A stretch of DNA of 64,000 bases from Clostridium sp. BJN0013. GTDB lineage: Bacteria > Bacillota > Clostridia > Clostridiales > Clostridiaceae. The DNA lies in assembly GCF_040939125.1 (NCBI RefSeq), contig NZ_CP162495.1, positions 372,001-436,000 on the forward strand, in the 5' to 3' direction. Both the position numbers and the translations under genes were made by a program. A model generated the notes under the pieces. That model searched no databases, was not told the DNA's origin, and saw only the letters and a list, made by a program, of their open reading frames with translations. Shown here in pieces: positions 1 to 64,000 of the stretch; the first letter of the stretch is position 1, and each line of letters starts with the position of its first letter.

Positions 1-2
1 TA

Positions 3-935
3 TATACTATTCCAGCACAGCAGAATATATTTTTAGACGGAGAGGTTCAATATTTCAGAAAATTAAATTTTACTGAAGATGCAACTAAGGGAACCGTTGA
101 TAAAATAAATGTGGAGGATAAAGAACAGGTAGAAAAAGGACAAACTTTATTTACCTATAAGAATGACCAGATGATAGAGCAGTATGACACTCTCACCCAG
201 CAGCTTAACAGTATTGAGGCTCAAGCAAAATCCATGGCAAATGTACAAAATAGTGCTCAAATTTCTGAAATCAATAGTCAGAAGACAAGTTTAAAACAAC
301 AGTTAAACAATATTAAAGATAAACGATATACCACAATTTCCGCTCCTTTTGATGGTATTGTTTCAATGACATCAGATAATGAAGATAGTACTAATAAAAT
401 TATTTTGACATTGATTGACCCCAAAATGCAGGTAGTAGCTAGTGTTAGTGAAAAAGATGTGTTAAAACTTAAAGAAAATCAAAAAATAAAGATTACTGTG
501 TATGGTACAAATGAAGAATTTAAAGGTACTATTAGTTCCATTAGCACTGAACCATCACAAGCACAGTCCATTCAAGGGGCTTCAGCCTCAAACTTAACAC
601 AAACTACAGGAAGCAGTGTGTCTTATTACCCTGTTTATATTGATATAAACAATCAGCAGGGCATATATGCAGGTTTTCATATTCAGGGAACTGCGGTGGA
701 TGAAAGTGAACTGCCCAAAATTCCAGTATCCTCAGTTTTTAATGATAATGGACATAAATCTGTATGGCTTGTAAAAAATAAAAAATTAAGAAAAGTACGT
801 GTAAGGGTTGAAAAATATAATAATACATATGTGCAGGTGAAAAGTGGTTTAGATTTTAATGATAAAATTATGAAAAATCCATCTAGTGAAATGAAAGAAG
901 GGGACAGCATTGACACAACATCTTCTGGAAGTTAA
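3..935 (+). CDS. HlyD/MacA-type membrane fusion protein, 5' end missing
   Basis: Periplasmic-adaptor-like subunit of an ABC exporter. The reading frame is open to the left edge of the window, so the true start and the N-terminal membrane anchor lie outside; an internal GTG at 111 is not a convincing start. Visible parts are a lipoyl-like half (DATKGTVDKINVEDKEQV), a coiled-coil stretch rich in Gln, Ser and Lys, the second half-motif (APFDGIVS) and a beta-barrel/C-terminal domain ending in a Ser/Gly-rich tail. In the family, this protein links to the ATPase and the MacB-type permease encoded next, with which it overlaps or abuts. The cargo is unknown; peptides, antimicrobials or lipids are typical for Gram-positive MacAB-like pumps. 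Confidence 0.85.
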   Translation, partial: YTIPAQQNIFLDGEVQYFRKLNFTEDATKGTVDKINVEDKEQVEKGQTLFTYKNDQMIEQYDTLTQQLNSIEAQAKSMANVQNSAQISEINSQKTSLKQQLNNIKDKRYTTISAPFDGIVSMTSDNEDSTNKIILTLIDPKMQVVASVSEKDVLKLKENQKIKITVYGTNEEFKGTISSISTEPSQAQSIQGASASNLTQTTGSSVSYYPVYIDINNQQGIYAGFHIQGTAVDESELPKIPVSSVFNDNGHKSVWLVKNKKLRKVRVRVEKYNNTYVQVKSGLDFNDKIMKNPSSEMKEGDSIDTTSSGS

Positions 936-1599
936 AGGGTTATGTAAGTGGTATGAACAGGATAAAGAGTGCTGTCATATTTTAAAGAATCTTGATTTTA
1001 GAGTGGAACAAGGTTCATTTGTGGTTGTAATGGGAAAGTCAGGTAGTGGAAAGACCACTTTGTTGAATATTCTAGGACTTCTTGATAATTTCAATGAAGG
1101 AAGTTATTTATTCAATGGACAAGATGTTACGAAAATGACAGAAAACCAGCGTTGCTCATTTAGAAATAGTCATATTGGTTTTATATTTCAGCAATTTTAT
1201 TTAATTGAATCTTTAACAGTGGCTCAAAACATTGAACTTCCACTATTGTATCATGGAGGATATAGTAACGAGCAAAGAATTGACATGGTAAAAAAAAGTC
1301 TTCAAGATGTCGAACTTGAGGAAAAATTTAAAAGTTATCCAAATGAGTTATCTGGGGGGCAACAACAGCGTATTTCAATTGCCAGAGCACTTGTTAATGA
1401 GCCCGATGTTATTCTGGCAGATGAGCCTACAGGTGCACTGGACTGGAAAACCGGTCTAAAAATCATTGATATATTGGTTAAACTTAATAAACAAAATAGA
1501 ACTATTATAATGGTAACTCATGATAGTGATCTTAAAAAATACGCTACTCATTGTGTTTTTCTCAAAGACGGTATTTTTTCTGAGGAGGATAATATATGA
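910..1599 (+). CDS. ABC transporter ATP-binding protein, MacB/LolD type
   Basis: Cytoplasmic ATPase powering the exporter encoded on either side. Walker A is MGKSGSGKTT at about residues 41-50, the signature LSGGQQQR at 147-154 and Walker B ILADEP at 168-173, followed by the H-loop MVTHDSD. The length of 229 aa is usual for the family. The start is a TTG at 910 preceded by a purine-rich AAGAAGGGG, so the gene overlaps the end of the fusion-protein gene by about 26 bases. It ends 4 bases into the permease gene, so the three are translationally coupled in one operon. Confidence 0.92.
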   Translation: MTQHLLEVKGLCKWYEQDKECCHILKNLDFRVEQGSFVVVMGKSGSGKTTLLNILGLLDNFNEGSYLFNGQDVTKMTENQRCSFRNSHIGFIFQQFYLIESLTVAQNIELPLLYHGGYSNEQRIDMVKKSLQDVELEEKFKSYPNELSGGQQQRISIARALVNEPDVILADEPTGALDWKTGLKIIDILVKLNKQNRTIIMVTHDSDLKKYATHCVFLKDGIFSEEDNI

Positions 1600-2780
1600 A
1601 TTTGTGGGAACTTATATATAGTGCAGTTTTAAGTTTACGTACACATAAGCTTAGAGTTTTTTTAACCATGATAGGAATAATTATTGGAATAAGTTCTGTG
1701 GTTATTATTCTTTCTATTGGAGAAGGGTTAAAAGCACAGGTAAATCAATCCACTAGTGATGTGGGGGCAAATACTATTACTGTTAATTTTGAACCTTCAG
1801 ATGTAGATTCTACGAAAGTAGATACACCATTTGAATATAAGGACTTTCAATCTCTTAAAAATGTTGATGGTGTAGAACAAGTTAGTAAGAGCAGCAGCGG
1901 ATTAGAAGGCCTGGTAGGAGTTACTGAAAATGCAACTTTTTTTGACAAACAGTCTTACCTGATGATAAATGACTATGATAAGAGTTCAGGCGTTGTGGCA
2001 GGAAGAGGCATAACCGAGGAAGATGATGAGTTTAAGCATTATGTGGTGGTGCTTTCAAAAGATCACGCTAAAGCATTGTTCGGAGAAGACGTAAATAAGG
2101 GAATTGGAAAGGGAATTAAAATAAAGGATGAGTTTTTTGAAGTTATTGGCATTGAAAATGGAAGTTCAGGTTTATTGTCTATGCAATATGATTATGTGCC
2201 TAAATTTGCAAAGAAACTTTTAGAAAATGATATATCAATTTCTTCAATTGATGTTAAAATTAAGCAGGGATTCAGCTCTGACTCCGTATTTAAAGAAGTA
2301 AAAAAAGAACTAGAAACTCTTCACCCAGATGTAAAAGGAAGTTATACTAAGGGGGACCCTAAAGCTGTTTCTAAAGCTTTTGAAAAAATAATAGGCAGTA
2401 TAACTATTTTTATAGCTGTTGTATCAGGAATATCTTTATTTGTGGGTGGAATTGGAGTAATGAATATAATGTATGTATCTGTTACAGAACGCCGTCGTGA
2501 AATAGGTATTAGAAGAGCTATAGGTGCAAAACCAGGTACAATTCTATTACAGTTTTTAATAGAATCAATATTTATTACAGGTATAGGAGGAATCATTGGA
2601 ATAGGTATAGGATATTTGATATCCTTAATTTTAGGAGTATTTTTACCATTTAATCCAGTTATAACCATAGGAATATTAATAGGGTCATCTATTACATCTA
2701 TTACTGTGGGAATAATTTTTGGGATAATTCCGGCATATAAGGCAGCAAACTTGGATCCTATTAAGGCTATTTATAAGTAA
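1596..2780 (+). CDS. ABC transporter permease, MacB/FtsX family
   Basis: Membrane subunit of the exporter. It has the MacB layout: an N-terminal transmembrane helix (about residues 22-42) preceded by an amphipathic LRTHKLRVFLTMIGI segment, a long extracytoplasmic MacB_PCD domain (about 45-250), then three helices forming the FtsX domain. The MYVSVTERRREIGIRRAIGA coupling motif follows the second helix. The length, 394 aa, is normal. An RBS GAGGAGG precedes the ATG by 7 bases, inside the ATPase gene end. It shares the operon with the fusion protein and the ATPase; the substrate cannot be read from the sequence. Confidence 0.92.
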   Translation: MNLWELIYSAVLSLRTHKLRVFLTMIGIIIGISSVVIILSIGEGLKAQVNQSTSDVGANTITVNFEPSDVDSTKVDTPFEYKDFQSLKNVDGVEQVSKSSSGLEGLVGVTENATFFDKQSYLMINDYDKSSGVVAGRGITEEDDEFKHYVVVLSKDHAKALFGEDVNKGIGKGIKIKDEFFEVIGIENGSSGLLSMQYDYVPKFAKKLLENDISISSIDVKIKQGFSSDSVFKEVKKELETLHPDVKGSYTKGDPKAVSKAFEKIIGSITIFIAVVSGISLFVGGIGVMNIMYVSVTERRREIGIRRAIGAKPGTILLQFLIESIFITGIGGIIGIGIGYLISLILGVFLPFNPVITIGILIGSSITSITVGIIFGIIPAYKAANLDPIKAIYK

Positions 2781-2819
2781 TATTTAGACCTTAAAATTAT
2801 AACAAGGAGAAAAAATAAA

Positions 2820-2915
2820 ATGGCAGCTGTTATAGGATATAATCATAATATCGTAAAAAAGGCTCAAGAGAAGGCATTAAAATTTGTGCAACAGGGAATT
2901 TGGGAGGCAGAGTAG
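2820..2915 (+). CDS. putative 31-aa peptide downstream of the ABC exporter
   Basis: Short ORF beginning MAAVIGYNHNIVKKAQ and ending GIWEAE. It has an excellent Shine-Dalgarno AAGGAG at 2804-2809, ten bases before the ATG, and lies 39 bases after the permease stop with no terminator between them. It is therefore probably cotranscribed with the exporter. It has no hydrophobic helix, signal peptide or cysteines. It could be a small peptide, a remnant of a truncated gene or chance. I do not recognise any family, and the RBS and position are the only support. Confidence 0.4.
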   Translation: MAAVIGYNHNIVKKAQEKALKFVQQGIWEAE

Positions 2916-3159
2916 TATTCGAACATTATAAAGATAATCTCATTTATATTCTTATAAGACCAAATAGTTTATATTTTTTACTTCAAATTAATGATTCTTA
3001 AATATATTAATTTGCAAAAGTCCATTCAACTGTTGTAATATATTTTTAGCTAGTTTAACATAAATTTATAAAGCTTTTATTTTAAGTTAACTGAAAAATT
3101 AATTGTTTACATATTTAGACAAATTAAGCAAAATCAATAGGATTCATCGGGAGGTTAAA

Positions 3160-5313
3160 ATGAACGATATAGTAGACATACTAGTTAGAGAGTTAGACGT
3201 AAATGAAAAATATATAAATAATGTAATAGAATTATTGGACTCAGGTAATACAGTTCCCTTCATAGCCAGATATAGAAAAGAATTAACAGGAAGTATGAGT
3301 GATGTCACTTTAAGAAAACTGGCAGAAAGGCTTACATATCTTAGAAATCTTAAGGCTAGAAAAGAGGATGTAATAAGAATAATAGAAGAACAGGGGAAAC
3401 TCACAGAAGAATTAAAGAAATCTCTGGAGAATTGCAATACTTTAACAGAAGTTGAAGATCTATATAGGCCATATAAACCAAAGAAGAGAACAAGAGCTAT
3501 TATTGCCAAAGAAAAAGGACTGGAACCACTTGCACAGATAATGTTAGACGGCAATTTCAAAGGCAATATAGAAGAGTATGCAGAAAAATTTGTAAATGAA
3601 GAAAAGGGAGTAAATTCTATAGAAGATGCTCTTCTGGGAGCTATGGATATAATAAGTGAAATTATATCTGATGAGGCAAAATATAGAAAGTGGATAAGAA
3701 AATTTGTTCAAGATAACGGAAACATTGAAACAAGAGGGGAAAATGATGAACCAAATCCTTATGAAATGTACTATGATTATCATGAAACGGTAAAGTCCAT
3801 ACCTCCTCACAGAATACTTGCTATAAATAGAGGAGAAAAAGAAAAAATTTTGTCTGTAAAGATAACCTGTGATATGGATAAAGTAATAAAATACTTAAAA
3901 GGAGAATGTCTAAAGGGAAATAAAGTAACTGATAGTTACATAGAAAGAAGTGTAGAGGATTCTTTAAAAAGACTTATATATCCTTCTATTGAAAGGGAAA
4001 TAAGATCTGAACTCACAGATATGGGAGAAGAAGGTGCTATAAAGATATTTAAGGCCAACTTAAAGGCACTTTTAATGCAGCCACCTATAAAAGGAAAAAA
4101 TGTGCTTGGATATGATCCTGGATTTAGAACGGGATGTAAAATAGCAGTTTTAGATGATACGGGAAAACTTCTAGATACTGCTACAGTTTATGCTACAGCG
4201 CCTCAAAATGATGTAGAAGGTTCTCTAAAGATATTAAAGAATTTAGTGTATAGATATGATGTTAGTGTGATATCTCTTGGAAATGGTACAGCAAGTAGAG
4301 AATCAGAAGAAGTAATTGGCAGACTTATAAAAGAAATAAAAGAAGGAAAAAATAAGGATGTTTATTATGTGGTGGTATCAGAAGCTGGAGCTTCTGTATA
4401 TTCTGCTTCGGAACTGGCTGCAAAAGAATATCCCGATATAAATGTATCACTGAGAGGAGCTATATCCATAGGAAGAAGACTGCAGGATCCTCTGGCGGAA
4501 CTTGTGAAAATAGATCCTAAATCCATAGGGGTAGGCCAATATCAACATGATGTTTCACCAAAAAAATTAGATGAGTCTCTAAAGGGTATTGTAGAGGATT
4601 GTGTAAATAGCGTGGGAGTAGATTTAAATATGGCAACGGCTTCTTTACTATCTTATATATCTGGAATAAATTCAGCTATAGCCGAAAATATTGTAGCTTA
4701 TAGAGAAGAGAATGGTAAGTTTAAAAATAGAAAAGAGCTTTTAAAAGTTAAAAGACTGGGAGCAAAGGCTTTTGAACAATGTGCAGGATTTTTAAGGGTT
4801 ATGGAAAGTGATGAACCCCTTGATAATACCTCAGTACATCCAGAATCCTATAGTGCTGCTAAAAAGCTTTTGAAGACCCTTGGGTACAGTGATAAAGACT
4901 TGAAAAATAGCGGTCTTGTAGATATAGAAAATAGAGTTGAAAAGATTAGTATAGATAATGTATCACGGGAACTTGATATAGGTATTCCTACCTTAAAGGA
5001 TATAATGAAAGAAATAAAGAAGCCAGGGAGAGATCCAAGAGAGGAACTGCCAAAACCTATATTGAAAACAGGAATAGTTGATATAAACCAGCTTAAAACA
5101 GGAATGACACTTACAGGTACAGTCAGAAATGTAGCAGATTTTGGCGCTTTTGTAGATATAGGTGTTCACCAGGATGGTTTAGTACATATAAGTCAGCTGT
5201 CTGATAAATTTGTAAAGCATCCACTAGATGTAGTTAAGATAGGAGATGTTGTAAATGTAACTGTACTTGAAGTAGATGAAAAAAGAAAAAGAATTGCACT
5301 TAGCATGAAATAG
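3160..5313 (+). CDS. tex: Tex family RNA-binding protein (S1 domain)
   Basis: Cytoplasmic nucleic-acid-binding protein of the Tex/YdcI family, involved in transcription-related processes and stress tolerance in other bacteria. The 717-aa length is full. In order: N-terminal helix-turn-helix-like region, a YqgF-like RNase H-fold domain around residues 320-450 (YDPGFRTGCKIAVLD), helix-hairpin-helix repeats around 490-560, and a C-terminal S1 domain starting near GMTLTGTVRNVADFGAFVDIG. I chose the ATG at 3160 because GGAGG lies just ahead of it (3150-3155) and homologues begin MNDI-like; the frame is open 19 codons further upstream without an RBS. It appears monocistronic. Confidence 0.93.
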   Translation: MNDIVDILVRELDVNEKYINNVIELLDSGNTVPFIARYRKELTGSMSDVTLRKLAERLTYLRNLKARKEDVIRIIEEQGKLTEELKKSLENCNTLTEVEDLYRPYKPKKRTRAIIAKEKGLEPLAQIMLDGNFKGNIEEYAEKFVNEEKGVNSIEDALLGAMDIISEIISDEAKYRKWIRKFVQDNGNIETRGENDEPNPYEMYYDYHETVKSIPPHRILAINRGEKEKILSVKITCDMDKVIKYLKGECLKGNKVTDSYIERSVEDSLKRLIYPSIEREIRSELTDMGEEGAIKIFKANLKALLMQPPIKGKNVLGYDPGFRTGCKIAVLDDTGKLLDTATVYATAPQNDVEGSLKILKNLVYRYDVSVISLGNGTASRESEEVIGRLIKEIKEGKNKDVYYVVVSEAGASVYSASELAAKEYPDINVSLRGAISIGRRLQDPLAELVKIDPKSIGVGQYQHDVSPKKLDESLKGIVEDCVNSVGVDLNMATASLLSYISGINSAIAENIVAYREENGKFKNRKELLKVKRLGAKAFEQCAGFLRVMESDEPLDNTSVHPESYSAAKKLLKTLGYSDKDLKNSGLVDIENRVEKISIDNVSRELDIGIPTLKDIMKEIKKPGRDPREELPKPILKTGIVDINQLKTGMTLTGTVRNVADFGAFVDIGVHQDGLVHISQLSDKFVKHPLDVVKIGDVVNVTVLEVDEKRKRIALSMK

Positions 5314-5388
5314 CAGAAAAATGAATATGAAATTAACATAATTAGTCATAAATATTTATTAATAGATAAAAATTATTTTAACAATGCA

Positions 5389-5417
5389 TTGAATTTTGTC
5401 GTTAAAAGTATTATAAT
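5389..5417 (+). promoter_or_regulatory. sigma-A-type promoter of the FMN riboswitch/ribU
   Basis: TTGAAT at 5389-5394 and TATAAT at 5412-5417 are separated by 17 bases. Transcription would start near 5424, about 17 bases before the riboswitch aptamer. Confidence 0.6.
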
Positions 5418-5440
5418 AAACTTATAAAAATTAAAATATA

Positions 5441-5553
5441 ATCTTCAGGGCGGGGTGAAATTCCCCACCGGCGGTATAGCCCGCGAGTTGCGTGTGCAGC
5501 ATGATTCAGTGAAATTCTGAAGCCGACAGTAAAGTCTGGATGGGAGAAGATAG
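5441..5553 (+). ncRNA. FMN riboswitch (RFN element)
   Basis: The canonical RFN core is present: CTTCAGGGCGGGGTGAAATT, then CCCCACCGGCGGTA, AGCCCGCGAG, GATTCAGTGAAATTCTGAAG and CCGACAGTAAAGTCTGGATG, closing with GGGAGAAGAT. It lies upstream of the riboflavin transporter gene, as expected, and is followed at once by a terminator. This fits FMN-induced transcription termination. Confidence 0.96.
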
Positions 5554-5565
5554 AATGGTATGTTT

Positions 5566-5598
5566 ATTAGCCCTGGTATTTTTGCCGGGTTTTTTTAT
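5566..5598 (+). terminator. terminator of the FMN riboswitch expression platform
   Basis: A GC-rich hairpin AGCCCTGG/GCCGGGTT with an AT-rich loop is followed by a run of T. It follows the aptamer by about 15 bases and would form the OFF state when FMN is bound. Confidence 0.8.
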
Positions 5599-5600
5599 TT

Positions 5601-5800
5601 TATCCGAATGCCACCAGTACTAATACTCCCATCTTCTTTAACGTGAGAGATAAGCACTGGTACGCACCTGGATAAGTTCTTCCCCTAAAGGATAACGTAT
5701 TCTAAGTGTTAAAGACACTAAGAATACTGTTAATAAGCTTCAGATGGAAGTAAGTATTTCTCTATAGCAAACTCCGCTTGAATCTAAGAATTACTTGATT
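5601..5800 (+). repeat. two-hairpin intergenic repeat, copy A (with internal insertion)
   Basis: Starts TATCCGAATG and ends TTACTTGATT, the same termini as copy G. It holds the conserved apical loop TTCTTTAACG (5634-5643) and the junction CTGGATAAGTTCTTC. It is about 50 bases longer than the other copies because a separate hairpin (5697-5727) interrupts the left arm of the second hairpin. It begins directly after the T-run of the FMN riboswitch terminator and ends 45 bases before the ribU start. Confidence 0.85.
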
Positions 5801-5845
5801 ATTCACCTAGGAGATTATACTTGATATTTTAGGAGGGTATTTAAA

Positions 5846-6472
5846 ATGAGCAGTAGTAAATTAAACAGATTAGTGAAGGTATCATTGTTAGGTGTAATAG
5901 GATTTTTATTTATGTTCATAGAAGTTGCAATTCCTATATTTCCAACATTTTTAAAAATGGATATAAGCGATTTGCCGGCTTTAATTGGAACTTTTGCATT
6001 AGGACCTGGTGCTGGGATTGCTATAGAGTTTTTAAAAAATGTACTTCATGGAATATTCAATGGTAAAACTGCATTTGTAGGAGAACTTGCAAACTTTGCA
6101 GTAGGATCAGTTTTAGTTTTTACAGCGGGGTATATATATAACAGACATAAGACCAAAAAGGTGGCAGTAATCAGTTTAGGGGTAGCCACTATTGCAATGT
6201 CAGTGGTAGCAGGACTTTTGAATTATTTCATATTGCTTCCGCTTTATGAGAGAGCGCTTAATTTTCCTATAAGTGCAATGGTGGACATGGCAGCAAAAAT
6301 AAACAGCAGCATAACGGATTTGAATACATTTGTATTACTGGCTATTGTTCCATTTAACTTGTTAAAAGGTATAACTCTTACCATTTTAACACTAGTTCTT
6401 TACAAGAGTGTTTCACCTCTGCTAAAGCAGGAACATAATAAAATAAAGAACTCTGAAAAAGTAAAAATTTAG
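5846..6472 (+). CDS. ribU: riboflavin ECF transporter substrate-binding subunit RibU
   Basis: S-component of an energy-coupling-factor transporter that imports riboflavin with a shared EcfAA'T module encoded elsewhere. The 208-aa protein has about five or six transmembrane helices, with the family-typical DISDLPALIGTFALGPGAGI stretch around residue 40 and the VELKNVLHG-like EFLKNVLHGIF following. The AGGAGGG sequence lies 8 bases before the ATG. The preceding FMN riboswitch confirms the substrate. An unusual feature is the 200-bp repeat element between the riboswitch terminator and the RBS, so the ribU message carries two long hairpins in its leader. Confidence 0.95.
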   Translation: MSSSKLNRLVKVSLLGVIGFLFMFIEVAIPIFPTFLKMDISDLPALIGTFALGPGAGIAIEFLKNVLHGIFNGKTAFVGELANFAVGSVLVFTAGYIYNRHKTKKVAVISLGVATIAMSVVAGLLNYFILLPLYERALNFPISAMVDMAAKINSSITDLNTFVLLAIVPFNLLKGITLTILTLVLYKSVSPLLKQEHNKIKNSEKVKI

Positions 6473-6487
6473 CACAAAATGGCAACT

Positions 6488-6518
6488 AAAAATCTGGGAC
6501 ATGTATCCAGATTTTTTT
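6488..6518 (+). terminator. Rho-independent terminator after ribU
   Basis: AAATCTGGG/TCCAGATTT hairpin followed by seven T, 16 bases after the ribU stop. Confidence 0.85.
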
Positions 6519-6613
6519 ATTGTATTTTGACTTTATAAAATAGTAATTCTATACGATAATCTATATAATTTTAATTAGGAGACATTTTTAATAAATTATA
6601 AAGGGTGATTAAG

Positions 6614-8284
6614 TTGGCGGGAATATGGAATATAAATAGTGTATATAATATGAATAACAAACAAATATCTGCAAAATTATCTTTTGAAATAGGAGAGAAA
6701 TTTTCTGCTAAAGTACTGAATTTAAATAAATATACAGGAGAAATACTTTTAAAACTCTTAGATGGATGGAAATTTTCAGCTCAAATAGATAATCCTGAAA
6801 ATATTGTAGAAAATAAGCTTATAAGGCTTCAGGTAGAGGGATTTGAAAATGAAAAGCTAAAATTAAAAATTGTTACTGCAGAAGAAGAACGGCAAAATCA
6901 AAGCAAAGATTCCATAAAACTTTTTATTAAGGAAAATTCCCTTAACTTAAACAGTGAAGATTATGACATTATAGAGAAAATGGTTAAAAGTGAAATACCA
7001 CTTACTAAGGAAAATATTTCCGATATAAAAACCATGATAGATTTTATAAACAAAATAAAAGAAAATCCTACAGAAGAAGATACATTTATAAAAAATTATT
7101 TACTTAGTAAAAATGTAGAATCTGATAGCCAAAAAGGAAATTTTATAAAAGATACCCTTAAAAATTTCTTTAGTGAACTAAAAAATATAAGTAAAGAAGA
7201 CTTATTTATTCTACTAGAAAATAATATAGAATTAAATGAAGATAATATAAAAAGCTTTAATAAAGTGTTTAAACAGGAGGGTACTATATATAATGAAGTA
7301 AAATATTTAGGGGATATTTTGAAAGCTGATGAATTAACTTATAAGAGCATAGAAAATACTGAAAATGCAAAAAAATCTGGTATATATAAAAAACAGCAAG
7401 ACAATATAGTAGGTAATTTAAATACAGATGGAAAAGTTACTTATGCAGATGGAGAAAAATCAAATACAGATTTAAGACCTAGTATAATGACAGAAAATAT
7501 AGATAAACCAAATGAATTCTCAGATGAAATAAAAAGTATCAATGGTGAAGATAAATCACAGACTAAAAATAATCAATCGTTAGATATAAATAAAAATATT
7601 AGTCCTAAAGATATACAGGAAGAGGAGATTAAAGGGAAATTAGATAATATACTTAACTATTTTGAAAAGGAAAAAGGAACAACGTCTCGAACTTCTAAAG
7701 ATTTAAATGTGATTGCAGGTAATATGGATGAAATGGTAAATCATATAAAAGAGCAGATAAATATGAAAACAGATGAAATGAAAGATATAATAAGAACATT
7801 TTTAGAACAAAATAATGATAGTGAAAATAAATTTTCTAAAAATATAATTTCTCAATTAAATAGCAGCGTAAATGATTTTAAGTTATTTAACACCATATCT
7901 AATTCTTATTATTATATGGATTTGCCTATAAATTTAAATGATATGGATTATCAGTGCAAGCTTATGATTAAAGATGATAGAAAAAAAGGGAAAAAAATAG
8001 ATGCAACTAATGTGAAGATAATAACATCTATAAGTACTGAAAATATGGGAATAGTAGATGCTTATTTGACAGTGAATAATATCAATATGAATATAGATAT
8101 TAAGTGTAATAAAGAGTGGATAAGCTTCATGAAACAGGGATATAAAACAATACTAGAGAGTTTATCAAACATAGGGTATAATATAGATATTGCATTTCAT
8201 GAAAAAAAAGAAGAGATGAACATATCTACCTGTAGAGAATTTTTTGATGATAATGACATAGGGATGTTAAATACCAGAGCTTGA
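6614..8284 (+). CDS. YlqG-like protein with FliK-type C-terminal domain
   Basis: Roughly 556-aa protein of the YlqG type. The first 90 residues form a beta-rich globular part (SAKLSFEIGEKFSAKVLNL). The middle is long, Asn/Lys/Glu-rich and probably disordered. The last 130 residues resemble the flagellar hook-length control (FliK) C-terminal fold, where NMGIVDAYLTVNNINMNIDI corresponds to the LG-x-V-x-L pattern. The next gene encodes a free FlhB C-terminal domain, the same pair as B. subtilis ylqG-ylqH, so a role with the flagellar export switch is inferred, not shown. A TTG at 6614 is chosen because AAAGGGTGA lies six bases before it; a GTG at 6605 is the alternative. Confidence 0.75.
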   Translation: MAGIWNINSVYNMNNKQISAKLSFEIGEKFSAKVLNLNKYTGEILLKLLDGWKFSAQIDNPENIVENKLIRLQVEGFENEKLKLKIVTAEEERQNQSKDSIKLFIKENSLNLNSEDYDIIEKMVKSEIPLTKENISDIKTMIDFINKIKENPTEEDTFIKNYLLSKNVESDSQKGNFIKDTLKNFFSELKNISKEDLFILLENNIELNEDNIKSFNKVFKQEGTIYNEVKYLGDILKADELTYKSIENTENAKKSGIYKKQQDNIVGNLNTDGKVTYADGEKSNTDLRPSIMTENIDKPNEFSDEIKSINGEDKSQTKNNQSLDINKNISPKDIQEEEIKGKLDNILNYFEKEKGTTSRTSKDLNVIAGNMDEMVNHIKEQINMKTDEMKDIIRTFLEQNNDSENKFSKNIISQLNSSVNDFKLFNTISNSYYYMDLPINLNDMDYQCKLMIKDDRKKGKKIDATNVKIITSISTENMGIVDAYLTVNNINMNIDIKCNKEWISFMKQGYKTILESLSNIGYNIDIAFHEKKEEMNISTCREFFDDNDIGMLNTRA

Positions 8285-8329
8285 TTGTGATAGCTAAAAA
8301 ACATCTGAGAATTAAATAAGGGGAATATT

Positions 8330-8596
8330 ATGAAAAAGAGAAAAAAGGCAGTAGCTTTAAAGTATGAACAAACTTATGAAGCACCTATGGTTACTGCCGC
8401 AGGTATTGGACAAATAGCGGATAACATATTAAATAAAGCCAGGGAAAGCAATGTACCTATAGTTTATGACCAGGAACTGACTAATCTTTTGAGTAATGTG
8501 GATATAGGAAATAGTATACCTATTGAACTATATGATGCAGTGGCAAAAGTGATAGCCTATGTAGTAGATGTAGACGAAAATATAAGTAGAAGGTGA
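8330..8596 (+). CDS. FlhB C-terminal domain homologue (FhlB/YlqH)
   Basis: 88-aa cytoplasmic protein equal to the C-terminal domain of the flagellar export switch protein FlhB. It carries the family pattern APMVTAAGIGQIADNILNKA, then ESNVPIVYDQELTNLL and GNSIPIELYDAVAKVIAYVV. It lacks the membrane domain and the NPTH autocleavage site of full FlhB, as other free FlhB-C proteins do. An AGGGGAA RBS precedes the ATG. It lies 45 bases after the YlqG-like gene and 4 bases before the phosphoesterase gene, so the three may be cotranscribed. No other flagellar genes are in the window. Confidence 0.88.
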   Translation: MKKRKKAVALKYEQTYEAPMVTAAGIGQIADNILNKARESNVPIVYDQELTNLLSNVDIGNSIPIELYDAVAKVIAYVVDVDENISRR

Positions 8597-8600
8597 TTGT

Positions 8601-9287
8601 GTGGCGTTATTTGCAATATCAGATTTACACTTGGATATAACTGGAAATAAACCAATGAATATCTTTGGACATAATTGGATTGATCATGATAAGAAAATAA
8701 AAAAAAATTGGATTGATAAAATAACCTGTGAGGATACAATACTTGTGGCAGGAGATATATCCTGGTCTATGAATATAAAATCAGGTTTTGGCGATTTAGA
8801 GTGGATTCATAACTTGCCTGGAAGAAAGATTATGGTAAAGGGCAATCATGATTATTGGTGGAGCAGCATTACTAAATTAAATGGTTTATATAGGGATATG
8901 GATTTTATACAAAATAATTTTTTTGTATATAAAGATTATGCCATATGTGGTACTAGAGGATGGCTTTGTCCAGGAAGTGAAAATTTTTCAACCCATGATG
9001 ATAAAATATATAATAGAGAGCTTTTGAGAATAAAAAATTCTTTAAATTCCGCAGTGAAAGCTGGATATGACAAATTTATAGTGATGATTCACTATCCCCC
9101 TATAGGAGAAAAATTCATGCATTCTGATTTTAGGTGTATATTTGAAAAGTATAGTGTAGAAAAAGTTATATATGGACACCTTCATGGAGAATCTCTCTCA
9201 AAGTCAGTAAAAGGATTTATAAATGGAGTAGAATACATAGTAACTTCTGCAGATTATATAGATTTTAATCCAATAAGAATAATGTGA
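8601..9287 (+). CDS. metallophosphoesterase
   Basis: Calcineurin-like phosphohydrolase of 228 aa. The metal-binding motifs are in order: DLHLD (residues 8-12), GDISW (near 50), GNHDYWW (near 80), HYPP (near 160) and GHLHG (near 190). The start is a GTG at 8601 with AGAAGGTGA just upstream, overlapping the end of the previous gene's RBS region. The substrate is unknown. It ends in front of a converging DUF2225 gene. Confidence 0.88.
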   Translation: MALFAISDLHLDITGNKPMNIFGHNWIDHDKKIKKNWIDKITCEDTILVAGDISWSMNIKSGFGDLEWIHNLPGRKIMVKGNHDYWWSSITKLNGLYRDMDFIQNNFFVYKDYAICGTRGWLCPGSENFSTHDDKIYNRELLRIKNSLNSAVKAGYDKFIVMIHYPPIGEKFMHSDFRCIFEKYSVEKVIYGHLHGESLSKSVKGFINGVEYIVTSADYIDFNPIRIM

Positions 9288-9293
9288 AATAGA

Positions 9294-9358
9294 TTACAGG
9301 TTATGCTACAAGTTAAAATATTTTCAAAAATAAAGTAATTTGCACTTAACCTGTAAGA
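9294..9358. terminator. inverted repeat between convergent genes, possible bidirectional terminator
   Basis: TTACAGGTTA and TAACCTGTAA form a perfect 10-bp stem around a loop of about 40 bases, between two converging genes. The long loop makes the call tentative. Confidence 0.45.
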
Positions 9359-9366
9359 TTTAAGTA

Positions 9367-10167
9367 TTATTTGTGAAATTTAGAAAAAATATTTTGTTTT
9401 TTATTATCTTTTAAATTATCTTCAGAGTTTGTATCATCTAAATTGGTTTTTATCAAATCTTTTTGATCACGAGCCATATTTTTAATTTTTTGTGATGCTG
9501 TAGGAGCGGTTATTACTTGTCCAAACCATATTAAAGATTCGTCTTCTTTATCAGTACGTCTGCATAGTTCACCTATAAGGTACATAGTAGTAAATCTATC
9601 CATACCGCATATAGGGAAACTCTCATTATAGTAGGCGTTTTTGAAATTTTCCAGAGCATGATTTAAATAATCCAGTTCACTTTTTTTATCTTCTTTTAAT
9701 CGGAACATCCATGCTAGTTTTAGCAGGTTAATTGCTTTTTTGCTAGATCTGACTTTGATGATATCATAATTTAAAAGAGATAGTTTGTACCTTTGTATTG
9801 CTAAATTTAGATTATATACTTCAGGATAATGTTTACTATGCCATTTTGGTAAAATTTCAGTTCTTATTATATTTGCATCATAGTCACTTAAATTTTCAAA
9901 ATCACTTTTTATAGATGCATAACCGCATCTATCACATACCCATACATCATAAAAATATGGATTTATAATTAAATATCGTATAAAAAAATCAGAGTCTTTT
10001 TTTAATATTCTATATGAGGATTTTTTTATAGCCTTAGCATTAAATACTGTACTACAAACGGGACAAGTTATTTTTTTATTATAAAGCATTAGTTTTTGCT
10101 TATCTTCATCATATAGTTGGCTTTTATTCTCTGAAGTGTTTGAAGTTGAAAATGTGTTATCAAGCAT
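9367..10167 (-). CDS. DUF2225 family protein
   Basis: Cytoplasmic protein of about 266 aa. The N-terminal part holds two Cys pairs, ITCPVCSTVF and WVCDRCGYAS, which look like a zinc-binding unit, followed by a helical, TPR-like C-terminal half. This arrangement matches DUF2225 proteins of Firmicutes, whose function is unknown. The ATG at 10167 is chosen because GGAGGTGA lies 8 bases upstream; the frame stays open for 20 more codons with no RBS. It is divergent from the alarmone synthetase gene, with 123 bases between the starts. Confidence 0.8.
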   Translation of the reverse strand: MLDNTFSTSNTSENKSQLYDEDKQKLMLYNKKITCPVCSTVFNAKAIKKSSYRILKKDSDFFIRYLIINPYFYDVWVCDRCGYASIKSDFENLSDYDANIIRTEILPKWHSKHYPEVYNLNLAIQRYKLSLLNYDIIKVRSSKKAINLLKLAWMFRLKEDKKSELDYLNHALENFKNAYYNESFPICGMDRFTTMYLIGELCRRTDKEDESLIWFGQVITAPTASQKIKNMARDQKDLIKTNLDDTNSEDNLKDNKKQNIFSKFHK

Positions 10168-10290
10168 GTCTGTATCACCTCCACTAGTTAGTATAATTAT
10201 TATATCAAAGATATGGATTAAAATCATATATTTTTGATATATTTGGTATAATGATATTATACATAGTTGTCTGTTGGAGGTGAATTTATA

Positions 10291-11082
10291 ATGGCTATAG
10301 GGGAATGGAAAACATTCTTAATACCATATGACCAAGCTGTAGAAGAATTGAAAGTAAAATTTAAAAGTATACGAAAAGAATATAGAAGAAAAAATGAATA
10401 TTCGCCAATAGAATTTGTTACAGGTAGGGTGAAAGAGATATCTAGTATATTAGAGAAAGCTAATAAATTTAATATACCGCTTGATAGGATTAGATATGAA
10501 ATAGAAGATATAGCGGGCATAAGAATCATGTGTCAGTTTGTAGATGATATAGAGAAAGTAGTTCAAATAGTGAGGAATAGAAAAGATATGAATATAATGT
10601 ATGAAAAAGATTATATAGATAATGTAAAAGAAAGCGGTTATAGAAGCTATCATGTAATAATTAAGTATCCCGTTAATATGGCAGGGGGTGAAATGGAAAT
10701 ATTAGCCGAATTCCAGATAAGAACACTTGCTATGAATTTTTGGGCCACCATAGAACATTCTTTAAATTATAAATATAAACAAGATATACCAGATCACATT
10801 AAATTGAAACTTAAAAATGCCGCAGATGCTGCATTTCAGCTGGATGAACAGATGCTTGAAATTAAAGATGAAATAAAAGATGCCCAAAAATTATTTGAAG
10901 TAAAATCAAATTTAATCTCTGATATAATGAATAACATATTGACTTTGTCATCTATGGGCAAGCTAGTTGAAGCAACCCGGTATCAAGGGCAGTTAAATAA
11001 ATTAATTGAAGAGGGAGAAGTATTTGAGTTGGTAAATCTGTTAAGAGCTACAGAAAAACTACTTAAAATTTATAAACAATAG
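10291..11082 (+). CDS. small alarmone synthetase, RelA/SpoT domain (RelQ/YjbM-like)
   Basis: Single-domain (p)ppGpp synthetase of 263 aa, making the stringent-response nucleotide from GTP or GDP and ATP. The RelA_SpoT core includes RYEIEDIAGIRIMCQFVDDI, GYRSYHVIIKYPV and the ribose/Mg-binding EFQIRTLAMNFWATIEHSLN. There is no HD hydrolase, TGS or ACT domain. It resembles RelQ more than RelP, with a longer helical C-terminus. The ATG at 10291 is preceded by TTGGAGGTGA; the frame opens 8 codons earlier without an RBS. Confidence 0.9.
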   Translation: MAIGEWKTFLIPYDQAVEELKVKFKSIRKEYRRKNEYSPIEFVTGRVKEISSILEKANKFNIPLDRIRYEIEDIAGIRIMCQFVDDIEKVVQIVRNRKDMNIMYEKDYIDNVKESGYRSYHVIIKYPVNMAGGEMEILAEFQIRTLAMNFWATIEHSLNYKYKQDIPDHIKLKLKNAADAAFQLDEQMLEIKDEIKDAQKLFEVKSNLISDIMNNILTLSSMGKLVEATRYQGQLNKLIEEGEVFELVNLLRATEKLLKIYKQ

Positions 11083-11090
11083 TAATAAAA

Positions 11091-11112
11091 AACCACCAGT
11101 TAACTGGTGGTT
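11091..11112 (-). terminator. terminator of leuS
   Basis: Perfect 22-bp palindrome with arms AACCACCAGTT, followed on the minus strand by TTTTTTATT. It overlaps the last two bases of the leuS stop codon and also lies 8 bases beyond the stop of the converging alarmone synthetase gene. Confidence 0.85.
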
Positions 11113-13546
11113 AAGGTTTAACTACTATATTTACAAGCCTTCCTTTTACTACTATAACCTTTTTTATGTTTTTTCCCTCTAATAGAGATTTAATATGGTC
11201 ATTGGATATAGATAATTCTTTTATTTCCTCATCACTTAAATTTGTAGGTATATTTATTTTGGCTTTGATTTTACCGTTTATTTGAATAGCTATTTCTACC
11301 TCATCTTTTACTAAAGCTTTAGGGTCAAATTCAGGCCATTTTTCATTAAATATAGAATATTTTTGTCCTAGTACCTCCCATTGTTCTTCCGCAAAATGAG
11401 GTGCAAAAGGAGCTATTATTTTTATAAAATCAAGTATAGCATCTCTTAAAAGAGATATATTTTTAGCATCTTCCTGCATATACTTATAAAGTGAATTTGT
11501 AAATTCCATAATTCTGGCAATAGCTGTGTTAAATTGAAACTTGCCCGCATCTTCTGATACGGATTTTATTGAATAATTCCTTGAATAATTCAATTCTTTT
11601 TCTGCAGTATCCATTGAATTTTTAAAGTTTCCATCACTATTTATAAGTTCTTTTATATTTCCTACAATTCTTTCAATTCTATCTACAAATTTACTCATGG
11701 ATTTAATACCGTCGTCGTTCCAGGCACCACCTTCAGCGTAGTCAAATCCGAACATTAAGTACATTCTAAATACATCTGAACCATATTTTTGTATACAGTC
11801 ATCTGGAGATATGGTGTTGCCTTTTGACTTGCTCATTTTTTGACCATCAGGTCCAAGTATTAGTCCTTGATGTCTTAAAGATAGAAAAGGTTCATCAAAA
11901 TTTAAAAACCCCATATCTCTAAGTGCTTTAGTAATAAACCTGGCATATAAAAGGTGCATACATGCATGTTCAGGACCACCTACATACATATCTACAGGAA
12001 GGAGTTTATTTATTTTATCTTTATCAAAGGCTTTTTCTGTATTTTTATTATCAGCATATCTTAAATAATACCAGGAAGAACACACAAAGGTATCTAATGT
12101 ATCAGCTTCTCTTTTGGCAGACTGGCCGCAAATAGGGCATGTAGTATTCATAAACTCTTCTGATTTTAGAAGAGGAGATTTTCCATCAGGAGAAAATTGT
12201 ACGTTATAAGGAAGTTCAACTGGTAAATCACTTTCTGGTACTGGCACTGTACCACATTTTTTACAGTATATTATAGGTATAGGTGTTCCCCAGTATCTTT
12301 GTCTTGATACAAGCCAATCCCTTAATCTATAATTTGTTTTTCCAGAACCCAATCCTATACTTTCTAATTCCTTGGTTACAGCTTCTTTACCTTCTGGAGT
12401 ATATAATCCATTAAATTTATCACTATTTATCATATTACCATATTCTACATAGGGTAGGGAAGAACCCCCTTCTATAACCCTTTCAATGGGTAATTTATAT
12501 TTTGTGGCAAATTCAAAATCCCTTTCGTCATGGGCAGGAACTGCCATCACAGCACCTGTACCATAGGTGTTTAACACATAATCTCCTATCCATATAGGTA
12601 CTTTTCTTCCGTTTATAGGATTTATAGCGTAGGAACCCGTAAATACACCTGTTTTTTCTCTGGTAATTGATTGTCTTTCAATGTCAGTTTGTTTTTTAGC
12701 AGCTTCTCTATATTTTTCAATTTGGTCTTTATATTCTTCTTTAGTAACACTATCCACTAAATCATTTTCAGGGGATATAACTACATAGGTAACACCAAAC
12801 AAGGTATCCACTCGAGTGGTAAATACATTAAATTTTATATTGGAATCTAATACTTTAAAAGTTACATCTGTACCTGTGGATTTACCTATCCAGTGTCTTT
12901 GCATAGCTTTTGTTTTTTCAGGCCAATCTATATTGTCAAGATCCCTAAGCAATTCTTCAGTATAGTCTGTGATCTTAAAAAACCATTGTGTTAAATCCTT
13001 TTTTGTAACTTCTGTACCACAACGTTCACATTCACCTTCTTTTACTTGTTCATTGGCGAGTACTGTATTACAGCTGGGACACCAGTTTACAGGAGCATTT
13101 TTTCTATAGGCTAAACCGTGTTTATACAATTGAAGAAATAGCCATTGATTCCATTTATAGTAATCAGAACGACAGGTGACTACCTCGTTTTCCCAATTGA
13201 ACATAGCTCCCATGGATTTAAGCTGTTTTTCCATGGTATCAATATTCTTTTCAGTAGAATCTTTTGGATGGATTCCAGTTTTTATAGCATAGTTTTCAGC
13301 AGGAAGACCAAAAGCATCAAATCCCATTGGTTGGAACACATTATATCCTTGCATTCTTTTCATTCTGGCCCAGGAATCTACAGGGGCATAGTTGAACCAA
13401 TGACCTGCATGAAGATTACTGCCAGAAGGATAAGAGAACATCTCTAAAGTATATAATTTTTTATCTAAATTTTTTTCATCAAAGGTATAAATATTTGTTT
13501 GGTCCCATTTCTGTTGCCATTTTTTATCTGTTTTAGTACTGTACAT
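11111..13546 (-). CDS. leuS: leucyl-tRNA synthetase
   Basis: Class I synthetase charging tRNA-Leu, 811 aa, full length. The HIGH motif is seen as HAGH in [17 protein letters not shown] near residue 45. The Cys-rich zinc-like [22 protein letters not shown] lies near 165-190, the editing domain near 225-415, and the KMSKS motif is seen as [10 protein letters not shown] near 575. The anticodon-binding domain follows. The start codon has AAAGGAGAA nine bases upstream. Expression is governed by a Leu T-box leader about 280-520 bases upstream; a repeat element (copy B) lies between the T-box terminator and the start. Confidence 0.97.
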
Positions 13547-13592
13547 AATATCTTCTCCTTTTACTTATGTTTTTGTGGATTAAAGAGATTTG

Positions 13593-13740
13593 ATCAAGTG
13601 ATTCTTGGATTCAGATGGAGTTTGTTTATAAGGAGTGCTTTCCTCCGTCTGAATCTTAGAAGAACTTATCCAGGCGCGTAACAGTGGTTATCTCCTACTG
13701 TGAAAAAATGAAAGTATTAGCTAATTGCGCGTTCGAATGA
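13593..13740 (-). repeat. two-hairpin intergenic repeat, copy B
   Basis: On the minus strand it runs from ATTCGAACGCGCAATTAGC to CTTGAT. The second hairpin is well preserved (TTCTAAGATTCAGA opposite TCTGAATCCAAGAA) and the junction is CCTGGATAAGTTCTTCT. The first hairpin's loop has drifted to a T-run and its outer TATCC end is degenerate. It sits 86 bases after the T-box terminator and 46 bases before the leuS start. Confidence 0.85.
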
Positions 13741-13825
13741 ATTACATCAGATAAGAAACAGTAGCTTTTGAATAATCTTGATTTAGACTTCCACATTTTT
13801 TTATTTCAGTATAGTTTTAGAATAT

Positions 13826-13868
13826 AAAAAAGCTTTTCATCTCTTAGGACTATAAGAGACGAAAAGAC
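13826..13868 (-). terminator. leuS T-box terminator
   Basis: CTTTTCGTCTCTTA/TAAGAGATGAAAAG hairpin followed by TTTTTT on the minus strand, immediately after the T-box sequence, as in transcription-attenuating T-boxes. Confidence 0.85.
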
Positions 13869-14068
13869 TACTTTCCGCGGTACCACTCTAATTAAATCAA
13901 TAAAATTGATTTCACTCAAAATAAATAACGGTTTCTACCGTATCTGATTTTTTCAGATAAAGCTCTTAAGGTGAGTTCATATTCTATTCACGCTGTTTTT
14001 CACCCTGCAACAGTTCTCTTTGGTGATATAAATACTACTATTCCTTCTTCAAAGCTAAGTATTGAATT
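13826..14068 (-). ncRNA. T-box leader of leuS (Leu, specifier CUC)
   Basis: On the minus strand the T-box sequence AATTAGAGTGGTACCGCGG (complement of 13874-13892) is diagnostic, since its TGGT/ACC part pairs with the uncharged tRNA acceptor end. Stem I includes AGAGAACTG and CAGGGTGAAAAACAGCGTGAA, and the specifier loop GAACTCACC gives CTC, a Leu codon, at 13975-13973. The specifier agrees with the downstream leuS gene. A terminator hairpin follows directly. Confidence 0.95.
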
Positions 14069-14077
14069 ATTTTACAT

Positions 14078-14105
14078 TTTATAATAGTAATTGACTTTTT
14101 GTCAA
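14078..14105 (-). promoter_or_regulatory. promoter of the leuS T-box transcript
   Basis: On the minus strand TTGACA (14105-14100) and TATAAA (14083-14078) are 16 bases apart. The predicted start near 14070 is just ahead of T-box stem I. Confidence 0.7.
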
Positions 14106-14147
14106 GAGCTGCCCTTAAATAAAGTAAATTATAATTTTAAAATTATT

Positions 14148-14182
14148 TTAAAAGAGAACCCGTAAAACAAGAGTTCTCTTTG
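14148..14182 (-). terminator. terminator of the tRNA-Gln gene
   Basis: AAAGAGAAC/GTTCTCTTT hairpin with a 13-base loop, starting at the tRNA CCA end and followed by TTAAAATAATTTT on the minus strand. Confidence 0.7.
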
Positions 14183-14255
14183 GCTGCCCATGCTGGATTC
14201 GAACCAACAGATGCCTGTTCCAGAGACAGGTGCCTTACCATTTGGCGAATGGGCA
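14181..14255 (-). tRNA. tRNA-Gln (anticodon CUG)
   Basis: 75 bases including an encoded CCA. The cloverleaf is complete: acceptor TGCCCAT/ATGGGCA, D arm GCC-AAATGGTAA-GGC, anticodon arm CCTGT-CTCTGGA-ACAGG and T arm GTTGG-TTCGAAT-CCAGC. The loop CTCTGGA puts CTG at positions 34-36, reading CAG. The weak first pair (T1-A72) and G discriminator fit a glutamine tRNA. It is a single gene with its own promoter and terminator. Confidence 0.95.
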
Positions 14256-14281
14256 ATATTATGTGAATCTCAACACTAAAT

Positions 14282-14309
14282 ATTATATCATCATAAATTT
14301 ATATGTCAA
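14282..14309 (-). promoter_or_regulatory. promoter of tRNA-Gln
   Basis: On the minus strand TTGACA (14309-14304) and TATAAT (14287-14282) are separated by 16 bases, about 27 bases before the tRNA 5' end. Confidence 0.75.
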
Positions 14310-14333
14310 TAGTTTCATTTTAATAAAGCACAT

Positions 14334-14852
14334 TTATTTTAGGGCCTTTAGTATATATTTATTAGTATAATTTATAAACAATGTTAATAGATAATCATAT
14401 ATTAAAAATATTATTTGTATTCCTATTATAATTAAGTATAAATTAAACTTTATTTTTAAAAGTCCAGGAAAAAATAAGCTGTATAATAAGAATAATACTA
14501 ATAAACAAAAATTGAAAAATAAAAGTTTTAATATAATTTCAACAGGTAGTTTTTTGAGTTTTTCTATGTGGTATTTAACCAGTCCGTAAAGACCGAAAAA
14601 TGCCACATAAGATAATACTGTTGATTTTAATCCACATATTAAAAGGGACAACAAGGCAGTTGAAATATAAATTATAAAAGCGGTTTTTTTGTTTGTAATT
14701 ATGACAGCTAAAGGTATGACAAATGAAGATAGGGCCAGTAAATAAGTTTTGTTTAAAGGAACTATTCCGCTTAAGTACACTAAAACAACGCCTATGGTAG
14801 TTAACAGGCCGCCCTTGGCAATATAAGAGGTATTACTGGAAATTTGAACCAT
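14334..14852 (-). CDS. integral membrane protein of unknown function
   Basis: 172-aa, very hydrophobic protein with about five or six predicted helices (for example GGLLTTIGVVLVYLSGIVPL and YLLALSSFVIPLAVIITN). I do not recognise a family; the shape is like small MpsC/YbbM-type or ECF-like clostridial membrane proteins, but no motif decides. It is the last gene of a minus-strand run CYTH-DUF5685-DnaJ-membrane protein, 25 bases after the DnaJ-like gene, with an AAAGGATGA RBS. Confidence 0.65.
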   Translation of the reverse strand: MVQISSNTSYIAKGGLLTTIGVVLVYLSGIVPLNKTYLLALSSFVIPLAVIITNKKTAFIIYISTALLSLLICGLKSTVLSYVAFFGLYGLVKYHIEKLKKLPVEIILKLLFFNFCLLVLFLLYSLFFPGLLKIKFNLYLIIIGIQIIFLIYDYLLTLFINYTNKYILKALK

Positions 14853-14877
14853 ATAGGACTCATCCTTTCTTTAAATA

Positions 14878-15465
14878 TTAACAGCCTCCACAATCCCCAC
14901 AATCACACAGACAGTCAAGACAATATAAGGTAGCACAAATATTGCATATATCATCTCTTTTTCTAGTATCGTAATAAGGCTGTCTATAGGAATTATTCAT
15001 TCCTCTAAGCTTGTTAAGGGCATTTTGATATTTAAAATTATTGGGATCAAGACTACAAGCAGTAGTTAAATTATTATAAGCATCATTATACCAGGCTCTT
15101 CTCATATTTAAAATTCCCATAAGGTAATGCCACTGGGCATCTCTTGTCTTAATTCCCACAAGTACTGATTCTGCATTTCTAATATTACCATTATAAATAT
15201 CATTTTCTACAGATTGATAAATTGAGGAGTTAGAGCCGTTGTAAGTATTATCACTCCTACTATTATATGTACCTTTTGATGGGTTCTTCATTAAATAATC
15301 GTAAGCCTCATTTATTTCTCTCATTTTATCTTCGGCTAAATCTCTAAGTGGATTATTGCCATATTGATCAGGATGATATCTTTTTGCCAGAGTTCTATAG
15401 GCTTTTTTTATTTCCTCTTGTGAAGCATTTTCATTTATTTCTAGTATTTCATATGGATTTTTCAT
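14878..15465 (-). CDS. J-domain protein with cysteine-rich C-terminal tail
   Basis: 195-aa protein with an N-terminal J domain (YEILEINENASQEEIKKAYR; HPD motif in RYHPDQYG), which should stimulate an Hsp70 partner. A Ser/Asn-rich linker and a TPR-like helical region (residues about 90-150) follow. The last 22 residues hold eight cysteines (CNIC, CLDCLC, CDCGDCGGC), a possible metal or redox site. It is not DnaJ itself, since the G/F region and the four CxxCxGxG repeats are absent. The ATG at 15465 has AAAGGGGTG upstream and overlaps the DUF5685 gene by 17 bases; a GTG at 15477 is possible. Confidence 0.85.
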   Translation of the reverse strand: MKNPYEILEINENASQEEIKKAYRTLAKRYHPDQYGNNPLRDLAEDKMREINEAYDYLMKNPSKGTYNSRSDNTYNGSNSSIYQSVENDIYNGNIRNAESVLVGIKTRDAQWHYLMGILNMRRAWYNDAYNNLTTACSLDPNNFKYQNALNKLRGMNNSYRQPYYDTRKRDDICNICATLYCLDCLCDCGDCGGC

Positions 15466-16330
15466 TTTTGTAAACACCCCTTTTAAATACTCTATCCATT
15501 TTATCTAAAAGTCCATATTGTAGTATATTATAAATTAATTCTTTATTTTTTTTTATAGGAAGCTTGTTAAAAATATTTGTGCATTGTGCTGCACAAGTTC
15601 CTAAAATAAAATCTATTCTAGGTATTATTTCTATTATGAAATTTTCATAACAAAGATTTTTATCATTAAAGCAGATATTTATGGCATTAAATTTATTTTT
15701 CTGCATATCTTTTTTTAAGTCATCCAATGCGTCTATAATATATATCCATTTTCCTAGATTATATCCAAGTAAATACAAGTCTTTCCTGGCAGCGTTACAA
15801 TTATTATAAGATTTTAGTATAAATCCTGTAAGGTCTCCAAAAGGGTGGCATAAAACATCTATAGATATATTTTGGGAACTTTTTTCTAATGCATATAAAT
15901 TTTCAAGCTTATTTTTTATATTTTCAAAAATGTTTTTAAAGTTATCAGGCATATTACTTAAATATCTTTTTAAGCATAAATACATTATTCTGCTCTTTAA
16001 AGAATTATCATCATAAACATCATCTAAAACTTTAAAATAGCTTAGAGATATATTACAAAAAGCTGCATATTTTAAAGGAGCGTTATCTTTTAAAATAATT
16101 TTTTTATTTGCAGGATGGAATAAGCATCGTTTTTTCATATAAATTTGATTGTCACATTCTAATGAGTCCAAAAGTAAAGCTAAAAAAGTCATATCATAGT
16201 TCAAAGAAATTCTAGGTATATTTCCTATATTATTTTTTATAGATATACATAATCCACAATAATAGGCTTTGAATTTTTCATAATCTTTTATTTTAAGTTC
16301 CATTTTACAAGGGGTTACATAACCAAACAT
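15449..16330 (-). CDS. DUF5685 family protein
   Basis: 293-aa protein beginning MFGYVTPCKMELKIKDYEKF and carrying the YYCGLCISIK segment typical of DUF5685. Many scattered cysteines follow (KRCLFHPANKK, AAQCT). The largely helical fold and the LGKWIYIIDALDDLKKD stretch resemble an isoprenoid-synthase-like helical bundle with Asp-rich motif, but no activity is known. It is in an operon with the CYTH gene (9 bases upstream) and the J-domain gene (17-base overlap), which suggests a shared unknown task. Confidence 0.78.
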   Translation of the reverse strand: MFGYVTPCKMELKIKDYEKFKAYYCGLCISIKNNIGNIPRISLNYDMTFLALLLDSLECDNQIYMKKRCLFHPANKKIILKDNAPLKYAAFCNISLSYFKVLDDVYDDNSLKSRIMYLCLKRYLSNMPDNFKNIFENIKNKLENLYALEKSSQNISIDVLCHPFGDLTGFILKSYNNCNAARKDLYLLGYNLGKWIYIIDALDDLKKDMQKNKFNAINICFNDKNLCYENFIIEIIPRIDFILGTCAAQCTNIFNKLPIKKNKELIYNILQYGLLDKMDRVFKRGVYKNEKSI

Positions 16331-16339
16331 ATAATTTTC

Positions 16340-16879
16340 CTATCTTTTTTTATTTTTATCCAATATTTGATATATAGTTTCTGAGGTAGTGTCTTCTAAA
16401 GAATAACCAAGTAAATTTACTATTTCATGAAACTCCTGGTCATTTGTCGATTCTATTTCTAAATAGGGAAATGGACAGAAAGCTCTTTCATTTATATCTA
16501 TTTCAATTAAACTATGTTTGTATTTATAACTTTCTCTATATTTTTTTATAGATTGTAATAATTTTAATCCTAATGATTGAAGAATTTTTTTGCCTGCTTC
16601 CATATTTAATATTTCTGTTTCATTTTCTTCCATTATTTTATATTTTCCCTGACTCAAAAGTTTTTTAGTAGTCATATAATAATGAGTAGAATTATGTATT
16701 AGATCTTCTACAACTCTTATTCTAGCATACCCTTTATTTTTTATTAAGAATCCATCTTCAAAATCATATATGTCATTTATCTGATTTTCCATTTTAACTT
16801 TTAAAGCATTAACCTTTTTTAGTTTATTTCTTATATTCTTAGGATCTATTCGTATTATCCGTGTTTCATATTCCTTCAT
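16340..16879 (-). CDS. CYTH domain protein (triphosphate tunnel metalloenzyme)
   Basis: 179-aa CYTH protein, related to class IV adenylate cyclases and thiamine- or inorganic triphosphatases. The N-terminal KEYETRIIRID corresponds to the ExExK metal/triphosphate motif with Arg in the last place. Tunnel strands follow: YARIRVV, YMTTKKLL, ENETEI and the C-terminal YLEIESTND. The substrate cannot be told from sequence. It is first in the CYTH-DUF5685-DnaJ-membrane run. Confidence 0.82.
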   Translation of the reverse strand: MKEYETRIIRIDPKNIRNKLKKVNALKVKMENQINDIYDFEDGFLIKNKGYARIRVVEDLIHNSTHYYMTTKKLLSQGKYKIMEENETEILNMEAGKKILQSLGLKLLQSIKKYRESYKYKHSLIEIDINERAFCPFPYLEIESTNDQEFHEIVNLLGYSLEDTTSETIYQILDKNKKR

Positions 16880-17005
16880 AAAATTTCACTCCATTTATAA
16901 AACCACTTATTTTGCATTATACCATAAAAGTGAGTTAGCATAATTAATTTAATAAAATAAAATTGTTAAAAGATATATTACTTATATATTGAACTGAATA
17001 AAAAT

Positions 17006-17037
17006 AAAGGACTTTCCTGAATTTAGGAAAGTCCTTT
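17006..17037 (-). terminator. terminator of fba
   Basis: 13-bp stem AAAGGACTTTCCT/AGGAAAGTCCTTT with a six-base loop, followed on the minus strand by ATTTTTATT. It is separated from the fba stop by repeat copy C. Confidence 0.85.
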
Positions 17038-17048
17038 AATATAATTTT

Positions 17049-17137
17049 TATCCGAATGCGGTAATTAGCTAATACTCCTATTTTCTTCAAAGTGGGAGAT
17101 AAGCGTAGCTAACACATCTAGATAAGTTCTTCTAAGG
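17049..17137 (+). repeat. two-hairpin intergenic repeat, copy C (half copy, overlaps fba 3' end)
   Basis: Contains the whole first hairpin (TATCCGAATGCG, loop TTCTTCAAAG at 17083-17092, TGGGAGATAAGC) and the junction GATAAGTTCTTCTAAGG, then stops. The second hairpin is absent. The junction portion, 17118-17137, lies inside the fba reading frame and encodes its last residues and stop. Confidence 0.85.
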
Positions 17138-18059
17138 AATTAGCTGATCCTAAAACATTATCTATTTTATCTTCAACAACTTTTTGAATAGCATCTCTTC
17201 CAGCACCTAAATATTTTCTTGGATCGAAAACCTTTGGACTATCTCCAAAAGTTTTTCTTATAGCAGCAGTCATGCTCAACCTAAGGTCTGTATCCATATT
17301 TATTTTACATACAGCCATACTAGAAGCTTTTCTAAGCATATCTATAGGGATTCCTTTGGCATCAGCTATGTTTCCGCCATATTTATTACAAGTTTCCACG
17401 GCTTTAGGATCTACAGCTGAAGCTCCATGGAGAACAATGGGAAAGTTTGGAAGGTTTTCCTGTATTTTTTCTAATATATCAAATCTTAATTTAGGTTTGA
17501 AGTTTGGAGGGAACTTAAAAGCTCCGTGGGATGTTCCTATGGCTATAGCTAGAGAATCTACACCCGTTCTATTTACAAAGTCTACAGCTTGTTCTGGATC
17601 CGTATATATATGATCTGAAGCAGATACTTCATCTTCAATTCCTGCAAGTACACCAAGTTCTGCTTCTACTACTACCCCGTGAGAATGAGAATAGTCTACT
17701 ACTTGTTTGGTTTGAGATACGTTGTCTTCATAGTCTAAATGTGAACCGTCAAACATAACAGAGGTAAAGCCTGTTTCTATACATAATTTTACAGTTTCAA
17801 AATCTGGACCATGATCTAAATGGAGGGCAATATCTATTCCAGTATCCTCTACAGCAGCATCTACCATAGCTTTTAAGTATTTTGGTCCTGCATATTTCAT
17901 TGCACTTGCTGAACATTGCAGAATAACAGCAGAATTTTTAGCTTTAGCTCCATTTACCACCCCTTGAATTATTTCCATATTGTTGATGTTAAATGCACCT
18001 ATTGAGTAATGTCTTTTGTAAGCCTTTTCAAACATTTTTTTAGTAGTAACTAATGCCAT
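17118..18059 (-). CDS. fba: fructose-1,6-bisphosphate aldolase, class II
   Basis: Zinc-dependent aldolase splitting or forming fructose 1,6-bisphosphate from dihydroxyacetone phosphate and glyceraldehyde 3-phosphate. The 313-aa protein shows the class II motifs: ALHLDHGPDFE (catalytic Asp and zinc His near 82-84), FDGSHLDYEDNV, VEAELGVLAG, IGTSHGAFKF, VLHGASAV and INMDTDLR. AAGGGTGAAAT precedes the ATG. The C-terminus ...VLGSANSLEELI is odd: the final SLEELI and the TAG stop are encoded by repeat copy C, so the natural end seems to have been replaced. In an organism living on ethanol and acetate the enzyme would serve gluconeogenesis (inference). Confidence 0.95.
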   Translation of the reverse strand: MALVTTKKMFEKAYKRHYSIGAFNINNMEIIQGVVNGAKAKNSAVILQCSASAMKYAGPKYLKAMVDAAVEDTGIDIALHLDHGPDFETVKLCIETGFTSVMFDGSHLDYEDNVSQTKQVVDYSHSHGVVVEAELGVLAGIEDEVSASDHIYTDPEQAVDFVNRTGVDSLAIAIGTSHGAFKFPPNFKPKLRFDILEKIQENLPNFPIVLHGASAVDPKAVETCNKYGGNIADAKGIPIDMLRKASSMAVCKINMDTDLRLSMTAAIRKTFGDSPKVFDPRKYLGAGRDAIQKVVEDKIDNVLGSANSLEELI

Positions 18060-18446
18060 TTCTTATTTCACCCTTTCAATAATAAAATATTTTTAGGTAT
18101 CTGAGAATAAATAATAATTGCAGGATAATAAATCTATTTTAAAATATTATTATGTAAAATAGATTCCCATATCAACTATTTATTTGTTTCAAGATGCCTT
18201 TTTTAAAATATATATATTTAATGTTATTTTAAATGCCAATACTATTAACAATCAATTTCCATTATACATTAATATTTAGTATTTTCCATAATCTAATTTT
18301 TAAAATTTTTTTAATTTAATATTCATGGTTATTATGATATTAAGTATATGCTATATCTTTAACAATATACTATAAATATATAATATATACATTTATAGTA
18401 TATCATAAATAATTTATTTTTACTATAATATTCAATATAATGCATT
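18060..18446. other. AT-rich intergenic stretch upstream of fba
   Basis: Extremely A+T-rich with many TATA runs. It must hold the fba promoter (minus strand), but no -35/-10 pair stands out over the background. No ORF with an RBS, hairpin terminator or repeat is seen before copy D. Confidence 0.5.
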
Positions 18447-18596
18447 TATCTGAAGACAGCAATTATCTGACACCTCCATCTTCTTCAAAGCGGGGGTGAT
18501 TACTGCCGCGCTTCTGGGTAAGTTCTTCTGAGGTTAAGATGGGGAGAAAAGCATTCTTATGAGTAAAATTCTACCTGAACCCAAGAATCACTTGAT
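18447..18596 (+). repeat. two-hairpin intergenic repeat, copy D
   Basis: Full copy from TATCTGAAGAC to CTTGAT. The inner stem of the first hairpin is CACCTCC/GGGGGTG, different from the other copies yet still fully paired, around the invariant loop TTCTTCAAAG (18481-18490). The right end abuts the DUF4363 gene and shares one base with its stop codon. Confidence 0.88.
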
Positions 18597-18976
18597 TAGA
18601 ATAAATTTTCTATATTTAATTGTTGAATATGAAGTATGCTGTAAATTGAATTTTTTATTATATCTATGGATATTAAGGCTTCTTCCTTGTTTTTATATGT
18701 TATATGATGAAGAAGTTTCCACAGCTCATTATTAATGTCATCAATTTCATGATGGTTTGAAAAGATAGATAACTTTGATGAATATTTTTTCCATTCTGCC
18801 ATAAGATGTTCAGAATTTTTATAAGATTCCTCCCAGTCATTTGCTTGAATAGCTTGCTCTATTTTAACATTTAAATTTTGTAATTTTATACAGGTGTTAT
18901 TTAAATATTTTATTGAGAATATTATAGAAAATAGCATTAAAATAAATATGGAGAAAGATATTATTGTATTTTTCAT
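18596..18976 (-). CDS. DUF4363 family membrane-anchored protein
   Basis: 126-aa protein with one N-terminal hydrophobic helix (IISFSIFILMLFSIIFSI) and an outward-facing helical domain containing the family-like ANDWEESYKNSEHLMAEW stretch. It is paired with a DUF421 gene 11 bases upstream, a common arrangement in spore-forming clostridia. Function is unknown; I only infer a partnership with the DUF421 membrane protein. The TAA stop abuts the end of repeat copy D. Confidence 0.8.
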   Translation of the reverse strand: MKNTIISFSIFILMLFSIIFSIKYLNNTCIKLQNLNVKIEQAIQANDWEESYKNSEHLMAEWKKYSSKLSIFSNHHEIDDINNELWKLLHHITYKNKEEALISIDIIKNSIYSILHIQQLNIENLF

Positions 18977-18987
18977 TTAATCACATC

Positions 18988-19668
18988 CTAGCTACTTTTT
19001 TCTTTTAATTGATAATAAAACTTTCCCTTTGAATCTAGAAGAGCTATTAATATATCCTTTGTAGAAGATATACTATTTTTTTTCAGCATATTATATAGCC
19101 AATCTTCAGTTTTGTTTGCCTTGATCAAATTTTTTAAATTTATTTTTCCATCTAATACTAGGGTTATAGGTAAAGTATCCTGAGTAGATTTTATTTTTAG
19201 GTCTGCTCTGGTTACAGGGGTAGATTCTGTTTTAGGTATAACTGAGAGTTGTCCGCTGGTTTCCAGTATTGCATATTCCACATCAGCTAAATTATAATAT
19301 CCTTGCATTCTCAATTCTTCTATTAAATCATTCATATTAAATTTTTCGTTTTTTAATTCTTTTAAGTTTAACTTACCTTTCTCAATTAATATACTGGGTT
19401 TTCCACTAAAAATTAATCTCATTTTTTCACTTTTTAACTGGCATAAGCCCATTAAAGTTTGTAGCATTAAGAGTGTTATTATAGGTATTATGCCATGAGT
19501 TATGGACACCCTGGTATCTTGCATTGGAAGAGAGGCCAATTCTGATATCATTATTGCTATAGATAGTTCAAAAGGCTCCATTTCACCTATTTGTTTTTTA
19601 CCCATAAGCCGCATAGATATAACTACCAGTAAATATAAGATAATAGTTCTAAAAAGTATTGTAAACAT
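18988..19668 (-). CDS. DUF421 (YetF/YcaP) family membrane protein
   Basis: 226-aa protein with three N-terminal transmembrane helices (about residues 4-80) and a cytoplasmic alpha/beta domain. Family landmarks are RLMGKKQIGEMEPFELSIAI near the N-terminus, GKPSILIEKGKLN near 110 and GYYNLADVEYAILETSGQLSV near 145. B. subtilis YetF-type proteins are linked to spore and membrane stress phenotypes, but the mechanism is unknown. AGGGTGATA precedes the ATG. It leads a two-gene operon with DUF4363. Confidence 0.88.
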   Translation of the reverse strand: MFTILFRTIILYLLVVISMRLMGKKQIGEMEPFELSIAIMISELASLPMQDTRVSITHGIIPIITLLMLQTLMGLCQLKSEKMRLIFSGKPSILIEKGKLNLKELKNEKFNMNDLIEELRMQGYYNLADVEYAILETSGQLSVIPKTESTPVTRADLKIKSTQDTLPITLVLDGKINLKNLIKANKTEDWLYNMLKKNSISSTKDILIALLDSKGKFYYQLKEKSS

Positions 19669-19797
19669 AAAGTATCACCCTCTAAAATTTTATAGTTAAT
19701 TATATTTTTACATTTAATATAGAAAATTATAAGTAAAATTAACACAATTATAATTAAATATGAAGTATAATATATTACTAAGGGAGTTGAAGTTTAT

Positions 19798-19878
19798 ATG
19801 GATAATAAGGATATTCAATTAAAAGATAAGTGTATCAAACCCTTTTTACACAGGGAATGGGAAGAGATGATATGTTAA
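19798..19878 (+). CDS. putative 26-aa upstream ORF overlapping the nucleoside kinase start
   Basis: ATG GAT AAT AAG, with AAGGGAGTTGAAG upstream, encodes MDNKDIQLKDKCIKPFLHRE and ends WEEMIC. Its TAA (19876-19878) overlaps the second and third codons of the kinase gene, which starts at 19872. The kinase itself has only a weak GGGAAGAG ahead of its ATG, so translation could be coupled through this ORF. It might alternatively be fortuitous. I recognise no similarity. Confidence 0.4.
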   Translation: MDNKDIQLKDKCIKPFLHREWEEMIC

Positions 19879-21518
19879 AATTAAAATTAAATGGTAAAGA
19901 TATATCAGTTCCATTTGGAACTAGTCTATATAAAATATTTAAAGATAATTATGATATTTGTCATATACCTATAGTATTAGCTAAAGTAAATGGAAAATAT
20001 TACGAATTTACCAATTCCTTGAAGGAATCTGGGATATTTGAAACTGTGGATATAAAGGATCCATTGGGTAACAAGACCTACATAAGGACACTTCAGTTTG
20101 TACTTATTAAGGCTGTATACGATTTATTCCCAAGGGCTAAGGTAATTATAGAACATTCATTAAGTAAAGGTATATTTGGAGAGATTCATAAAAGCACACC
20201 GCTTTCTAGGGAAGATATAAAACTTATAAAGAGTAAAATGAATGAAATAATAAGAAAAGATATATGTATAAGAAAAATAGAGATAAAAAAAGAGGAAGCT
20301 ATAGAAATTTTTAAGAGCTATAACATGGAAGATAAAATAATGCTTTTAAATCACATAAATGCAGAAAAAGTAAAATTATATGAATTGGATGGAAGGTATG
20401 ATTATTTTTATGGCTCCATGGCATTTTCTACAGGGATATTAAAACTATATGATATTATGTATTATGAGCCAGGATTTATACTTAGATATCCTGTAGAATC
20501 AGATCCCTATAATCTACCTGAATTTTTGGAATATAAAAAATTGAGTAATATATTTTATGAAACAAAGCAGTGGGATAATATACTAGATGTAGGGAATGTA
20601 GGTTCCCTAAATGATAAAGTAGAAAGCAACGAAATTGTAGATATGATAAGAGTAGCTGAGGCACTTCACGAGAAAAAAATTGCATATATAGCAGATATGG
20701 TATCTGCAAGAAAAGAGGTAAAAGTTGTATTAATTGCAGGTCCAAGTTCTTCGGGAAAAACTACTTTTGCAAAAAGGCTTTCAATACAATTAAGAGTAAA
20801 TGGAATTAAGCCAGTTCCAATTTCCTTGGATGATTATTTTGTAGATAGGGAGCATACACCCAGAGATGAAAATGGAAATTATGATTTTGAATCTATATAT
20901 TCTCTAGACTTGAAACTCTTTAATAAACATCTAGAATTTCTCTTGAAGGGAGAAGAAATTGAAATTCCTTCTTTTAATTTCAAGAAAGGTGCGAGGGTAT
21001 GGAATGGCAAGCGAGTGAGGCTTCCACAAAATGGAGTGATTATAATTGAAGGAATACATGGGCTAAATGAAATATTAACTTCTTCAATAGCAGCAAAAAA
21101 CAAGTTTAAAATATATATAAGTGCTCTTACACAATTAAATGTGGACAATCACAATAGGATAGCTACTACGGATGTGAGAATAATAAGAAGAATAGTTAGA
21201 GATTCTTTTTATAGATCATTTAGTGGAGAAGATACTTTGAAGATGTGGCCTTCTATAAGAAGAGGAGAAGAAAAAAATATATTTGTGTTTCAGGAAAATG
21301 CGGATGTTATGTTTAATTCTACACTAGTATATGAACTCTGTGTCCTAAAAAATTATGCACTGGAAGAATTAATAAAAATAAACAGTTCCAGTCCTGTATA
21401 TTATGAAGCATTGAGACTTAAAAGCTTTTTGCACTTTTTTAAACCTGTAGATTTAAAATTTGTTCCTGATAATTCCATTTTAAGAGAATTTATAGGAGGC
21501 AGTTGTTTTTATAGTTAA
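19872..21518 (+). CDS. nucleoside (uridine-kinase-like) kinase with TGS-like N-terminus
   Basis: 548-aa protein. The N-terminal 65 residues look like a TGS domain (MLKLKLNGKDISVPFGTSLY), followed by a threonyl-tRNA-synthetase second-domain-like region, then a uridine kinase-type P-loop domain. Walker A is GPSSSGKTTFAKR near 283 and the ISLDDYFVDREHTPRDE and GIHGLNE motifs are those of phosphoribulokinase/uridine kinases. This three-part architecture is common in clostridia; the physiological substrate is not established. The ATG at 19872 is chosen because homologues begin with the TGS strand; the frame extends upstream to a GTG at 19830. A 26-codon ORF overlaps the start. Confidence 0.88.
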   Translation: MLKLKLNGKDISVPFGTSLYKIFKDNYDICHIPIVLAKVNGKYYEFTNSLKESGIFETVDIKDPLGNKTYIRTLQFVLIKAVYDLFPRAKVIIEHSLSKGIFGEIHKSTPLSREDIKLIKSKMNEIIRKDICIRKIEIKKEEAIEIFKSYNMEDKIMLLNHINAEKVKLYELDGRYDYFYGSMAFSTGILKLYDIMYYEPGFILRYPVESDPYNLPEFLEYKKLSNIFYETKQWDNILDVGNVGSLNDKVESNEIVDMIRVAEALHEKKIAYIADMVSARKEVKVVLIAGPSSSGKTTFAKRLSIQLRVNGIKPVPISLDDYFVDREHTPRDENGNYDFESIYSLDLKLFNKHLEFLLKGEEIEIPSFNFKKGARVWNGKRVRLPQNGVIIIEGIHGLNEILTSSIAAKNKFKIYISALTQLNVDNHNRIATTDVRIIRRIVRDSFYRSFSGEDTLKMWPSIRRGEEKNIFVFQENADVMFNSTLVYELCVLKNYALEELIKINSSSPVYYEALRLKSFLHFFKPVDLKFVPDNSILREFIGGSCFYS

Positions 21519-21817
21519 TAATGTATAATTTATAGTAACAATTAGTTCATATTGTGGTATAATTTGAGTAGGTACTTTGTGGAATTAAATTATAAAATAA
21601 ATGCATTTTTATAGTTGTGTGGGTTGCAATATGTTATATGTTATAAATTAAATGAATAAATACAATTCGTAATTTCATAAAAAATTCTAAACGAAAAAGT
21701 GCTACTAAAGAATACTGCTTTAGAGTATTTTTAAATATAATATTTATGTTTATGCAAAAATATATGAATTTTAATATATAAATTGTATGTTGTGATTGCA
21801 TGTAAATAACAAATATA
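21519..21817. other. AT-rich intergenic stretch before the CoA-transferase promoter
   Basis: No RBS-preceded ORF, clear terminator or copy of the intergenic repeat is visible. The base composition is strongly A+T. Confidence 0.5.
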
Positions 21818-21846
21818 TTGACTTTTAAGAATATGTGTATTATACT
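21818..21846 (+). promoter_or_regulatory. strong promoter of the CoA-transferase gene
   Basis: TTGACT (21818-21823) and TATACT (21841-21846) are separated by exactly 17 bases. The start near 21853 gives a leader of about 170 bases before the coding sequence. This leader contains the short inverted repeat CACCT/AGGTG (21955-21978) and nothing I recognise as a riboswitch. Confidence 0.7.
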
Positions 21847-22023
21847 TATAATAAGATAATGGGTACTTTATAATATGTTTTTATAAAATTCAAAAGATGT
21901 TTTTTGCAAGGTGTTGTTATTATTTTAACAAGTAATTATATTCATGTATTCTCACCTGCTCATAAAATGAGGAAGGTGTTTTTATTTAAAAATTAATTAA
22001 ATTTTTGAAAGGTGGTTTTAAAG

Positions 22024-23337
22024 ATGGTTTTTAAAAATTGGGAAGATTTATACAAAAGTAAAGTTGTTAGTGCAGATGAAGCTGTATCTAAAGTAAACTG
22101 TGGAGATAGGGTAGTTTTTGGTAATGCTTGTGAGGCAACATTATTCCTCCTTGATGCACTAGCTAGAAATAAGGAAAAGTATAGAAGTGTAGAGTTATAT
22201 AATATGATACCTATGACTAAAAATGAGCCATATGTTCAGGAAGGTTTAGAAAAATATATTCATTATAATTCTTTGTTTGCAGGAGGAGGAACAAGAGAAG
22301 CTCTAAGTTCGGGTAGAGCAGATTATATTCCATGTTTTTTTCATGAAATGCCAAGGCTATTTAAAGAAAATTATATACCAGTAGATGTATCACTTATTAA
22401 AGTAAGTAAACCTGATAGACATGGGTTTTGCAGTTATGGAGTATCCACAGATTACATAAAGGCTGCTACAGAAAATGCTAAACTTGTAATTGCGGAAGTA
22501 AATGAAAATATGCCAAGAGTTTTAGGAGACAATTTTATACACATTTCTGATATTGATTACATAGTAGAAAATTCCGATCCAATAGCTGAATTAAAACCTC
22601 CTAAAATAAGTGATGTAGAAAAAACAATAGGAAGATATTGTGCATCACTTATAGAAGATGGATCTACACTTCAGCTTGGAATAGGAGCTATACCAGATGC
22701 AGTGCTTTTATTTTTAAAGGATAAAAGAGATTTAGGAATACATTCAGAAATGATATCTGATGGTGTTGTGGAATTAGTTGAAGCAGGAGTAATTACAAAT
22801 AAGAAAAAAGCACTTCATCCAGGAAAAATAATCGTTACCTTCTTAATGGGAACGCGAAGATTATATGATTTTGTTGACAACAATCCTATGGTGGAAGCTT
22901 ATCCTGTAGATTATGTAAATGATCCTAAAGTGGTTATGAAAAATTCTAAGCTTGTATGTATAAATTCCTGTGTAGAAATAGATTTAATGGGACAAGTATG
23001 CGCTGAAAGTGTAGGAATGAGACAGATAAGTGGTGTAGGTGGGCAAGTTGATTTTATGAGAGGAGCTAGTATGGCCGATGGAGGAAAGTCTATTCTTGCT
23101 ATAACCTCTACTGCAGGAGGAGGTAAAGTTTCAAGAATAGTTCCATTTTTAAGTAAAGGGGCTGCAATTACAACTTCAAGAAATGATGTTCAATATGTTA
23201 TTACAGAATATGGTATTGCTTCACTTAAAGGTAAAACATTAAAACAAAGAGCTAAGGAGCTTATAAAGGTTGCGCATCCTAAATTTAGAGATGAATTGAA
23301 GGATGAGTTTGAAAGAAGATTCAAATGTAAATATTAA
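22024..23337 (+). CDS. acyl-CoA/4-hydroxybutyrate CoA-transferase (Cat2/Cat3-like)
   Basis: 437-aa enzyme of the acetyl-CoA hydrolase/CoA-transferase family, moving CoA between acyl-CoA and acetate or 4-hydroxybutyrate. Family landmarks are GRADYIPCFFHEMPRLF, PDRHGFCSYGVS, QLGIGAIPDAVLLFL, the catalytic-Glu segment HSEMISDGV (Glu242), NSCVEIDLMGQVCAE and SGVGGQVDFMRGA. It is close, from memory, to C. kluyveri Cat2, but the N-terminal third differs (FGNACEATLFLLDAL), so acceptor specificity could be butyrate or 4-hydroxybutyrate. The ATG at 22024 follows GAAAGGTGG. A near-consensus promoter, a long leader and a strong terminator suggest a highly expressed single-gene transcript of central energy metabolism. 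Confidence 0.92.
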   Translation: MVFKNWEDLYKSKVVSADEAVSKVNCGDRVVFGNACEATLFLLDALARNKEKYRSVELYNMIPMTKNEPYVQEGLEKYIHYNSLFAGGGTREALSSGRADYIPCFFHEMPRLFKENYIPVDVSLIKVSKPDRHGFCSYGVSTDYIKAATENAKLVIAEVNENMPRVLGDNFIHISDIDYIVENSDPIAELKPPKISDVEKTIGRYCASLIEDGSTLQLGIGAIPDAVLLFLKDKRDLGIHSEMISDGVVELVEAGVITNKKKALHPGKIIVTFLMGTRRLYDFVDNNPMVEAYPVDYVNDPKVVMKNSKLVCINSCVEIDLMGQVCAESVGMRQISGVGGQVDFMRGASMADGGKSILAITSTAGGGKVSRIVPFLSKGAAITTSRNDVQYVITEYGIASLKGKTLKQRAKELIKVAHPKFRDELKDEFERRFKCKY

Positions 23338-23406
23338 ATTTCTTTAAAAAGATATGATTAAAATAAAAAGGCTATTGAAAAACGGATATTCATAAATTTT
23401 TATGGA

Positions 23407-23454
23407 TAAAAGCCATGTATTAAGGAATTTGTCTTTCTTTATACATGGCTTTTA
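23407..23454 (+). terminator. terminator of the CoA-transferase gene
   Basis: Perfect 14-bp stem TAAAAGCCATGTAT/ATACATGGCTTTTA with a 20-base loop, 70 bases after the stop. Confidence 0.8.
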
Positions 23455-23637
23455 GTTATGGGCTTATTGTATTTTTAAATCTCAAGTTCTTAGTATTGAA
23501 AATTTCTTTATTTGTTAGCATGATTTTTATTAAATAATAATATAGTAATATAAATAATATACTATAATTATCCAATGAAAAATTAATATGTGAGGTGAAT
23601 ATGGCTATAATATATTTGCCTTTTTATACTATAAATA

Positions 23638-23786
23638 ATCAAGTGATTCCTAGATTTAAGTGGAGTTTGCTCATAAGGAATGCTTTTTTCATCTGAATTT
23701 TAGAAGAACTTATCCAAATACGGAGCATGGCTTATCTTCCACTTTGAAGAAGTTGGGAGTATTAGCACAATGGTAGTTTTTGGATA
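23638..23786 (-). repeat. two-hairpin intergenic repeat, copy E
   Basis: Reverse-oriented full copy of 149 bp, from ATCAAGTGATTCC to TTTTGGATAA on the plus strand. The loop reads CTTTGAAGAA at 23742-23751. It ends 37 bases before the start of the next gene, leaving almost no room for another promoter there. Confidence 0.88.
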
Positions 23787-23822
23787 AATTATGTATGATA
23801 AATTTAAGATAGGGTGATAAAT

Positions 23823-24209
23823 GTGTCTCATAGAAAATTAATGGAGGAGTATTATTGTGATATAAATAATCTGACAGATTTATTATCTAAATTAGCAAAT
23901 AACTATAGATTGCTTATAGGAGGTGCTGGAGAGATGAATTCCATGGCGGTGTCTCATAAAAAAGATGTTAAGGATGCACTGCATAGGGCAAATAAGTTGG
24001 GGGATTTAATTGATAAAGTATTAAATACATTAGAAAAATCTACAGGAGGATATGTGGAGTATTGTAAAATGAGGTCTGAAGTTATAAAGGAAAAAATGTT
24101 GATTCAATACATAGAAACTGAAATAAATGAGGAACTATTTTTGAATGGTTTAGATGATTTGGAAGATAGTGATGGTAGTGATGATAGTGATGATATAAAG
24201 GAAGATTAG
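23823..24209 (+). CDS. hypothetical protein with acidic C-terminal tail
   Basis: About 128-aa soluble, helical protein beginning MSHRKLMEEYYCDINNLTDL and ending in a strongly acidic tail (LDDLEDSDGSDDSDD). I do not recognise a family. The start is uncertain: a GTG at 23823 has AGGGTGA nine bases upstream, a GTG at 23814 lies within that RBS, and an ATG at 23841 has none. It stands alone, converging with pssA, and is preceded closely by repeat copy E. Confidence 0.6.
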   Translation: MSHRKLMEEYYCDINNLTDLLSKLANNYRLLIGGAGEMNSMAVSHKKDVKDALHRANKLGDLIDKVLNTLEKSTGGYVEYCKMRSEVIKEKMLIQYIETEINEELFLNGLDDLEDSDGSDDSDDIKED

Positions 24210-24271
24210 GTATAGAGTGTTTCACCTAATCTTTTATATAGAATAATAAAGGGATATATTTTTTAATGAGA

Positions 24272-24793
24272 TTAAATTTTTTTAAATTTATAATTGGATA
24301 TCATAAGGTAAGAAAGTGCTATAATAAGTAAAATTGTAATTTCAGAAGGAAGGGGGTGATTTAAAGTAAGTAAACAATAGAGAGATATAAACATACCCGT
24401 GAAAGTTATAGGAATACCTGAAAATTCCCCATCAAAATCAGTAACATTAAATCTTGCCAATCTATAGGCACCAGATATCGGTAACAATAGCACTAATAAA
24501 TATCCTAGTAGTCCCAATTGTGAAAAATTATAAATATTAAAAACCAGTACTGAAGGGGCTACACCAAACGAAACCAGATCAGCAAGAGAATCTAATTCTT
24601 TACCTAAAGTACTAGATACTTTTAAAAATCGGGCAATTCTTCCATCATATCTATCGGCTAAACATGCAAGTAGTATAAATGCACCAGCCCATATATAATT
24701 TTCTTCAAAAGACATCATTAGAGACATTACACCACAACTAAGATTAGTAAATGTGAATACGTTAGGCACAGAATTTTTTGCTATTTTAGCCAT
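24272..24793 (-). CDS. pssA: CDP-diacylglycerol--serine O-phosphatidyltransferase
   Basis: Membrane enzyme making phosphatidylserine from CDP-diacylglycerol and serine. The 173-aa protein has the CDP-alcohol phosphatidyltransferase signature DGRIAR-x8-G-x3-D-x3-D: Asp50, Gly51, Ala54, Arg55, Gly64, Asp68 and Asp72. About six helices are predicted. The early VPNVFTFTNLSCGVMSLM stretch is typical of PssA rather than PgsA. The ATG at 24793 is chosen over an upstream GTG because AAGGAGTG lies 8 bases before it. No decarboxylase gene is adjacent. Confidence 0.9.
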   Translation of the reverse strand: MAKIAKNSVPNVFTFTNLSCGVMSLMMSFEENYIWAGAFILLACLADRYDGRIARFLKVSSTLGKELDSLADLVSFGVAPSVLVFNIYNFSQLGLLGYLLVLLLPISGAYRLARFNVTDFDGEFSGIPITFTGMFISLYCLLTLNHPLPSEITILLIIALSYLMISNYKFKKI

Positions 24794-25001
24794 TGTGATC
24801 ACTCCTTAAAATAAAAAATATTTTTATTGTTTTAAATGAGTAAAAAGTATATAATTACATAAGCTAATTATAACCTATTTTAATAAATTAGTTAAGTAAA
24901 TATAATATACATTATATTTATATATGTATATACTGGCATTATTTACAAAAATAGTGTATTTTTGTTAAAATTAATTTTGTTAGAAGGATAGTTAAAAATT
25001 T

Positions 25002-25670
25002 ATGAGATATAATAAAAAAATTATTTTGAAATATGTGATAAATATTTTATTAATTATACTAATTATAGTTATAGTATTTAAATATAAAAAACATTTGCAT
25101 TATGTAAATATAGAAAATATTAAAACATATATACAAAGTTATGGTAAACTTTCAGCCCTAATTTTTCTTTTGATTTATATGTTAAGGCCTATAGTACTTA
25201 TAATACCTGCATCTTTGATGTCTATTATTGCAGGAAATATTTTTAATTATTATGTAGCTGTGTCATTAAGTATGATTGGATGTTTTGGTTCAGCTACAAT
25301 AGCTTTCTTTTTAGCTAGGTTTCTAGGACGTTCATTTGTAGACAAGTATTTAAAAGGTAAGGCTTTAAAATTAAATAGAAATATAGAAAAGTACGGCTTT
25401 AAAATTATGACTGTGATGAGATTGTGTTTTGTATTTCCATATGATCCTTTAAGTTATAGTGCAGGACTTACAAAAATTAAATATAGGGATTTTATTTTAG
25501 GAACTTTAATAGGGATTTTTCCAGAAATTATAACTTATTCTTTAATGGGAAAGCATCTAGGAAGTCCTTTTTCCTTTAAATTTATAATGCCCGTAATAAT
25601 TTTATTTGTTATAGCCTTTATTTCAATTTACACATATAAAAAGTATAAAAATACCAGCGTTTATAAGTAA
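25002..25670 (+). CDS. TVP38/TMEM64 (DedA-like, VTT domain) membrane protein
   Basis: 222-aa membrane protein of the TVP38/TMEM64 family, six or so helices. The VTT domain shows IFLLIYMLRPIVLIIPASLM, then GNIFNYYVAVSLSMIGCFGSATIAFFLARFLGR and the MRLCFVFPYDPLSYSAG re-entrant segment. Relatives are thought to act in membrane lipid translocation; the exact role here is unknown. The RBS AGAAGGATAG precedes the ATG. Confidence 0.85.
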   Translation: MRYNKKIILKYVINILLIILIIVIVFKYKKHLHYVNIENIKTYIQSYGKLSALIFLLIYMLRPIVLIIPASLMSIIAGNIFNYYVAVSLSMIGCFGSATIAFFLARFLGRSFVDKYLKGKALKLNRNIEKYGFKIMTVMRLCFVFPYDPLSYSAGLTKIKYRDFILGTLIGIFPEIITYSLMGKHLGSPFSFKFIMPVIILFVIAFISIYTYKKYKNTSVYK

Positions 25671-25731
25671 TATAGTTTTTTAAATTAGGAGATAATAATT
25701 TTTGAAATCTAAAATTTAAAGAGGTGTTATA

Positions 25732-26157
25732 ATGAAGGTCAAGAATGTAATGACTAAATCGGTAGCTAGTTTAACTCCTGATGATACTATAGAGAAGGCA
25801 GCACAGGTTATGATGGAGAATAATATAGGTTCTCTGCCGGTATGTCAACAAGGAAAAATTATAGGAATTTTAACAGATAGAGATATATCTATAAGAGCTA
25901 TGGGAAATAAAGGTTCTAATTCTAAAATAGTAAGAGATATTATGTCATCAAATCCAGTAACAGCATCGCCAGATATGGATGTTCAAGATGTTTCTAGAAT
26001 AATGAGTGAAAGACAAATAAGAAGAATTCCAGTAGTAGAAAATGATAATGTAGTTGGTATAGTATCTTTAGGTGATCTAGCAGTAAATCCTAAATCTAAT
26101 AGCCAGGCTGGAGATGCTTTAAGCAGTATATCTCAACCAGATAATTCACAATTTTAG
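25732..26157 (+). CDS. CBS domain-pair protein
   Basis: 141-aa soluble protein consisting of two CBS domains (residues about 5-60 and 70-125): VKNVMTKSVASLTPDDTI, GKIIGILTDRDISIRAM, VRDIMSSNPVTASPDMDV and NDNVVGIVSLGDLAV. Such free CBS pairs bind adenine nucleotides and often act as stress or energy sensors. The target is unknown. AAGAGGTG precedes the ATG; a terminator follows. Confidence 0.9.
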   Translation: MKVKNVMTKSVASLTPDDTIEKAAQVMMENNIGSLPVCQQGKIIGILTDRDISIRAMGNKGSNSKIVRDIMSSNPVTASPDMDVQDVSRIMSERQIRRIPVVENDNVVGIVSLGDLAVNPKSNSQAGDALSSISQPDNSQF

Positions 26158-26175
26158 AAATTAACAATTTGTAAA

Positions 26176-26213
26176 TAAATCCGCAGGAATTATAACTAAT
26201 CTTGTGGATTTAT
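26176..26213 (+). terminator. terminator after the CBS protein gene
   Basis: TAAATCCGCAGG/CTTGTGGATTTA stem with a 14-base loop, followed by TTGTTTAT, 18 bases after the stop. Confidence 0.6.
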
Positions 26214-26370
26214 TGTTTATGGTGATATAATTATGTTACGTCATATATTTAACAATAAAGTTTTATTTTAGTTATAGAGCCTAAATTTTAATATTTAGAC
26301 TAGAGTTCTAGGAATAATAATTACGATTAAAAAAGTTAGTTATAAAGTTTATTATTTAGGAGAGTTCAAT

Positions 26371-27261
26371 ATGAATAAAGTAAAATTTATTTATAATCCG
26401 TATTCTGGAGAAAAAACTATAATATATAATATAGAAAACGTTATTAGAATACATCAAAAATATGGATATCAAATAATACCTTTTAGAGTTAGTTTTGAAT
26501 TTGGTATGAAAGAAGCTTTTAAAGATATAGATAAAACCTATAAATATATACTGATAGCTGGAGGAGATGGAACAGTAGATACTGCTGTAAATCACATGAA
26601 AAGATTAAATATAAATATACCCATAGCCATACTTCCCGTAGGCACTGCTAATGATTTTGCTAAATTTATAGGTATGCCAGAAAATATTGAAAAGGCCTGT
26701 GAACAAATAATAAACAGTGTTCCTAAAAAATTGGATTTGGGAAAAGTAAATGATAAGTATTTTATAAATGTAGCTAGTACAGGCTTATTTACAGATGTGT
26801 CTCAAAAAACAGATGTAAATTTGAAAAATACCATTGGAAAGCTGGCCTATTATTTGAAGGGATTGGAACAACTTACCAACCTTAGAAAATTAAAAGTAAA
26901 GGTGAAATCTGAAAATGCAGTTTTTGATGGAAATATGTATCTGATACTCATATTTAATGGTCAGACAGCAGGTAATCTTAAATTTGCATATAAAGCTGAA
27001 ATAGATGATGGACTTTTAGATATAATTATAATAAAGGCGGGAATGATAAAAGATACTATTGCCCTCTTTATAAAAATGTTGAGAGGGGATCATTTGGAAA
27101 ATGCATCAGGTCTTCTGTATTTTAAGTCAAATAAAATAGAGATATACTGCGATGAAGGTATAGTAACTGATATAGATGGAGAAAGGGGACCAGATTTTCC
27201 ACTTATGGTGGAATGTATAAAAGGTGGATTAGAAGTTCTGGGAATACAGGAGAAATTATAA
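26371..27261 (+). CDS. diacylglycerol/lipid kinase family protein (YegS/BmrU-like)
   Basis: 296-aa lipid kinase with the DAGK catalytic fold. Landmarks are FIYNPYSGEK at the N-terminus, the nucleotide-binding LIAGGDGTVDTAVNHM near 70-85, ILPVGTANDFAKFIGMP near 91-107 and the C-terminal VTDIDGERGPDFPL. It probably phosphorylates diacylglycerol or a related lipid. The start has AGGAGAG 9 bases upstream. Confidence 0.88.
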   Translation: MNKVKFIYNPYSGEKTIIYNIENVIRIHQKYGYQIIPFRVSFEFGMKEAFKDIDKTYKYILIAGGDGTVDTAVNHMKRLNINIPIAILPVGTANDFAKFIGMPENIEKACEQIINSVPKKLDLGKVNDKYFINVASTGLFTDVSQKTDVNLKNTIGKLAYYLKGLEQLTNLRKLKVKVKSENAVFDGNMYLILIFNGQTAGNLKFAYKAEIDDGLLDIIIIKAGMIKDTIALFIKMLRGDHLENASGLLYFKSNKIEIYCDEGIVTDIDGERGPDFPLMVECIKGGLEVLGIQEKL

Positions 27262-27350
27262 TTTGAATGAGTTTTTCCTTAAAATAGTAATATGAATCGG
27301 GTAATAATAATAAATATAATTTAGGATACTACTAAAAACAAGGAGGACCC

Positions 27351-28001
27351 ATGGCAATTTATATTTTTCTATTACCTGTTATATTTCTGTTGCTAATTCA
27401 AGGATTGGTCTGGATTAAATTTTTACCTCATAAAATAAAGGCAATAAGTTTTATCGTTATTACAGCCATGATACTTAGGTATATTTCAATTTTTATTATG
27501 CTTTTTGCTACCAATATGAAGTATTTATATATGCTTAAAATTCCCTTTTTTTTAAATTTAATCGCAGTTCCTGTAATAGCGATTACTATATTATATATTT
27601 TTATGAGAAAAAATAATATTAAATTTTATTATGTATTTATAGTATCTATCGTTTTGACTTTGCTGTATGTTTTTATTATGTATAATTGCAAGGCTGTATT
27701 GCAGAGTGTGGCAGAATCCGTATATACATTAGTTTTTTTACAACATATATATATATATTGGACATACATAGTATTCAATACTTTGATAATATTCTTTATT
27801 ATAGGGTTTGTTAATAAGAAAAGTAGTAATAAATTAGGTATATATTTAGTACTGATAGCAGCTTTTATAAGTATAATAGAACTTATATTATGGATTGTAG
27901 GTGTAAGAATTTTAGTGGAGAATATAGTTGGAGATATGTTCTGGATTCTTGCATTAATTTATGCATTAAATAAAGTTAAAAAGAATGTAATACCTGGTTA
28001 A
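27351..28001 (+). CDS. integral membrane protein of unknown function
   Basis: 216-aa protein with about seven hydrophobic helices and very short loops; MAIYIFLLPVIFLLLIQGLV opens it and a Lys-rich tail closes it. No motif lets me name a family. The ATG is preceded by AAGGAGGACCC. It lies 90 bases after the lipid kinase gene, so cotranscription is possible. Confidence 0.6.
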   Translation: MAIYIFLLPVIFLLLIQGLVWIKFLPHKIKAISFIVITAMILRYISIFIMLFATNMKYLYMLKIPFFLNLIAVPVIAITILYIFMRKNNIKFYYVFIVSIVLTLLYVFIMYNCKAVLQSVAESVYTLVFLQHIYIYWTYIVFNTLIIFFIIGFVNKKSSNKLGIYLVLIAAFISIIELILWIVGVRILVENIVGDMFWILALIYALNKVKKNVIPG

Positions 28002-28179
28002 ACTAGTATCCATTTTTTAAGATAATTGAAGTTATGCTATGATATATGCTATTAAAATGAGTAAATTCAAAATAAATTTCTGTAATGGATGAATATAAAT
28101 AAATTTTATATTTACTGTTGCATTTCAATGAATTTGTAATATAATAAAAATATAGAATAAAATTATATATTTTTATTAT

Positions 28180-28330
28180 GTTAGGTGAGGCTCCTATATA
28201 GACATATGCTGCTGCCCGGAAACATCGAGAGATGCCAATGGGTCAACAGGTATTACCGAATTAAGGTTTTACTTAATGTAGCTGGACAAAAGTCTAAAGC
28301 TATATAGTGCTAAAACTCAGACGATTTAAA
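28180..28330 (+). ncRNA. M-box (ykoK) magnesium riboswitch
   Basis: The conserved M-box core is present: TTAGGTGAGGCTCCTATATA, GACATATGCTGCTGCCCGGA, GATGCCAATGGGTCAACAGG, ACCGAATTAAGG, TAATGTAGCTGGA and TATATAGTGCTAAAACTCA. The arrangement is the Mg2+-sensing ykoK leader. A terminator follows, and the gene controlled is MgtE-like, as expected. Confidence 0.95.
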
Positions 28331-28342
28331 AGTTTTAGTTTA

Positions 28343-28368
28343 ATAAGGCCCTCTAGGGCTTTTTTTAA
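28343..28368 (+). terminator. terminator of the M-box expression platform
   Basis: Short hairpin AAGGCCCT/AGGGCTTT followed by T-run at 28359-28366. A TAAAAGTTTTAG stretch before it can pair with the M-box 3' side, consistent with attenuation. Confidence 0.8.
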
Positions 28369-28418
28369 TTTATTTAATTTGCATGTATTTAAATTTTTTA
28401 ATTTAGGTGGTGTGTTAA

Positions 28419-28478
28419 ATGGAAAACGGACCTTATGGAGGTCGGTGTATCTTAAAACAAAAATTTAAAAATATATAG
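28419..28478 (+). CDS. putative 19-aa leader ORF between M-box and the MgtE-like gene
   Basis: ATG at 28419 preceded by AGGTGGTG encodes MENGPYGGRCILKQKFKNI. The nucleotide sequence inside it contains a small hairpin, GACCT/AGGTC. It ends 72 bases before the MgtE-like start. The good RBS and the place after a metal-sensing terminator are suggestive of a leader peptide, but no family is recognised. Confidence 0.35.
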   Translation: MENGPYGGRCILKQKFKNI

Positions 28479-28550
28479 AGAATTATTTTAAATAAGCAGT
28501 TATGTTAATTTATATAAAATATTTCTCTGTATATTAAAGGAGGAATATTT

Positions 28551-29813
28551 ATGAAAAAATTATCTAGCTTCTTTTTGAGTAAAATTCTCTACAGGAAGAT
28601 CTATGATGAATTCAATGAATATGTAGGAAGACTATGTGACATTTATGTATCTGTTGATGACGGAATACCAAGGGCTATAGGTTATAAGATAAAAAAAAAG
28701 TCAGAAGTATATAACTGCGAGTGTAAAAATATAAATTTTTATGAAGATAATGATAAGATAGTAATAAAAGGAGAAGGAATAAGAGAAATAATACTTCAGA
28801 AGTATTCTTACCTTTTATCAAAACATTTGTTGGATAAACAGATAGTAGATATTAATGGTAAAAAACTTGTAAAGGTAAATGATATCAGAATTACAGAAAT
28901 AGCAGGAGAATATAGAGTTGTGGCTGTGGACACAGGAGTTTTAGCTTTGGGGAGGAGATTTGGCATTGAGAAGTTTGTGAAAAAATGTTATGACTTGTTT
29001 GGTAAAAAACCCGAAGACAGCCTAATAATATGGAATAATGTGGAGTCTTTAGAGGTTATAGATAATAACCTTAAATTATGTATACCCTATAAGAAATTAT
29101 CTAAACTTCATCCGGCAGATTTGGCAGATATATTAGAAGATATGGATATAAACTATAGAAAAAGAGTTTTTGAAAGTCTAGATGAAAATTTAGCTGCAGA
29201 TACTTTAGAAGAAATAGCTCCTGAGATACAAGTAGATATTTTGGAGAATTTAAGTCAATCTAAAAGGGATGAAGTATTGTATAATATGCCCAATGATGAA
29301 ATAGCGGACATCTTAGAGGAAGCTGATGAGGAAACTGTTGAAAAGATACTTATCAATATGAAAAAAGAAGACTCAGAAGAAGTAAAGGAACTTATGGGTT
29401 ATAAAAAAGAGACCGTGGGAAGTATAATGAATAAAGATTTCATTTCTTTTAATATAAATATAACAGTCAAGGAAACCATTGAACTTTTGAAGGAAATTAA
29501 ACCGGAAGATGAGGTATCATATTATATATACATTATTGATGATAAACAAAAACTTCAAGGGGTGGTATCCCTTAAGGATTTGATATTATCAAACTTTGAA
29601 GATAGCTTAAAGGATATAATGGAATGTAGTGTATCTACCATAAATCATAATGAAAATATAGATAAAGCTATAGAAATTTGCTCAAAATATAATCTTTTTT
29701 CATTACCGGTATTGGATGATGAGGAAAAGCTGTGTGGTATAGTAATAATGAATGATATAGTAGAAGACATATTAATACCTAATTGGAAGAAAAGATTGAG
29801 AAAGGTAGGGTAA
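28551..29813 (+). CDS. MgtE intracellular domain/CBS protein without membrane domain
   Basis: 420-aa soluble protein. An N-terminal PRC-barrel-like region (residues about 15-160, IYDEFNEYVGRLCDIYVSVD) is followed by an MgtE N-domain (about 185-285: LSKLHPADLADILEDM, ISKRDEVLYNMPNDEIADILEE-like repeats) and a CBS pair (about 295-415: VGSIMNKDFISFN, LQGVVSLKDLIL, LCGIVIMNDIVEDI). These are the Mg2+-sensing cytoplasmic parts of the MgtE channel, but the five-helix membrane domain is missing and the gene ends normally with a terminator. The M-box indicates expression in low Mg2+. It could regulate another transporter; no transporter gene is adjacent. Confidence 0.88.
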   Translation: MKKLSSFFLSKILYRKIYDEFNEYVGRLCDIYVSVDDGIPRAIGYKIKKKSEVYNCECKNINFYEDNDKIVIKGEGIREIILQKYSYLLSKHLLDKQIVDINGKKLVKVNDIRITEIAGEYRVVAVDTGVLALGRRFGIEKFVKKCYDLFGKKPEDSLIIWNNVESLEVIDNNLKLCIPYKKLSKLHPADLADILEDMDINYRKRVFESLDENLAADTLEEIAPEIQVDILENLSQSKRDEVLYNMPNDEIADILEEADEETVEKILINMKKEDSEEVKELMGYKKETVGSIMNKDFISFNINITVKETIELLKEIKPEDEVSYYIYIIDDKQKLQGVVSLKDLILSNFEDSLKDIMECSVSTINHNENIDKAIEICSKYNLFSLPVLDDEEKLCGIVIMNDIVEDILIPNWKKRLRKVG

Positions 29814-29836
29814 ATCAATATTATTATTTAAATTTT

Positions 29837-29889
29837 AAAAAAATACTATTAATGAATCACTAAAACAGTGAAATTAATAGTATTTTTTT
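29837..29889 (+). terminator. terminator after the MgtE-like gene
   Basis: Long stem AAAAATACTATTAAT/ATTAATAGTATTTTT with an inner CAC/GTG pair and a following T-run. Confidence 0.88.
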
Positions 29890-29959
29890 ATGTATTTTTT
29901 ACTATATATGTGAGCAAACTAAACTTACATAATAAAATTTCAAAAGGAGAGATGGTTGT

Positions 29960-30655
29960 ATGGCTAAGAAAATTATGAAGTTTAAAATACAATTAATACT
30001 AGTATTTATTATAATATTTACATATATGTCTACTTCTTTATTTTTACTTCCCTATAGCAATGCAGTAAAAGCTGTAGCGTACTATTATGGTTCAAAGGGA
30101 GATGTAGTTATAAAAATACAGACAAAACTTAGAGATTGGGGATATTATAATGGAAGTGTAGATGGAATATATGGATATCAGACTTATACTGCAGTAAGAT
30201 ATTTTCAATCTAAAAATGGATTGAAGGTAGATGGAATAGTAGGAGATGCTACTCTATCAGCATTGGCTATAAATGTAGCTGGATCATATGGAAATGAAAG
30301 TAATAATCAGAATGTAATGTTATTGGCACGATTGATAAATGGTGAAGCTAGAGGAGAACCTTATGAGGGGCAAGTTGCAGTTGGAGCTGTAATTTTAAAT
30401 AGAACTAGGGATCCTAGATTTCCATCTACCCTAGCTGGAGTAATTTATCAACCAGGAGCATTTACTGCTGTAGTAGATGGTCAGGTACATGCCAATATGG
30501 AACAAAATTCCATAAATGCTGCCAGAGATGCCTTAAATGGGTGGGATCCTTCAGAAGGAGCATTATATTATTTTAATCCTTCTACTGCTACTAGCTCATG
30601 GATATGGTCAAGACCTCTTATTAAAATTATAGGTAAACATAGATTTTGCAGGTAA
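29960..30655 (+). CDS. sleB: spore cortex-lytic enzyme SleB-like
   Basis: 231-aa secreted hydrolase. A signal/anchor helix (residues 9-30) is followed by a PG_binding_1 domain (about 43-102, SKGDVVIKIQTKLRDWGYYN) and a Hydrolase_2 (SleB) domain (about 118-231). The catalytic Glu is Glu129 in LINGEARGEP, with GQVAVGAVILNRTRDPRFP and GALYYFNPSTATSSWIWSRP typical of SleB lytic transglycosylases that degrade spore cortex during germination. Length is normal. AAAGGAGAGATGG precedes the ATG. ypeB is not adjacent. A GerS/YdcC-like lipoprotein gene lies 3.4 kb downstream. Confidence 0.92.
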   Translation: MAKKIMKFKIQLILVFIIIFTYMSTSLFLLPYSNAVKAVAYYYGSKGDVVIKIQTKLRDWGYYNGSVDGIYGYQTYTAVRYFQSKNGLKVDGIVGDATLSALAINVAGSYGNESNNQNVMLLARLINGEARGEPYEGQVAVGAVILNRTRDPRFPSTLAGVIYQPGAFTAVVDGQVHANMEQNSINAARDALNGWDPSEGALYYFNPSTATSSWIWSRPLIKIIGKHRFCR

Positions 30656-30753
30656 AAATATATTTTAATCCTCCCAGTATATTAATATTTATTATAATTG
30701 AGTATAATAAAATTATAAAATTGGAAAAATAATATATTGGGAGTGATTAAAGC

Positions 30754-31233
30754 ATGTTTCATTTTCTAAAGAAAAATTTTGAATTAACTGCTCCAATTGA
30801 TGGAAAAATAATAGATTTATCACAAGTACCAGATCAAATATTTTCAGGAAAAATGGCAGGGGATGGTGTTGCAATTGATACTACTGGAGATATAGTTTTG
30901 GCTCCTGCAGATGGGGATGTAGTTCTTATACTTAAAACAAATCATGCTTTTGGAATGGTTTTGAAAAATGGAACCGAAATATTAGTACATATCGGTGTTG
31001 ACACTGTGGAGTTAAATGGGAAAGGGTTAGAAAGATTAGTAGAAGAAGGTGCAGATGTAAAAGCAGGAGATCCTATAATAAAATTGGATAGAAAATTTAT
31101 AGAAGAAAAGGGGTATTCCCTTATAACCTCAATTGTTATAACAAATTCAGAAATTATTAAAGATATAAAATATAATGTAGGTAAAGTAGTCAAAGCTGGG
31201 AAAAATCAGCTAATTATGTATAAGTTGAAGTGA
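30754..31233 (+). CDS. PTS glucose-type EIIA component (Crr-like)
   Basis: 159-aa soluble phosphocarrier. The family features are APIDGKIIDLSQVPDQIFS, GDGVAIDT, APADGDVV, THAF-like TNHAFGMVL (His64) and the phosphorylated histidine in LVHIGVDTVEL (His79). It would accept phosphate from HPr. No EIIB, EIIC or HPr gene is near, so this is an orphan IIA. Its role could be regulatory or it could serve an EIIBC encoded elsewhere. GGGAGTGAT precedes the ATG by 8 bases. Confidence 0.93.
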   Translation: MFHFLKKNFELTAPIDGKIIDLSQVPDQIFSGKMAGDGVAIDTTGDIVLAPADGDVVLILKTNHAFGMVLKNGTEILVHIGVDTVELNGKGLERLVEEGADVKAGDPIIKLDRKFIEEKGYSLITSIVITNSEIIKDIKYNVGKVVKAGKNQLIMYKLK

Positions 31234-31513
31234 AAAGTAGTCAGTTTAATAATATTATTGCTTTAAATTTATAAAAAATAAAAAGTCAAAATAATTAAAA
31301 TTTCGACAATATTATTTAATAAAAATTGTTAATAAGTAGTATATAAGTATATATATTCTTATATAACCGTAGGTACAAGATTTTTATTGTCATATATAAG
31401 GGATAATTTATAAGTCCACTAATCTATGAACTGACACATTTTTTTTATAGTATATGTTAATATAATTTTAATAAGATCATTGCTATAAATAATTATGTGG
31501 GAGGTATTAATTT

Positions 31514-31861
31514 ATGGTAGTAGAAAATTTTATTTCCACTGAGGTTGTAGAAGATATAAAATATGTATATTTTTATAGATTACTTAAGGGAAAAACAATT
31601 GTCACTTATGAAAAGGAGCCAGTAGAAGTTCAATCCTATGGCATAGAGGTAGAGAGACAGGATATATTAAATGAAAAATTAGTAAATGTACAGAGAGATT
31701 GCATAGAAAATATAAGTCCATATAGGCATAAAGTACATAATCTAATAAGATTGTTATATAAGAATAAGGTATCGCCATTACATTTAATTGATATAGCTGG
31801 TGATTATGTAGATAGATATATCTTAGATTTTGAAAGAGAAGTAAAATATATAGCATATTAA
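31514..31861 (+). CDS. DUF6514 family protein
   Basis: 115-aa clostridial protein of unknown function. Recognisable features are the N-terminal beta strands (YVYFYRLLKGKTIVTYEKEP), the YGIEVERQDI segment and the C-terminal NLIRLLYKNKVSPLHLIDIAGDYVD, which match proteins annotated DUF6514. A GGGAGG RBS lies ten bases before the ATG. It is monocistronic, ending in a terminator. The 280-base gap before it shows no clear element. Confidence 0.75.
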   Translation: MVVENFISTEVVEDIKYVYFYRLLKGKTIVTYEKEPVEVQSYGIEVERQDILNEKLVNVQRDCIENISPYRHKVHNLIRLLYKNKVSPLHLIDIAGDYVDRYILDFEREVKYIAY

Positions 31862-31868
31862 ATTTAAT

Positions 31869-31897
31869 GAAAAAGGGGAGAAATCCTCTTTTTTATT
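31869..31897 (+). terminator. terminator after the DUF6514 gene
   Basis: AAAAAGGGGA/TCCTCTTTTT hairpin and T-run, 9 bases after the stop. Confidence 0.8.
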
Positions 31898-31933
31898 TAT
31901 ATAAAAATATGAAAAGTAGATATAATTTTTGTG

Positions 31934-31969
31934 ATTAAACTCAACCTGAGTCTCTGAATTATCTGATGT
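31934..31969 (+). repeat. possible remnant of the two-hairpin intergenic repeat
   Basis: ATTAAACTCAACCTGAGTC followed by TCTGAATTATCTGAT resembles the right end of copies D and G (AAACTCTATCTGAAT, AAGAATCACTTGAT). Only about 36 bases align and with several differences. Confidence 0.35.
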
Positions 31970-32099
31970 TTCAACATGTGTAAATATATGTAGTTAATTA
32001 TTATATGAACCTAATTTAGTATTTACTGTATTAATAAATAAATGTAATATTAAGATATAATAGTATAATTTTAAAATTGCTCTGGGGGGTGTATTGTAT

Positions 32100-32504
32100 T
32101 TGATATTTGGTGTTGGAGTAGATATAGTTGAAATTAGGAGAATTAAGGAAGCTATTGAAAAACATAATACTTTTATAGATAGAATTTTTAGCAAAAATGA
32201 GGTGGAGTATCTTAAAAATAGAAATCTGAGACCTGAATTTGTTGCAGGTAGGTTTGCGGCAAAGGAGGCTGTTGTGAAATCATTAGGCAGTGGATTTAAG
32301 GGTTTTGATTTTAAAGATATAGAGATAGACAGAACTGCTTCTGGAAGACCAACTGTAGTGCTAAAGGGAAAGGCTAAATTAATGGTAAATAAGTATGGAA
32401 ATTATAAAATACATTTAAGCATATCTCATGGAGTAGATAATGCTATAGCTTATGCGATAATGGAGGTTGATAAAATTGAAGATAGCGACTGTAGAACTAT
32501 CTAG
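32100..32504 (+). CDS. acpS: holo-[acyl-carrier-protein] synthase
   Basis: 134-aa phosphopantetheinyl transferase activating acyl carrier protein in fatty-acid synthesis. Conserved motifs are GVGVDIVEIRRI (Mg-binding Asp near residue 8), FSKNEVEYL and AGRFAAKEAVVKSLGSG (Glu near 58), then LSISHGVDNAIAYAIME. A TTG at 32100 is chosen because GGGGGGTG lies about 8 bases upstream and homologues begin M-I-x-G; another TTG is two codons earlier. The 3' end overlaps the nnr start. First gene of the acpS-nnr-lipoprotein-alr-ndoAI-ndoA group. Confidence 0.94.
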   Translation: MIFGVGVDIVEIRRIKEAIEKHNTFIDRIFSKNEVEYLKNRNLRPEFVAGRFAAKEAVVKSLGSGFKGFDFKDIEIDRTASGRPTVVLKGKAKLMVNKYGNYKIHLSISHGVDNAIAYAIMEVDKIEDSDCRTI

Positions 32505-33975
32505 AGCTATAGATAGTTATGCTATAAATCAGTTAAAAATACCTGGTATTGTTTTGATGGAAAATGCAGCACTTAAGGTAATTAAAAATATAGATTTGGC
32601 AAATTGTAATTCTTTTTGTGTAATATGTACCCGGGGTAATAATGGAGGAGATGGATTTGCTGTGGCAAGACATCTTTATAATTTAAATAAAAAAATACAG
32701 GTGTTTTTAGTAGGAAAAGAAGATGGAATGAGTGGAGATTGTAAAGTCAATTATACTATTTTAAAGAACTTGGGATTAAACATATATAAATTGAATTCTC
32801 AGGAAGAAATGGGTACTCTTAAAAAATGTATACAAAAAAGTGATGTTACAATTGATGCATTGTTTGGAACAGGAATCTCCAGGGAAATAGTAGGAATACA
32901 AAACTCTGTTATATCCTTGATAAATGAAAATAGCAAATATACAATTTCTATAGATATTCCTTCAGGACTTAATGGAGATACGGGAAAAGTTTTGGGAAAT
33001 TGCGTAAGAGCCGATATAACTGTTACTTTTCAATTATATAAAAAAGGGTTTCTAAAATATGGAAGCAATGAATTTACAGGGGAAATATTAGTGGAAGATA
33101 TAGGAATCCCCGAAGCAGCTATTGAAAAGTTTAGTCTGAATTATTTTATTATTGATAAAGATTTTATTAATAAAATTTTAAAAAGAAGAAATAAATTTGC
33201 ACATAAAGGAGATTATGGAAGAGTATTTATTATAGCAGGCTCTGTGGGATTTACGGGGGCTGCATATATATGTACAGAAGCAGCTATAAAGAGTGGAGCA
33301 GGACTTGTTACTTTAGGCTGTTATGACAGTGTTAGATCAATACTTAGCTCAAAACTTATAGAAGGCATGACTGTAGATTTAAATGAAACTACAAATTTAG
33401 AAAAAACTATAGAGAAAAGTGATGTTATTGCAATAGGTCCTGGCATGGGAATAAATAATGATACATTCAACTTAGTAGAAAAAATCATAAAAAATTTTAC
33501 AAAAACCGTAGTAATAGATGCAGATGGAATTAATGTTTTAAGTGAGAACCTTCACATTTTAGAGGATAAAAAATGTTCCATAATTTTAACTCCTCATCTG
33601 GGGGAAATGTCTAGAATTACTGGTCTGAATATGGAATATATAAGAGAAAATAGAATTGAAGTTGCAAAAAAGTTTGCAAAAGAAAAAAATGTAATTTTGC
33701 TTTTAAAAGGATACAATACAATTGTTACAGATGGAAATAGGGTAGCTGTAAATTCTACAGGAAATTCATCAATGGCTTCAGGAGGTATGGGGGATTGTTT
33801 AACAGGAATTATAGCTTCTTTTATAGCTCAAGGGTATGAGCCCTTTGAGGCAGTATGTGCTGCAGCTTTTGTACATGGATACTGTGGAGATAAATTATCC
33901 CAAAGTATGTTTTGTGTAAATGCAAGTCATATTTTAGAAGAGTTACCATTTTCGATAAAGGAATTAATACAGTAA
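32476..33975 (+). CDS. nnr: bifunctional NAD(P)HX epimerase/ADP-dependent dehydratase
   Basis: 499-aa metabolite-repair enzyme restoring NAD(P)H from its hydrated forms. The N-terminal YjeF epimerase domain (about 1-215) shows IPGIVLMENAA, CTRGNNGGDGFAVARHL and SIDIPSGLNGDTG. The C-terminal ribokinase-like dehydratase domain (about 225-495) shows HKGDYGRVFIIAGSVGFTGA, AIGPGMG, VIDADGIN, LTPHLGEMSRI and NSSMASGGMGDCLTGIIASF. The TTG at 32476 is chosen since GGAGG lies 9 bases upstream and the protein then begins MKIATVELS, like homologues. It overlaps acpS by 29 bases, so the two are coupled. Confidence 0.94.
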   Translation: MKIATVELSRAIDSYAINQLKIPGIVLMENAALKVIKNIDLANCNSFCVICTRGNNGGDGFAVARHLYNLNKKIQVFLVGKEDGMSGDCKVNYTILKNLGLNIYKLNSQEEMGTLKKCIQKSDVTIDALFGTGISREIVGIQNSVISLINENSKYTISIDIPSGLNGDTGKVLGNCVRADITVTFQLYKKGFLKYGSNEFTGEILVEDIGIPEAAIEKFSLNYFIIDKDFINKILKRRNKFAHKGDYGRVFIIAGSVGFTGAAYICTEAAIKSGAGLVTLGCYDSVRSILSSKLIEGMTVDLNETTNLEKTIEKSDVIAIGPGMGINNDTFNLVEKIIKNFTKTVVIDADGINVLSENLHILEDKKCSIILTPHLGEMSRITGLNMEYIRENRIEVAKKFAKEKNVILLLKGYNTIVTDGNRVAVNSTGNSSMASGGMGDCLTGIIASFIAQGYEPFEAVCAAAFVHGYCGDKLSQSMFCVNASHILEELPFSIKELIQ

Positions 33976-34064
33976 TCTAAACTAAATCATTGAATGAAAA
34001 AAGTAATATAAAAAGACATAATAGAATAGATTAGTAGTGAAAAACTGTACGTTGGAGGTACCAA

Positions 34065-34670
34065 GTGAGAAAAAAACTAATACTAGGAATTATGTCTTTT
34101 ACTTTAGTTATATTTTTTTCATCCTGTAATAAAAATATTAGAAATACGGAAGAGATAATCTACTATTTAAAGGATTTGAACAGTTATAGTTGTGATGTAA
34201 ATATGTCCATAAAAAATACTAAACAGGAAATAAATTATAGTGGAAAACAATTTTATCATGTTAAATATGGAGATAGACTAGATTTAGGGGAAGATGAAAT
34301 AATTTTTTATAAACAAAATAAAATAGTTTCTAAATGCATTAAAAGTGGAAACATATATAATCAGAATAAAGATTTTGATAGTTTGTTTAAGTTTTGCTTT
34401 ATAGACCAATATATATCATTAATTTATACTAATGAAAAAATTGGAAACTCATTTAAAAATATGGGTAATCAGCAATATCAGGTTATACATTTAGATATAC
34501 CTGGAAACAACAAAAACATAAATAAAGCAGAATTATATGTAAATATAAATCATAGTATTCCCACATATTTAATAATATATGATTCTGATGGAAAAGAAAG
34601 AATAAAAGTACATTATACTAATTTTAAAGCTAATCCAGAATTAGAAGAAAATGTGTTTAGCATAAGTTAG
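34065..34670 (+). CDS. LolA-like lipoprotein (YdcC/GerS-like)
   Basis: 201-aa secreted lipoprotein. An N-terminal signal with lipobox-like VIFFSSC (Cys21) is followed by a beta-rich domain resembling outer-membrane lipoprotein carrier proteins (INYSGKQFYHVKYGDRLDL, KAELYVNINHSIPTYLIIYD, VHYTNFKANPELEENVFSI). Its place directly before alr, after acpS, matches B. subtilis ydcC and, in C. difficile, gerS, whose product is needed for cortex modification during sporulation. A spore-envelope role is therefore inferred. The GTG at 34065 has GGAGGT 5 bases upstream. Confidence 0.78.
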   Translation: MRKKLILGIMSFTLVIFFSSCNKNIRNTEEIIYYLKDLNSYSCDVNMSIKNTKQEINYSGKQFYHVKYGDRLDLGEDEIIFYKQNKIVSKCIKSGNIYNQNKDFDSLFKFCFIDQYISLIYTNEKIGNSFKNMGNQQYQVIHLDIPGNNKNINKAELYVNINHSIPTYLIIYDSDGKERIKVHYTNFKANPELEENVFSIS

Positions 34671-34817
34671 TTTTTTATTTAGGCATTTTTTAATTTTCAT
34701 AATATATTCACATTCACAATAAAAAAGGTATATAATTTTAGTATGTTTTTATTTGTTAGCATTTTTAATAAAAATTAACTTTTTTTAATGAAATTATAAT
34801 GGATGAGGTGATATATT

Positions 34818-35981
34818 ATGTTTAAAAAATACAGACCTGTATGGGAAGAGATTAATTTAGATAACCTTGTATATAATATAGGTCAAATAAAATCTAAAAT
34901 TGGGAGTAAGAAACTAATAGGTGTTATTAAGGCTAATGCTTATGGCCATGGGGCTATAGAGGTTGCAGAGGTGTTGTTAGAGAATGGAATAGATAGACTT
35001 GCTGTAGCGGTTTTAGATGAGGCAATAGAACTTAGAAAAAATAAAATTAAGGTTCCCATAATGGTACTTGGCATAATACCACATACATTTCTGGAGGAAA
35101 TAATAGATTATGATATAGAGCCTATAGTGCCTTCTTATAATTACGCCAGCAAATTATCTAAATTAGCTGGAAGTAAGGATAAAAAAACAAAAGTACATAT
35201 TGCACTAGATACGGGAATGGGAAGGATAGGATTTTCCATAGACCAAAATAGTGTAGAAGAGATAAATAAAATAAGTAAATTATCCAATATAGAAATACAG
35301 AGTTTATTTTCACATTTTTCCACAGCAGATGAAGCAGATAAAACATATAGCCACGAACAATTTAAAAAGTATGAATTATTATATAAGGAATTGGTAAAGA
35401 AAGATGTGAAAATAAATATGAGAACTATATCAAATAGTGCAGCTATAATGGAATTACCGGATACTTATTGTGATTTGGTTAGACCCGGTATAATAATGTA
35501 TGGATATTATCCTTCTACAGAAGTAGATAAGAATAATTTAGATATAAAGCCTATAATGACTTTAAAAGCTAATATAGTCTATGTAAAAATACTAGAGCAA
35601 GGAAGTTATATTGGATATGGAAGAAAATTTAAATGTGATAGAAAAAGTGTAATAGCCACATTACCTTTAGGCTATGCAGATGGATATACTAGAAGGCTAT
35701 TTGGAAAAGCAAAGGTTATAATTAATGGTAAATTTGCTCCAGTAGTAGGAAATATATGTATGGATCAATGTATGGTAGATGTAACAGATGTAGGTGAAGT
35801 TAATATAGGAGATGAAGTTATACTTATAGGTGAAAAAGATGGGTTAAAATTTAATGCAAATGACATAGCTGAAATTACTGGAACTATAAACTATGAGGTA
35901 CTTTGTATGATAAGTAGAAGGGTTCCAAGAGTATATATAAAGGGAGGGGAGGTAGTTAAAATTAAAAATTATGTAATATAA
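34818..35981 (+). CDS. alr: alanine racemase
   Basis: 387-aa PLP enzyme converting L-alanine to D-alanine for peptidoglycan. The PLP lysine is Lys38 in IGVIKANAYGHGA. Further signatures are KVHIALDTGMGRIGF, HFSTADEAD, RPGIIMYGYYPS, the catalytic-Tyr region LPLGYADGYTRR and GNICMDQCMVDVT. Length is normal. The RBS GATGAGGTGAT precedes the ATG. It follows the lipoprotein gene by 147 bases. Confidence 0.97.
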   Translation: MFKKYRPVWEEINLDNLVYNIGQIKSKIGSKKLIGVIKANAYGHGAIEVAEVLLENGIDRLAVAVLDEAIELRKNKIKVPIMVLGIIPHTFLEEIIDYDIEPIVPSYNYASKLSKLAGSKDKKTKVHIALDTGMGRIGFSIDQNSVEEINKISKLSNIEIQSLFSHFSTADEADKTYSHEQFKKYELLYKELVKKDVKINMRTISNSAAIMELPDTYCDLVRPGIIMYGYYPSTEVDKNNLDIKPIMTLKANIVYVKILEQGSYIGYGRKFKCDRKSVIATLPLGYADGYTRRLFGKAKVIINGKFAPVVGNICMDQCMVDVTDVGEVNIGDEVILIGEKDGLKFNANDIAEITGTINYEVLCMISRRVPRVYIKGGEVVKIKNYVI

Positions 35982-36497
35982 ATTTTTATGTTATAAATTT
36001 GTATTATATATTACGGAAGATAATAGTACTTGCATATAGTCTTTAAAAACAAAATTGTTTTTTACTATATAATTGAAATAATTATATTTATGTGTCAAGA
36101 AACTGTATCATTTCTTTTGGCAGAATTAAAGTGGCTTAGGTATATACTGTAGAGTTGTGAATATAAATTTGAAAATTGGTATAATATATAATATAATAAT
36201 TAATTAGTAGAATAAAAAATTTATTTAGAATATATAAATACAAAATTTTTATATAGTATAAGTTTTATTACACTTTATTTTATACTAAGAATATGAATCT
36301 TATTGCTAAATAGTGGGTATTTTTATAGTTTGAAAGTAAATACATATATACATAAATTAATATCTAAGATTTTACATAATAAATTATAATATGCATGAAT
36401 AGAGACGTATAAAAGGTTATATTAAATATTTATGAAGATAAAAAGCCCTATGTAAAAAATTACAAGTAGAAAAATGATGAAATTATAGATAATTTCT
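35982..36497. other. long AT-rich gap between alr and the ndoAI-ndoA genes
   Basis: About 515 bases with no RBS-preceded ORF. A weak AAAACAA/TTGTTTT hairpin at 36047-36064 followed by T could end alr. AT-rich promoter-like strings exist around 36170-36200 (TTGAAA, 17, TATAAT) but the composition makes them unreliable. The intergenic repeat is absent. Confidence 0.5.
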
Positions 36498-36527
36498 TTG
36501 ACACAATTATAGATTTGGTAATATAAT
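36498..36527 (+). promoter_or_regulatory. promoter of ndoAI-ndoA
   Basis: TTGACA (36498-36503) and TATAAT (36522-36527) with an 18-base spacer, about 45 bases before the antitoxin start. MazEF-type operons are usually autoregulated by the antitoxin at such a promoter. Confidence 0.65.
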
Positions 36528-36571
36528 TGGTTTGTATATATCTTTCGCTTAGGGTAATAGGAGGTATTAAT

Positions 36572-36898
36572 TTGTATATGTCAACTTCAAAAAGATTGGT
36601 AATAAACCTCTCAGAAACACTATATAATGAATTCAACAAGGCACTTAAGGAAGATTGCAAAAAAAGAAGTGAATTTATTAGGGAAGTTATCATATTATAT
36701 ATTAGTGAGAAAAAAAGGTTAAATAAAATATCAGAAATGGAAAAAGGGTATAGGGAAATGGCGCAGCTTAATCTTGAATTCGCAGAAATGGGCTTTGCAA
36801 GTGACATGAAAGAATTTAAAGAATATGAAGCGAAGCTTTCGGAGAGTGATTTGCAAGATGACAACAATAGTGAAAAGAGGAGATATATTTTATGCTGA
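36572..36898 (+). CDS. ndoAI: MazE/NdoAI-type antitoxin, ribbon-helix-helix
   Basis: 108-aa antitoxin. The N-terminal ribbon-helix-helix DNA-binding domain ([16 protein letters not shown], then [15 protein letters not shown]) is followed by a charged C-terminal helix that would bind the toxin. It pairs with the overlapping mazF-like gene downstream. The start is a TTG at 36572, 7 bases after AGGAGG; the ATG two codons later is further from the RBS. Position downstream of alr matches B. subtilis ndoAI. Confidence 0.88.
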
Positions 36899-37208
36899 TC
36901 TAAGTCCAGTAGTTGGATCTGAACAGGGAGGGGTAAGACCTGTTATAATAATACAAAATGATGTAGGCAATAAATACAGTCCTACGGTAATTGTTGCAGC
37001 TATTACCTCTCAGATAAATAAAGCAAAACTTCCAACACATGTAGAAATATCATCAGAAGCCTATGGACTTAACAAAGATTCAGTAGTATTACTTGAACAA
37101 ATAAGAACTTTGGACAAAAGAAGATTGAAAGAAAAGATTGGCCATATGACAGATGTTGACATGGAAAAAGTAGATGGAGCACTTTTAGTAAGTGTTGGAC
37201 TTCAATAA
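36858..37208 (+). CDS. ndoA: MazF/NdoA (EndoA) mRNA interferase toxin
   Basis: 116-aa endoribonuclease of the PemK/MazF family that cleaves single-stranded mRNA at a short motif. Signatures are [56 protein letters not shown] and the C-terminal [11 protein letters not shown]. The start ATG lies inside the antitoxin gene, which it overlaps by 41 bases, so toxin translation depends on antitoxin translation. It is nearly identical in layout to B. subtilis EndoA. Confidence 0.95.
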
Positions 37209-37271
37209 ATATTTCAGTTAAGATTAATTATGTGCCAATAATTTTAATTTTATAAATACTTTACCGATATA

Positions 37272-37297
37272 AACCCCTGTGTTAAGACACAGGGGTA
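37272..37297 (+). terminator. terminator of ndoAI-ndoA
   Basis: ACCCCTGTGT/ACACAGGGGT perfect 10-bp stem with TAAG loop, followed by AAAGTTTTA. Confidence 0.8.
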
Positions 37298-37384
37298 AAG
37301 TTTTATGTGGTTTTTGTATATAAAGATGAAATTTTATGTTAAAATAACTATAAAAAGTTTTTAGCTTATTAGGAGGTTAAGTTT

Positions 37385-38209
37385 GTGGAAAAAAATATAG
37401 AGAAACTTGAGAAAATTGCAAGATCTATAAGAAAAAATATAATAAAAATGCTAACTAAAGCTGGATCAGGGCACCCAGGAGGTTCTTTATCCATAGTAGA
37501 AATTTTGACTGTTTTGTACTTTTGTGAAATGAATATTAATCCACAGAATTTTAGGGATTTAAATAGGGATAGGTTTGTGCTGTCAAAAGGCCACGCTGCC
37601 CCTGCACTTTATAGTGCTCTTGCTGAAAGGGGATATTTTAATGTAGATGAACTTCAATCCCTTAGAAAATTGGGATCTATGCTTCAGGGGCACCCTAACA
37701 TGAATGACGTACCTGGAGTAGATATGTCCACAGGATCCTTAGGTCAAGGGGTATCTGCAGCCGTAGGAATGGCATTAGGTGGTAAAATCGATAAGAAAGA
37801 TTATAGAGTGTATACTTTATTGGGAGATGGAGAACTCGAAGAAGGAGAAGTCTGGGAAGCTGCCATGGCTGCAGCACACTATAAATTAGATAATCTAACT
37901 GCTTTTGTGGATGCTAATGGACTTCAAATAGATGGTCCTTGTGAGGAAGTTATGTCTGCATATCCTATTGGAGATAAGTTTAAGGCATTTAAATGGAATG
38001 TTATAGAAGTAGATGGACACAGTTTGGAAGAATTGATAGATGCCGTTGAAGAGGCAAAATCAGTGAAAGATAAACCTACTGTGATAATTTGTAATACTAT
38101 TAAAGGTAAAGGAGTTTCTTTTATGGAAAATCAGGTGGGCTGGCATGGAACAGCACCTAATATAGAACAATGTGAAAAAGCATTAAGTGAAATAGGAGGT
38201 GAGGAGTAA
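37385..38209 (+). CDS. transketolase, N-terminal subunit
   Basis: 274-aa subunit holding the thiamine-diphosphate-binding half of transketolase: [49 protein letters not shown] and the [20 protein letters not shown] motif. It needs the C-terminal half encoded next; the stop and the next start overlap (TAATG). Such split transketolases are common in clostridia and archaea and serve the non-oxidative pentose phosphate pathway. The GTG start has AGGAGGTTAAG upstream. Confidence 0.95.
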
Positions 38210-39150
38210 TGTCAAATAAGATATCAACTAGAGAAGCTTATGGAAAAATATTAGTGGAATTAGGAGCAAAGAATGAAAAAATAGTGGTTTTTGATGCAGA
38301 TCTTTCCAAATCAACCAAAACATCCAATTTTGGGAAATTATATCCTGAAAGATTTATGGATATGGGTATAGCAGAATCTAATATGATGGCAGTGGCTGCT
38401 GGAATTTCTACCTGTGATAAAATACCTTTTGTAAGTACTTTTGCTATATTTGCCACAGGAAGAGCTTTTGAACAAGTAAGAAATTCAATATGTTACCCTA
38501 ATTTAAATGTAAAAATATGTGCTACCCATGCAGGAATTACTGTAGGGGAGGATGGTGCATCCCATCAATCTGTAGAAGATATATCACTTATGAGAAGTAT
38601 ACCTAATATGACAGTTGTATGTCCAAGTGATGCTGTAGAGACAGAAGAAGCCATTAAAGTTATAGCAGAAATAAAGGGACCTTGTTATGTGAGACTAGGA
38701 AGATCTGGAGTATCTGTTATAAATGATAATGAGGATTATAAATTTCAGCTGGGGAAATCAGTAAAACTTCGTAAAGGAAAAGATGCAGTAATTATAGCTA
38801 CTGGTATAATGGTAGATGCAGCTCTGGAAGCTTATAATATATTATCTGAGGAAGGTATAAAGGTATCAGTTTTAAATGTACATACAATAAAACCTATAGA
38901 CAAGGATGAAATAATAGAAGAAGCAAGACGAACGGGAGTTGTTATTACTGCAGAGGAGCATAGCATTATTGGAGGACTTGGTTCTGCTGTATGTGAGGTA
39001 TTAAGCGAAAATTTGCCGACCCCTGTGGTAAGAGTAGGAATAAAAGACACTTTTGGAGAAAGTGGTACGCCTGCCGAACTTTTGAAAGCTTATGGATTAA
39101 CTGCAGAGAATATAGTTAAAGCGGTGAAAAAGGGATTGACTTTGAAATAA
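38209..39150 (+). CDS. transketolase, C-terminal subunit
   Basis: 313-aa second half of the split transketolase, with the pyrimidine-binding and C-terminal domains. Signatures are VFDADLSKSTKT, FMDMGIAESNMMAVAAG (catalytic Glu in IAESN), THAGITVGEDGASHQSVED and RVGIKDTFGESGTPAELLKAYGL. It is coupled to the N-terminal subunit by start-stop overlap. A terminator follows. Confidence 0.95.
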   Translation: MSNKISTREAYGKILVELGAKNEKIVVFDADLSKSTKTSNFGKLYPERFMDMGIAESNMMAVAAGISTCDKIPFVSTFAIFATGRAFEQVRNSICYPNLNVKICATHAGITVGEDGASHQSVEDISLMRSIPNMTVVCPSDAVETEEAIKVIAEIKGPCYVRLGRSGVSVINDNEDYKFQLGKSVKLRKGKDAVIIATGIMVDAALEAYNILSEEGIKVSVLNVHTIKPIDKDEIIEEARRTGVVITAEEHSIIGGLGSAVCEVLSENLPTPVVRVGIKDTFGESGTPAELLKAYGLTAENIVKAVKKGLTLK

Positions 39151-39158
39151 ATCATGAT

Positions 39159-39194
39159 AAAAACGATGCTTATAATTTTATAACATCGTTTTTT
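39159..39194 (+). terminator. terminator of the transketolase operon
   Basis: AAAAACGATG/CATCGTTTTTT stem with an AT-rich loop and T-run, 9 bases after the stop. Confidence 0.85.
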
Positions 39195-39345
39195 AATTAA
39201 GGATGATTAAAGTATAATGTAAATTTCATTTTAATAGTTTATTTAATGTTAATAATTTTACAATTTTGGTTTTTGACCCTTTATGATATAATAAACTTTA
39301 TAATATGACAAATTTTGAAGATGTATTAAATATGAGGAGGTTTAC

Positions 39346-40032
39346 ATGATAGAATTTAAAAACGTAAGTATGGTTTATAATAATAACATATTTGCATTAT
39401 CTAATATAAATTTAGAAATAGAAAAGGGTGAATTCGTTTTTTTAGTAGGTTCTAGTGGGGCTGGAAAAACTACGTTTGTAAAAGCACTTTTAAAAGAAAT
39501 TCAGCCTACAACTGGTGATATTATAGTTAATAATATAAATGTTACAAATTTAAAGAGAAGGCAGATACCTTTTTATAGAAGAAAATTAGGAGTGGTTTTT
39601 CAAGATTTTAGGTTAATACCTACACTTAATGTATATGAAAATGTAGCTTTTGCAATGAGAGTTATAGAAGCCCCTTTAAGGGAAATAAGAAAAAAAGTAC
39701 CTGTGGTATTGTCTTTAGTGGGACTATCCAGTAAATATAAATCATTTCCCCATGAACTTTCCGGAGGAGAGCAGCAAAGAGTTTCTCTGGCAAGGGCTAT
39801 AGTAAACAACCCTTCTATATTAATAGCAGATGAACCTACAGGAAATTTGGATCCCGATACTTCTATGGATATAATGGAAACTATAAATGATATAAATCAC
39901 GCAGGAACTACAGTATTAATGGCAACTCATGCAAGTAGTATAGTTAATTCTATGAGAAAAAGAGTTATAGAAATAGAAGATGGTATTATTGTGAGAGATG
40001 AGCAAAGGGGTGCATATGATTATGAGGATTAG
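39346..40032 (+). CDS. ftsE: cell division ATP-binding protein FtsE
   Basis: 228-aa ABC ATPase that works with FtsX to control peptidoglycan hydrolases at division or elongation. Walker A is VGSSGAGKTT (residues 34-43), the signature LSGGEQQR lies near 137 and Walker B ILIADEPTGNLDP near 158. The ARVIEAPLREIRKKV insertion is FtsE-typical. The RBS AGGAGG precedes the ATG, and the gene overlaps ftsX by 17 bases. Confidence 0.96.
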   Translation: MIEFKNVSMVYNNNIFALSNINLEIEKGEFVFLVGSSGAGKTTFVKALLKEIQPTTGDIIVNNINVTNLKRRQIPFYRRKLGVVFQDFRLIPTLNVYENVAFAMRVIEAPLREIRKKVPVVLSLVGLSSKYKSFPHELSGGEQQRVSLARAIVNNPSILIADEPTGNLDPDTSMDIMETINDINHAGTTVLMATHASSIVNSMRKRVIEIEDGIIVRDEQRGAYDYED

Positions 40033-40912
40033 TACCATAAGTTTTTTTATAAAAGATGCCTTTAGAAGTTTAAATAGAAATAAGACTATAAGTATAGCAG
40101 CTGCAGCCACGGTGGCGGCTACATTGTTCATATTTGGTATAGCTATACTTGCAATGCTCACTATCAAACAGGGTATGTTGGAAGTTCAGTCTAAAGTAGA
40201 GGTAAAAGTTTATCTTCAAGACAACATAACCTCAGCTCAAAGATCAGATATTGAAAAAAAGGTTAATTCTATAGATGGTATAGTTAAATTGAACTATGAA
40301 ACAAAGTCTGAAGCATTGAATAAATTTAAAAACCAGTTAGGAGAACAAAACAAGTCTCTTGTGGAAGGACTAGATAAGGACAACCCTATTCCTAGTGCAT
40401 TTATAATTAAGGTTAAACAACCTGAAATTGTTTCCACAGTAGTTAAGAATATAGAAGGTATGCCCGGTATATACAGTATTCAAGATGGAAGAGGCATTGT
40501 AGATAAGATTATAACTATAAGCAGAACTATAAAGTGGGCAGGAAGTATTATACTTATAATACTAATTGGAGTTTGTTTATTTTTAATAGGAAATACTATA
40601 AGAATAACATTGTATTCTAGAAGAAAAGAAATAGGAATAATGAAATATATTGGAGCCACAGATTGGTTTATAAGATGGCCTTTTATTATAGAAGGTATTA
40701 TAATAGGCTTGGTAGGAGCGGTGGTTTCAAATGTTATATTATATTATTTATATAAAATAGTATATAATAAAGCATCTAATGTTCTTATAATGATTCAAAT
40801 GGTTAATCCGCAGTATGTAATTACCAACATTTTAGGTATATTTGCTTTGGCAGGTATAATTATAGGTGCTGTAGGTAGCGTATTATCTATTAGAAAATTT
40901 CTTGCAGTTTAG
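40016..40912 (+). CDS. ftsX: cell division protein FtsX
   Basis: About 298-aa membrane partner of FtsE, with four helices: one near residues 16-41, an extracytoplasmic loop (VYLQDNITSAQRSDIEKKV), then three at the C-terminus. The SRRKEIGIMKYIGATDWFIRWPFI coupling segment is diagnostic. The ATG at 40016 follows AAAGGGG by 5 bases, inside the end of ftsE; an ATG two codons on is possible. The following ctp gene (with copy F of the repeat between) and the ftsEX-ctpB order of B. subtilis support the call. Confidence 0.95.
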   Translation: MIMRISTISFFIKDAFRSLNRNKTISIAAAATVAATLFIFGIAILAMLTIKQGMLEVQSKVEVKVYLQDNITSAQRSDIEKKVNSIDGIVKLNYETKSEALNKFKNQLGEQNKSLVEGLDKDNPIPSAFIIKVKQPEIVSTVVKNIEGMPGIYSIQDGRGIVDKIITISRTIKWAGSIILIILIGVCLFLIGNTIRITLYSRRKEIGIMKYIGATDWFIRWPFIIEGIIIGLVGAVVSNVILYYLYKIVYNKASNVLIMIQMVNPQYVITNILGIFALAGIIIGAVGSVLSIRKFLAV

Positions 40913-40950
40913 GATTTTGGGGAAACTTACCTATGGCAAATACATAAATA

Positions 40951-40990
40951 AAGCATGTAGAATATTTTAATTTCTGCATGCTGATTTTAT
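40951..40990 (+). terminator. terminator of ftsEX
   Basis: AAGCATGTAGAA/TTCTGCATGCT stem with nine-base loop, followed by GATTTTAT. Confidence 0.75.
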
Positions 40991-41001
40991 ATATTCTATT
41001 G

Positions 41002-41150
41002 ATCAAATGATTCTAAGGTTCAGGTGGAGTTTGCTATGGAGAAATACTTATCTTCATCTGAACCTTAGAAGAACTTATCCAGGCGCGTAGCAGTGCTTAT
41101 ATTCCACTTTAAAGAAGATGGGAGTATTAGCAATGGTAGCGTTCCGGATA
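41002..41150 (-). repeat. two-hairpin intergenic repeat, copy F
   Basis: Reverse-oriented full copy, 149 bp, ATCAAATGATTC to GTTCCGGATA. The second hairpin is perfect over 13 bp (TTCTAAGGTTCAG/CTGAACCTTAGAA). The loop reads CTTTAAAGAA at 41107-41116. It begins 12 bases after the ftsX terminator and ends 110 bases before ctp. Confidence 0.9.
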
Positions 41151-41260
41151 AAGTATTAATAAATAGTGGTGCAAATTTATTTTTTTTAGTGTTATAATTA
41201 TTTAAGATTTACATAAATACTATATATAGTGAATGTTTCAGAAAATGAGGTGTTAATAGA

Positions 41261-42436
41261 TTGAAAGTCAAAAGAAATTGGATAGCGTATACTGTAGTTA
41301 TTGTAATTATAACAAATGTTCTCACCATGTTTGGTACGGTTAGTTTTATAAGAAATGCCCAGGGAAATGCAGTAGGTAAATTTGAAAAGTTATTTGAAGT
41401 GAGAAATCAATTGTATAAGTATTATTATGGCTCTATAGATGATAGTGTGCTAGTTGAGGGAGCTATTAAAGGTATGACAGAATCTTTAAATGATCCATAT
41501 ACTGTATTTATGAATAAAAAGGAATTTGAAAGTTTTAGTGCTCAAACTGAAGGAAATTATTATGGAGTTGGAATTCAGGTCATGGCAAAAGAAAATAATA
41601 TTGTTGTAATAGATGTATTTGATAGTTCTCCTGCAAAACAGGTAGGGATAACTTCTGGTGACATAATACAGAAAGTAAATGGAACTGTTGTAAATGGCAA
41701 GAATTTAGATAAAGCTGTATCTCTTATAAAAGGAAAAGAAAATACAGAAGTTACCCTTACATTATATAGAGAAAATAAAGGCAGTTTTGATGCGAAGGTA
41801 AAAAGAAAAAAAATAGATATTAATACTGTAAAAGGTGAAATGCTAGAAAATAATGTAGCTTATATTCAAATAGATATGTTTGATGAGAATACAGCAGAAA
41901 GTTTTAAAAATGAATTAAAGAGATTAAATACCCAGGGGATGAAATCTTTAATTGTAGATTTAAGAGACGATCCAGGCGGTATGCTAGATCAGTGTGTAGA
42001 TATGGTTTCTAATTTTGTTCCAAAAGATAAGGTAATAGTGTCAACTATAGACAAATATAAAAATAAAAAGGAATATAAGTCAAAGGGAGGAGATTTTAAT
42101 AATCTGCCTGTGACCGTACTTACCAATGAAAATACAGCTAGTGCTTCAGAAATATTTTCGGGAGCTTTAAAAGACTATAAACTTGCAACTATAGTTGGAA
42201 AAAAGACTTATGGAAAAGGGGTAGTTCAGACTATATTAGATACCGGGGATAGCACTGCACTTAAAGTTACTATATCTAAGTACTATACTCCTAATGGTGA
42301 AGATATAAATAAAAAGGGAATAAATCCTGATGTGGAAGTAGAATATCCAGATGAACTTAAAGAGTCCAGTTATGATAGGAGTAGAGATCCTCAGTTTAGT
42401 AAGGCATATGAGATAGCAAAAAGTAAGGTAAAGTAA
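41261..42436 (+). CDS. carboxy-terminal processing protease, S41 family
   Basis: 391-aa secreted or membrane-anchored serine protease. A signal anchor (residues 7-28) precedes a PDZ domain (about 95-175, GVGIQVMAKENNIVVIDVF) and the S41 catalytic domain. The nucleophile lies in ENTASASEIFSGAL and the general-base lysine in VGKKTYGKGVVQ. In Bacillus such CtpB proteins act in spore signalling; which role applies here is unknown. TTG start after GAGGTG. The neighbours (ftsEX before, a PDZ membrane protein and uvrBA after) mirror the B. subtilis order. Confidence 0.93.
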   Translation: MKVKRNWIAYTVVIVIITNVLTMFGTVSFIRNAQGNAVGKFEKLFEVRNQLYKYYYGSIDDSVLVEGAIKGMTESLNDPYTVFMNKKEFESFSAQTEGNYYGVGIQVMAKENNIVVIDVFDSSPAKQVGITSGDIIQKVNGTVVNGKNLDKAVSLIKGKENTEVTLTLYRENKGSFDAKVKRKKIDINTVKGEMLENNVAYIQIDMFDENTAESFKNELKRLNTQGMKSLIVDLRDDPGGMLDQCVDMVSNFVPKDKVIVSTIDKYKNKKEYKSKGGDFNNLPVTVLTNENTASASEIFSGALKDYKLATIVGKKTYGKGVVQTILDTGDSTALKVTISKYYTPNGEDINKKGINPDVEVEYPDELKESSYDRSRDPQFSKAYEIAKSKVK

Positions 42437-42608
42437 TTTTGTTTTAGATTTAGTTATAATATATTGGGGATTTTTAAGTTAGGCAGACAAATTCTGTCTA
42501 ATTTAATTTATCCGAGGATTGTACTCATGAATTTAGAATTAGAAAGATTTCAAAAGGTAGAAATCTTAAATTTAAGAATTTTGTTTATGGAGAGGGGAAT
42601 TAATTTTA

Positions 42609-43898
42609 ATGATACTAATGTACACATTAAAATCTGTAGCTTTTGCACTGACAGAACCATATCTAGTGCTCCTTTTAGCTATATTGGCATTTACATTTTA
42701 TAGGAAAAATAAGCAGACAGTTATAATGCAGCAAATGATAATTGGAGAAAAAATTAATTCTCCTTTTGAACTCACAATATCTCAAATTGTAATAGGGATT
42801 TTCGGTGGGATTCTAGTAAGTGTCATTATGTCTTATCTTGGAGTGATTTTTAATGAAGATTCAGCTATAGATTTAATATTTTTAGCATCAATAATTTTTA
42901 TGTTTTTTAATCCCAGATTTATATGTTTTTCTTATTCAGGTGCAATATTAGGATTTATAAGTCTTATGTTGGGTGTTCTATCACAAGATCTTAATATACC
43001 TGGTTTGAATTTTTTAAAAATAGATGTAGTTTCACTTATGAGTATGATAGCCATATTACATTTAGTAGAAGGAATTTTAATTATTATAGATGGTAAGAGA
43101 GGAGCTATTCCGGTTTTTACCAGTAAAAATGGAAATATAATAGGGGGATTTGCACTTCAGAGGTACTGGGCAATTCCTATGGCTATAATTTTTATGCTTC
43201 ATCCAAAATCTATAATAGGTAATTTCTCACAGATACCTATTCAGGATTGGTGGCCTTTAATAAATAATTCTATACCGCGTAGTATTTTACAAAGTGCAGT
43301 TATGGTTTTGATACCATTTTATGCAGTCATGGGATATAATAGTGTAACATTTACTCGGGATGTCAAGGAAAAGACAGCTATATCTGGAGGACTTGTGATT
43401 TTATATAGTTTAGTTTTGTTTGGCATGGCACAGATTGCTGCTTTAAATATATGGTTTAAATTTTTAATATTGATATTTGCACCGTTGGCCCATGAAGGAA
43501 TTATATTACTTCAGAGAAATATGGAAATCAAAGGCAAACCCAAATATATAAGTAGCAGCGAAGGCATTATGGTATTAGCTGTAGCACCCAACTCTCCTGC
43601 CAATGAAATGGGAATTAAAAGTGGGGATCTATTGGTAGAGGTAAATAGTGAGAAAATCGAAAGTGAAGACAGAATAATGGAAATAATAAAAGAATGTTCA
43701 AATTTTATATGGTTTAAAGTGAAAAGAGTAGCGGGAAATTTTGAACAGGTCAGTTATAATAGAATGAATAAAAATAAAAGACTGGGGATAGTTTTTGTTC
43801 CTAGAAATGTACCTAAAAATAGTATGGTGGTAAAATTAGATAAAAATAAATTTTCAGAAATATTAAACAAGATAAAAAATAAAGATAAGGATGATTGA
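42609..43898 (+). CDS. polytopic membrane protein with C-terminal PDZ domain (MinJ-like)
   Basis: 429-aa protein with about eight hydrophobic helices in the first 290 residues and a C-terminal PDZ domain (about 310-385: SEGIMVLAVAPNSPANEMGI, KSGDLLVEVNSEKIESEDRI). The topology and the location between ctp and uvrB match B. subtilis MinJ, the topological determinant that links DivIVA to MinD, but the identity is inferred from order and architecture rather than recognisable sequence. The ATG at 42609 follows GAGAGGGGAA by about ten bases. It ends 3 bases before uvrB. Confidence 0.82.
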   Translation: MILMYTLKSVAFALTEPYLVLLLAILAFTFYRKNKQTVIMQQMIIGEKINSPFELTISQIVIGIFGGILVSVIMSYLGVIFNEDSAIDLIFLASIIFMFFNPRFICFSYSGAILGFISLMLGVLSQDLNIPGLNFLKIDVVSLMSMIAILHLVEGILIIIDGKRGAIPVFTSKNGNIIGGFALQRYWAIPMAIIFMLHPKSIIGNFSQIPIQDWWPLINNSIPRSILQSAVMVLIPFYAVMGYNSVTFTRDVKEKTAISGGLVILYSLVLFGMAQIAALNIWFKFLILIFAPLAHEGIILLQRNMEIKGKPKYISSSEGIMVLAVAPNSPANEMGIKSGDLLVEVNSEKIESEDRIMEIIKECSNFIWFKVKRVAGNFEQVSYNRMNKNKRLGIVFVPRNVPKNSMVVKLDKNKFSEILNKIKNKDKDD

Positions 43899-43901
43899 TA
43901 A

Positions 43902-45902
43902 ATGGAAAGATTTAAAGTACATTCTCAATTTAAACCTACTGGAGATCAACCTCAGGCCATAGAGAGTATATCTACCCATATTTTTAAAGGAGATAAATTT
44001 CAGACATTGCTTGGAGTAACAGGTTCCGGCAAAACCTTTACTATGGCAAATATAATAGAAAAGGTACAAAAGCCTACACTGGTGCTTGCACATAATAAAA
44101 CCCTGGCGGCACAGCTGTGTTCAGAATTTAAAGAATTTTTTCCTGAGAATTGTGTAGAGTATTTTGTATCTTATTATGATTACTATCAACCAGAGGCATA
44201 TATACCTCAAACAGATACTTATATAGAAAAAGATGCATCTATAAATGATGAAATCGATAAATTAAGGCATTCTGCCACTTCTGCATTATTGGAAAGACGG
44301 GATGTAATAGTAGTTGCCTCTGTATCTTGTATATATGGTTTAGGAAATCCAGAGGAGTATAAAAAATTAACTTTATCTTTAAGACAGGGAATGATAAAAA
44401 ACAGAGATGAAGTACTTAAAAAATTAGTAGAAATACAATATGAGAGAAATGATTTAAACTTTATAAGAGGTACTTTCAGGGTAAAAGGAGATACAGTGGA
44501 CATATTTCCTGCATCCTCTGCGGAACGTGGCATACGTGTGGAATTTTTTGGGGATGAAATTGATAGAATACGAGAATTTGATGCATTAACAGGGGCAACT
44601 CTTGGAATAAGAAAACATGTTTCCATATTTCCTGCATCCCATTTTGCCACCTCTCAGGAAAAGTTGGAAATATCTATAGAAAAAATAGAAGCAGAATTAG
44701 AGGAAACACTTAAAAAACTTATATCTGAAGATAAATTACTGGAAGCCCAGAGACTAAGACAAAGAACCAATTTTGATATAGAGATGATGAGAGAAATAGG
44801 TTATTGCAGTGGCATTGAAAATTATTCTAGAATATTGGATGGAAGACCAAAAGGAAGTCCTCCCCAAACTCTTATAGACTATTTTCCTAAAGATTTTCTA
44901 TTGTTTATAGATGAGAGTCATGTTACTCTTCCTCAGGTAAAAGCCATGTATGCAGGAGATAGGTCTAGAAAGGAGTCTTTGGTGGGATATGGATTTAGAT
45001 TGCCTTCTGCTTTTGATAATAGACCTTTAAAATTTGAGGAATTTGAAAAAAAATTAAATCAGGTAGTATTTGTAAGTGCTACTCCCGCAGATTATGAATT
45101 AAAAAATTCTCAAAATATAGCGGAACAAATATTAAGGCCTACAGGATTATTAGACCCTGAAATTATAGTAAAGCCTATTAAAGGCCAAATTGATGATCTT
45201 TATAACAATATACAGGAAACTATACATAGAGGTTATAGGGTACTTGTTACTACCCTTACTAAAAAAATGGCGGAGGATTTAACAGAATATTTTAAAGATA
45301 TGGATGTAAAAGCTAGATATCTTCATTCTAGTATAACTACCATAGATAGAATGAAAATAATAAGAGATTTGAGAAAAGGAGAGTTTGATGTTTTAGTGGG
45401 AATCAATTTATTGAGAGAGGGACTTGATATACCGGAAGTTGCACTGGTTGCAATTCTAGATGCAGATAAAGAAGGATTTCTAAGATCAGAAAAATCTCTT
45501 ATACAGACTATAGGAAGGGCAGCAAGAAATTCTGAAAGCAAGGTTATAATGTATGCAGACAATATTACCAATTCAATGGATAGGGCTATAAATGAGACCA
45601 AAAGAAGAAGACAAATACAGATAGAGTATAATAAAAAGAACGGTATAAAACCTACAACTATTAATAAAGCCATTAGAGAAATCATAGAATCTACTATGAT
45701 CTTGGAAGAAAAAGAGGAATATAATACTTTAGAAGAGGCTGTAAAAGCAGACAATAGAAAACTGGAAGAACTTATTAAAAATTATGAGAAACAAATGACC
45801 ATGGCGGCTAGAGAACTTAGATTTGAAGAAGCAGCAAAATTAAGGGATGCAATGGTAAAGTTAAAAAAACAGAAAAATAAAAACATATCTAGAAATAATT
45901 AA
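43902..45902 (+). CDS. uvrB: excinuclease ABC subunit B
   Basis: 666-aa helicase-like subunit of nucleotide excision repair. Walker A is GVTGSGKT (residues 38-45), the beta-hairpin region is [21 protein letters not shown], the DEAH-type box FIDESHVTL and motif [11 protein letters not shown] are present, and a UVR motif near the C-terminus ([18 protein letters not shown]) binds UvrC/UvrA. It forms an operon with uvrA, 21 bases apart, and is 3 bases from the PDZ gene. Confidence 0.98.
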
Positions 45903-45923
45903 ATTATCTAAGGAGTAAAATTA

Positions 45924-48746
45924 ATGAGAAATAGCATAGTGATAAAAGGTGCTAAAGTTCACAATTTAAAAAATGTGGACTTGACATTACCTAGAGATAA
46001 ATTCATAGTGTTTACTGGACTTTCAGGCTCAGGGAAATCTTCTTTAGCTTTTGATACTTTATATGCAGAAGGACAGAGGAGATATGTAGAATCTTTATCT
46101 GCCTATGCAAGGCAATTTTTAGGACAAATGGATAAGCCAGAAGTTGAATATATTCAAGGATTGTCACCGGCCATATCTATAGATCAGAAGACAACCAGTA
46201 GAAATCCCCGTTCTACTGTAGGGACGGTTACTGAGATATACGATTATTTAAGATTATTGTATGCCCGTATAGGAGTACCACATTGTCCTAAATGCGGTAA
46301 AAAAATAGCCCAGCAGACTGTAGATCAAATGGTAGACAGGATTATGGAGATGGATGAGGGAACTAAGATACAAGTACTTTCCCCCTTGATAAAAGGACGT
46401 AAGGGAGAACATGTGAAAGTACTGGAAAATATAATGAAAAATGGGTTTGTAAGAGCTAGAATTGATGGAAACATAGTAGACCTTCAAGATGAGGAAATAA
46501 AACTGGAAAGAAATAAGAAGCATGTTATTGAAGTTATAGTAGATAGGATTGTAATAAAAGAAGAAATAAGAAGTAGACTGGCAGATTCTATAGAGATGGC
46601 ACTAAAACTGTCAGATGGAACAGTTATTATAAATGTTATTGCAGGAGAAGATATTTTATTTAGTGATAAATTTGCATGCCCAGATTGTGGAATAAGCTTG
46701 GGAGAAATTACTTCAAGAACTTTCTCTTTTAATGCTCCTTTTGGCAAGTGTGACACCTGTGATGGGCTTGGTACATTACTTGAAATAGATGATAATCTTG
46801 TCATACCTGATAAGAGAAAGAGTATATTAGAAGGAGCTGTAATGTGCTGGGGAGAAGGTAGTTTAAAAGAAGACTCCTGGACCTTTAGTATATTAAAAGC
46901 TTTGTCTGGTAAATATAAATTTAAATTGGATACTCCTGTAGAAAAATTGGATCCGAAGATTTTAGATATATTATTACATGGATTAAGGGGAGAGAAGATA
47001 AAAGTTAAATATAAAAGAGAGAACAGGGTAGTGGAGTTTAATCATGCTTTTGAGGGAATAGTAAATAATTTAAAGAGAAGATATATGGAAACAAACTCGG
47101 ATTATATAAAAAGAGAAATAGAAAATTATATGAGTCATAATCCATGTCCCAAATGCAAAGGAGCAAGATTGAGACCAGAAGCTCTTGCAGTTACAGTGGG
47201 TGAAAAAAATATATTTGAATTGAGCAGCATGTCTATAAAGGATGAGTTAAAGTTTTTTCAACAAATACAGTTATCAAAGAAAGATACTATTATAAGTGAG
47301 CAGATATTGAAAGAAATAAATTCCAGGCTGCAATTTTTAATAGATGTAGGGCTGGATTATTTAACTTTATCCAGAACAGCGGGAACTTTATCTGGTGGGG
47401 AGGCTCAGAGAATAAGGCTTGCTACACAAATAGGATCTAGCTTGGTAGGAGTGCTTTACATACTTGATGAACCAAGTATAGGACTTCATCAGAGAGATAA
47501 TGACAGATTGATTGCTACTTTGAAACACTTAAGAGATCTCGGAAATACGGTTATAGTTGTAGAACATGATGAAGATACTATAAGGCAATCAGATTTTATA
47601 GTAGACATAGGACCAGGGGCGGGGGAACATGGAGGAAAAGTCGTTGCTGCAGGAAATATTTCAGATATTATAGAATGTGATGCTTCTATAACAGGACAGT
47701 ATTTAAGCGGTAAGAAAAAAATAAAAGTACCGGAGAACAGGAAAAAAGGAAATGGGAAATTTATAAAAGTAATAGGAGCCAGAGAAAATAATTTAAAAAA
47801 TGTTGATGTGGAATTTCCACTTGGGGTATTTAATTGTGTTACTGGAGTGTCTGGCTCAGGAAAGAGTACTTTAGTAAATGAAGTATTGTATAAGGCTCTA
47901 TATAAAAAATTAAATAAATCAAGGCATAATCCTGGAAGGCACAAAGATATTTTAGGAATGGAAAACATAGATAAGGTAATAAATATAGATCAAAGTCCTA
48001 TAGGAAGGACTCCCAGATCAAATCCTGCGACTTATACAGGAGTATTTGATATAATAAGACAGGTGTTTTCAAATACCAATGAAGCTAAGATGAGAGGATA
48101 TAAACCAGGACGATTTAGTTTTAATGTAAAAGGTGGAAGATGTGAAGCCTGCAGTGGTGATGGAATAATAAAAATAGAAATGCAGTTTTTGTCAGATGTA
48201 TATGTTCCCTGTGAAGTATGCAAAGGTAAAAGGTATAATAGAGAAACCCTGGAGGTCAAATATAAGAATAAAAATATTGATCAGGTACTTAATATGACTG
48301 TAGAGGAAGCATTGAAGTTTTTTGAGAATATACCAAGAATAAAAAATAAATTACAGACCTTAGTAGATGTAGGACTTGGATACATTAAGTTAGGTCAACC
48401 ATCAACACAGCTATCTGGAGGAGAAGCTCAGAGAGTTAAGTTAGCTTATGAACTATCTAAAAGAAGCACGGGAAAAACCATATATATATTGGATGAACCT
48501 ACTACAGGACTTCATATAGATGATGTAAGTAAACTTATAAATATACTTCAGAGAATTGTAAATGTAGGTAATACGGTAATTGTTATAGAACATAATTTAG
48601 ATGTTATAAAGTGTGCAGATTACATCATTGATCTTGGACCTGAAGGAGGAGATAAGGGTGGAACTATTCTCTGTACAGGTACCCCGGAGCAGGTAGCTGA
48701 AAATAAAGACTCCTATACAGGACAATATCTAAAAAAGATGTTATAA
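45924..48746 (+). CDS. uvrA: excinuclease ABC subunit A
   Basis: 940-aa DNA-damage-recognition ATPase. Two ABC modules are seen: first Walker [10 protein letters not shown] (32-40) with signature [12 protein letters not shown], and second Walker [10 protein letters not shown] with [12 protein letters not shown]. Zinc modules are [15 protein letters not shown]...[17 protein letters not shown] and CEACSGDG...CEVCKGKRY. The length is standard. It ends at an unusually regular hairpin (48750-48792). Confidence 0.98.
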
Positions 48747-48749
48747 TCT

Positions 48750-48792
48750 ATGTAAAGACTAGCGCGCATACTTATGATGCTAGTCTTTACAT
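48750..48792 (+). terminator. perfect 14-bp hairpin after uvrA, no T-run
   Basis: ATGTAAAGACTAGC and GCTAGTCTTTACAT pair perfectly, and the loop contains a further CATA/TATG stem. There is no uridine run after it, so it may be a weak terminator, a processing signal or a stabiliser between uvrA and the FHA gene. Confidence 0.5.
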
Positions 48793-48815
48793 ATGTTAAG
48801 GGAGGATATTTTTAA

Positions 48816-49256
48816 ATGGATCTAAGTAAATTAAGTATGATTTTTAAAATTATAATTATAGGTATAGTTTATATTATAATATTTTGGGCATTAAGAATAA
48901 TGTATAAAGATATAAAAAATGGAAGCAGAAAAAGTAGAAGTTTAATTAGAAAATCCTTTGGACTTGAAGTAGTTAATCCAGGTAAAAATTCAAATCTTAG
49001 AAAAGGTGCTGTAATTCCTGTAAGAAGAGAAGTGACTATAGGAAGGAAAAATGACAATCAGCTTATATTAGAAGATCCTTATACATCAGGTCATCATGCT
49101 AGGGTTTATATAAAGAATGCAAAAGATTGCGTACTAGAGGATCTGGGAAGTACTAATGGAACTCTTTTAAATGGTAAAAAATTAAGGGGAAAGCATTATT
49201 TAGCTCCAGGAGATGAAATTAAAATTGGAAATACAGCTTTTAAAGTTATAGGATAG
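48816..49256 (+). CDS. membrane-anchored FHA domain protein
   Basis: 146-aa protein with one N-terminal helix (residues 9-29) and a cytoplasmic FHA domain (about 68-145). Phosphothreonine-binding residues are conserved: Arg77 in TIGRKNDNQ, Ser91 and His94 in TSGHHARV, and Asn in STNGTLLNG. It precedes a RodA/FtsW gene and a class B PBP gene, an arrangement known from actinobacteria (FhaB-RodA-PbpA) and found in clostridia, so it probably links Ser/Thr phosphorylation to cell-wall synthesis (inference). Confidence 0.92.
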   Translation: MDLSKLSMIFKIIIIGIVYIIIFWALRIMYKDIKNGSRKSRSLIRKSFGLEVVNPGKNSNLRKGAVIPVRREVTIGRKNDNQLILEDPYTSGHHARVYIKNAKDCVLEDLGSTNGTLLNGKKLRGKHYLAPGDEIKIGNTAFKVIG

Positions 49257-49315
49257 TTTATTTGGAATACTGTTGAAATAGAAATTTACTATAATGGTTA
49301 TAGGTGGTGGATATA

Positions 49316-50518
49316 TTGGATACTACTCGAGATGAGAAAAAACTATTAAAATATACATATTTGTTATGTTTTATTTGTTTCTTAAATTTGGCAATAATAA
49401 AACAGCCTTTTGATAAAGGTGCTATGGTAATGGCAATTGTGATCTGTCTGTTAATAGGATACTCCTATTTTGTAATAAGAAAGTTTTTTTCTGATGGAGA
49501 TAAATATATATTTATTTTTTCAAGTATACTATCAGTTATAGGTATGGTAATGTTGTATAGAATAGATATGACGGTTGCCATTAAACAGATAATATGGTTT
49601 GCAATTGGAGTCACAGGCTTTATACTTATTGTAGTTTTAATGCCGGATACCAGCAGATTTAGCAAGTATAAATACATATATTTAATATGCACATTGATAT
49701 TTATGGGAATGGGAACTATTTTTGGTACAGAATTAAATGGATCTAAAAACTGGGTAAATTTTTTTGGAATACAATTTCAACCCTCAGAGTTTGGAAAGTT
49801 ATTTTTAGTAGCATATTTGGCATCAGATCTAAAAGATTATAAAAATTTTAAGAATTTGATAGTACCCTGTATAGTTGTAATGGCATCATTAGTTTTTATG
49901 GTACTTCAAAGGGATTTGGGTTCTGCTCTCATATTTTTTGGAATAGCTGTAACCATGCTTTATATAGCTACTTCTAAATTTAGGTATGTACTAATTTGTT
50001 TTTTACTTTCATCTGGAGGAGCTTTCCTTAGTTATAAGTTATTTAATCATGTTAGAACTAGAATTATGATATGGAAGAATCCCTGGCCCTATGCCACCAA
50101 TGAAAGTTATCAAATTGTACAATCTATGTTTTCTATAGCTTCTGGAGGCCTTACAGGTACAGGCCTAGGACTAGGACATCCAGAGTATGTCCCTATTAAT
50201 ACCACAGACTTTATATTTGCAGTACTTTGTGAAGAATTAGGAATATTAATAGGTTTTTCTATAATAATATTATATTTCTTGTTATTTTATAGATGTATGA
50301 GAGCTGCAGTATATGGAAATGATGAGTTTTCAAGACTTCTTGCAGTAGGCTATAGTGCAATGATAGCATCTCAGGTTTTAGTTATAGTGGGAGGGGTTAT
50401 GAATGCAATTCCTCTCACTGGTATAACCCTTCCACTGGTGAGTAGGGGAGGTAGTTCCATGCTTATAACGTTTTTTTCTTTAGGTATAATACAAAAGATA
50501 TCGGAAGAAGGTAGGTAA
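49316..50518 (+). CDS. SEDS peptidoglycan glycosyltransferase, FtsW/RodA/SpoVE family
   Basis: About 400-aa, ten-helix peptidoglycan polymerase. Signatures are LNGSKNWVNFFGIQFQPSEF (near 145-165), VLQRDLGSALIF, TGTGLGLGHPEYVPINTTDFIF and GITLPLVSRGGSSMLITF. It pairs with the PBP encoded 4 bases downstream, as SEDS proteins do. Whether it acts in division, elongation or sporulation is undecided. A TTG at 49316 is chosen since AGGTGG lies about 8 bases upstream; GTG codons at 49304 and 49307 are alternatives. Confidence 0.9.
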   Translation: MDTTRDEKKLLKYTYLLCFICFLNLAIIKQPFDKGAMVMAIVICLLIGYSYFVIRKFFSDGDKYIFIFSSILSVIGMVMLYRIDMTVAIKQIIWFAIGVTGFILIVVLMPDTSRFSKYKYIYLICTLIFMGMGTIFGTELNGSKNWVNFFGIQFQPSEFGKLFLVAYLASDLKDYKNFKNLIVPCIVVMASLVFMVLQRDLGSALIFFGIAVTMLYIATSKFRYVLICFLLSSGGAFLSYKLFNHVRTRIMIWKNPWPYATNESYQIVQSMFSIASGGLTGTGLGLGHPEYVPINTTDFIFAVLCEELGILIGFSIIILYFLLFYRCMRAAVYGNDEFSRLLAVGYSAMIASQVLVIVGGVMNAIPLTGITLPLVSRGGSSMLITFFSLGIIQKISEEGR

Positions 50519-50522
50519 TAAG

Positions 50523-51950
50523 ATGAATGACATATTGAATAATATAAAAAAAGTAATGATGGTTTTTTTAATATGTTTCATAGCACTTATTTCTTATATG
50601 ACTTATTTTGAGATGGCTATTGGACCTAATATAGTAAATAATTCTTATAACAGAAGACTATGGATAAAGAGGAATGAAGTGCTTAGAGGAACCATATATG
50701 ATAGAAATGGGAATGCTCTTACTAAGAGTGAACCTATAGATCAAGAAAATCAAAAAAGAGAATACACAGGGGGTGCAATGTTTGCACATGCATTAGGTTA
50801 TGTAGACATCAAGTATGGAATTACGGGACTTGAAAGAAAATATGATGAAGAATTAATGTCTACAAATATTAAGGATAGTATAAAAAGTCTCATTGAGAAT
50901 AAAGGAAAATCCCAAAAAAAAGTTGGAAACAACTTAAAAACAACTTTGGATCTAGAGACACAAAAAGTGGCCTATGATTTATTAGGAGATAACAAAGGAG
51001 CTGTAGTAGTACTAAATCCTAAAACTGGAGAAGTAATAGCCATGGTATCAAGACCATCTTTTGATCCAAATGATTTGCAAAATACCTGGGAGCAGTTAAA
51101 TAAAGACGAAAATAGGCCACTTATAAATAGAGTTACAGCAGGACTTTATCCACCAGGATCCACTTTTAAAACCGTAACTGCCATAAGTGCTTTAGAGAAT
51201 ATAAGTGGAATTCAGGGAAGGTATTTTCAGGATACTGGAGAGTTATATATAGGAGGAGATTATACTCTTCATAATTTTCAAGGAGAAGTTTTAGGGAGTA
51301 TTAATTTTAAGGAAGCCTATACTCATTCCAGTAATGTATATTTTGGTTCTTTAGGTCTTGAACTTGGGAATGAAAAACTAAAGCAGACAGCAGAAAAATT
51401 TTTCTTTAACAAAGAAATTCCTGCAGATGGCATACCGGTAGAACCTAGTAAATTTCCTGAACTGAAATCTTATGAGAAAGGAAGTATAGCTCAGAGTGCC
51501 ATAGGACAGAGCAGTGATCTGGCGAGTCCCCTTCAAATGGCAGTAGTTACAAGTGTCATAGCAAATGGGGGAATTTTAATGAAACCTCATCTGGTAAGTG
51601 ATGTAACAAATAGTCAGGGAGAGGAAGTAAAAAGTATACAACCGGAACAAGTAGGTCAGATAATTTCTTCAGATGTAGCTGCTACTATGAAAGATATGAT
51701 GAGATCTGTAGTGGAATCAGGAACAGGGACCAATGCTTCTGTAGAAGGAATAGAAGTAGCAGGAAAAACTGGAACAGCAGATAATGAATCTCAAGGAAAG
51801 TATTCTAATCCACATGCGTGGTTTATAGGGTTTGCACCTTATGAGGATCCACAGGTAGCTGTAGCAGTAATTGTAGAGAATGGAGGCCAAGGAGGTAAAT
51901 TGGCTGCATCCATAGCATCAGAAGTGATAAGAACTGCACTCCGAAAATAG
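50523..51950 (+). CDS. class B penicillin-binding protein (transpeptidase)
   Basis: 475-aa membrane-anchored transpeptidase crosslinking peptidoglycan. One N-terminal helix (11-29), a short dimerisation region and a transpeptidase domain with Ser213 in PPGSTFKTVTA (SxxK), SSN at 269-271 and KTG in VAGKTGTADN near 415. It is shorter than PBP2 and lacks PASTA domains, resembling mycobacterial PbpA. Its gene follows the SEDS gene by 4 bases, so the two probably form a polymerase-crosslinker pair. Confidence 0.93.
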   Translation: MNDILNNIKKVMMVFLICFIALISYMTYFEMAIGPNIVNNSYNRRLWIKRNEVLRGTIYDRNGNALTKSEPIDQENQKREYTGGAMFAHALGYVDIKYGITGLERKYDEELMSTNIKDSIKSLIENKGKSQKKVGNNLKTTLDLETQKVAYDLLGDNKGAVVVLNPKTGEVIAMVSRPSFDPNDLQNTWEQLNKDENRPLINRVTAGLYPPGSTFKTVTAISALENISGIQGRYFQDTGELYIGGDYTLHNFQGEVLGSINFKEAYTHSSNVYFGSLGLELGNEKLKQTAEKFFFNKEIPADGIPVEPSKFPELKSYEKGSIAQSAIGQSSDLASPLQMAVVTSVIANGGILMKPHLVSDVTNSQGEEVKSIQPEQVGQIISSDVAATMKDMMRSVVESGTGTNASVEGIEVAGKTGTADNESQGKYSNPHAWFIGFAPYEDPQVAVAVIVENGGQGGKLAASIASEVIRTALRK

Positions 51951-52090
51951 TTAAAATTTAAACTTTTCTCGGGAAATTTCACAGCAAAGGATAAAGTTTC
52001 TTTGAATTTAATGTTATAATATAGGTACTTAAAAAGTCGTTAAATGGCAAGTGAGATTTTAATATTGTAACTTTTTTTGAAGGAGAAAAT

Positions 52091-52696
52091 ATGAAAGGTA
52101 AAACCCATGCAGGTGTTGGATTAGTTACTTTTTTATCTGTTTATGACATACTTCCGGGAAAGTTTAATTATGTTGGTATATTTGTAGTGATATTTGCATC
52201 TGTACTTCCAGATATAGATCATCCCAAAAGCATAATAAATAAATATATACTTCCTTTTAGAAATAAACTTACTAAAGTTGTTTTTTATAGTTGTCTAGGA
52301 ACAATACTGCTCTGGTATGATTATTTATATAAGGGGGAACCTGTAATCAAGGCTATTGGTATATCGTTTTTTATAATAGCCTTATCCACTCATAGAAATG
52401 GACTAACTCATAGTTTAACAGGTATGATAATGTTCTCTTTTATTATAGGATATTTAGGCAATATGTATAATTTACATTATTTGGTGTATTATTTTATTAT
52501 AGGCTATGGTATGCATTTACTATGTGATATGATTACAGATAGGGGAGTACCATTGTTTTATCCTTTTAAAAATAAAAAATTCAGGATGCCTTTGACTTAT
52601 AGGACTAATTCTAAAATTGGATGTACTATAGAAGAACTTTTGATGATAGGTGGGCTTTTATTTACTATATATAAACTTCCGGTTATATATAAATAA
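52091..52696 (+). CDS. YdjM-family membrane-bound metal-dependent hydrolase
   Basis: 201-aa membrane protein of the YdjM/DUF457 family. Motifs are MKGKTHAGVGL at the N-terminus, SVLPDIDHPKS near residue 40, HRNGLTHSLTG near 97 and YGMHLLCDMITDRGVPLFYPF near 140; these His/Asp clusters suggest a metal site facing one membrane side. Activity is not established. The AAGGAG RBS precedes the ATG. It stands between the PBP gene and uvrC. Confidence 0.85.
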   Translation: MKGKTHAGVGLVTFLSVYDILPGKFNYVGIFVVIFASVLPDIDHPKSIINKYILPFRNKLTKVVFYSCLGTILLWYDYLYKGEPVIKAIGISFFIIALSTHRNGLTHSLTGMIMFSFIIGYLGNMYNLHYLVYYFIIGYGMHLLCDMITDRGVPLFYPFKNKKFRMPLTYRTNSKIGCTIEELLMIGGLLFTIYKLPVIYK

Positions 52697-52713
52697 TCTT
52701 AGGAGTGAATTTA

Positions 52714-54582
52714 GTGTTTGATTTTCAACAGCAGTTAAAAATATTACCGGATAAACCTGGGGTATATTTAATGAAAAATTCTTTAGGAGAAGTAATATAT
52801 GTAGGAAAAGCAAAGATTTTAAAAAATAGGGTTAGACAATATTTCCAAGAATCTAAAAATCACTCTGAAAAAGTAAGAACAATGGTTAAGCATATTTCAG
52901 AGTTTGAGTATATAGTTACAGATTCTGAAATGGAAGCCCTTGTATTAGAATGTAATTTAATAAAAAAATACAGACCAAGATACAATATATTGTTAAAAGA
53001 TGATAAAATATACCCACTTATAAAAATAACTTTAAATGAAGATTTTCCAAGGATAATATGTGCCAGAAACAAGGTAAAAGATGGTGCAAAATATTTTGGA
53101 CCTTATATAAGTACCGGGGTAGTTTATGAAACTATGGAGGTTATAAAGAAGATATTTCCTATAAGGGATTGCAGACTTAATATAAAAACTGGAGATGTAG
53201 AAGGTAGACCCTGTCTGAATTATCATATAGGATTGTGCAGGGCACCTTGTGCAGGACATATCAGCAAAGAAGAATACGGAAAAATTATATCTGGGGTTAT
53301 AGAGTTTTTATCAGGAAAGAACAAGGATATAATTAGGAAATTAAAAGAGGATATGGATATTTCATCCCAAAATATGGAATTTGAAAAGGCAGCAGAACTA
53401 AGAGATAAGATTTTTGCATTGGAAAAAATTATTGAAAAACAAAAAATAACCACCGGTAGTTTTGAAGATGAAGATTTTATAAATATATATTCTGATGAAA
53501 AGGATACCTGCATTCAAGTGTTTTTTTCCAGAACAGGAAAAATAATAGGAAGAGAACATTTCATTGTAGAAGATACACAAGATCTTCCTAAAGGCGAAGT
53601 AATAGCAAACTTTATTAAAGAATTTTATGGAGGCACAGCATATATAGCCAAGACAATATATGTGCCAGAAATTTATGATGTTCAATTATTAGAAGATTGG
53701 CTCAGTATTAAAAGGAATTCTAAGGTATATATTAAAATGCCCCAGAAAGGTGACAAAAAGGCAGTTTTAGACTTAGTGAAAAAAAATGCCAAGACCACTT
53801 TGAAAAACTTTAAATTAAAATTTATTCAAGATAAAAAAATGTATAAAAGGTCTTTAGAAGAACTTAGAGAAGTACTTAACCTGGATGATATTCCACATAG
53901 GATAGAAGCTTACGATATATCTAATATTCAGGGAGTAGATTCTGTGGGTACCATGGTAGTCTTTGAAAATGGAAGGGCAAAGCATAATGATTATAGGAGA
54001 TTTAAAATTAATACAGTAAAGGGAGCCAATGATTATAAAAGTATGAAGGAGATTCTAACAAGAAGATTTCAAAATGGCATGGAAGAAATAAAGAGAATAA
54101 AAGAAAAAAAATTAGAATTTAGTGCAGGAAAATTTAGTGTATTTCCTGATTTAATTCTTATGGATGGAGGAAAAGGCCAGGTAAATGTAGCTCTTGAAGT
54201 ACTAGAAGAATTTAACGTAGATATACCTGTATGCGGTATGGTGAAGGATGATAGACACAGAACTAGAGGACTTATATATGAAAATAAAGAATTGCTGGTA
54301 AATAAGAACTCTAATGTGATTAAATTAATTACCCGAATACAGGATGAAGCTCATAGATTTGCTGTAACTTACCATAGGAGCTTGAGGAATAAAAGGGTAC
54401 TTCATTCTATATTAGAGGATATACCAAATGTAGGTGCGAAGAGAAAAAAAGAGCTTTTAAAAAAATTTGTAAGTATAGAAAATATAAAAAAAGCAAGTAT
54501 AGAGGAACTTAGAAGTACTCCCTCTATAGATATGCGTACGGCAGAGAGTATAGTTTCTTATTTCAAAGGATATAAAGGTTGA
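52714..54582 (+). CDS. uvrC: excinuclease ABC subunit C
   Basis: 622-aa nuclease making both incisions in nucleotide excision repair. The N-terminal GIY-YIG domain is PGVYLMKNSLGEVIYVGKAK, with GRPCLNYHIGLCRAPCAG following. The UVR motif is NMEFEKAAELRDKIFAL, the RNase H-like endonuclease follows, and C-terminal helix-hairpin-helix repeats occur near IPNVGAKRKKELLKKF. A GTG at 52714 is chosen as AGGAGTG lies 7 bases upstream; a GTG three codons earlier is inside that RBS. Not linked to uvrBA. Confidence 0.97.
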   Translation: MFDFQQQLKILPDKPGVYLMKNSLGEVIYVGKAKILKNRVRQYFQESKNHSEKVRTMVKHISEFEYIVTDSEMEALVLECNLIKKYRPRYNILLKDDKIYPLIKITLNEDFPRIICARNKVKDGAKYFGPYISTGVVYETMEVIKKIFPIRDCRLNIKTGDVEGRPCLNYHIGLCRAPCAGHISKEEYGKIISGVIEFLSGKNKDIIRKLKEDMDISSQNMEFEKAAELRDKIFALEKIIEKQKITTGSFEDEDFINIYSDEKDTCIQVFFSRTGKIIGREHFIVEDTQDLPKGEVIANFIKEFYGGTAYIAKTIYVPEIYDVQLLEDWLSIKRNSKVYIKMPQKGDKKAVLDLVKKNAKTTLKNFKLKFIQDKKMYKRSLEELREVLNLDDIPHRIEAYDISNIQGVDSVGTMVVFENGRAKHNDYRRFKINTVKGANDYKSMKEILTRRFQNGMEEIKRIKEKKLEFSAGKFSVFPDLILMDGGKGQVNVALEVLEEFNVDIPVCGMVKDDRHRTRGLIYENKELLVNKNSNVIKLITRIQDEAHRFAVTYHRSLRNKRVLHSILEDIPNVGAKRKKELLKKFVSIENIKKASIEELRSTPSIDMRTAESIVSYFKGYKG

Positions 54583-54785
54583 ATAAATTTAGTTTGATAT
54601 AGCAATATAGTTTGTATAATATACTATAATTGGCGGTATTAATAGGTAAAAATCACAGATGAGATAATATAATAATCGTCATATTGCTAATTTTAAGTAG
54701 ATTATATCTAAATATTGATTAAGAATTATACATACATTATACTGAGTATGATACATAATTTTAATTTTCGAGGAGAATATTTATA

Positions 54786-55700
54786 ATGAACAAGTTTAAA
54801 GATTTTGCTATAAAGTTAAGAGAGATATTGGATATAGAGGATATAAAAATAGATGAGTCTATGAAAGAACATACCTCATTTAAAGTAGGAGGACCTGTAG
54901 ATGTATTGCTTACCCCTGAAAATTTTAATCAGGTAGTAGATGTGGTGAAATTATGTAAAAAGGAAAATGTACCTTATTATATAATGGGAAATGGCTCCAA
55001 TTTACTGGTAAAAGATGGTGGTATAAGGGGTATAATGATTAAACTTATAAAATTAAATAAAATTCAGGTTAAAGGAAACAAAATTGTTACAGAAAGTGGT
55101 GCATCATTAAAAGATATTTCAACTGTAGCACTAGAAAACTGTTTAACAGGATTTGAGTTTGCCTGTGGTATCCCCGGAAGTGTAGGTGGTGCAGTTACCA
55201 TGAACGCAGGTGCCTATAATGGAGAAATTTCAAATGTGATAGAAAGTGCCAAAGTTATATGTAATAGTGGGGAAATTATATCACTTAATAGAGAAGAAAT
55301 GGAACTAGGTTATAGAATGAGTTCTATATTGAAAAATGGATATACCATTTTAGAAGTTACATTTAATCTGCAAAAGGGTAATAAACAAAATATAATGAGC
55401 CGTATAGAAGACCTGAATAGAAGAAGAAATGAAAAACAACCTTTGGAGTATGCTTCTGCAGGCAGCACCTTTAAAAGACCACAGGGACATTTTGCTGCGA
55501 AGCTTATAGAGGATAGTGGCTTAAAGGGAGAAAGTGTAGGGGATGCACAGGTATCTGAAAAACATTCAGGTTTTATAATAAACAAGGGAAATGCTACTGC
55601 AAGGGATATTTTGACTTTAATATCTATTGTACAGGATAGGGTAAAGCAAAACTTCGATATAGATTTATATACTGAAGTTAGAATTATAGGGGAAGACTAG
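54786..55700 (+). CDS. murB: UDP-N-acetylenolpyruvoylglucosamine reductase
   Basis: 304-aa FAD enzyme of peptidoglycan precursor synthesis, type IIb. FAD-binding parts are [14 protein letters not shown] and [21 protein letters not shown]; catalytic Ser and Glu lie in [10 protein letters not shown] and YTEVRIIG, and the Lys/Arg in HTSFKVGGP and GYRMSS. The length is normal. A CGAGGAG RBS precedes the ATG. It starts the murB-rapZ-yvcK-whiA-ytoI-dnaE block. Confidence 0.97.
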
Positions 55701-55714
55701 ATAAAGATAGGATA

Positions 55715-55760
55715 TTGAAGCTGGAGGATTAGTGTATACTGCACTGGATTCTCCTTTTTA
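55715..55760 (+). terminator. possible terminator after murB
   Basis: GGAG/CTCC and TAGTG/CACTG stems with a small internal loop, followed by TTTTTAG. Confidence 0.5.
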
Positions 55761-55869
55761 GTTATATTTTATTGTTATAGTTGGTTATGTTATAATTAAG
55801 AAATAAATATGTACTGTAATTGTGAATTTGAAGTGTTCGGATAAAATATTGCTCATGGAGGGATGTACT

Positions 55870-56751
55870 GTGAGATTTGTTATAGTAACAGGATTGTCTG
55901 GAGCCGGAAAAACTCAAGCCATAAGAAATTTAGAAGATTTAGGTTTCTTTTGTGTAGATAATCTACCCCCTACACTAATACCTAAATTTGCAGAAGCCTG
56001 TTATCAAACTGACGGAAAAATTGATAAAATAGCACTTGTTATAGATATAAGAGGAGGACAATTTTTTGATGATATTTTTGAGAGTTTAAATTATCTACAA
56101 AAACAAGGATATAAATATGAAATATTATTTTTAGATGCTTCAGATGAAGTATTGATTAAAAGATTTAAAGAATCTAGAAGAAAACATCCTCTGGCACCTG
56201 ATGGCAGAATTTTAAATGGAATACTCATGGAAAGGAATAGACTTAGGGAAATAAAAGATAGATCAGATAACATAATAGATACCTCTAAATTGGCAACAAG
56301 AGAACTTAGAGAAGAGATAACAAGGATATATTCCGAAGAAGGCCAAATGGAGACTCAATTGATAATTACCGTGCTTTCTTTTGGTTTTAAATATGGTATA
56401 CCTGTTGATTCGGATTTGGTATTTGATGTGAGATTTCTACCTAATCCTTTCTATATTTCTGAACTGAAAAAGCATTCCGGCAGAGATAAAATTGTAGTTG
56501 ATTATATAATGAATTTTAAGGAAACTGTTGAATTTATAGATAAGCTGGAGGATATGTTGGAATTTTTAATACCAAATTATTTGAAAGAAGGTAAAAGACA
56601 ACTTATTGTATCTATAGGATGTACAGGAGGAAGACACCGCTCTGTAACTATTGCAAATACTATTTATAATAGATTAAAAGATAATGGCCATAGGGTGAAC
56701 ATAGACCACAGGGATATAGAAGAAGATATTAAAGGTGGTAAAAAGCTATGA
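55870..56751 (+). CDS. rapZ: RNase adapter/nucleotide-binding protein RapZ (YvcJ)
   Basis: 293-aa P-loop protein. Walker A is GLSGAGKT (residues 8-15). Further signatures are [63 protein letters not shown] and the C-terminal [17 protein letters not shown]. coli RapZ adapts RNase E to GlmZ; in Firmicutes YvcJ hydrolyses nucleotides with unclear targets. The GTG at 55870 follows GGAGGG by 7 bases; the frame extends 16 codons upstream with no RBS. It overlaps yvcK by 4 bases. Confidence 0.95.
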
Positions 56752-58076
56752 AGATTATAGATTGGTTTAGACCTGGCATTAAGGTTAAAAGATGGGTTAT
56801 GCTGGGGGCTATGGGGGTACTTTTTATAATATTTGGGGTAATTGAGTTTATAAATAGAAGATTCTATAGTCCTTATTATATATCTTTTTATATATTCTTG
56901 ATGGCATCAGGAATTTTTGTGGTATATATTTCTATAACTCAAGGAATGAGATCTATAATAGCTCTTATAAACAAGGGATATTTAAGTGTATCTTTAGATT
57001 CTAAAAAGTTGGAAAATTTAATATATGAGAAACGTTTATTAGTCAAAGGTCCTAAAATTGTTGCTATAGGAGGAGGTACTGGCCTTTCTACTATGCTTAG
57101 AGGTCTTAAATACTACACTTCAAATATAACAGCTATAGTTACCGTGGCAGATGATGGAGGAGGCTCTGGAGATCTTAGAGAGGATCTTGGAATGCTTCCA
57201 CCTGGAGATATCAGAAACTGTATAATGGCCCTTGCAGACACAGAACCTCTTATGGAAGAACTTCTGCAGTACAGGTTTAAAGATGGAAGGCTAAAAAATC
57301 AAAGTTTTGGTAATTTGTTTCTAGCGGCTATGGATGGCATATCCGGAAACTTTGAGGAGGCTGTTCATAAAATGAGTTCTGTACTTGCGGTAACGGGAAG
57401 GGTAATGCCAGTTACCCTGGATAATCTGGTTTTAAGGGCAAAGTTAAAGAATGGCACTATAGTATCTGGAGAGTCCAATATTCCTCAGCAAGCCATTAAT
57501 CAAAACACTTGTATAGATAAAATATTTATAGAACCTGAAAATGCTAGAGCTTTAAGGGAAGCAGTAGATGCCATACTGGAAGCAGATGCGATAATATTGG
57601 GACCGGGAAGTCTTTATACCAGTGTAATTCCAAATCTTTTGGTAAAAGATATAGCAAATGCAGTAAGAAAAACTCCGGCTATAAGACTTTATGTTTCAAA
57701 TATAATGACCCAGCCGGGAGAAACGGATGGATTTTCTGTGGAGGATCATATAAGTACTATTTTTAAGCATGTAGGAAATGATATAATGGATTATGTAATT
57801 GTTAATGTGGGAAAAATAGATGTAGAACTAGAAGGAAAATACAAAGAAGAAGAATCCCATTTGGTAAAAATAAATGATGATAAAGTATCTTCTTTAGGTG
57901 TAAAAGTTATTGAAGGAGATTTTATAAGTATTAAAAATGGATTAATAAGGCATAATTCTGAAAAATTAGCATCCATATTAATAGAAACTATTATGGATAA
58001 AAAACTTTTATATGATAGAAAGAAAAGAATAGAGTATTTCTATTTGTCAGAGAGATTAAAAGAAAATAAAAGATAA
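56748..58076 (+). CDS. yvcK: gluconeogenesis factor family protein YvcK
   Basis: 442-aa CofD/YvcK-fold protein with two N-terminal helices (about 17-35 and 45-62), then the UDP-sugar-binding core: [45 protein letters not shown] and [12 protein letters not shown]. In B. subtilis YvcK is needed for normal morphology on gluconeogenic carbon sources and binds UDP-GlcNAc. That would suit an organism making sugars from acetate. It lies between rapZ and whiA in the canonical order. Confidence 0.95.
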
Positions 58077-58089
58077 GCGGGAGAGAGAT

Positions 58090-59040
58090 ATGTCATTTTC
58101 ATTGAAAGTAAAAAATGAAATTTGTAGATATAGAATTATTAGTGAAAGGGAAGCTGTAGCAGAATTATCTGCAATAATGAAAGTAAGTGGAACCTTGCTT
58201 TTAGGTGCAAATAAACATTTTAATTTTAAAATAATTACTGAAAATGCTGCCACTGCTAGACTTATATTCAGAATATTAAAGGATAAATTTGATATACATA
58301 CCAAAATACTTGTTAAAAAAAATAATTCCTTTAAGAAAAATAATGTTTATATGATAATGATAACGGAAAATATGGATGTAAAATCCTTACTTAGAAAAGT
58401 GGGGATTTTAAAAGAAGAGGATAATGTTTTTTCTTTAAATTACAGTATACCTAAGAATATTATGGAAAGTGAAGAACTTAAAAGAGCCTATATTAGAGGA
58501 GCTTTTTTAGGAGGAGGGAGTATCAGTAATCCGGAAAAAACTTATCATCTTGAATTTGTTACCCATAATAATGAATATGCAAAAGAATTGAGTAACCTTA
58601 TAAATGGATATGGGTTAAATTCTAAAGTAATACAGAGAAAAAATAGTTTTATAATATACCTTAAAGAAGGGGAACAAATAGTAGATTTATTAAATATAAT
58701 AGGAGCTCATTCTTCTCTTTTGGAATTGGAGAACATAAGAATAATAAAGGAAATGAGAAATAATGTTAATAGACTTGTAAACTGTGAAACTGCAAATTTA
58801 AGTAAAACTGTAAATGCGTCTGTAAGACAATCTGAAAGTATAAAACTTATACAAAGGGAAATAGGTCTAAATAGGCTTCCTACTAATTTAAAAGAAATTG
58901 CACAATTAAGATTAAAATATCCAGATGAATCTTTAAAGGAGTTAGGTGAAATGCTAACTCCCAAAGTGGGTAAATCCGGAGTAAATCATAGATTGAGAAA
59001 AATTGAAAAAATAGCAGACGAACTAAGAAGAGAAAGGTAG
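58090..59040 (+). CDS. whiA: DNA-binding protein WhiA
   Basis: 316-aa regulator or nucleoid-associated protein. An N-terminal homing-endonuclease-like (LAGLIDADG) fold without catalytic residues (KRAYIRGAFLGGGSISNPEKTYHLEF) is followed by the C-terminal WhiA helix-turn-helix domain (NRLPTNLKEIAQLRLKYPDESLKELGEM). It promotes sporulation in Streptomyces and cell division or chromosome segregation in Bacillus. GCGGGAGAGAG precedes the ATG. Third gene of rapZ-yvcK-whiA. Confidence 0.96.
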   Translation: MSFSLKVKNEICRYRIISEREAVAELSAIMKVSGTLLLGANKHFNFKIITENAATARLIFRILKDKFDIHTKILVKKNNSFKKNNVYMIMITENMDVKSLLRKVGILKEEDNVFSLNYSIPKNIMESEELKRAYIRGAFLGGGSISNPEKTYHLEFVTHNNEYAKELSNLINGYGLNSKVIQRKNSFIIYLKEGEQIVDLLNIIGAHSSLLELENIRIIKEMRNNVNRLVNCETANLSKTVNASVRQSESIKLIQREIGLNRLPTNLKEIAQLRLKYPDESLKELGEMLTPKVGKSGVNHRLRKIEKIADELRRER

Positions 59041-59051
59041 GAACTTATTCA

Positions 59052-60356
59052 ATGTCAAAGCATGAGAAGCTAATGGAATACATACTTTCATTAAAAGCTG
59101 GAACCAGAATTTCAGTTAGAAGCGTAGCCAGTGAATTAGGCGTTAGCCATGGAACTGTATATAGGGCTATAAAACATTCTGCTGATCTTGGTATAGTTAC
59201 TACCATTCCCAGAGTGGGAACTGTAAGGATAGAAAAGGTTGAAAAGAAAAATATAGAAAAATTAACTTATGCTGATGTTATAAATATTGTAGATGGAAAT
59301 TTACTTGGAGGAAAAGATGGAATATATAAGATATTACACCATTTTATAATAGGTGCCATGACTCTAGATACTATGAAGCAGTACATAGAGAAAGATTGTC
59401 TTGTTATAACGGGTAACAGAGAAGAAGTTCAAAAACTTGCTATTCTAAATGGAGCAGGAGTTCTTATAACAGGAGGTTTTAAATGTAGTAATGAAATAAA
59501 GAAATTGGCAAATAAGAAGTGCCTTCCAATAATATCTACAAATTATGATACATTTACAGTGGCAAGTATGATAAATAGAGCACTTTCAGAAAATTTGATA
59601 AAAAAAGAAATAGTTCTTGTAGAAGATATAATGCAAAATGATCCTTGTTATCTCAAAGATACGGATACAGTGTACGTATGGAGAAAAATAATGGAAAAAG
59701 TTAATTACAAAATATATCCTGTGGTAGACAATCAAAAAAGAGTATTAGGAATCGTATCTTTAGAGGATCTGCCAAATCATAATTTGGATAATGAACCTGT
59801 AAGTAAGATAATGCGTAAAGATCCCATTGTAGTAAAACCCAAAACTACAGTGGCTTATGCGGCTCATATGATGGATTTAAAAGGATTGGAAGTATTTCCT
59901 GTAGTAAATTATAAAAAGCTTATAGGAATTATAACTAAAAGAGATATAATAAAAGCACTTCATTATATGGCAAGGCAGCCTCAATCAGGAGAGACACTGG
60001 AAGATCTGATACTAAAAAAATTTAAATGGCAGGTAAGAGATAATAAGTTTTGTTTTATAGGAAAAATAACTCCAGAAATGTTAAATGATATAGGAACAGC
60101 TTCGTGGAGTTCTTTAAATATGATTTTGTCTACCATGGCCATCGTAACTTTGAGGCAGAAAAGTAATACTAATATGTTGGTAGTGGACAGCATAAGCACA
60201 TATTTTATGAAACCTATACAAATAGATAAGCAGATTGAAATATATATTGATGTAATAGATCTTGGAATAAATCATTGCAAAGTAGAGGTAAATATGTTTA
60301 ATAACAAGAATATAGCTGGAAAATGTATTTTATCTGCAAGGATAATAAGAAAGTGA
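59052..60356 (+). CDS. YtoI-like regulator: HTH, DRTGG, CBS pair and hotdog domains
   Basis: 434-aa multidomain protein. An N-terminal winged-helix (LKAGTRISVRSVASELGVSH, residues 1-65) is followed by a DRTGG domain (about 70-180), two CBS domains (about 190-305; SKIMRKDPIVVKPKTTVAYAA) and a C-terminal thioesterase-like hotdog domain (about 320-430). B. subtilis YtoI has the same layout and lies near dnaE, as here. The ligand and targets are unknown; the CBS and DRTGG domains suggest adenine-nucleotide sensing. It begins 11 bases after whiA. Confidence 0.88.
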   Translation: MSKHEKLMEYILSLKAGTRISVRSVASELGVSHGTVYRAIKHSADLGIVTTIPRVGTVRIEKVEKKNIEKLTYADVINIVDGNLLGGKDGIYKILHHFIIGAMTLDTMKQYIEKDCLVITGNREEVQKLAILNGAGVLITGGFKCSNEIKKLANKKCLPIISTNYDTFTVASMINRALSENLIKKEIVLVEDIMQNDPCYLKDTDTVYVWRKIMEKVNYKIYPVVDNQKRVLGIVSLEDLPNHNLDNEPVSKIMRKDPIVVKPKTTVAYAAHMMDLKGLEVFPVVNYKKLIGIITKRDIIKALHYMARQPQSGETLEDLILKKFKWQVRDNKFCFIGKITPEMLNDIGTASWSSLNMILSTMAIVTLRQKSNTNMLVVDSISTYFMKPIQIDKQIEIYIDVIDLGINHCKVEVNMFNNKNIAGKCILSARIIRK

Positions 60357-60375
60357 TTTACTATTAGAAATTTTC

Positions 60376-60406
60376 GGTAGACTGGCGTGCTGACCGGCTA
60401 TTTTTT
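60376..60406 (+). terminator. terminator after the ytoI-like gene
   Basis: TAGACTGG/CCGGCTA stem (one bulge) followed by six T. Repeat copy G begins at the end of this T-run. Confidence 0.75.
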
Positions 60407-60550
60407 ATCCGAGGGCTATGGGTGAGAATTTCCGGTTTCTTCAAAGCGGGAAATAAGCACTGATACGCCCCTGGATAAGTTCTTATAAGATTTAGATGGA
60501 GAAAAACATTTCTTATAGTAAACTCTATCTGAATATAAGAATCACTTGAT
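60406..60550 (+). repeat. two-hairpin intergenic repeat, copy G
   Basis: Full 145-bp copy from TATCCGAGGGC to CACTTGAT. The inner stem of hairpin one is ATTTCC/GGGAAAT around TTCTTCAAAG (60437-60446), and the base of hairpin two is TTCTTATA/TATAAGAA. Both differ from the other copies while staying paired. It fills the space between the terminator and the dnaE RBS. Confidence 0.9.
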
Positions 60551-60574
60551 AAAAAAGGAGGTAGACTGTTTTAA

Positions 60575-63500
60575 ATGGGTGATAAAAAATACAAATGGGT
60601 AAGCTTACACCAGCATACAGAATACTCTCTCCTAGATTCTTCAGCTAAAATTTCAGAACTTGTAGCCAGAGCTAAAGAATTAGGTATGGATAGCATTGCT
60701 ATAACAGATCATGGGAGTATGTATGGTTGTGTGGAATTTTATAAGGAGGCTAAAGCTCAGGGAATTAAACCCATAATAGGGTGTGAAATATATGTGTCCC
60801 AAAAGTCTATGTATGTAAAGCAAAATAATGGAGAAAATGAGAATTACCATTTAGTGCTTCTGGTAAAAAATAAAGAGGGATATAAAAATTTGATGAAAAT
60901 AGTTTCCACAGCTTCTATTGAAGGATTTTATTATAAACCAAGAGTAGACCATGACTATCTAAGGGAACATAGTAAAGGATTAATAGCATTAAGTGCCTGC
61001 ATGGGTGGTGAAGTACAGGCAAATATATTAAAAGATAATGTAAAAACAGCAAAAGAAATAGCTCTTTTTTATAAAAAGATATTTAGAGAAGGATTTTACC
61101 TTGAACTTCAATATCATGGTATAGAAGAACAACTAAAAATAAACCAGGAACTGATATCCATGTCCAAAGAACTCAATATTCCTTTAGTTGCAACAAATGA
61201 TGTGCACTATATAAGAAAAGAGGATTATAGGTCTCATGATGTTTTGCTTTGTATACAGACAGGGAAAACTGTGGACGAAGAACAGAGGATGAGATATCCT
61301 TCAGACGAATTTTATTTAAAATCTCCAGAACAAATGTATGAAATATTCTCTTATGTGCCAGAAGCTCTGGAAAATACAGTGAAAATAGCGAAACAGTGCA
61401 GCTTTGACTATGAGTTTCACAATTCAAAACTACCTAAGTTTCCTCTTGAGGAAGACATAGACCCTTATGAATATATGAGAGAACTATGTTATAAGGGACT
61501 TGAAAAAAGATATAAAAATATAGATGACAATTTAATAAACAGACTGGAATATGAATTAGATATAATAAAGAAAATGGGATATGTAGATTATTTCTTAATA
61601 GTTTGGGATTTTATAAGATTTGCCACGCAAAATGGAATTATGACAGGACCGGGTAGGGGCAGCGGAGTTGGCTCAATAGTTGCATATACCCTTGGAATTA
61701 CTAAAGTAGATCCCATAAAATATAACCTGATATTTGAGCGTTTTCTGAATCCAGAGAGAATATCCATGCCAGATATTGATAGTGATTTTTGTTATGAAAG
61801 ACGAGGAGAGGTTATAGATTATGTGGTGGGAAAATATGGTAAAAACAATGTATCACAAATTGTAACATTTGGAACCATGGCCGCTAGAGCATGTATAAGA
61901 GATGTGGGAAGGGCAATGAATTATCCTTATGGAGAAGTAGATAGAATAGCTAAAATGATTCCCACAATGCCAAATATAACTATAGATAAAGCACTTGAAA
62001 TCAACCCGGAATTTAAGGAAGCCTATGAAGAGGAGCCTAGAACTAAAGAGTTAATAGATGTGGCGAAGGCACTTGAAGGGCTTCCAAGACACACTTCCAC
62101 CCATGCGGCAGGAGTGGTTATAGCCTCGGAACCTCTGATAAATTATGTACCCCTCCAGAAAAATGAAGGCAATATAGTAACTCAATTCACTATGAATACA
62201 TTAGAGGAACTTGGTCTCTTAAAAATGGACTTTTTAGGACTTAGAACTTTGACAGTTTTAAGGGATGCCCTTACCATGATTAAAGAAAACAAGGGAGAAA
62301 GCATTGACTTAGATAACATAGATTATGATGATAAAGCAGTGTATGATATGATAGGACAGGGAAAAACTGTAGGAGTTTTTCAATTTGAATCTCCGGGAAT
62401 GACCTCTTTCATGAAAGAATTGAAACCAGATTCTCTGGAGGATATAATAGCCGGAATCAGCCTTTATAGACCGGGACCTATGGCTGAAATACCAAAATAT
62501 ATTAAAAATAAGAATAATGTTCATGAAATTAATTATGTAACCCCACAGCTTGAACATATTTTATCCGTTACTTATGGATGCATGGTGTATCAAGAACAGG
62601 TAATGCAGATTGTAAGAGATCTGGCAGGTTATTCCATGGGAAGAAGTGATCTTGTAAGACGTGCAATGTCTAAGAAAAAGCACCATGTTATGGAAGAGGA
62701 AAGGCGTAACTTTGTATATGGCATAGTAGATGAAAATGGAAAAGTAGAAGTACCGGGATGTATAAGAAACGGCATATCTGAAAAGGCTGCCAATGATATA
62801 TTTGATTCCATGATAGATTTTGCATCCTATGCATTTAACAAATCACATGCTGCCGCTTATGCCGTAGTGGCTTTTCAAACAGCATATCTAATGCATTATT
62901 ATCCTACAGAATTTACAGCAGCAATGTTAAACAGTGTAAAAGGCGACAGTGAAAAGGTGGCGTATTATATAAGGTTCGCAAAAGGGATTGGAATAGAAGT
63001 ATTGCCTCCTAGTATTAATGAAAGTTATGCAAAATTTACAGTGGAAAATGGTAAAATAAGATTTGGATTATCTGCTGTAAAAAATGTAGGGGAAAATATA
63101 ATAGACAGCATAGTTAAGTCCAGGTTAAAGTATGGTAAATTCAAAGATTTAGTGGATTTTTGTAGTAATATAGAAATACAGTCAATAAATAAAAGGGTAG
63201 TAGAAAGCTTAATTAAGGCAGGAGCGTTTGATTGTTTTGGAAAGTATCGTTCACAATTAAGTTTAGTATATGAAAAAATAATTGATAGTGTCATAAACTC
63301 AAGAAAAAAAAATATAAAGGGGCAGATAAGTCTTTTTTCCCAGATAGAGGACAGTAGTATAGAAATACAGTATCCTTCTATAAAGGAATTCATGAAAAGA
63401 GATATGCTGTCTATGGAGAAGGAAATGACAGGTCTGTATCTTTCAGGTCATCCTTTAGATGAATACGAGAAGACCTTAAGATTACAAACAGATACTAAGA

Positions 63501-64000
63501 TATCAGATATAATAGCTAGGGAAACATTAGAAGAAGGTTTCATAGAAGAATCTAGAGTAAGAGATGGAGATAAAGTTATAGTTGGAGGAATATTATCACA
63601 GGTATCTAGAAAAATTACTAAGAATAATGACATGATGGCTTTTGCTAGATTAGAAGACCTATATGGAATCATGGAGATAATAATATTCTCTAAAATTTTT
63701 CAGAAATTTAAAAGTTTAATTTATGATGATTCCATAGTTTTGGTAAAGGGCAGGATAAGTATTAGAGAAGAGGAGCAGCCTAAGTTAATCTGTGAAGTTA
63801 TAGAGCCCCTTATGAGAATAGATACGGAAAAACTTTATATCTTAATTGAAGAACAGCAGGATATAAGAAACACCTTGAAAGAAGTTAAGCCTTTATTTAT
63901 AAATTTTAGTGGAAGTGTTCCGGTGTATTTATGTACACAAAAAGAGAGAAAAAAATTCAGGTTGGACAGAGAACTGTGGGTAAAATCCGATTTAGAGCTT
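60575..64000 (+). CDS. dnaE: DNA polymerase III subunit alpha, DnaE type (3' end beyond window)
   Basis: The frame is open from the ATG at 60575 to the right edge (1142 codons), so only about the last 40-50 residues seem to be missing. The PHP domain opens the protein (HQHTEYSLLDSSAKI, ITDHGSMYGC). The polymerase core has GPGRGSGVGSIVAYTLGIT and the catalytic carboxylates in PDIDSDF (residues 399-405). Then come GCMVYQEQVMQI, an HhH and an OB-fold near the end. This is the DnaE replicase paralogue, not PolC. AAGGAGG lies 13 bases before the ATG, just after repeat copy G. Confidence 0.96.
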   Translation, partial: MGDKKYKWVSLHQHTEYSLLDSSAKISELVARAKELGMDSIAITDHGSMYGCVEFYKEAKAQGIKPIIGCEIYVSQKSMYVKQNNGENENYHLVLLVKNKEGYKNLMKIVSTASIEGFYYKPRVDHDYLREHSKGLIALSACMGGEVQANILKDNVKTAKEIALFYKKIFREGFYLELQYHGIEEQLKINQELISMSKELNIPLVATNDVHYIRKEDYRSHDVLLCIQTGKTVDEEQRMRYPSDEFYLKSPEQMYEIFSYVPEALENTVKIAKQCSFDYEFHNSKLPKFPLEEDIDPYEYMRELCYKGLEKRYKNIDDNLINRLEYELDIIKKMGYVDYFLIVWDFIRFATQNGIMTGPGRGSGVGSIVAYTLGITKVDPIKYNLIFERFLNPERISMPDIDSDFCYERRGEVIDYVVGKYGKNNVSQIVTFGTMAARACIRDVGRAMNYPYGEVDRIAKMIPTMPNITIDKALEINPEFKEAYEEEPRTKELIDVAKALEGLPRHTSTHAAGVVIASEPLINYVPLQKNEGNIVTQFTMNTLEELGLLKMDFLGLRTLTVLRDALTMIKENKGESIDLDNIDYDDKAVYDMIGQGKTVGVFQFESPGMTSFMKELKPDSLEDIIAGISLYRPGPMAEIPKYIKNKNNVHEINYVTPQLEHILSVTYGCMVYQEQVMQIVRDLAGYSMGRSDLVRRAMSKKKHHVMEEERRNFVYGIVDENGKVEVPGCIRNGISEKAANDIFDSMIDFASYAFNKSHAAAYAVVAFQTAYLMHYYPTEFTAAMLNSVKGDSEKVAYYIRFAKGIGIEVLPPSINESYAKFTVENGKIRFGLSAVKNVGENIIDSIVKSRLKYGKFKDLVDFCSNIEIQSINKRVVESLIKAGAFDCFGKYRSQLSLVYEKIIDSVINSRKKNIKGQISLFSQIEDSSIEIQYPSIKEFMKRDMLSMEKEMTGLYLSGHPLDEYEKTLRLQTDTKISDIIARETLEEGFIEESRVRDGDKVIVGGILSQVSRKITKNNDMMAFARLEDLYGIMEIIIFSKIFQKFKSLIYDDSIVLVKGRISIREEEQPKLICEVIEPLMRIDTEKLYILIEEQQDIRNTLKEVKPLFINFSGSVPVYLCTQKERKKFRLDRELWVKSDLEL

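Follow-up and report, generated by a model that had tools for sequence, protein, structure and literature searches.

Seven short two-hairpin repeats lie within a 64-kb stretch of the Clostridium sp. BJN0013 genome (64,000 nucleotides, here called the window), and they raise the question of whether such copies are kept as structured RNAs or have been spread as mobile DNA and, in the latter case, which enzyme moves them. A sequence-only reading of the window had described the seven copies with shared ends, a common junction (CTGGATAAGTTCTTCT) and a common loop (TTCTTCAAAG). These features are borne out, and a covariance model recovers every copy at an E-value of 3.2e-13 or better (Table 1), with boundaries within a few bases of those first proposed except at the right end of the half copy (17148 in the model, 17137 before). 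The model's own 56-row alignment includes rows from five of the seven window copies (four window rows, with the copy at 18445 entering as L001). No further copy was detected in the window by the model at E 5e-5, and at E up to 1 the only extra matches were reverse-strand ones overlapping the same palindromes.

Table 1 Copies A to G in the window and their state at the orthologous sites of two sister genomes (G004, G011). Strands refer to the ATCAAG-first orientation, opposite to that of the sequence-only reading.
Copy	Position	Strand	Form	Model E-value	Context	State in sisters
A	5599..5799	-	201-nt variant with extra middle hairpin	4.5e-18	T-tract behind FMN-riboswitch terminator (FMN riboswitch 5437-5555), ahead of ECF transporter gene (ECF_trnsprt)	G004 empty; G011 has a 150-nt version at the same site
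B	13593..13741	+	full	1.2e-26	between T-box leader (13852-14061) and leucyl-tRNA synthetase gene (editing domain match)	empty in G004 and G011
C	17047..17148	-	partial: hairpin 1 and junction	3.2e-13	3' end of class-II aldolase gene (F_bP_aldolase)	filled in G004 and G011
D	18445..18596	-	full	4e-21	abuts stop of DUF4363 gene	empty in G004 and G011
E	23638..23788	+	full	2.6e-27		mapped empty in both; left flank fails to align across site; junction failed strict check
F	41002..41152	+	full	1.1e-30	between ftsX (FtsX) and S41 peptidase gene (Peptidase_S41)	empty: G004 by strict check, G011 by flank mapping
G	60404..60550	-	full	2.1e-23		49-nt stretch, looks like deletion remnant

Extending the search to the rest of the genome and to other clostridia, as the sequence-only reading had proposed, gave 121 core matches in the 4.1 Mb genome of this strain (G000; 61 forward and 60 reverse, with two matches in the reversed control) and relatives of the element in many Clostridium species and in Desulfosporosinus. 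Across a sample of 398 genomes of the phylum Bacillota, family members occur in 30, the source genome included. Two of 12 same-genus relatives have no match at E 0.001 and two more have one or two matches only, and in G003, G004, G015 and G025 45-52 copies were scored. The elements are about 130-155 bp long, with a variant of 167-206 bp, and sequence diversity among copies is high; 47 of 48 full-length copies lie outside called ORFs. Neither the phage sequences searched nor the viral contigs searched with exact patterns gave an element match. Three queries matched no plasmid, and other queries found relatives on plasmids of Bacillaceae; the matches of one query lie on plasmids of Peribacillus and Pseudalkalibacillus and on one Klebsiella and one Pseudomonas plasmid.

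Comparison with the sister genomes shows how copies come and go. Twelve distinct sites have an empty orthologous counterpart in a sister genome, with junctions resolved at base level. Insertion is precise; at nine of the sites it lies 3' of TTTAT on the strand of the sequence-only reading (TTTAT followed by the element, CC...CACTTGAT), and the remaining three are one base off this motif (TTAAT, TTTAC and CTTAT). Target duplication is absent at the 12 sites, the junctions being also readable as a 2-bp AT duplication, and the right end CACTTGAT is nearly fixed within the genus. The strict junction check behind these sites was passed by 20 of 37 candidate empty comparisons and failed by 17. In a 464-kb stretch with 27 full-length G000 copies, mapping gave 12 whose sites are empty in both sisters. 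Two were withdrawn from this set, one at 291240 where a partial copy is present in the sisters and one at 395638 (window copy E) where there is no alignment across the site; eight of the ten left pass the strict check. Private insertions that pass it number one in G004 and two in G011, and a further G011 candidate at 3674473 was dropped, its right end being retained in G004. Not all copies are recent: copy C is older, because it is present in both sisters, and copy G is likewise an older insertion since the sisters carry its apparent deletion remnant.

The stem compensation that the sequence-only reading had seen in a few copies also holds in larger sets. Among 56 copies, 98 paired cells are double-changed, compared with 48.0 +/- 6.0 after shuffling, a level that none of 500 shuffles attained, and the slid controls do not exceed 34. 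Less clear are two weaker measures, which shuffles reached more often, namely pairs with a double change (19 vs 15.3; 38 of 500) and further pair types (59 vs 53.4; 16 of 500). Among 43 phylum-wide sequences the double-changed cells rise to 214 vs 57.8 +/- 6.2, with slid controls at or below 42, and none of the five covariation measures was reached in 500 shuffles. RNAalifold recovered the structure on alignments A2 and A3, and a second alignment-folding tool gave almost none. The copies are mostly intergenic, absent from precise orthologous sites, targeted without duplication to TTTAT or a motif one base off, and covary in their stems across the phylum. Because the stems covary and insertion at TTTAT is precise, without duplication and with empty sites in the sisters, the copies are best explained as one family of short non-autonomous mobile DNA elements whose hairpins would act as DNA, with a probability of about 0.78.

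Alternatively, the copies could be a recurrent structured RNA, as the sequence-only reading had also considered. Such an RNA would be a regulator or RNA-stability element in untranslated regions that is kept copy by copy for its function. The strong stem covariation is in keeping with this, as are the z-scores for folding, which in four copies range from -3.4 to -5.9 over the two strands, the position of copies A and B between a leader RNA and its gene, and 21 stem pairs that differ by full compensation between orthologous copies (some sites counted twice). The other stem changes between such copies go to A.C (81), to G.U (63) or to other mismatches (44). The ATCAAG-first strand is also the more stable as RNA (mean MFE -46.3 vs -39.9 kcal/mol, lower in 44 of 56 copies), with a similar offset in composition-only shuffles (-30.0 vs -25.8), and one stem pair is G.U in 31 of the 56 copies. 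In a functional RNA, however, G.U would be expected to be preferred to A.C in the stems, as it is in those of 27 tRNAs taken as a control (22:1). The element stems show no such preference, with G.U:A.C at 72:65 in the 43 elements and 118:138 in the 56 copies, a balance that is partly neutral decay, itself symmetric. Over 15 pairs, orthologous copies are 83.0% identical vs 94.2% for non-coding and 92.4% for coding flanks. Presence/absence polymorphism at orthologous sites and the orientation of copies relative to genes (23:16, no clear bias) also speak against a kept RNA. At gathering score, Rfam matches in the window were confined to M-box, T-box, FMN and tRNA, none of them overlapping a copy, and in ten distant relatives the sole on-element match at E up to 5 was mir-289 (E 4.4), which is at chance level and far below gathering score. 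With G.U about as frequent as A.C, and with lower identity between orthologous copies than between their flanks, the family is unlikely to be a recurrent functional RNA, and its retention copy by copy deserves very little credence.

For a mobile DNA element, the enzyme has to be sought. The sequence-only reading had suggested a MITE/REP-like element moved by a transposase encoded elsewhere. The first half of this suggestion agrees with the empty sites, the lineage-specific insertions and the dispersed intergenic positions in both orientations, but the transposase is putative, as none of three enzyme families sought occurs in every element-rich genome examined and the resident G000 IS200 copies, tried as the source of the element, have ends unrelated to its own. 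A standard IS200/IS605-type (Y1, HUH) transposase could nevertheless act in trans on elements that are internally deleted derivatives (PATE/REP-like), the carriers without the gene having lost it. The end hairpins fit such an enzyme, as does an insertion on the 3' side of a short target that leaves no duplication, and carriers show a weak association with Y1 (PF01797), which is found in 23 of 30 carriers vs 203 of 368 other genomes (odds ratio 2.7, p 0.02, with no correction for genome size or relatedness), leaving seven carriers without it. Y1 is, however, absent from G003, G004, G015 and G025, all element-rich, and G004 carries a private insertion all the same. A broken Y1 gene does lie between two inverted copies in the source genome (locus L058), but this RAYT-like arrangement resembles an ordinary broken IS200 abutting a copy, and at the other 42 of 43 Y1 loci the roughly 1.5 kb on each side is free of elements. 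A Y1 enzyme is a possible but rather unlikely mobiliser.

If a reverse transcriptase copied back an RNA form of the element, in the manner of a bacterial SINE, folded and diverse copies without duplication would likewise result, and reverse transcriptase genes occur in G004, G025, G034 and G048. The element-rich G003 and G015 have no RVT_1 match, though, and the missing G.U bias also argues against this route, whose likelihood is slight. Even less probable is recombination of the IS110 type, in which a 2-bp AT would be the core and the element itself would serve as a bridge-like RNA. The shared AT dinucleotide at the junctions and the two-hairpin layout are compatible with it, and IS110 is present in G003, G004 and G015, but its absence from the element-rich G025, G034 and G048 disfavours it as an obligate partner, and in many members across the phylum the hairpin-2 loop is reduced to so few bases that guide loops would have little space. 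None of the three enzyme families is common to all six element-rich genomes (G003, G004, G015, G025, G034 and G048), which excludes each of Y1, reverse transcriptase and IS110 as an obligate partner. This would also agree with movement by host functions alone, through either a ubiquitous recombinase or the action of replication or repair on hairpins. The strict target, the fixed ends and the patchy occurrence among the 12 same-genus relatives suggest a dedicated enzyme instead, and make host functions alone improbable.

No autonomous version was found in 1.9 Mb scanned with half-element models. Hairpin 1 lay within 25 nt of 148 of the 213 hairpin-2 matches, and the long variant accounts for the pairs at a distance of 54-135 nt; wider pairs were rejected as autonomous elements, each sharing a half with a nearer partner or borrowing that of another copy. 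A recurrent neighbour gene was sought at 188 loci by clustering their ORFs, 427 of them no more than 600 nt from an element and 652 more distant. No enrichment close to elements was seen, and by eye the largest clusters resemble ordinary gene families.

Probably a mobilising enzyme acting in trans recognises the hairpins of the mobile element in their DNA form, whether single-stranded or extruded. Pairing of the central motif GGATAAGT is possible with the left end and target (TTATCC) as well as with the right end (ACTT). Folding would thereby place the two cleavage points next to each other, and movement would likely be a strand transfer without duplication, with the geometry of IS200/IS605 elements. 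As inserted copies appear to decay, selection on the structure would act in the copies that jump and not on a function of each copy.

Among known systems, members of the IS200/IS605 family insert 3' of a short target without duplication and have hairpins near their ends, and the element resembles the MITEs derived from them (PATEs) in all of these points. It differs in its ends from the resident IS200, and no Y1 gene lies between element ends in the G000 IS200 copies, the 43 Y1 loci or the 1.9 Mb half-element scan. Integron attC sites, with a GTTRRRY core and an integron integrase, are resembled loosely and in the folded ends only. A classical (DDE) MITE does not fit, TTTATCC and CACTTGAT not being inverted repeats and duplication not exceeding the possible AT. 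REP/BIME sequences with RAYT are, like the element, palindromes scattered between genes that may be connected with Y1, but the present elements are 130-200 bp long, some carriers have no Y1 gene at all, and a Y1 gene flanked by copies was seen at one of 43 loci, the broken IS200. In the passages cited, REPs measure 20-40 bp and many bear a GTAG or CGTC tag (PMC3733652). Clostridia also have intergenic-type structured repeats in the stem-loop families Clop-1 of C. perfringens (93 bp) and Clot-1 of C. tetani (74 bp), which on the part of the source cited differ from the element by length and may equal part of the present family (PMC2267715).

The sequence-only reading knew of no named family. 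Rfam indeed holds none, and a literature search with the core strings of the element found no description of it, but a family of the same kind has been described, bcr1-3 of the B. cereus group. In the excerpts cited, bcr1-3 are MITE-like and intergenic, with a high copy number in bcr1 and a mobility tied to a TTTAT motif (PMC6542083, PMC3446304), and Bcr1 has a length of 167 bp, or 147 bp in earlier literature (PMC2267715). Judged on these partial descriptions by its size, its copy number and its TTTAT target, and not by sequence, the element appears to work like bcr1-3: it is short and intergenic, has tens to hundreds of copies, varies between close relatives, and has TTTAT at the insertion point of nine of the 12 clean sites. 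It differs in the right end of the Clostridium branch, which is TTGAT and not TTTAT. Its hosts also differ, being Clostridia and many other Bacillota, whereas bcr1 is reportedly specific to the B. cereus group, as the title of a 2004 paper has it.

New points are how widely the family is spread, that its stems covary in the manner of DNA, and that no mobiliser was found for it. Tentatively, and at less than even odds, the elements may form a phylum-wide superfamily of TTTAT-targeted hairpin elements, of which bcr1 would be one branch. Their folded DNA would be moved by a class of enzyme that has so far not been connected with them and that is distinct from Y1/HUH, reverse transcriptase and IS110. 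If so, no trace of the activity of that enzyme other than the element would be known. The family also calls for caution, as strong stem covariation of an intergenic repeat need not indicate a functional RNA. With a covariance model, base-level junctions, a genus that contains both carriers and species nearly free of the element, and the exclusion of three enzyme classes as obligate partners, the search for the mobiliser becomes a direct question for comparative genomics and biochemistry.

A covariance model of the two-hairpin repeats matched all seven copies proposed in the sequence-only reading, where they had been placed and each at E 3.2e-13 or better (five of the seven are among the 56 rows used to build the model), and it found no eighth copy within the 64-kb window, which at seven copies per 64 kb is rich in elements. 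Across the 4.10-Mb genome, the 16-base core (up to two mismatches) had 61 forward and 60 reverse matches, compared with 0 and 2 for the reversed 16-base pattern as a control. The three compared genome stretches contain 48 full-length copies, one of which overlaps a called ORF. The 46 classable gaps were tandem (39), divergent (4) or convergent (3), similar to gaps overall, and orientation relative to transcription was 23:16. One match of the core variant TTAGAAGAACTTATAA, at 1238232, belongs to a shorter, 133-nt element. A long variant of 167-206 nt (26 of the 282 matches, a tally in which loci that overlap are counted repeatedly) carries an additional middle hairpin that ends in GTTATCC and resembles hairpin 2 of distant phylum members; the variant is perhaps a chimera of two branches.

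Selected element copies and related features.
Feature	Location	Strand	Setting or remark
Copy A, 201 nt, long variant	window 5599-5799		T-tract behind FMN-riboswitch terminator
Copy B	window		between T-box and leucyl-tRNA synthetase gene
TTAGAAGAACTTATAA core matches	G000 (BJN0013) 235923, 281038, 291682, 1194189, 1224730, 1238232, 1251217	forward	all seven among the matches listed
Shorter element	locus L007:215-347		contains the match at 1238232
Long variant, further example	locus L107:2996-3199		
Copy at the copy A site, 150 nt	G011 C2:3663136-3663285		
Full copy	G011 C2:3674473-3674671		orthologous to G004 near C1:4241.5 kb
Broken-transposase IS200	locus L058:1340-2212 (G000 3953.4-3954.2 kb)		
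Copies with far longer hairpin 1	locus L311:652-810 and 1001-1156		P. hwajinpoensis plasmid
Degenerate Bacillus-type copy	locus L312:3000-3093		K. grimontii plasmid pNY3A

Insertion sites were resolved by comparing 464 kb of the BJN0013 genome with 480 kb from each of two sister genomes (G004 and G011), in aligned blocks mostly 89-96% identical. Flank mapping of 27 full-length BJN0013 copies showed 12 sites empty in both sisters and 6 filled in both; of two further sites empty in G004, one was filled in G011 and the other had a gap there; one was empty in G011 and unmappable in G004, two were gaps in both sisters and four were unmappable. Two empty calls were rejected, 291240 because a partial copy is present in the sisters and 395638 (window copy E) because its left flank was without alignment. 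Of the remaining 10 both-empty sites, eight withstood a strict check of the junction against one or both sisters; overall, 20 of 37 candidate comparisons passed, representing 12 distinct sites that include private insertions of G004 (4321760) and G011 (3510070 and 3722325). Nine empty sites had the target TTTAT, and the other three had TTAAT, TTTAC or CTTAT, each once; filled sites read target, CC...CAC and then TTGAT (11 of 12) or TTAAT (1 of 12). No duplication accompanied insertion at the 12 sites, unless the shared AT is a 2-bp duplication. At the copy A site, a single TTTTAT site holds the 201-nt version in BJN0013, the 150-nt version in G011 and no copy in G004, a history of either repeated hot-spot insertion or conversion between copies. 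Near C1:4241.5 kb of G004 the right end (AATCACTTGAT) stands alone against a full G011 copy; this is a deletion, not an empty site.

Covariation of the stems, claimed from the seven copies, was borne out for both hairpins in larger alignments of 56 copies and of 43 phylum-wide sequences. In the 56 copies, whose structure was derived from the same rows on which it was scored, 88.5% of cells were paired and 98 were double-changed versus 48.0 +/- 6.0 after shuffling (0 of 500 as high) and at most 34 with slid partners; pairs with a double change gave a weaker signal (19 versus 15.3 shuffled, 38 of 500). In the 43 sequences, aligned by fitting to the covariance model, 91.8% of cells were paired and 214 were double-changed, versus 57.8 +/- 6.2 shuffled and at most 42 with slid partners.

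Selection on an RNA would tolerate G.U pairs and not A.C pairs. The 43 elements contained 72 G.U versus 65 A.C in 1,673 cells (45:60 minus the two most G.U-rich columns), and the 56 copies had G.U:A.C ratios of 149:141 when the predicted pairs of the ATCAAG-first strand were counted and 118:138 when the pairs were those predicted on both strands, while the acceptor and T stems of 27 tRNAs, a control from the same DNA, gave 22:1. Neutral decay is symmetric, and in old copies it accounts for part of the balance seen in the elements. Fifteen orthologous copy pairs (some sites contribute through more than one genome pair) were 83.0% identical versus 94.2% for aligned non-coding and 92.4% for coding flanks, and this greater decay argues against a function of each single copy. 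Stem changes between orthologous copies, some sites being counted twice, led more often to A.C (81) and other mismatches (44) together than to G.U (63), and 21 were full compensations. The latter favor a recurrent structured RNA, as the sequence-only reading had considered, or hairpin-directed mutation; hairpin-directed mutation or inter-copy conversion could explain both the low orthologous identity and the compensations. The ATCAAG-first strand has the more stable RNA fold, much of the offset being due to composition. The stem covariation of the family is DNA-type.

Predicted folds show two possible pairing partners for the central GGATAAGT: TTATCC at the left end and ACTT at the right end. 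Folded DNA would bring both element ends together and be recognized by a mobilizing enzyme, which would transfer the element to a position behind a TTTAT-like target. Such a transfer has the geometry of IS200/IS605 transposition, a feature of that family; the elements cannot be assigned to it, as no autonomous relative was found, and the resident IS200 copies were rejected as a source because their ends differ. One IS200 whose transposase is broken lies between two inverted copies of the element, and its end falls on the TTTAT target of one element copy.

No mobilizer was found among the IS200/IS605-type Y1 transposases (PF01797), reverse transcriptases (RVT_1) and IS110 recombinases looked for in carriers. 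In the phylum sample, Y1 occurred in 23 of 30 carriers versus 203 of 368 other genomes (odds ratio 2.7, p 0.02, uncorrected for relatedness). PF01797 was absent from the relatives G003, G015 and G025 and from sister G004, which scored at least 52, 45, 47 and at least 52 elements, respectively, and G004 also holds a private insertion. RVT_1 and IS110 were looked up in 14 chosen genomes, six of them element-rich; G003 and G015 lacked RVT_1, and G025, G034 and G048 lacked IS110, all five being element-rich. As each class is missing from some element-rich genomes, none is an obligate present-day partner. Alternatively, a partner enzyme may have been used and then lost from carriers.

The exact 20-base junction occurred in at least 115 stretches, in Clostridium species and Desulfosporosinus, with C. 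carboxidivorans, ragsdalei, drakei, algidicarnis, uliginosum, tetanomorphum, peptidivorans, muellerianum and other Clostridium among the matches listed. The covariance model was positive in 23 of 59 genomes (BJN0013 and 58 relatives), 13 of these relatives having at least 20 matches each, besides BJN0013, with at most 52 matches scored per genome. Phylum-wide (E 0.001 per genome), 30 of 398 genomes carried the element: 28 labelled as same phylum only, one of the same family and BJN0013 itself; none of the 13 same-class genomes listed in that sample did. At 30 loci (29 from the sample, one additional), ATAAA, which is TTTAT on the opposite strand, stood at the end in 25 and at the start in 15, and six started with ATCAA like the Clostridium copies. 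A 355-kb plasmid of Pseudalkalibacillus hwajinpoensis carries the element at five places. The Klebsiella grimontii copy lies on a proteobacterial plasmid, in a stretch that is perhaps DNA of Bacillota origin. Viral contigs gave no match to exact element patterns and phages none with three blastn element queries. Rfam had no gathering-score match on the window copies, and at E up to 5 its sole match overlapping an element at ten distant loci was mir-289 (E 4.4).

By description, the family operates similarly to bcr1-3 of the B. cereus group, which are presented as intergenic, MITE-like and linked in mobility to a TTTAT motif (PMC6542083, PMC3446304). No description of the two-hairpin family itself was found in searches of open-licence PMC papers. 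Added here are the exclusion of three mobilizer classes as obligate partners, a clostridial and phylum-wide spread, base-level junctions and covariation of DNA type.
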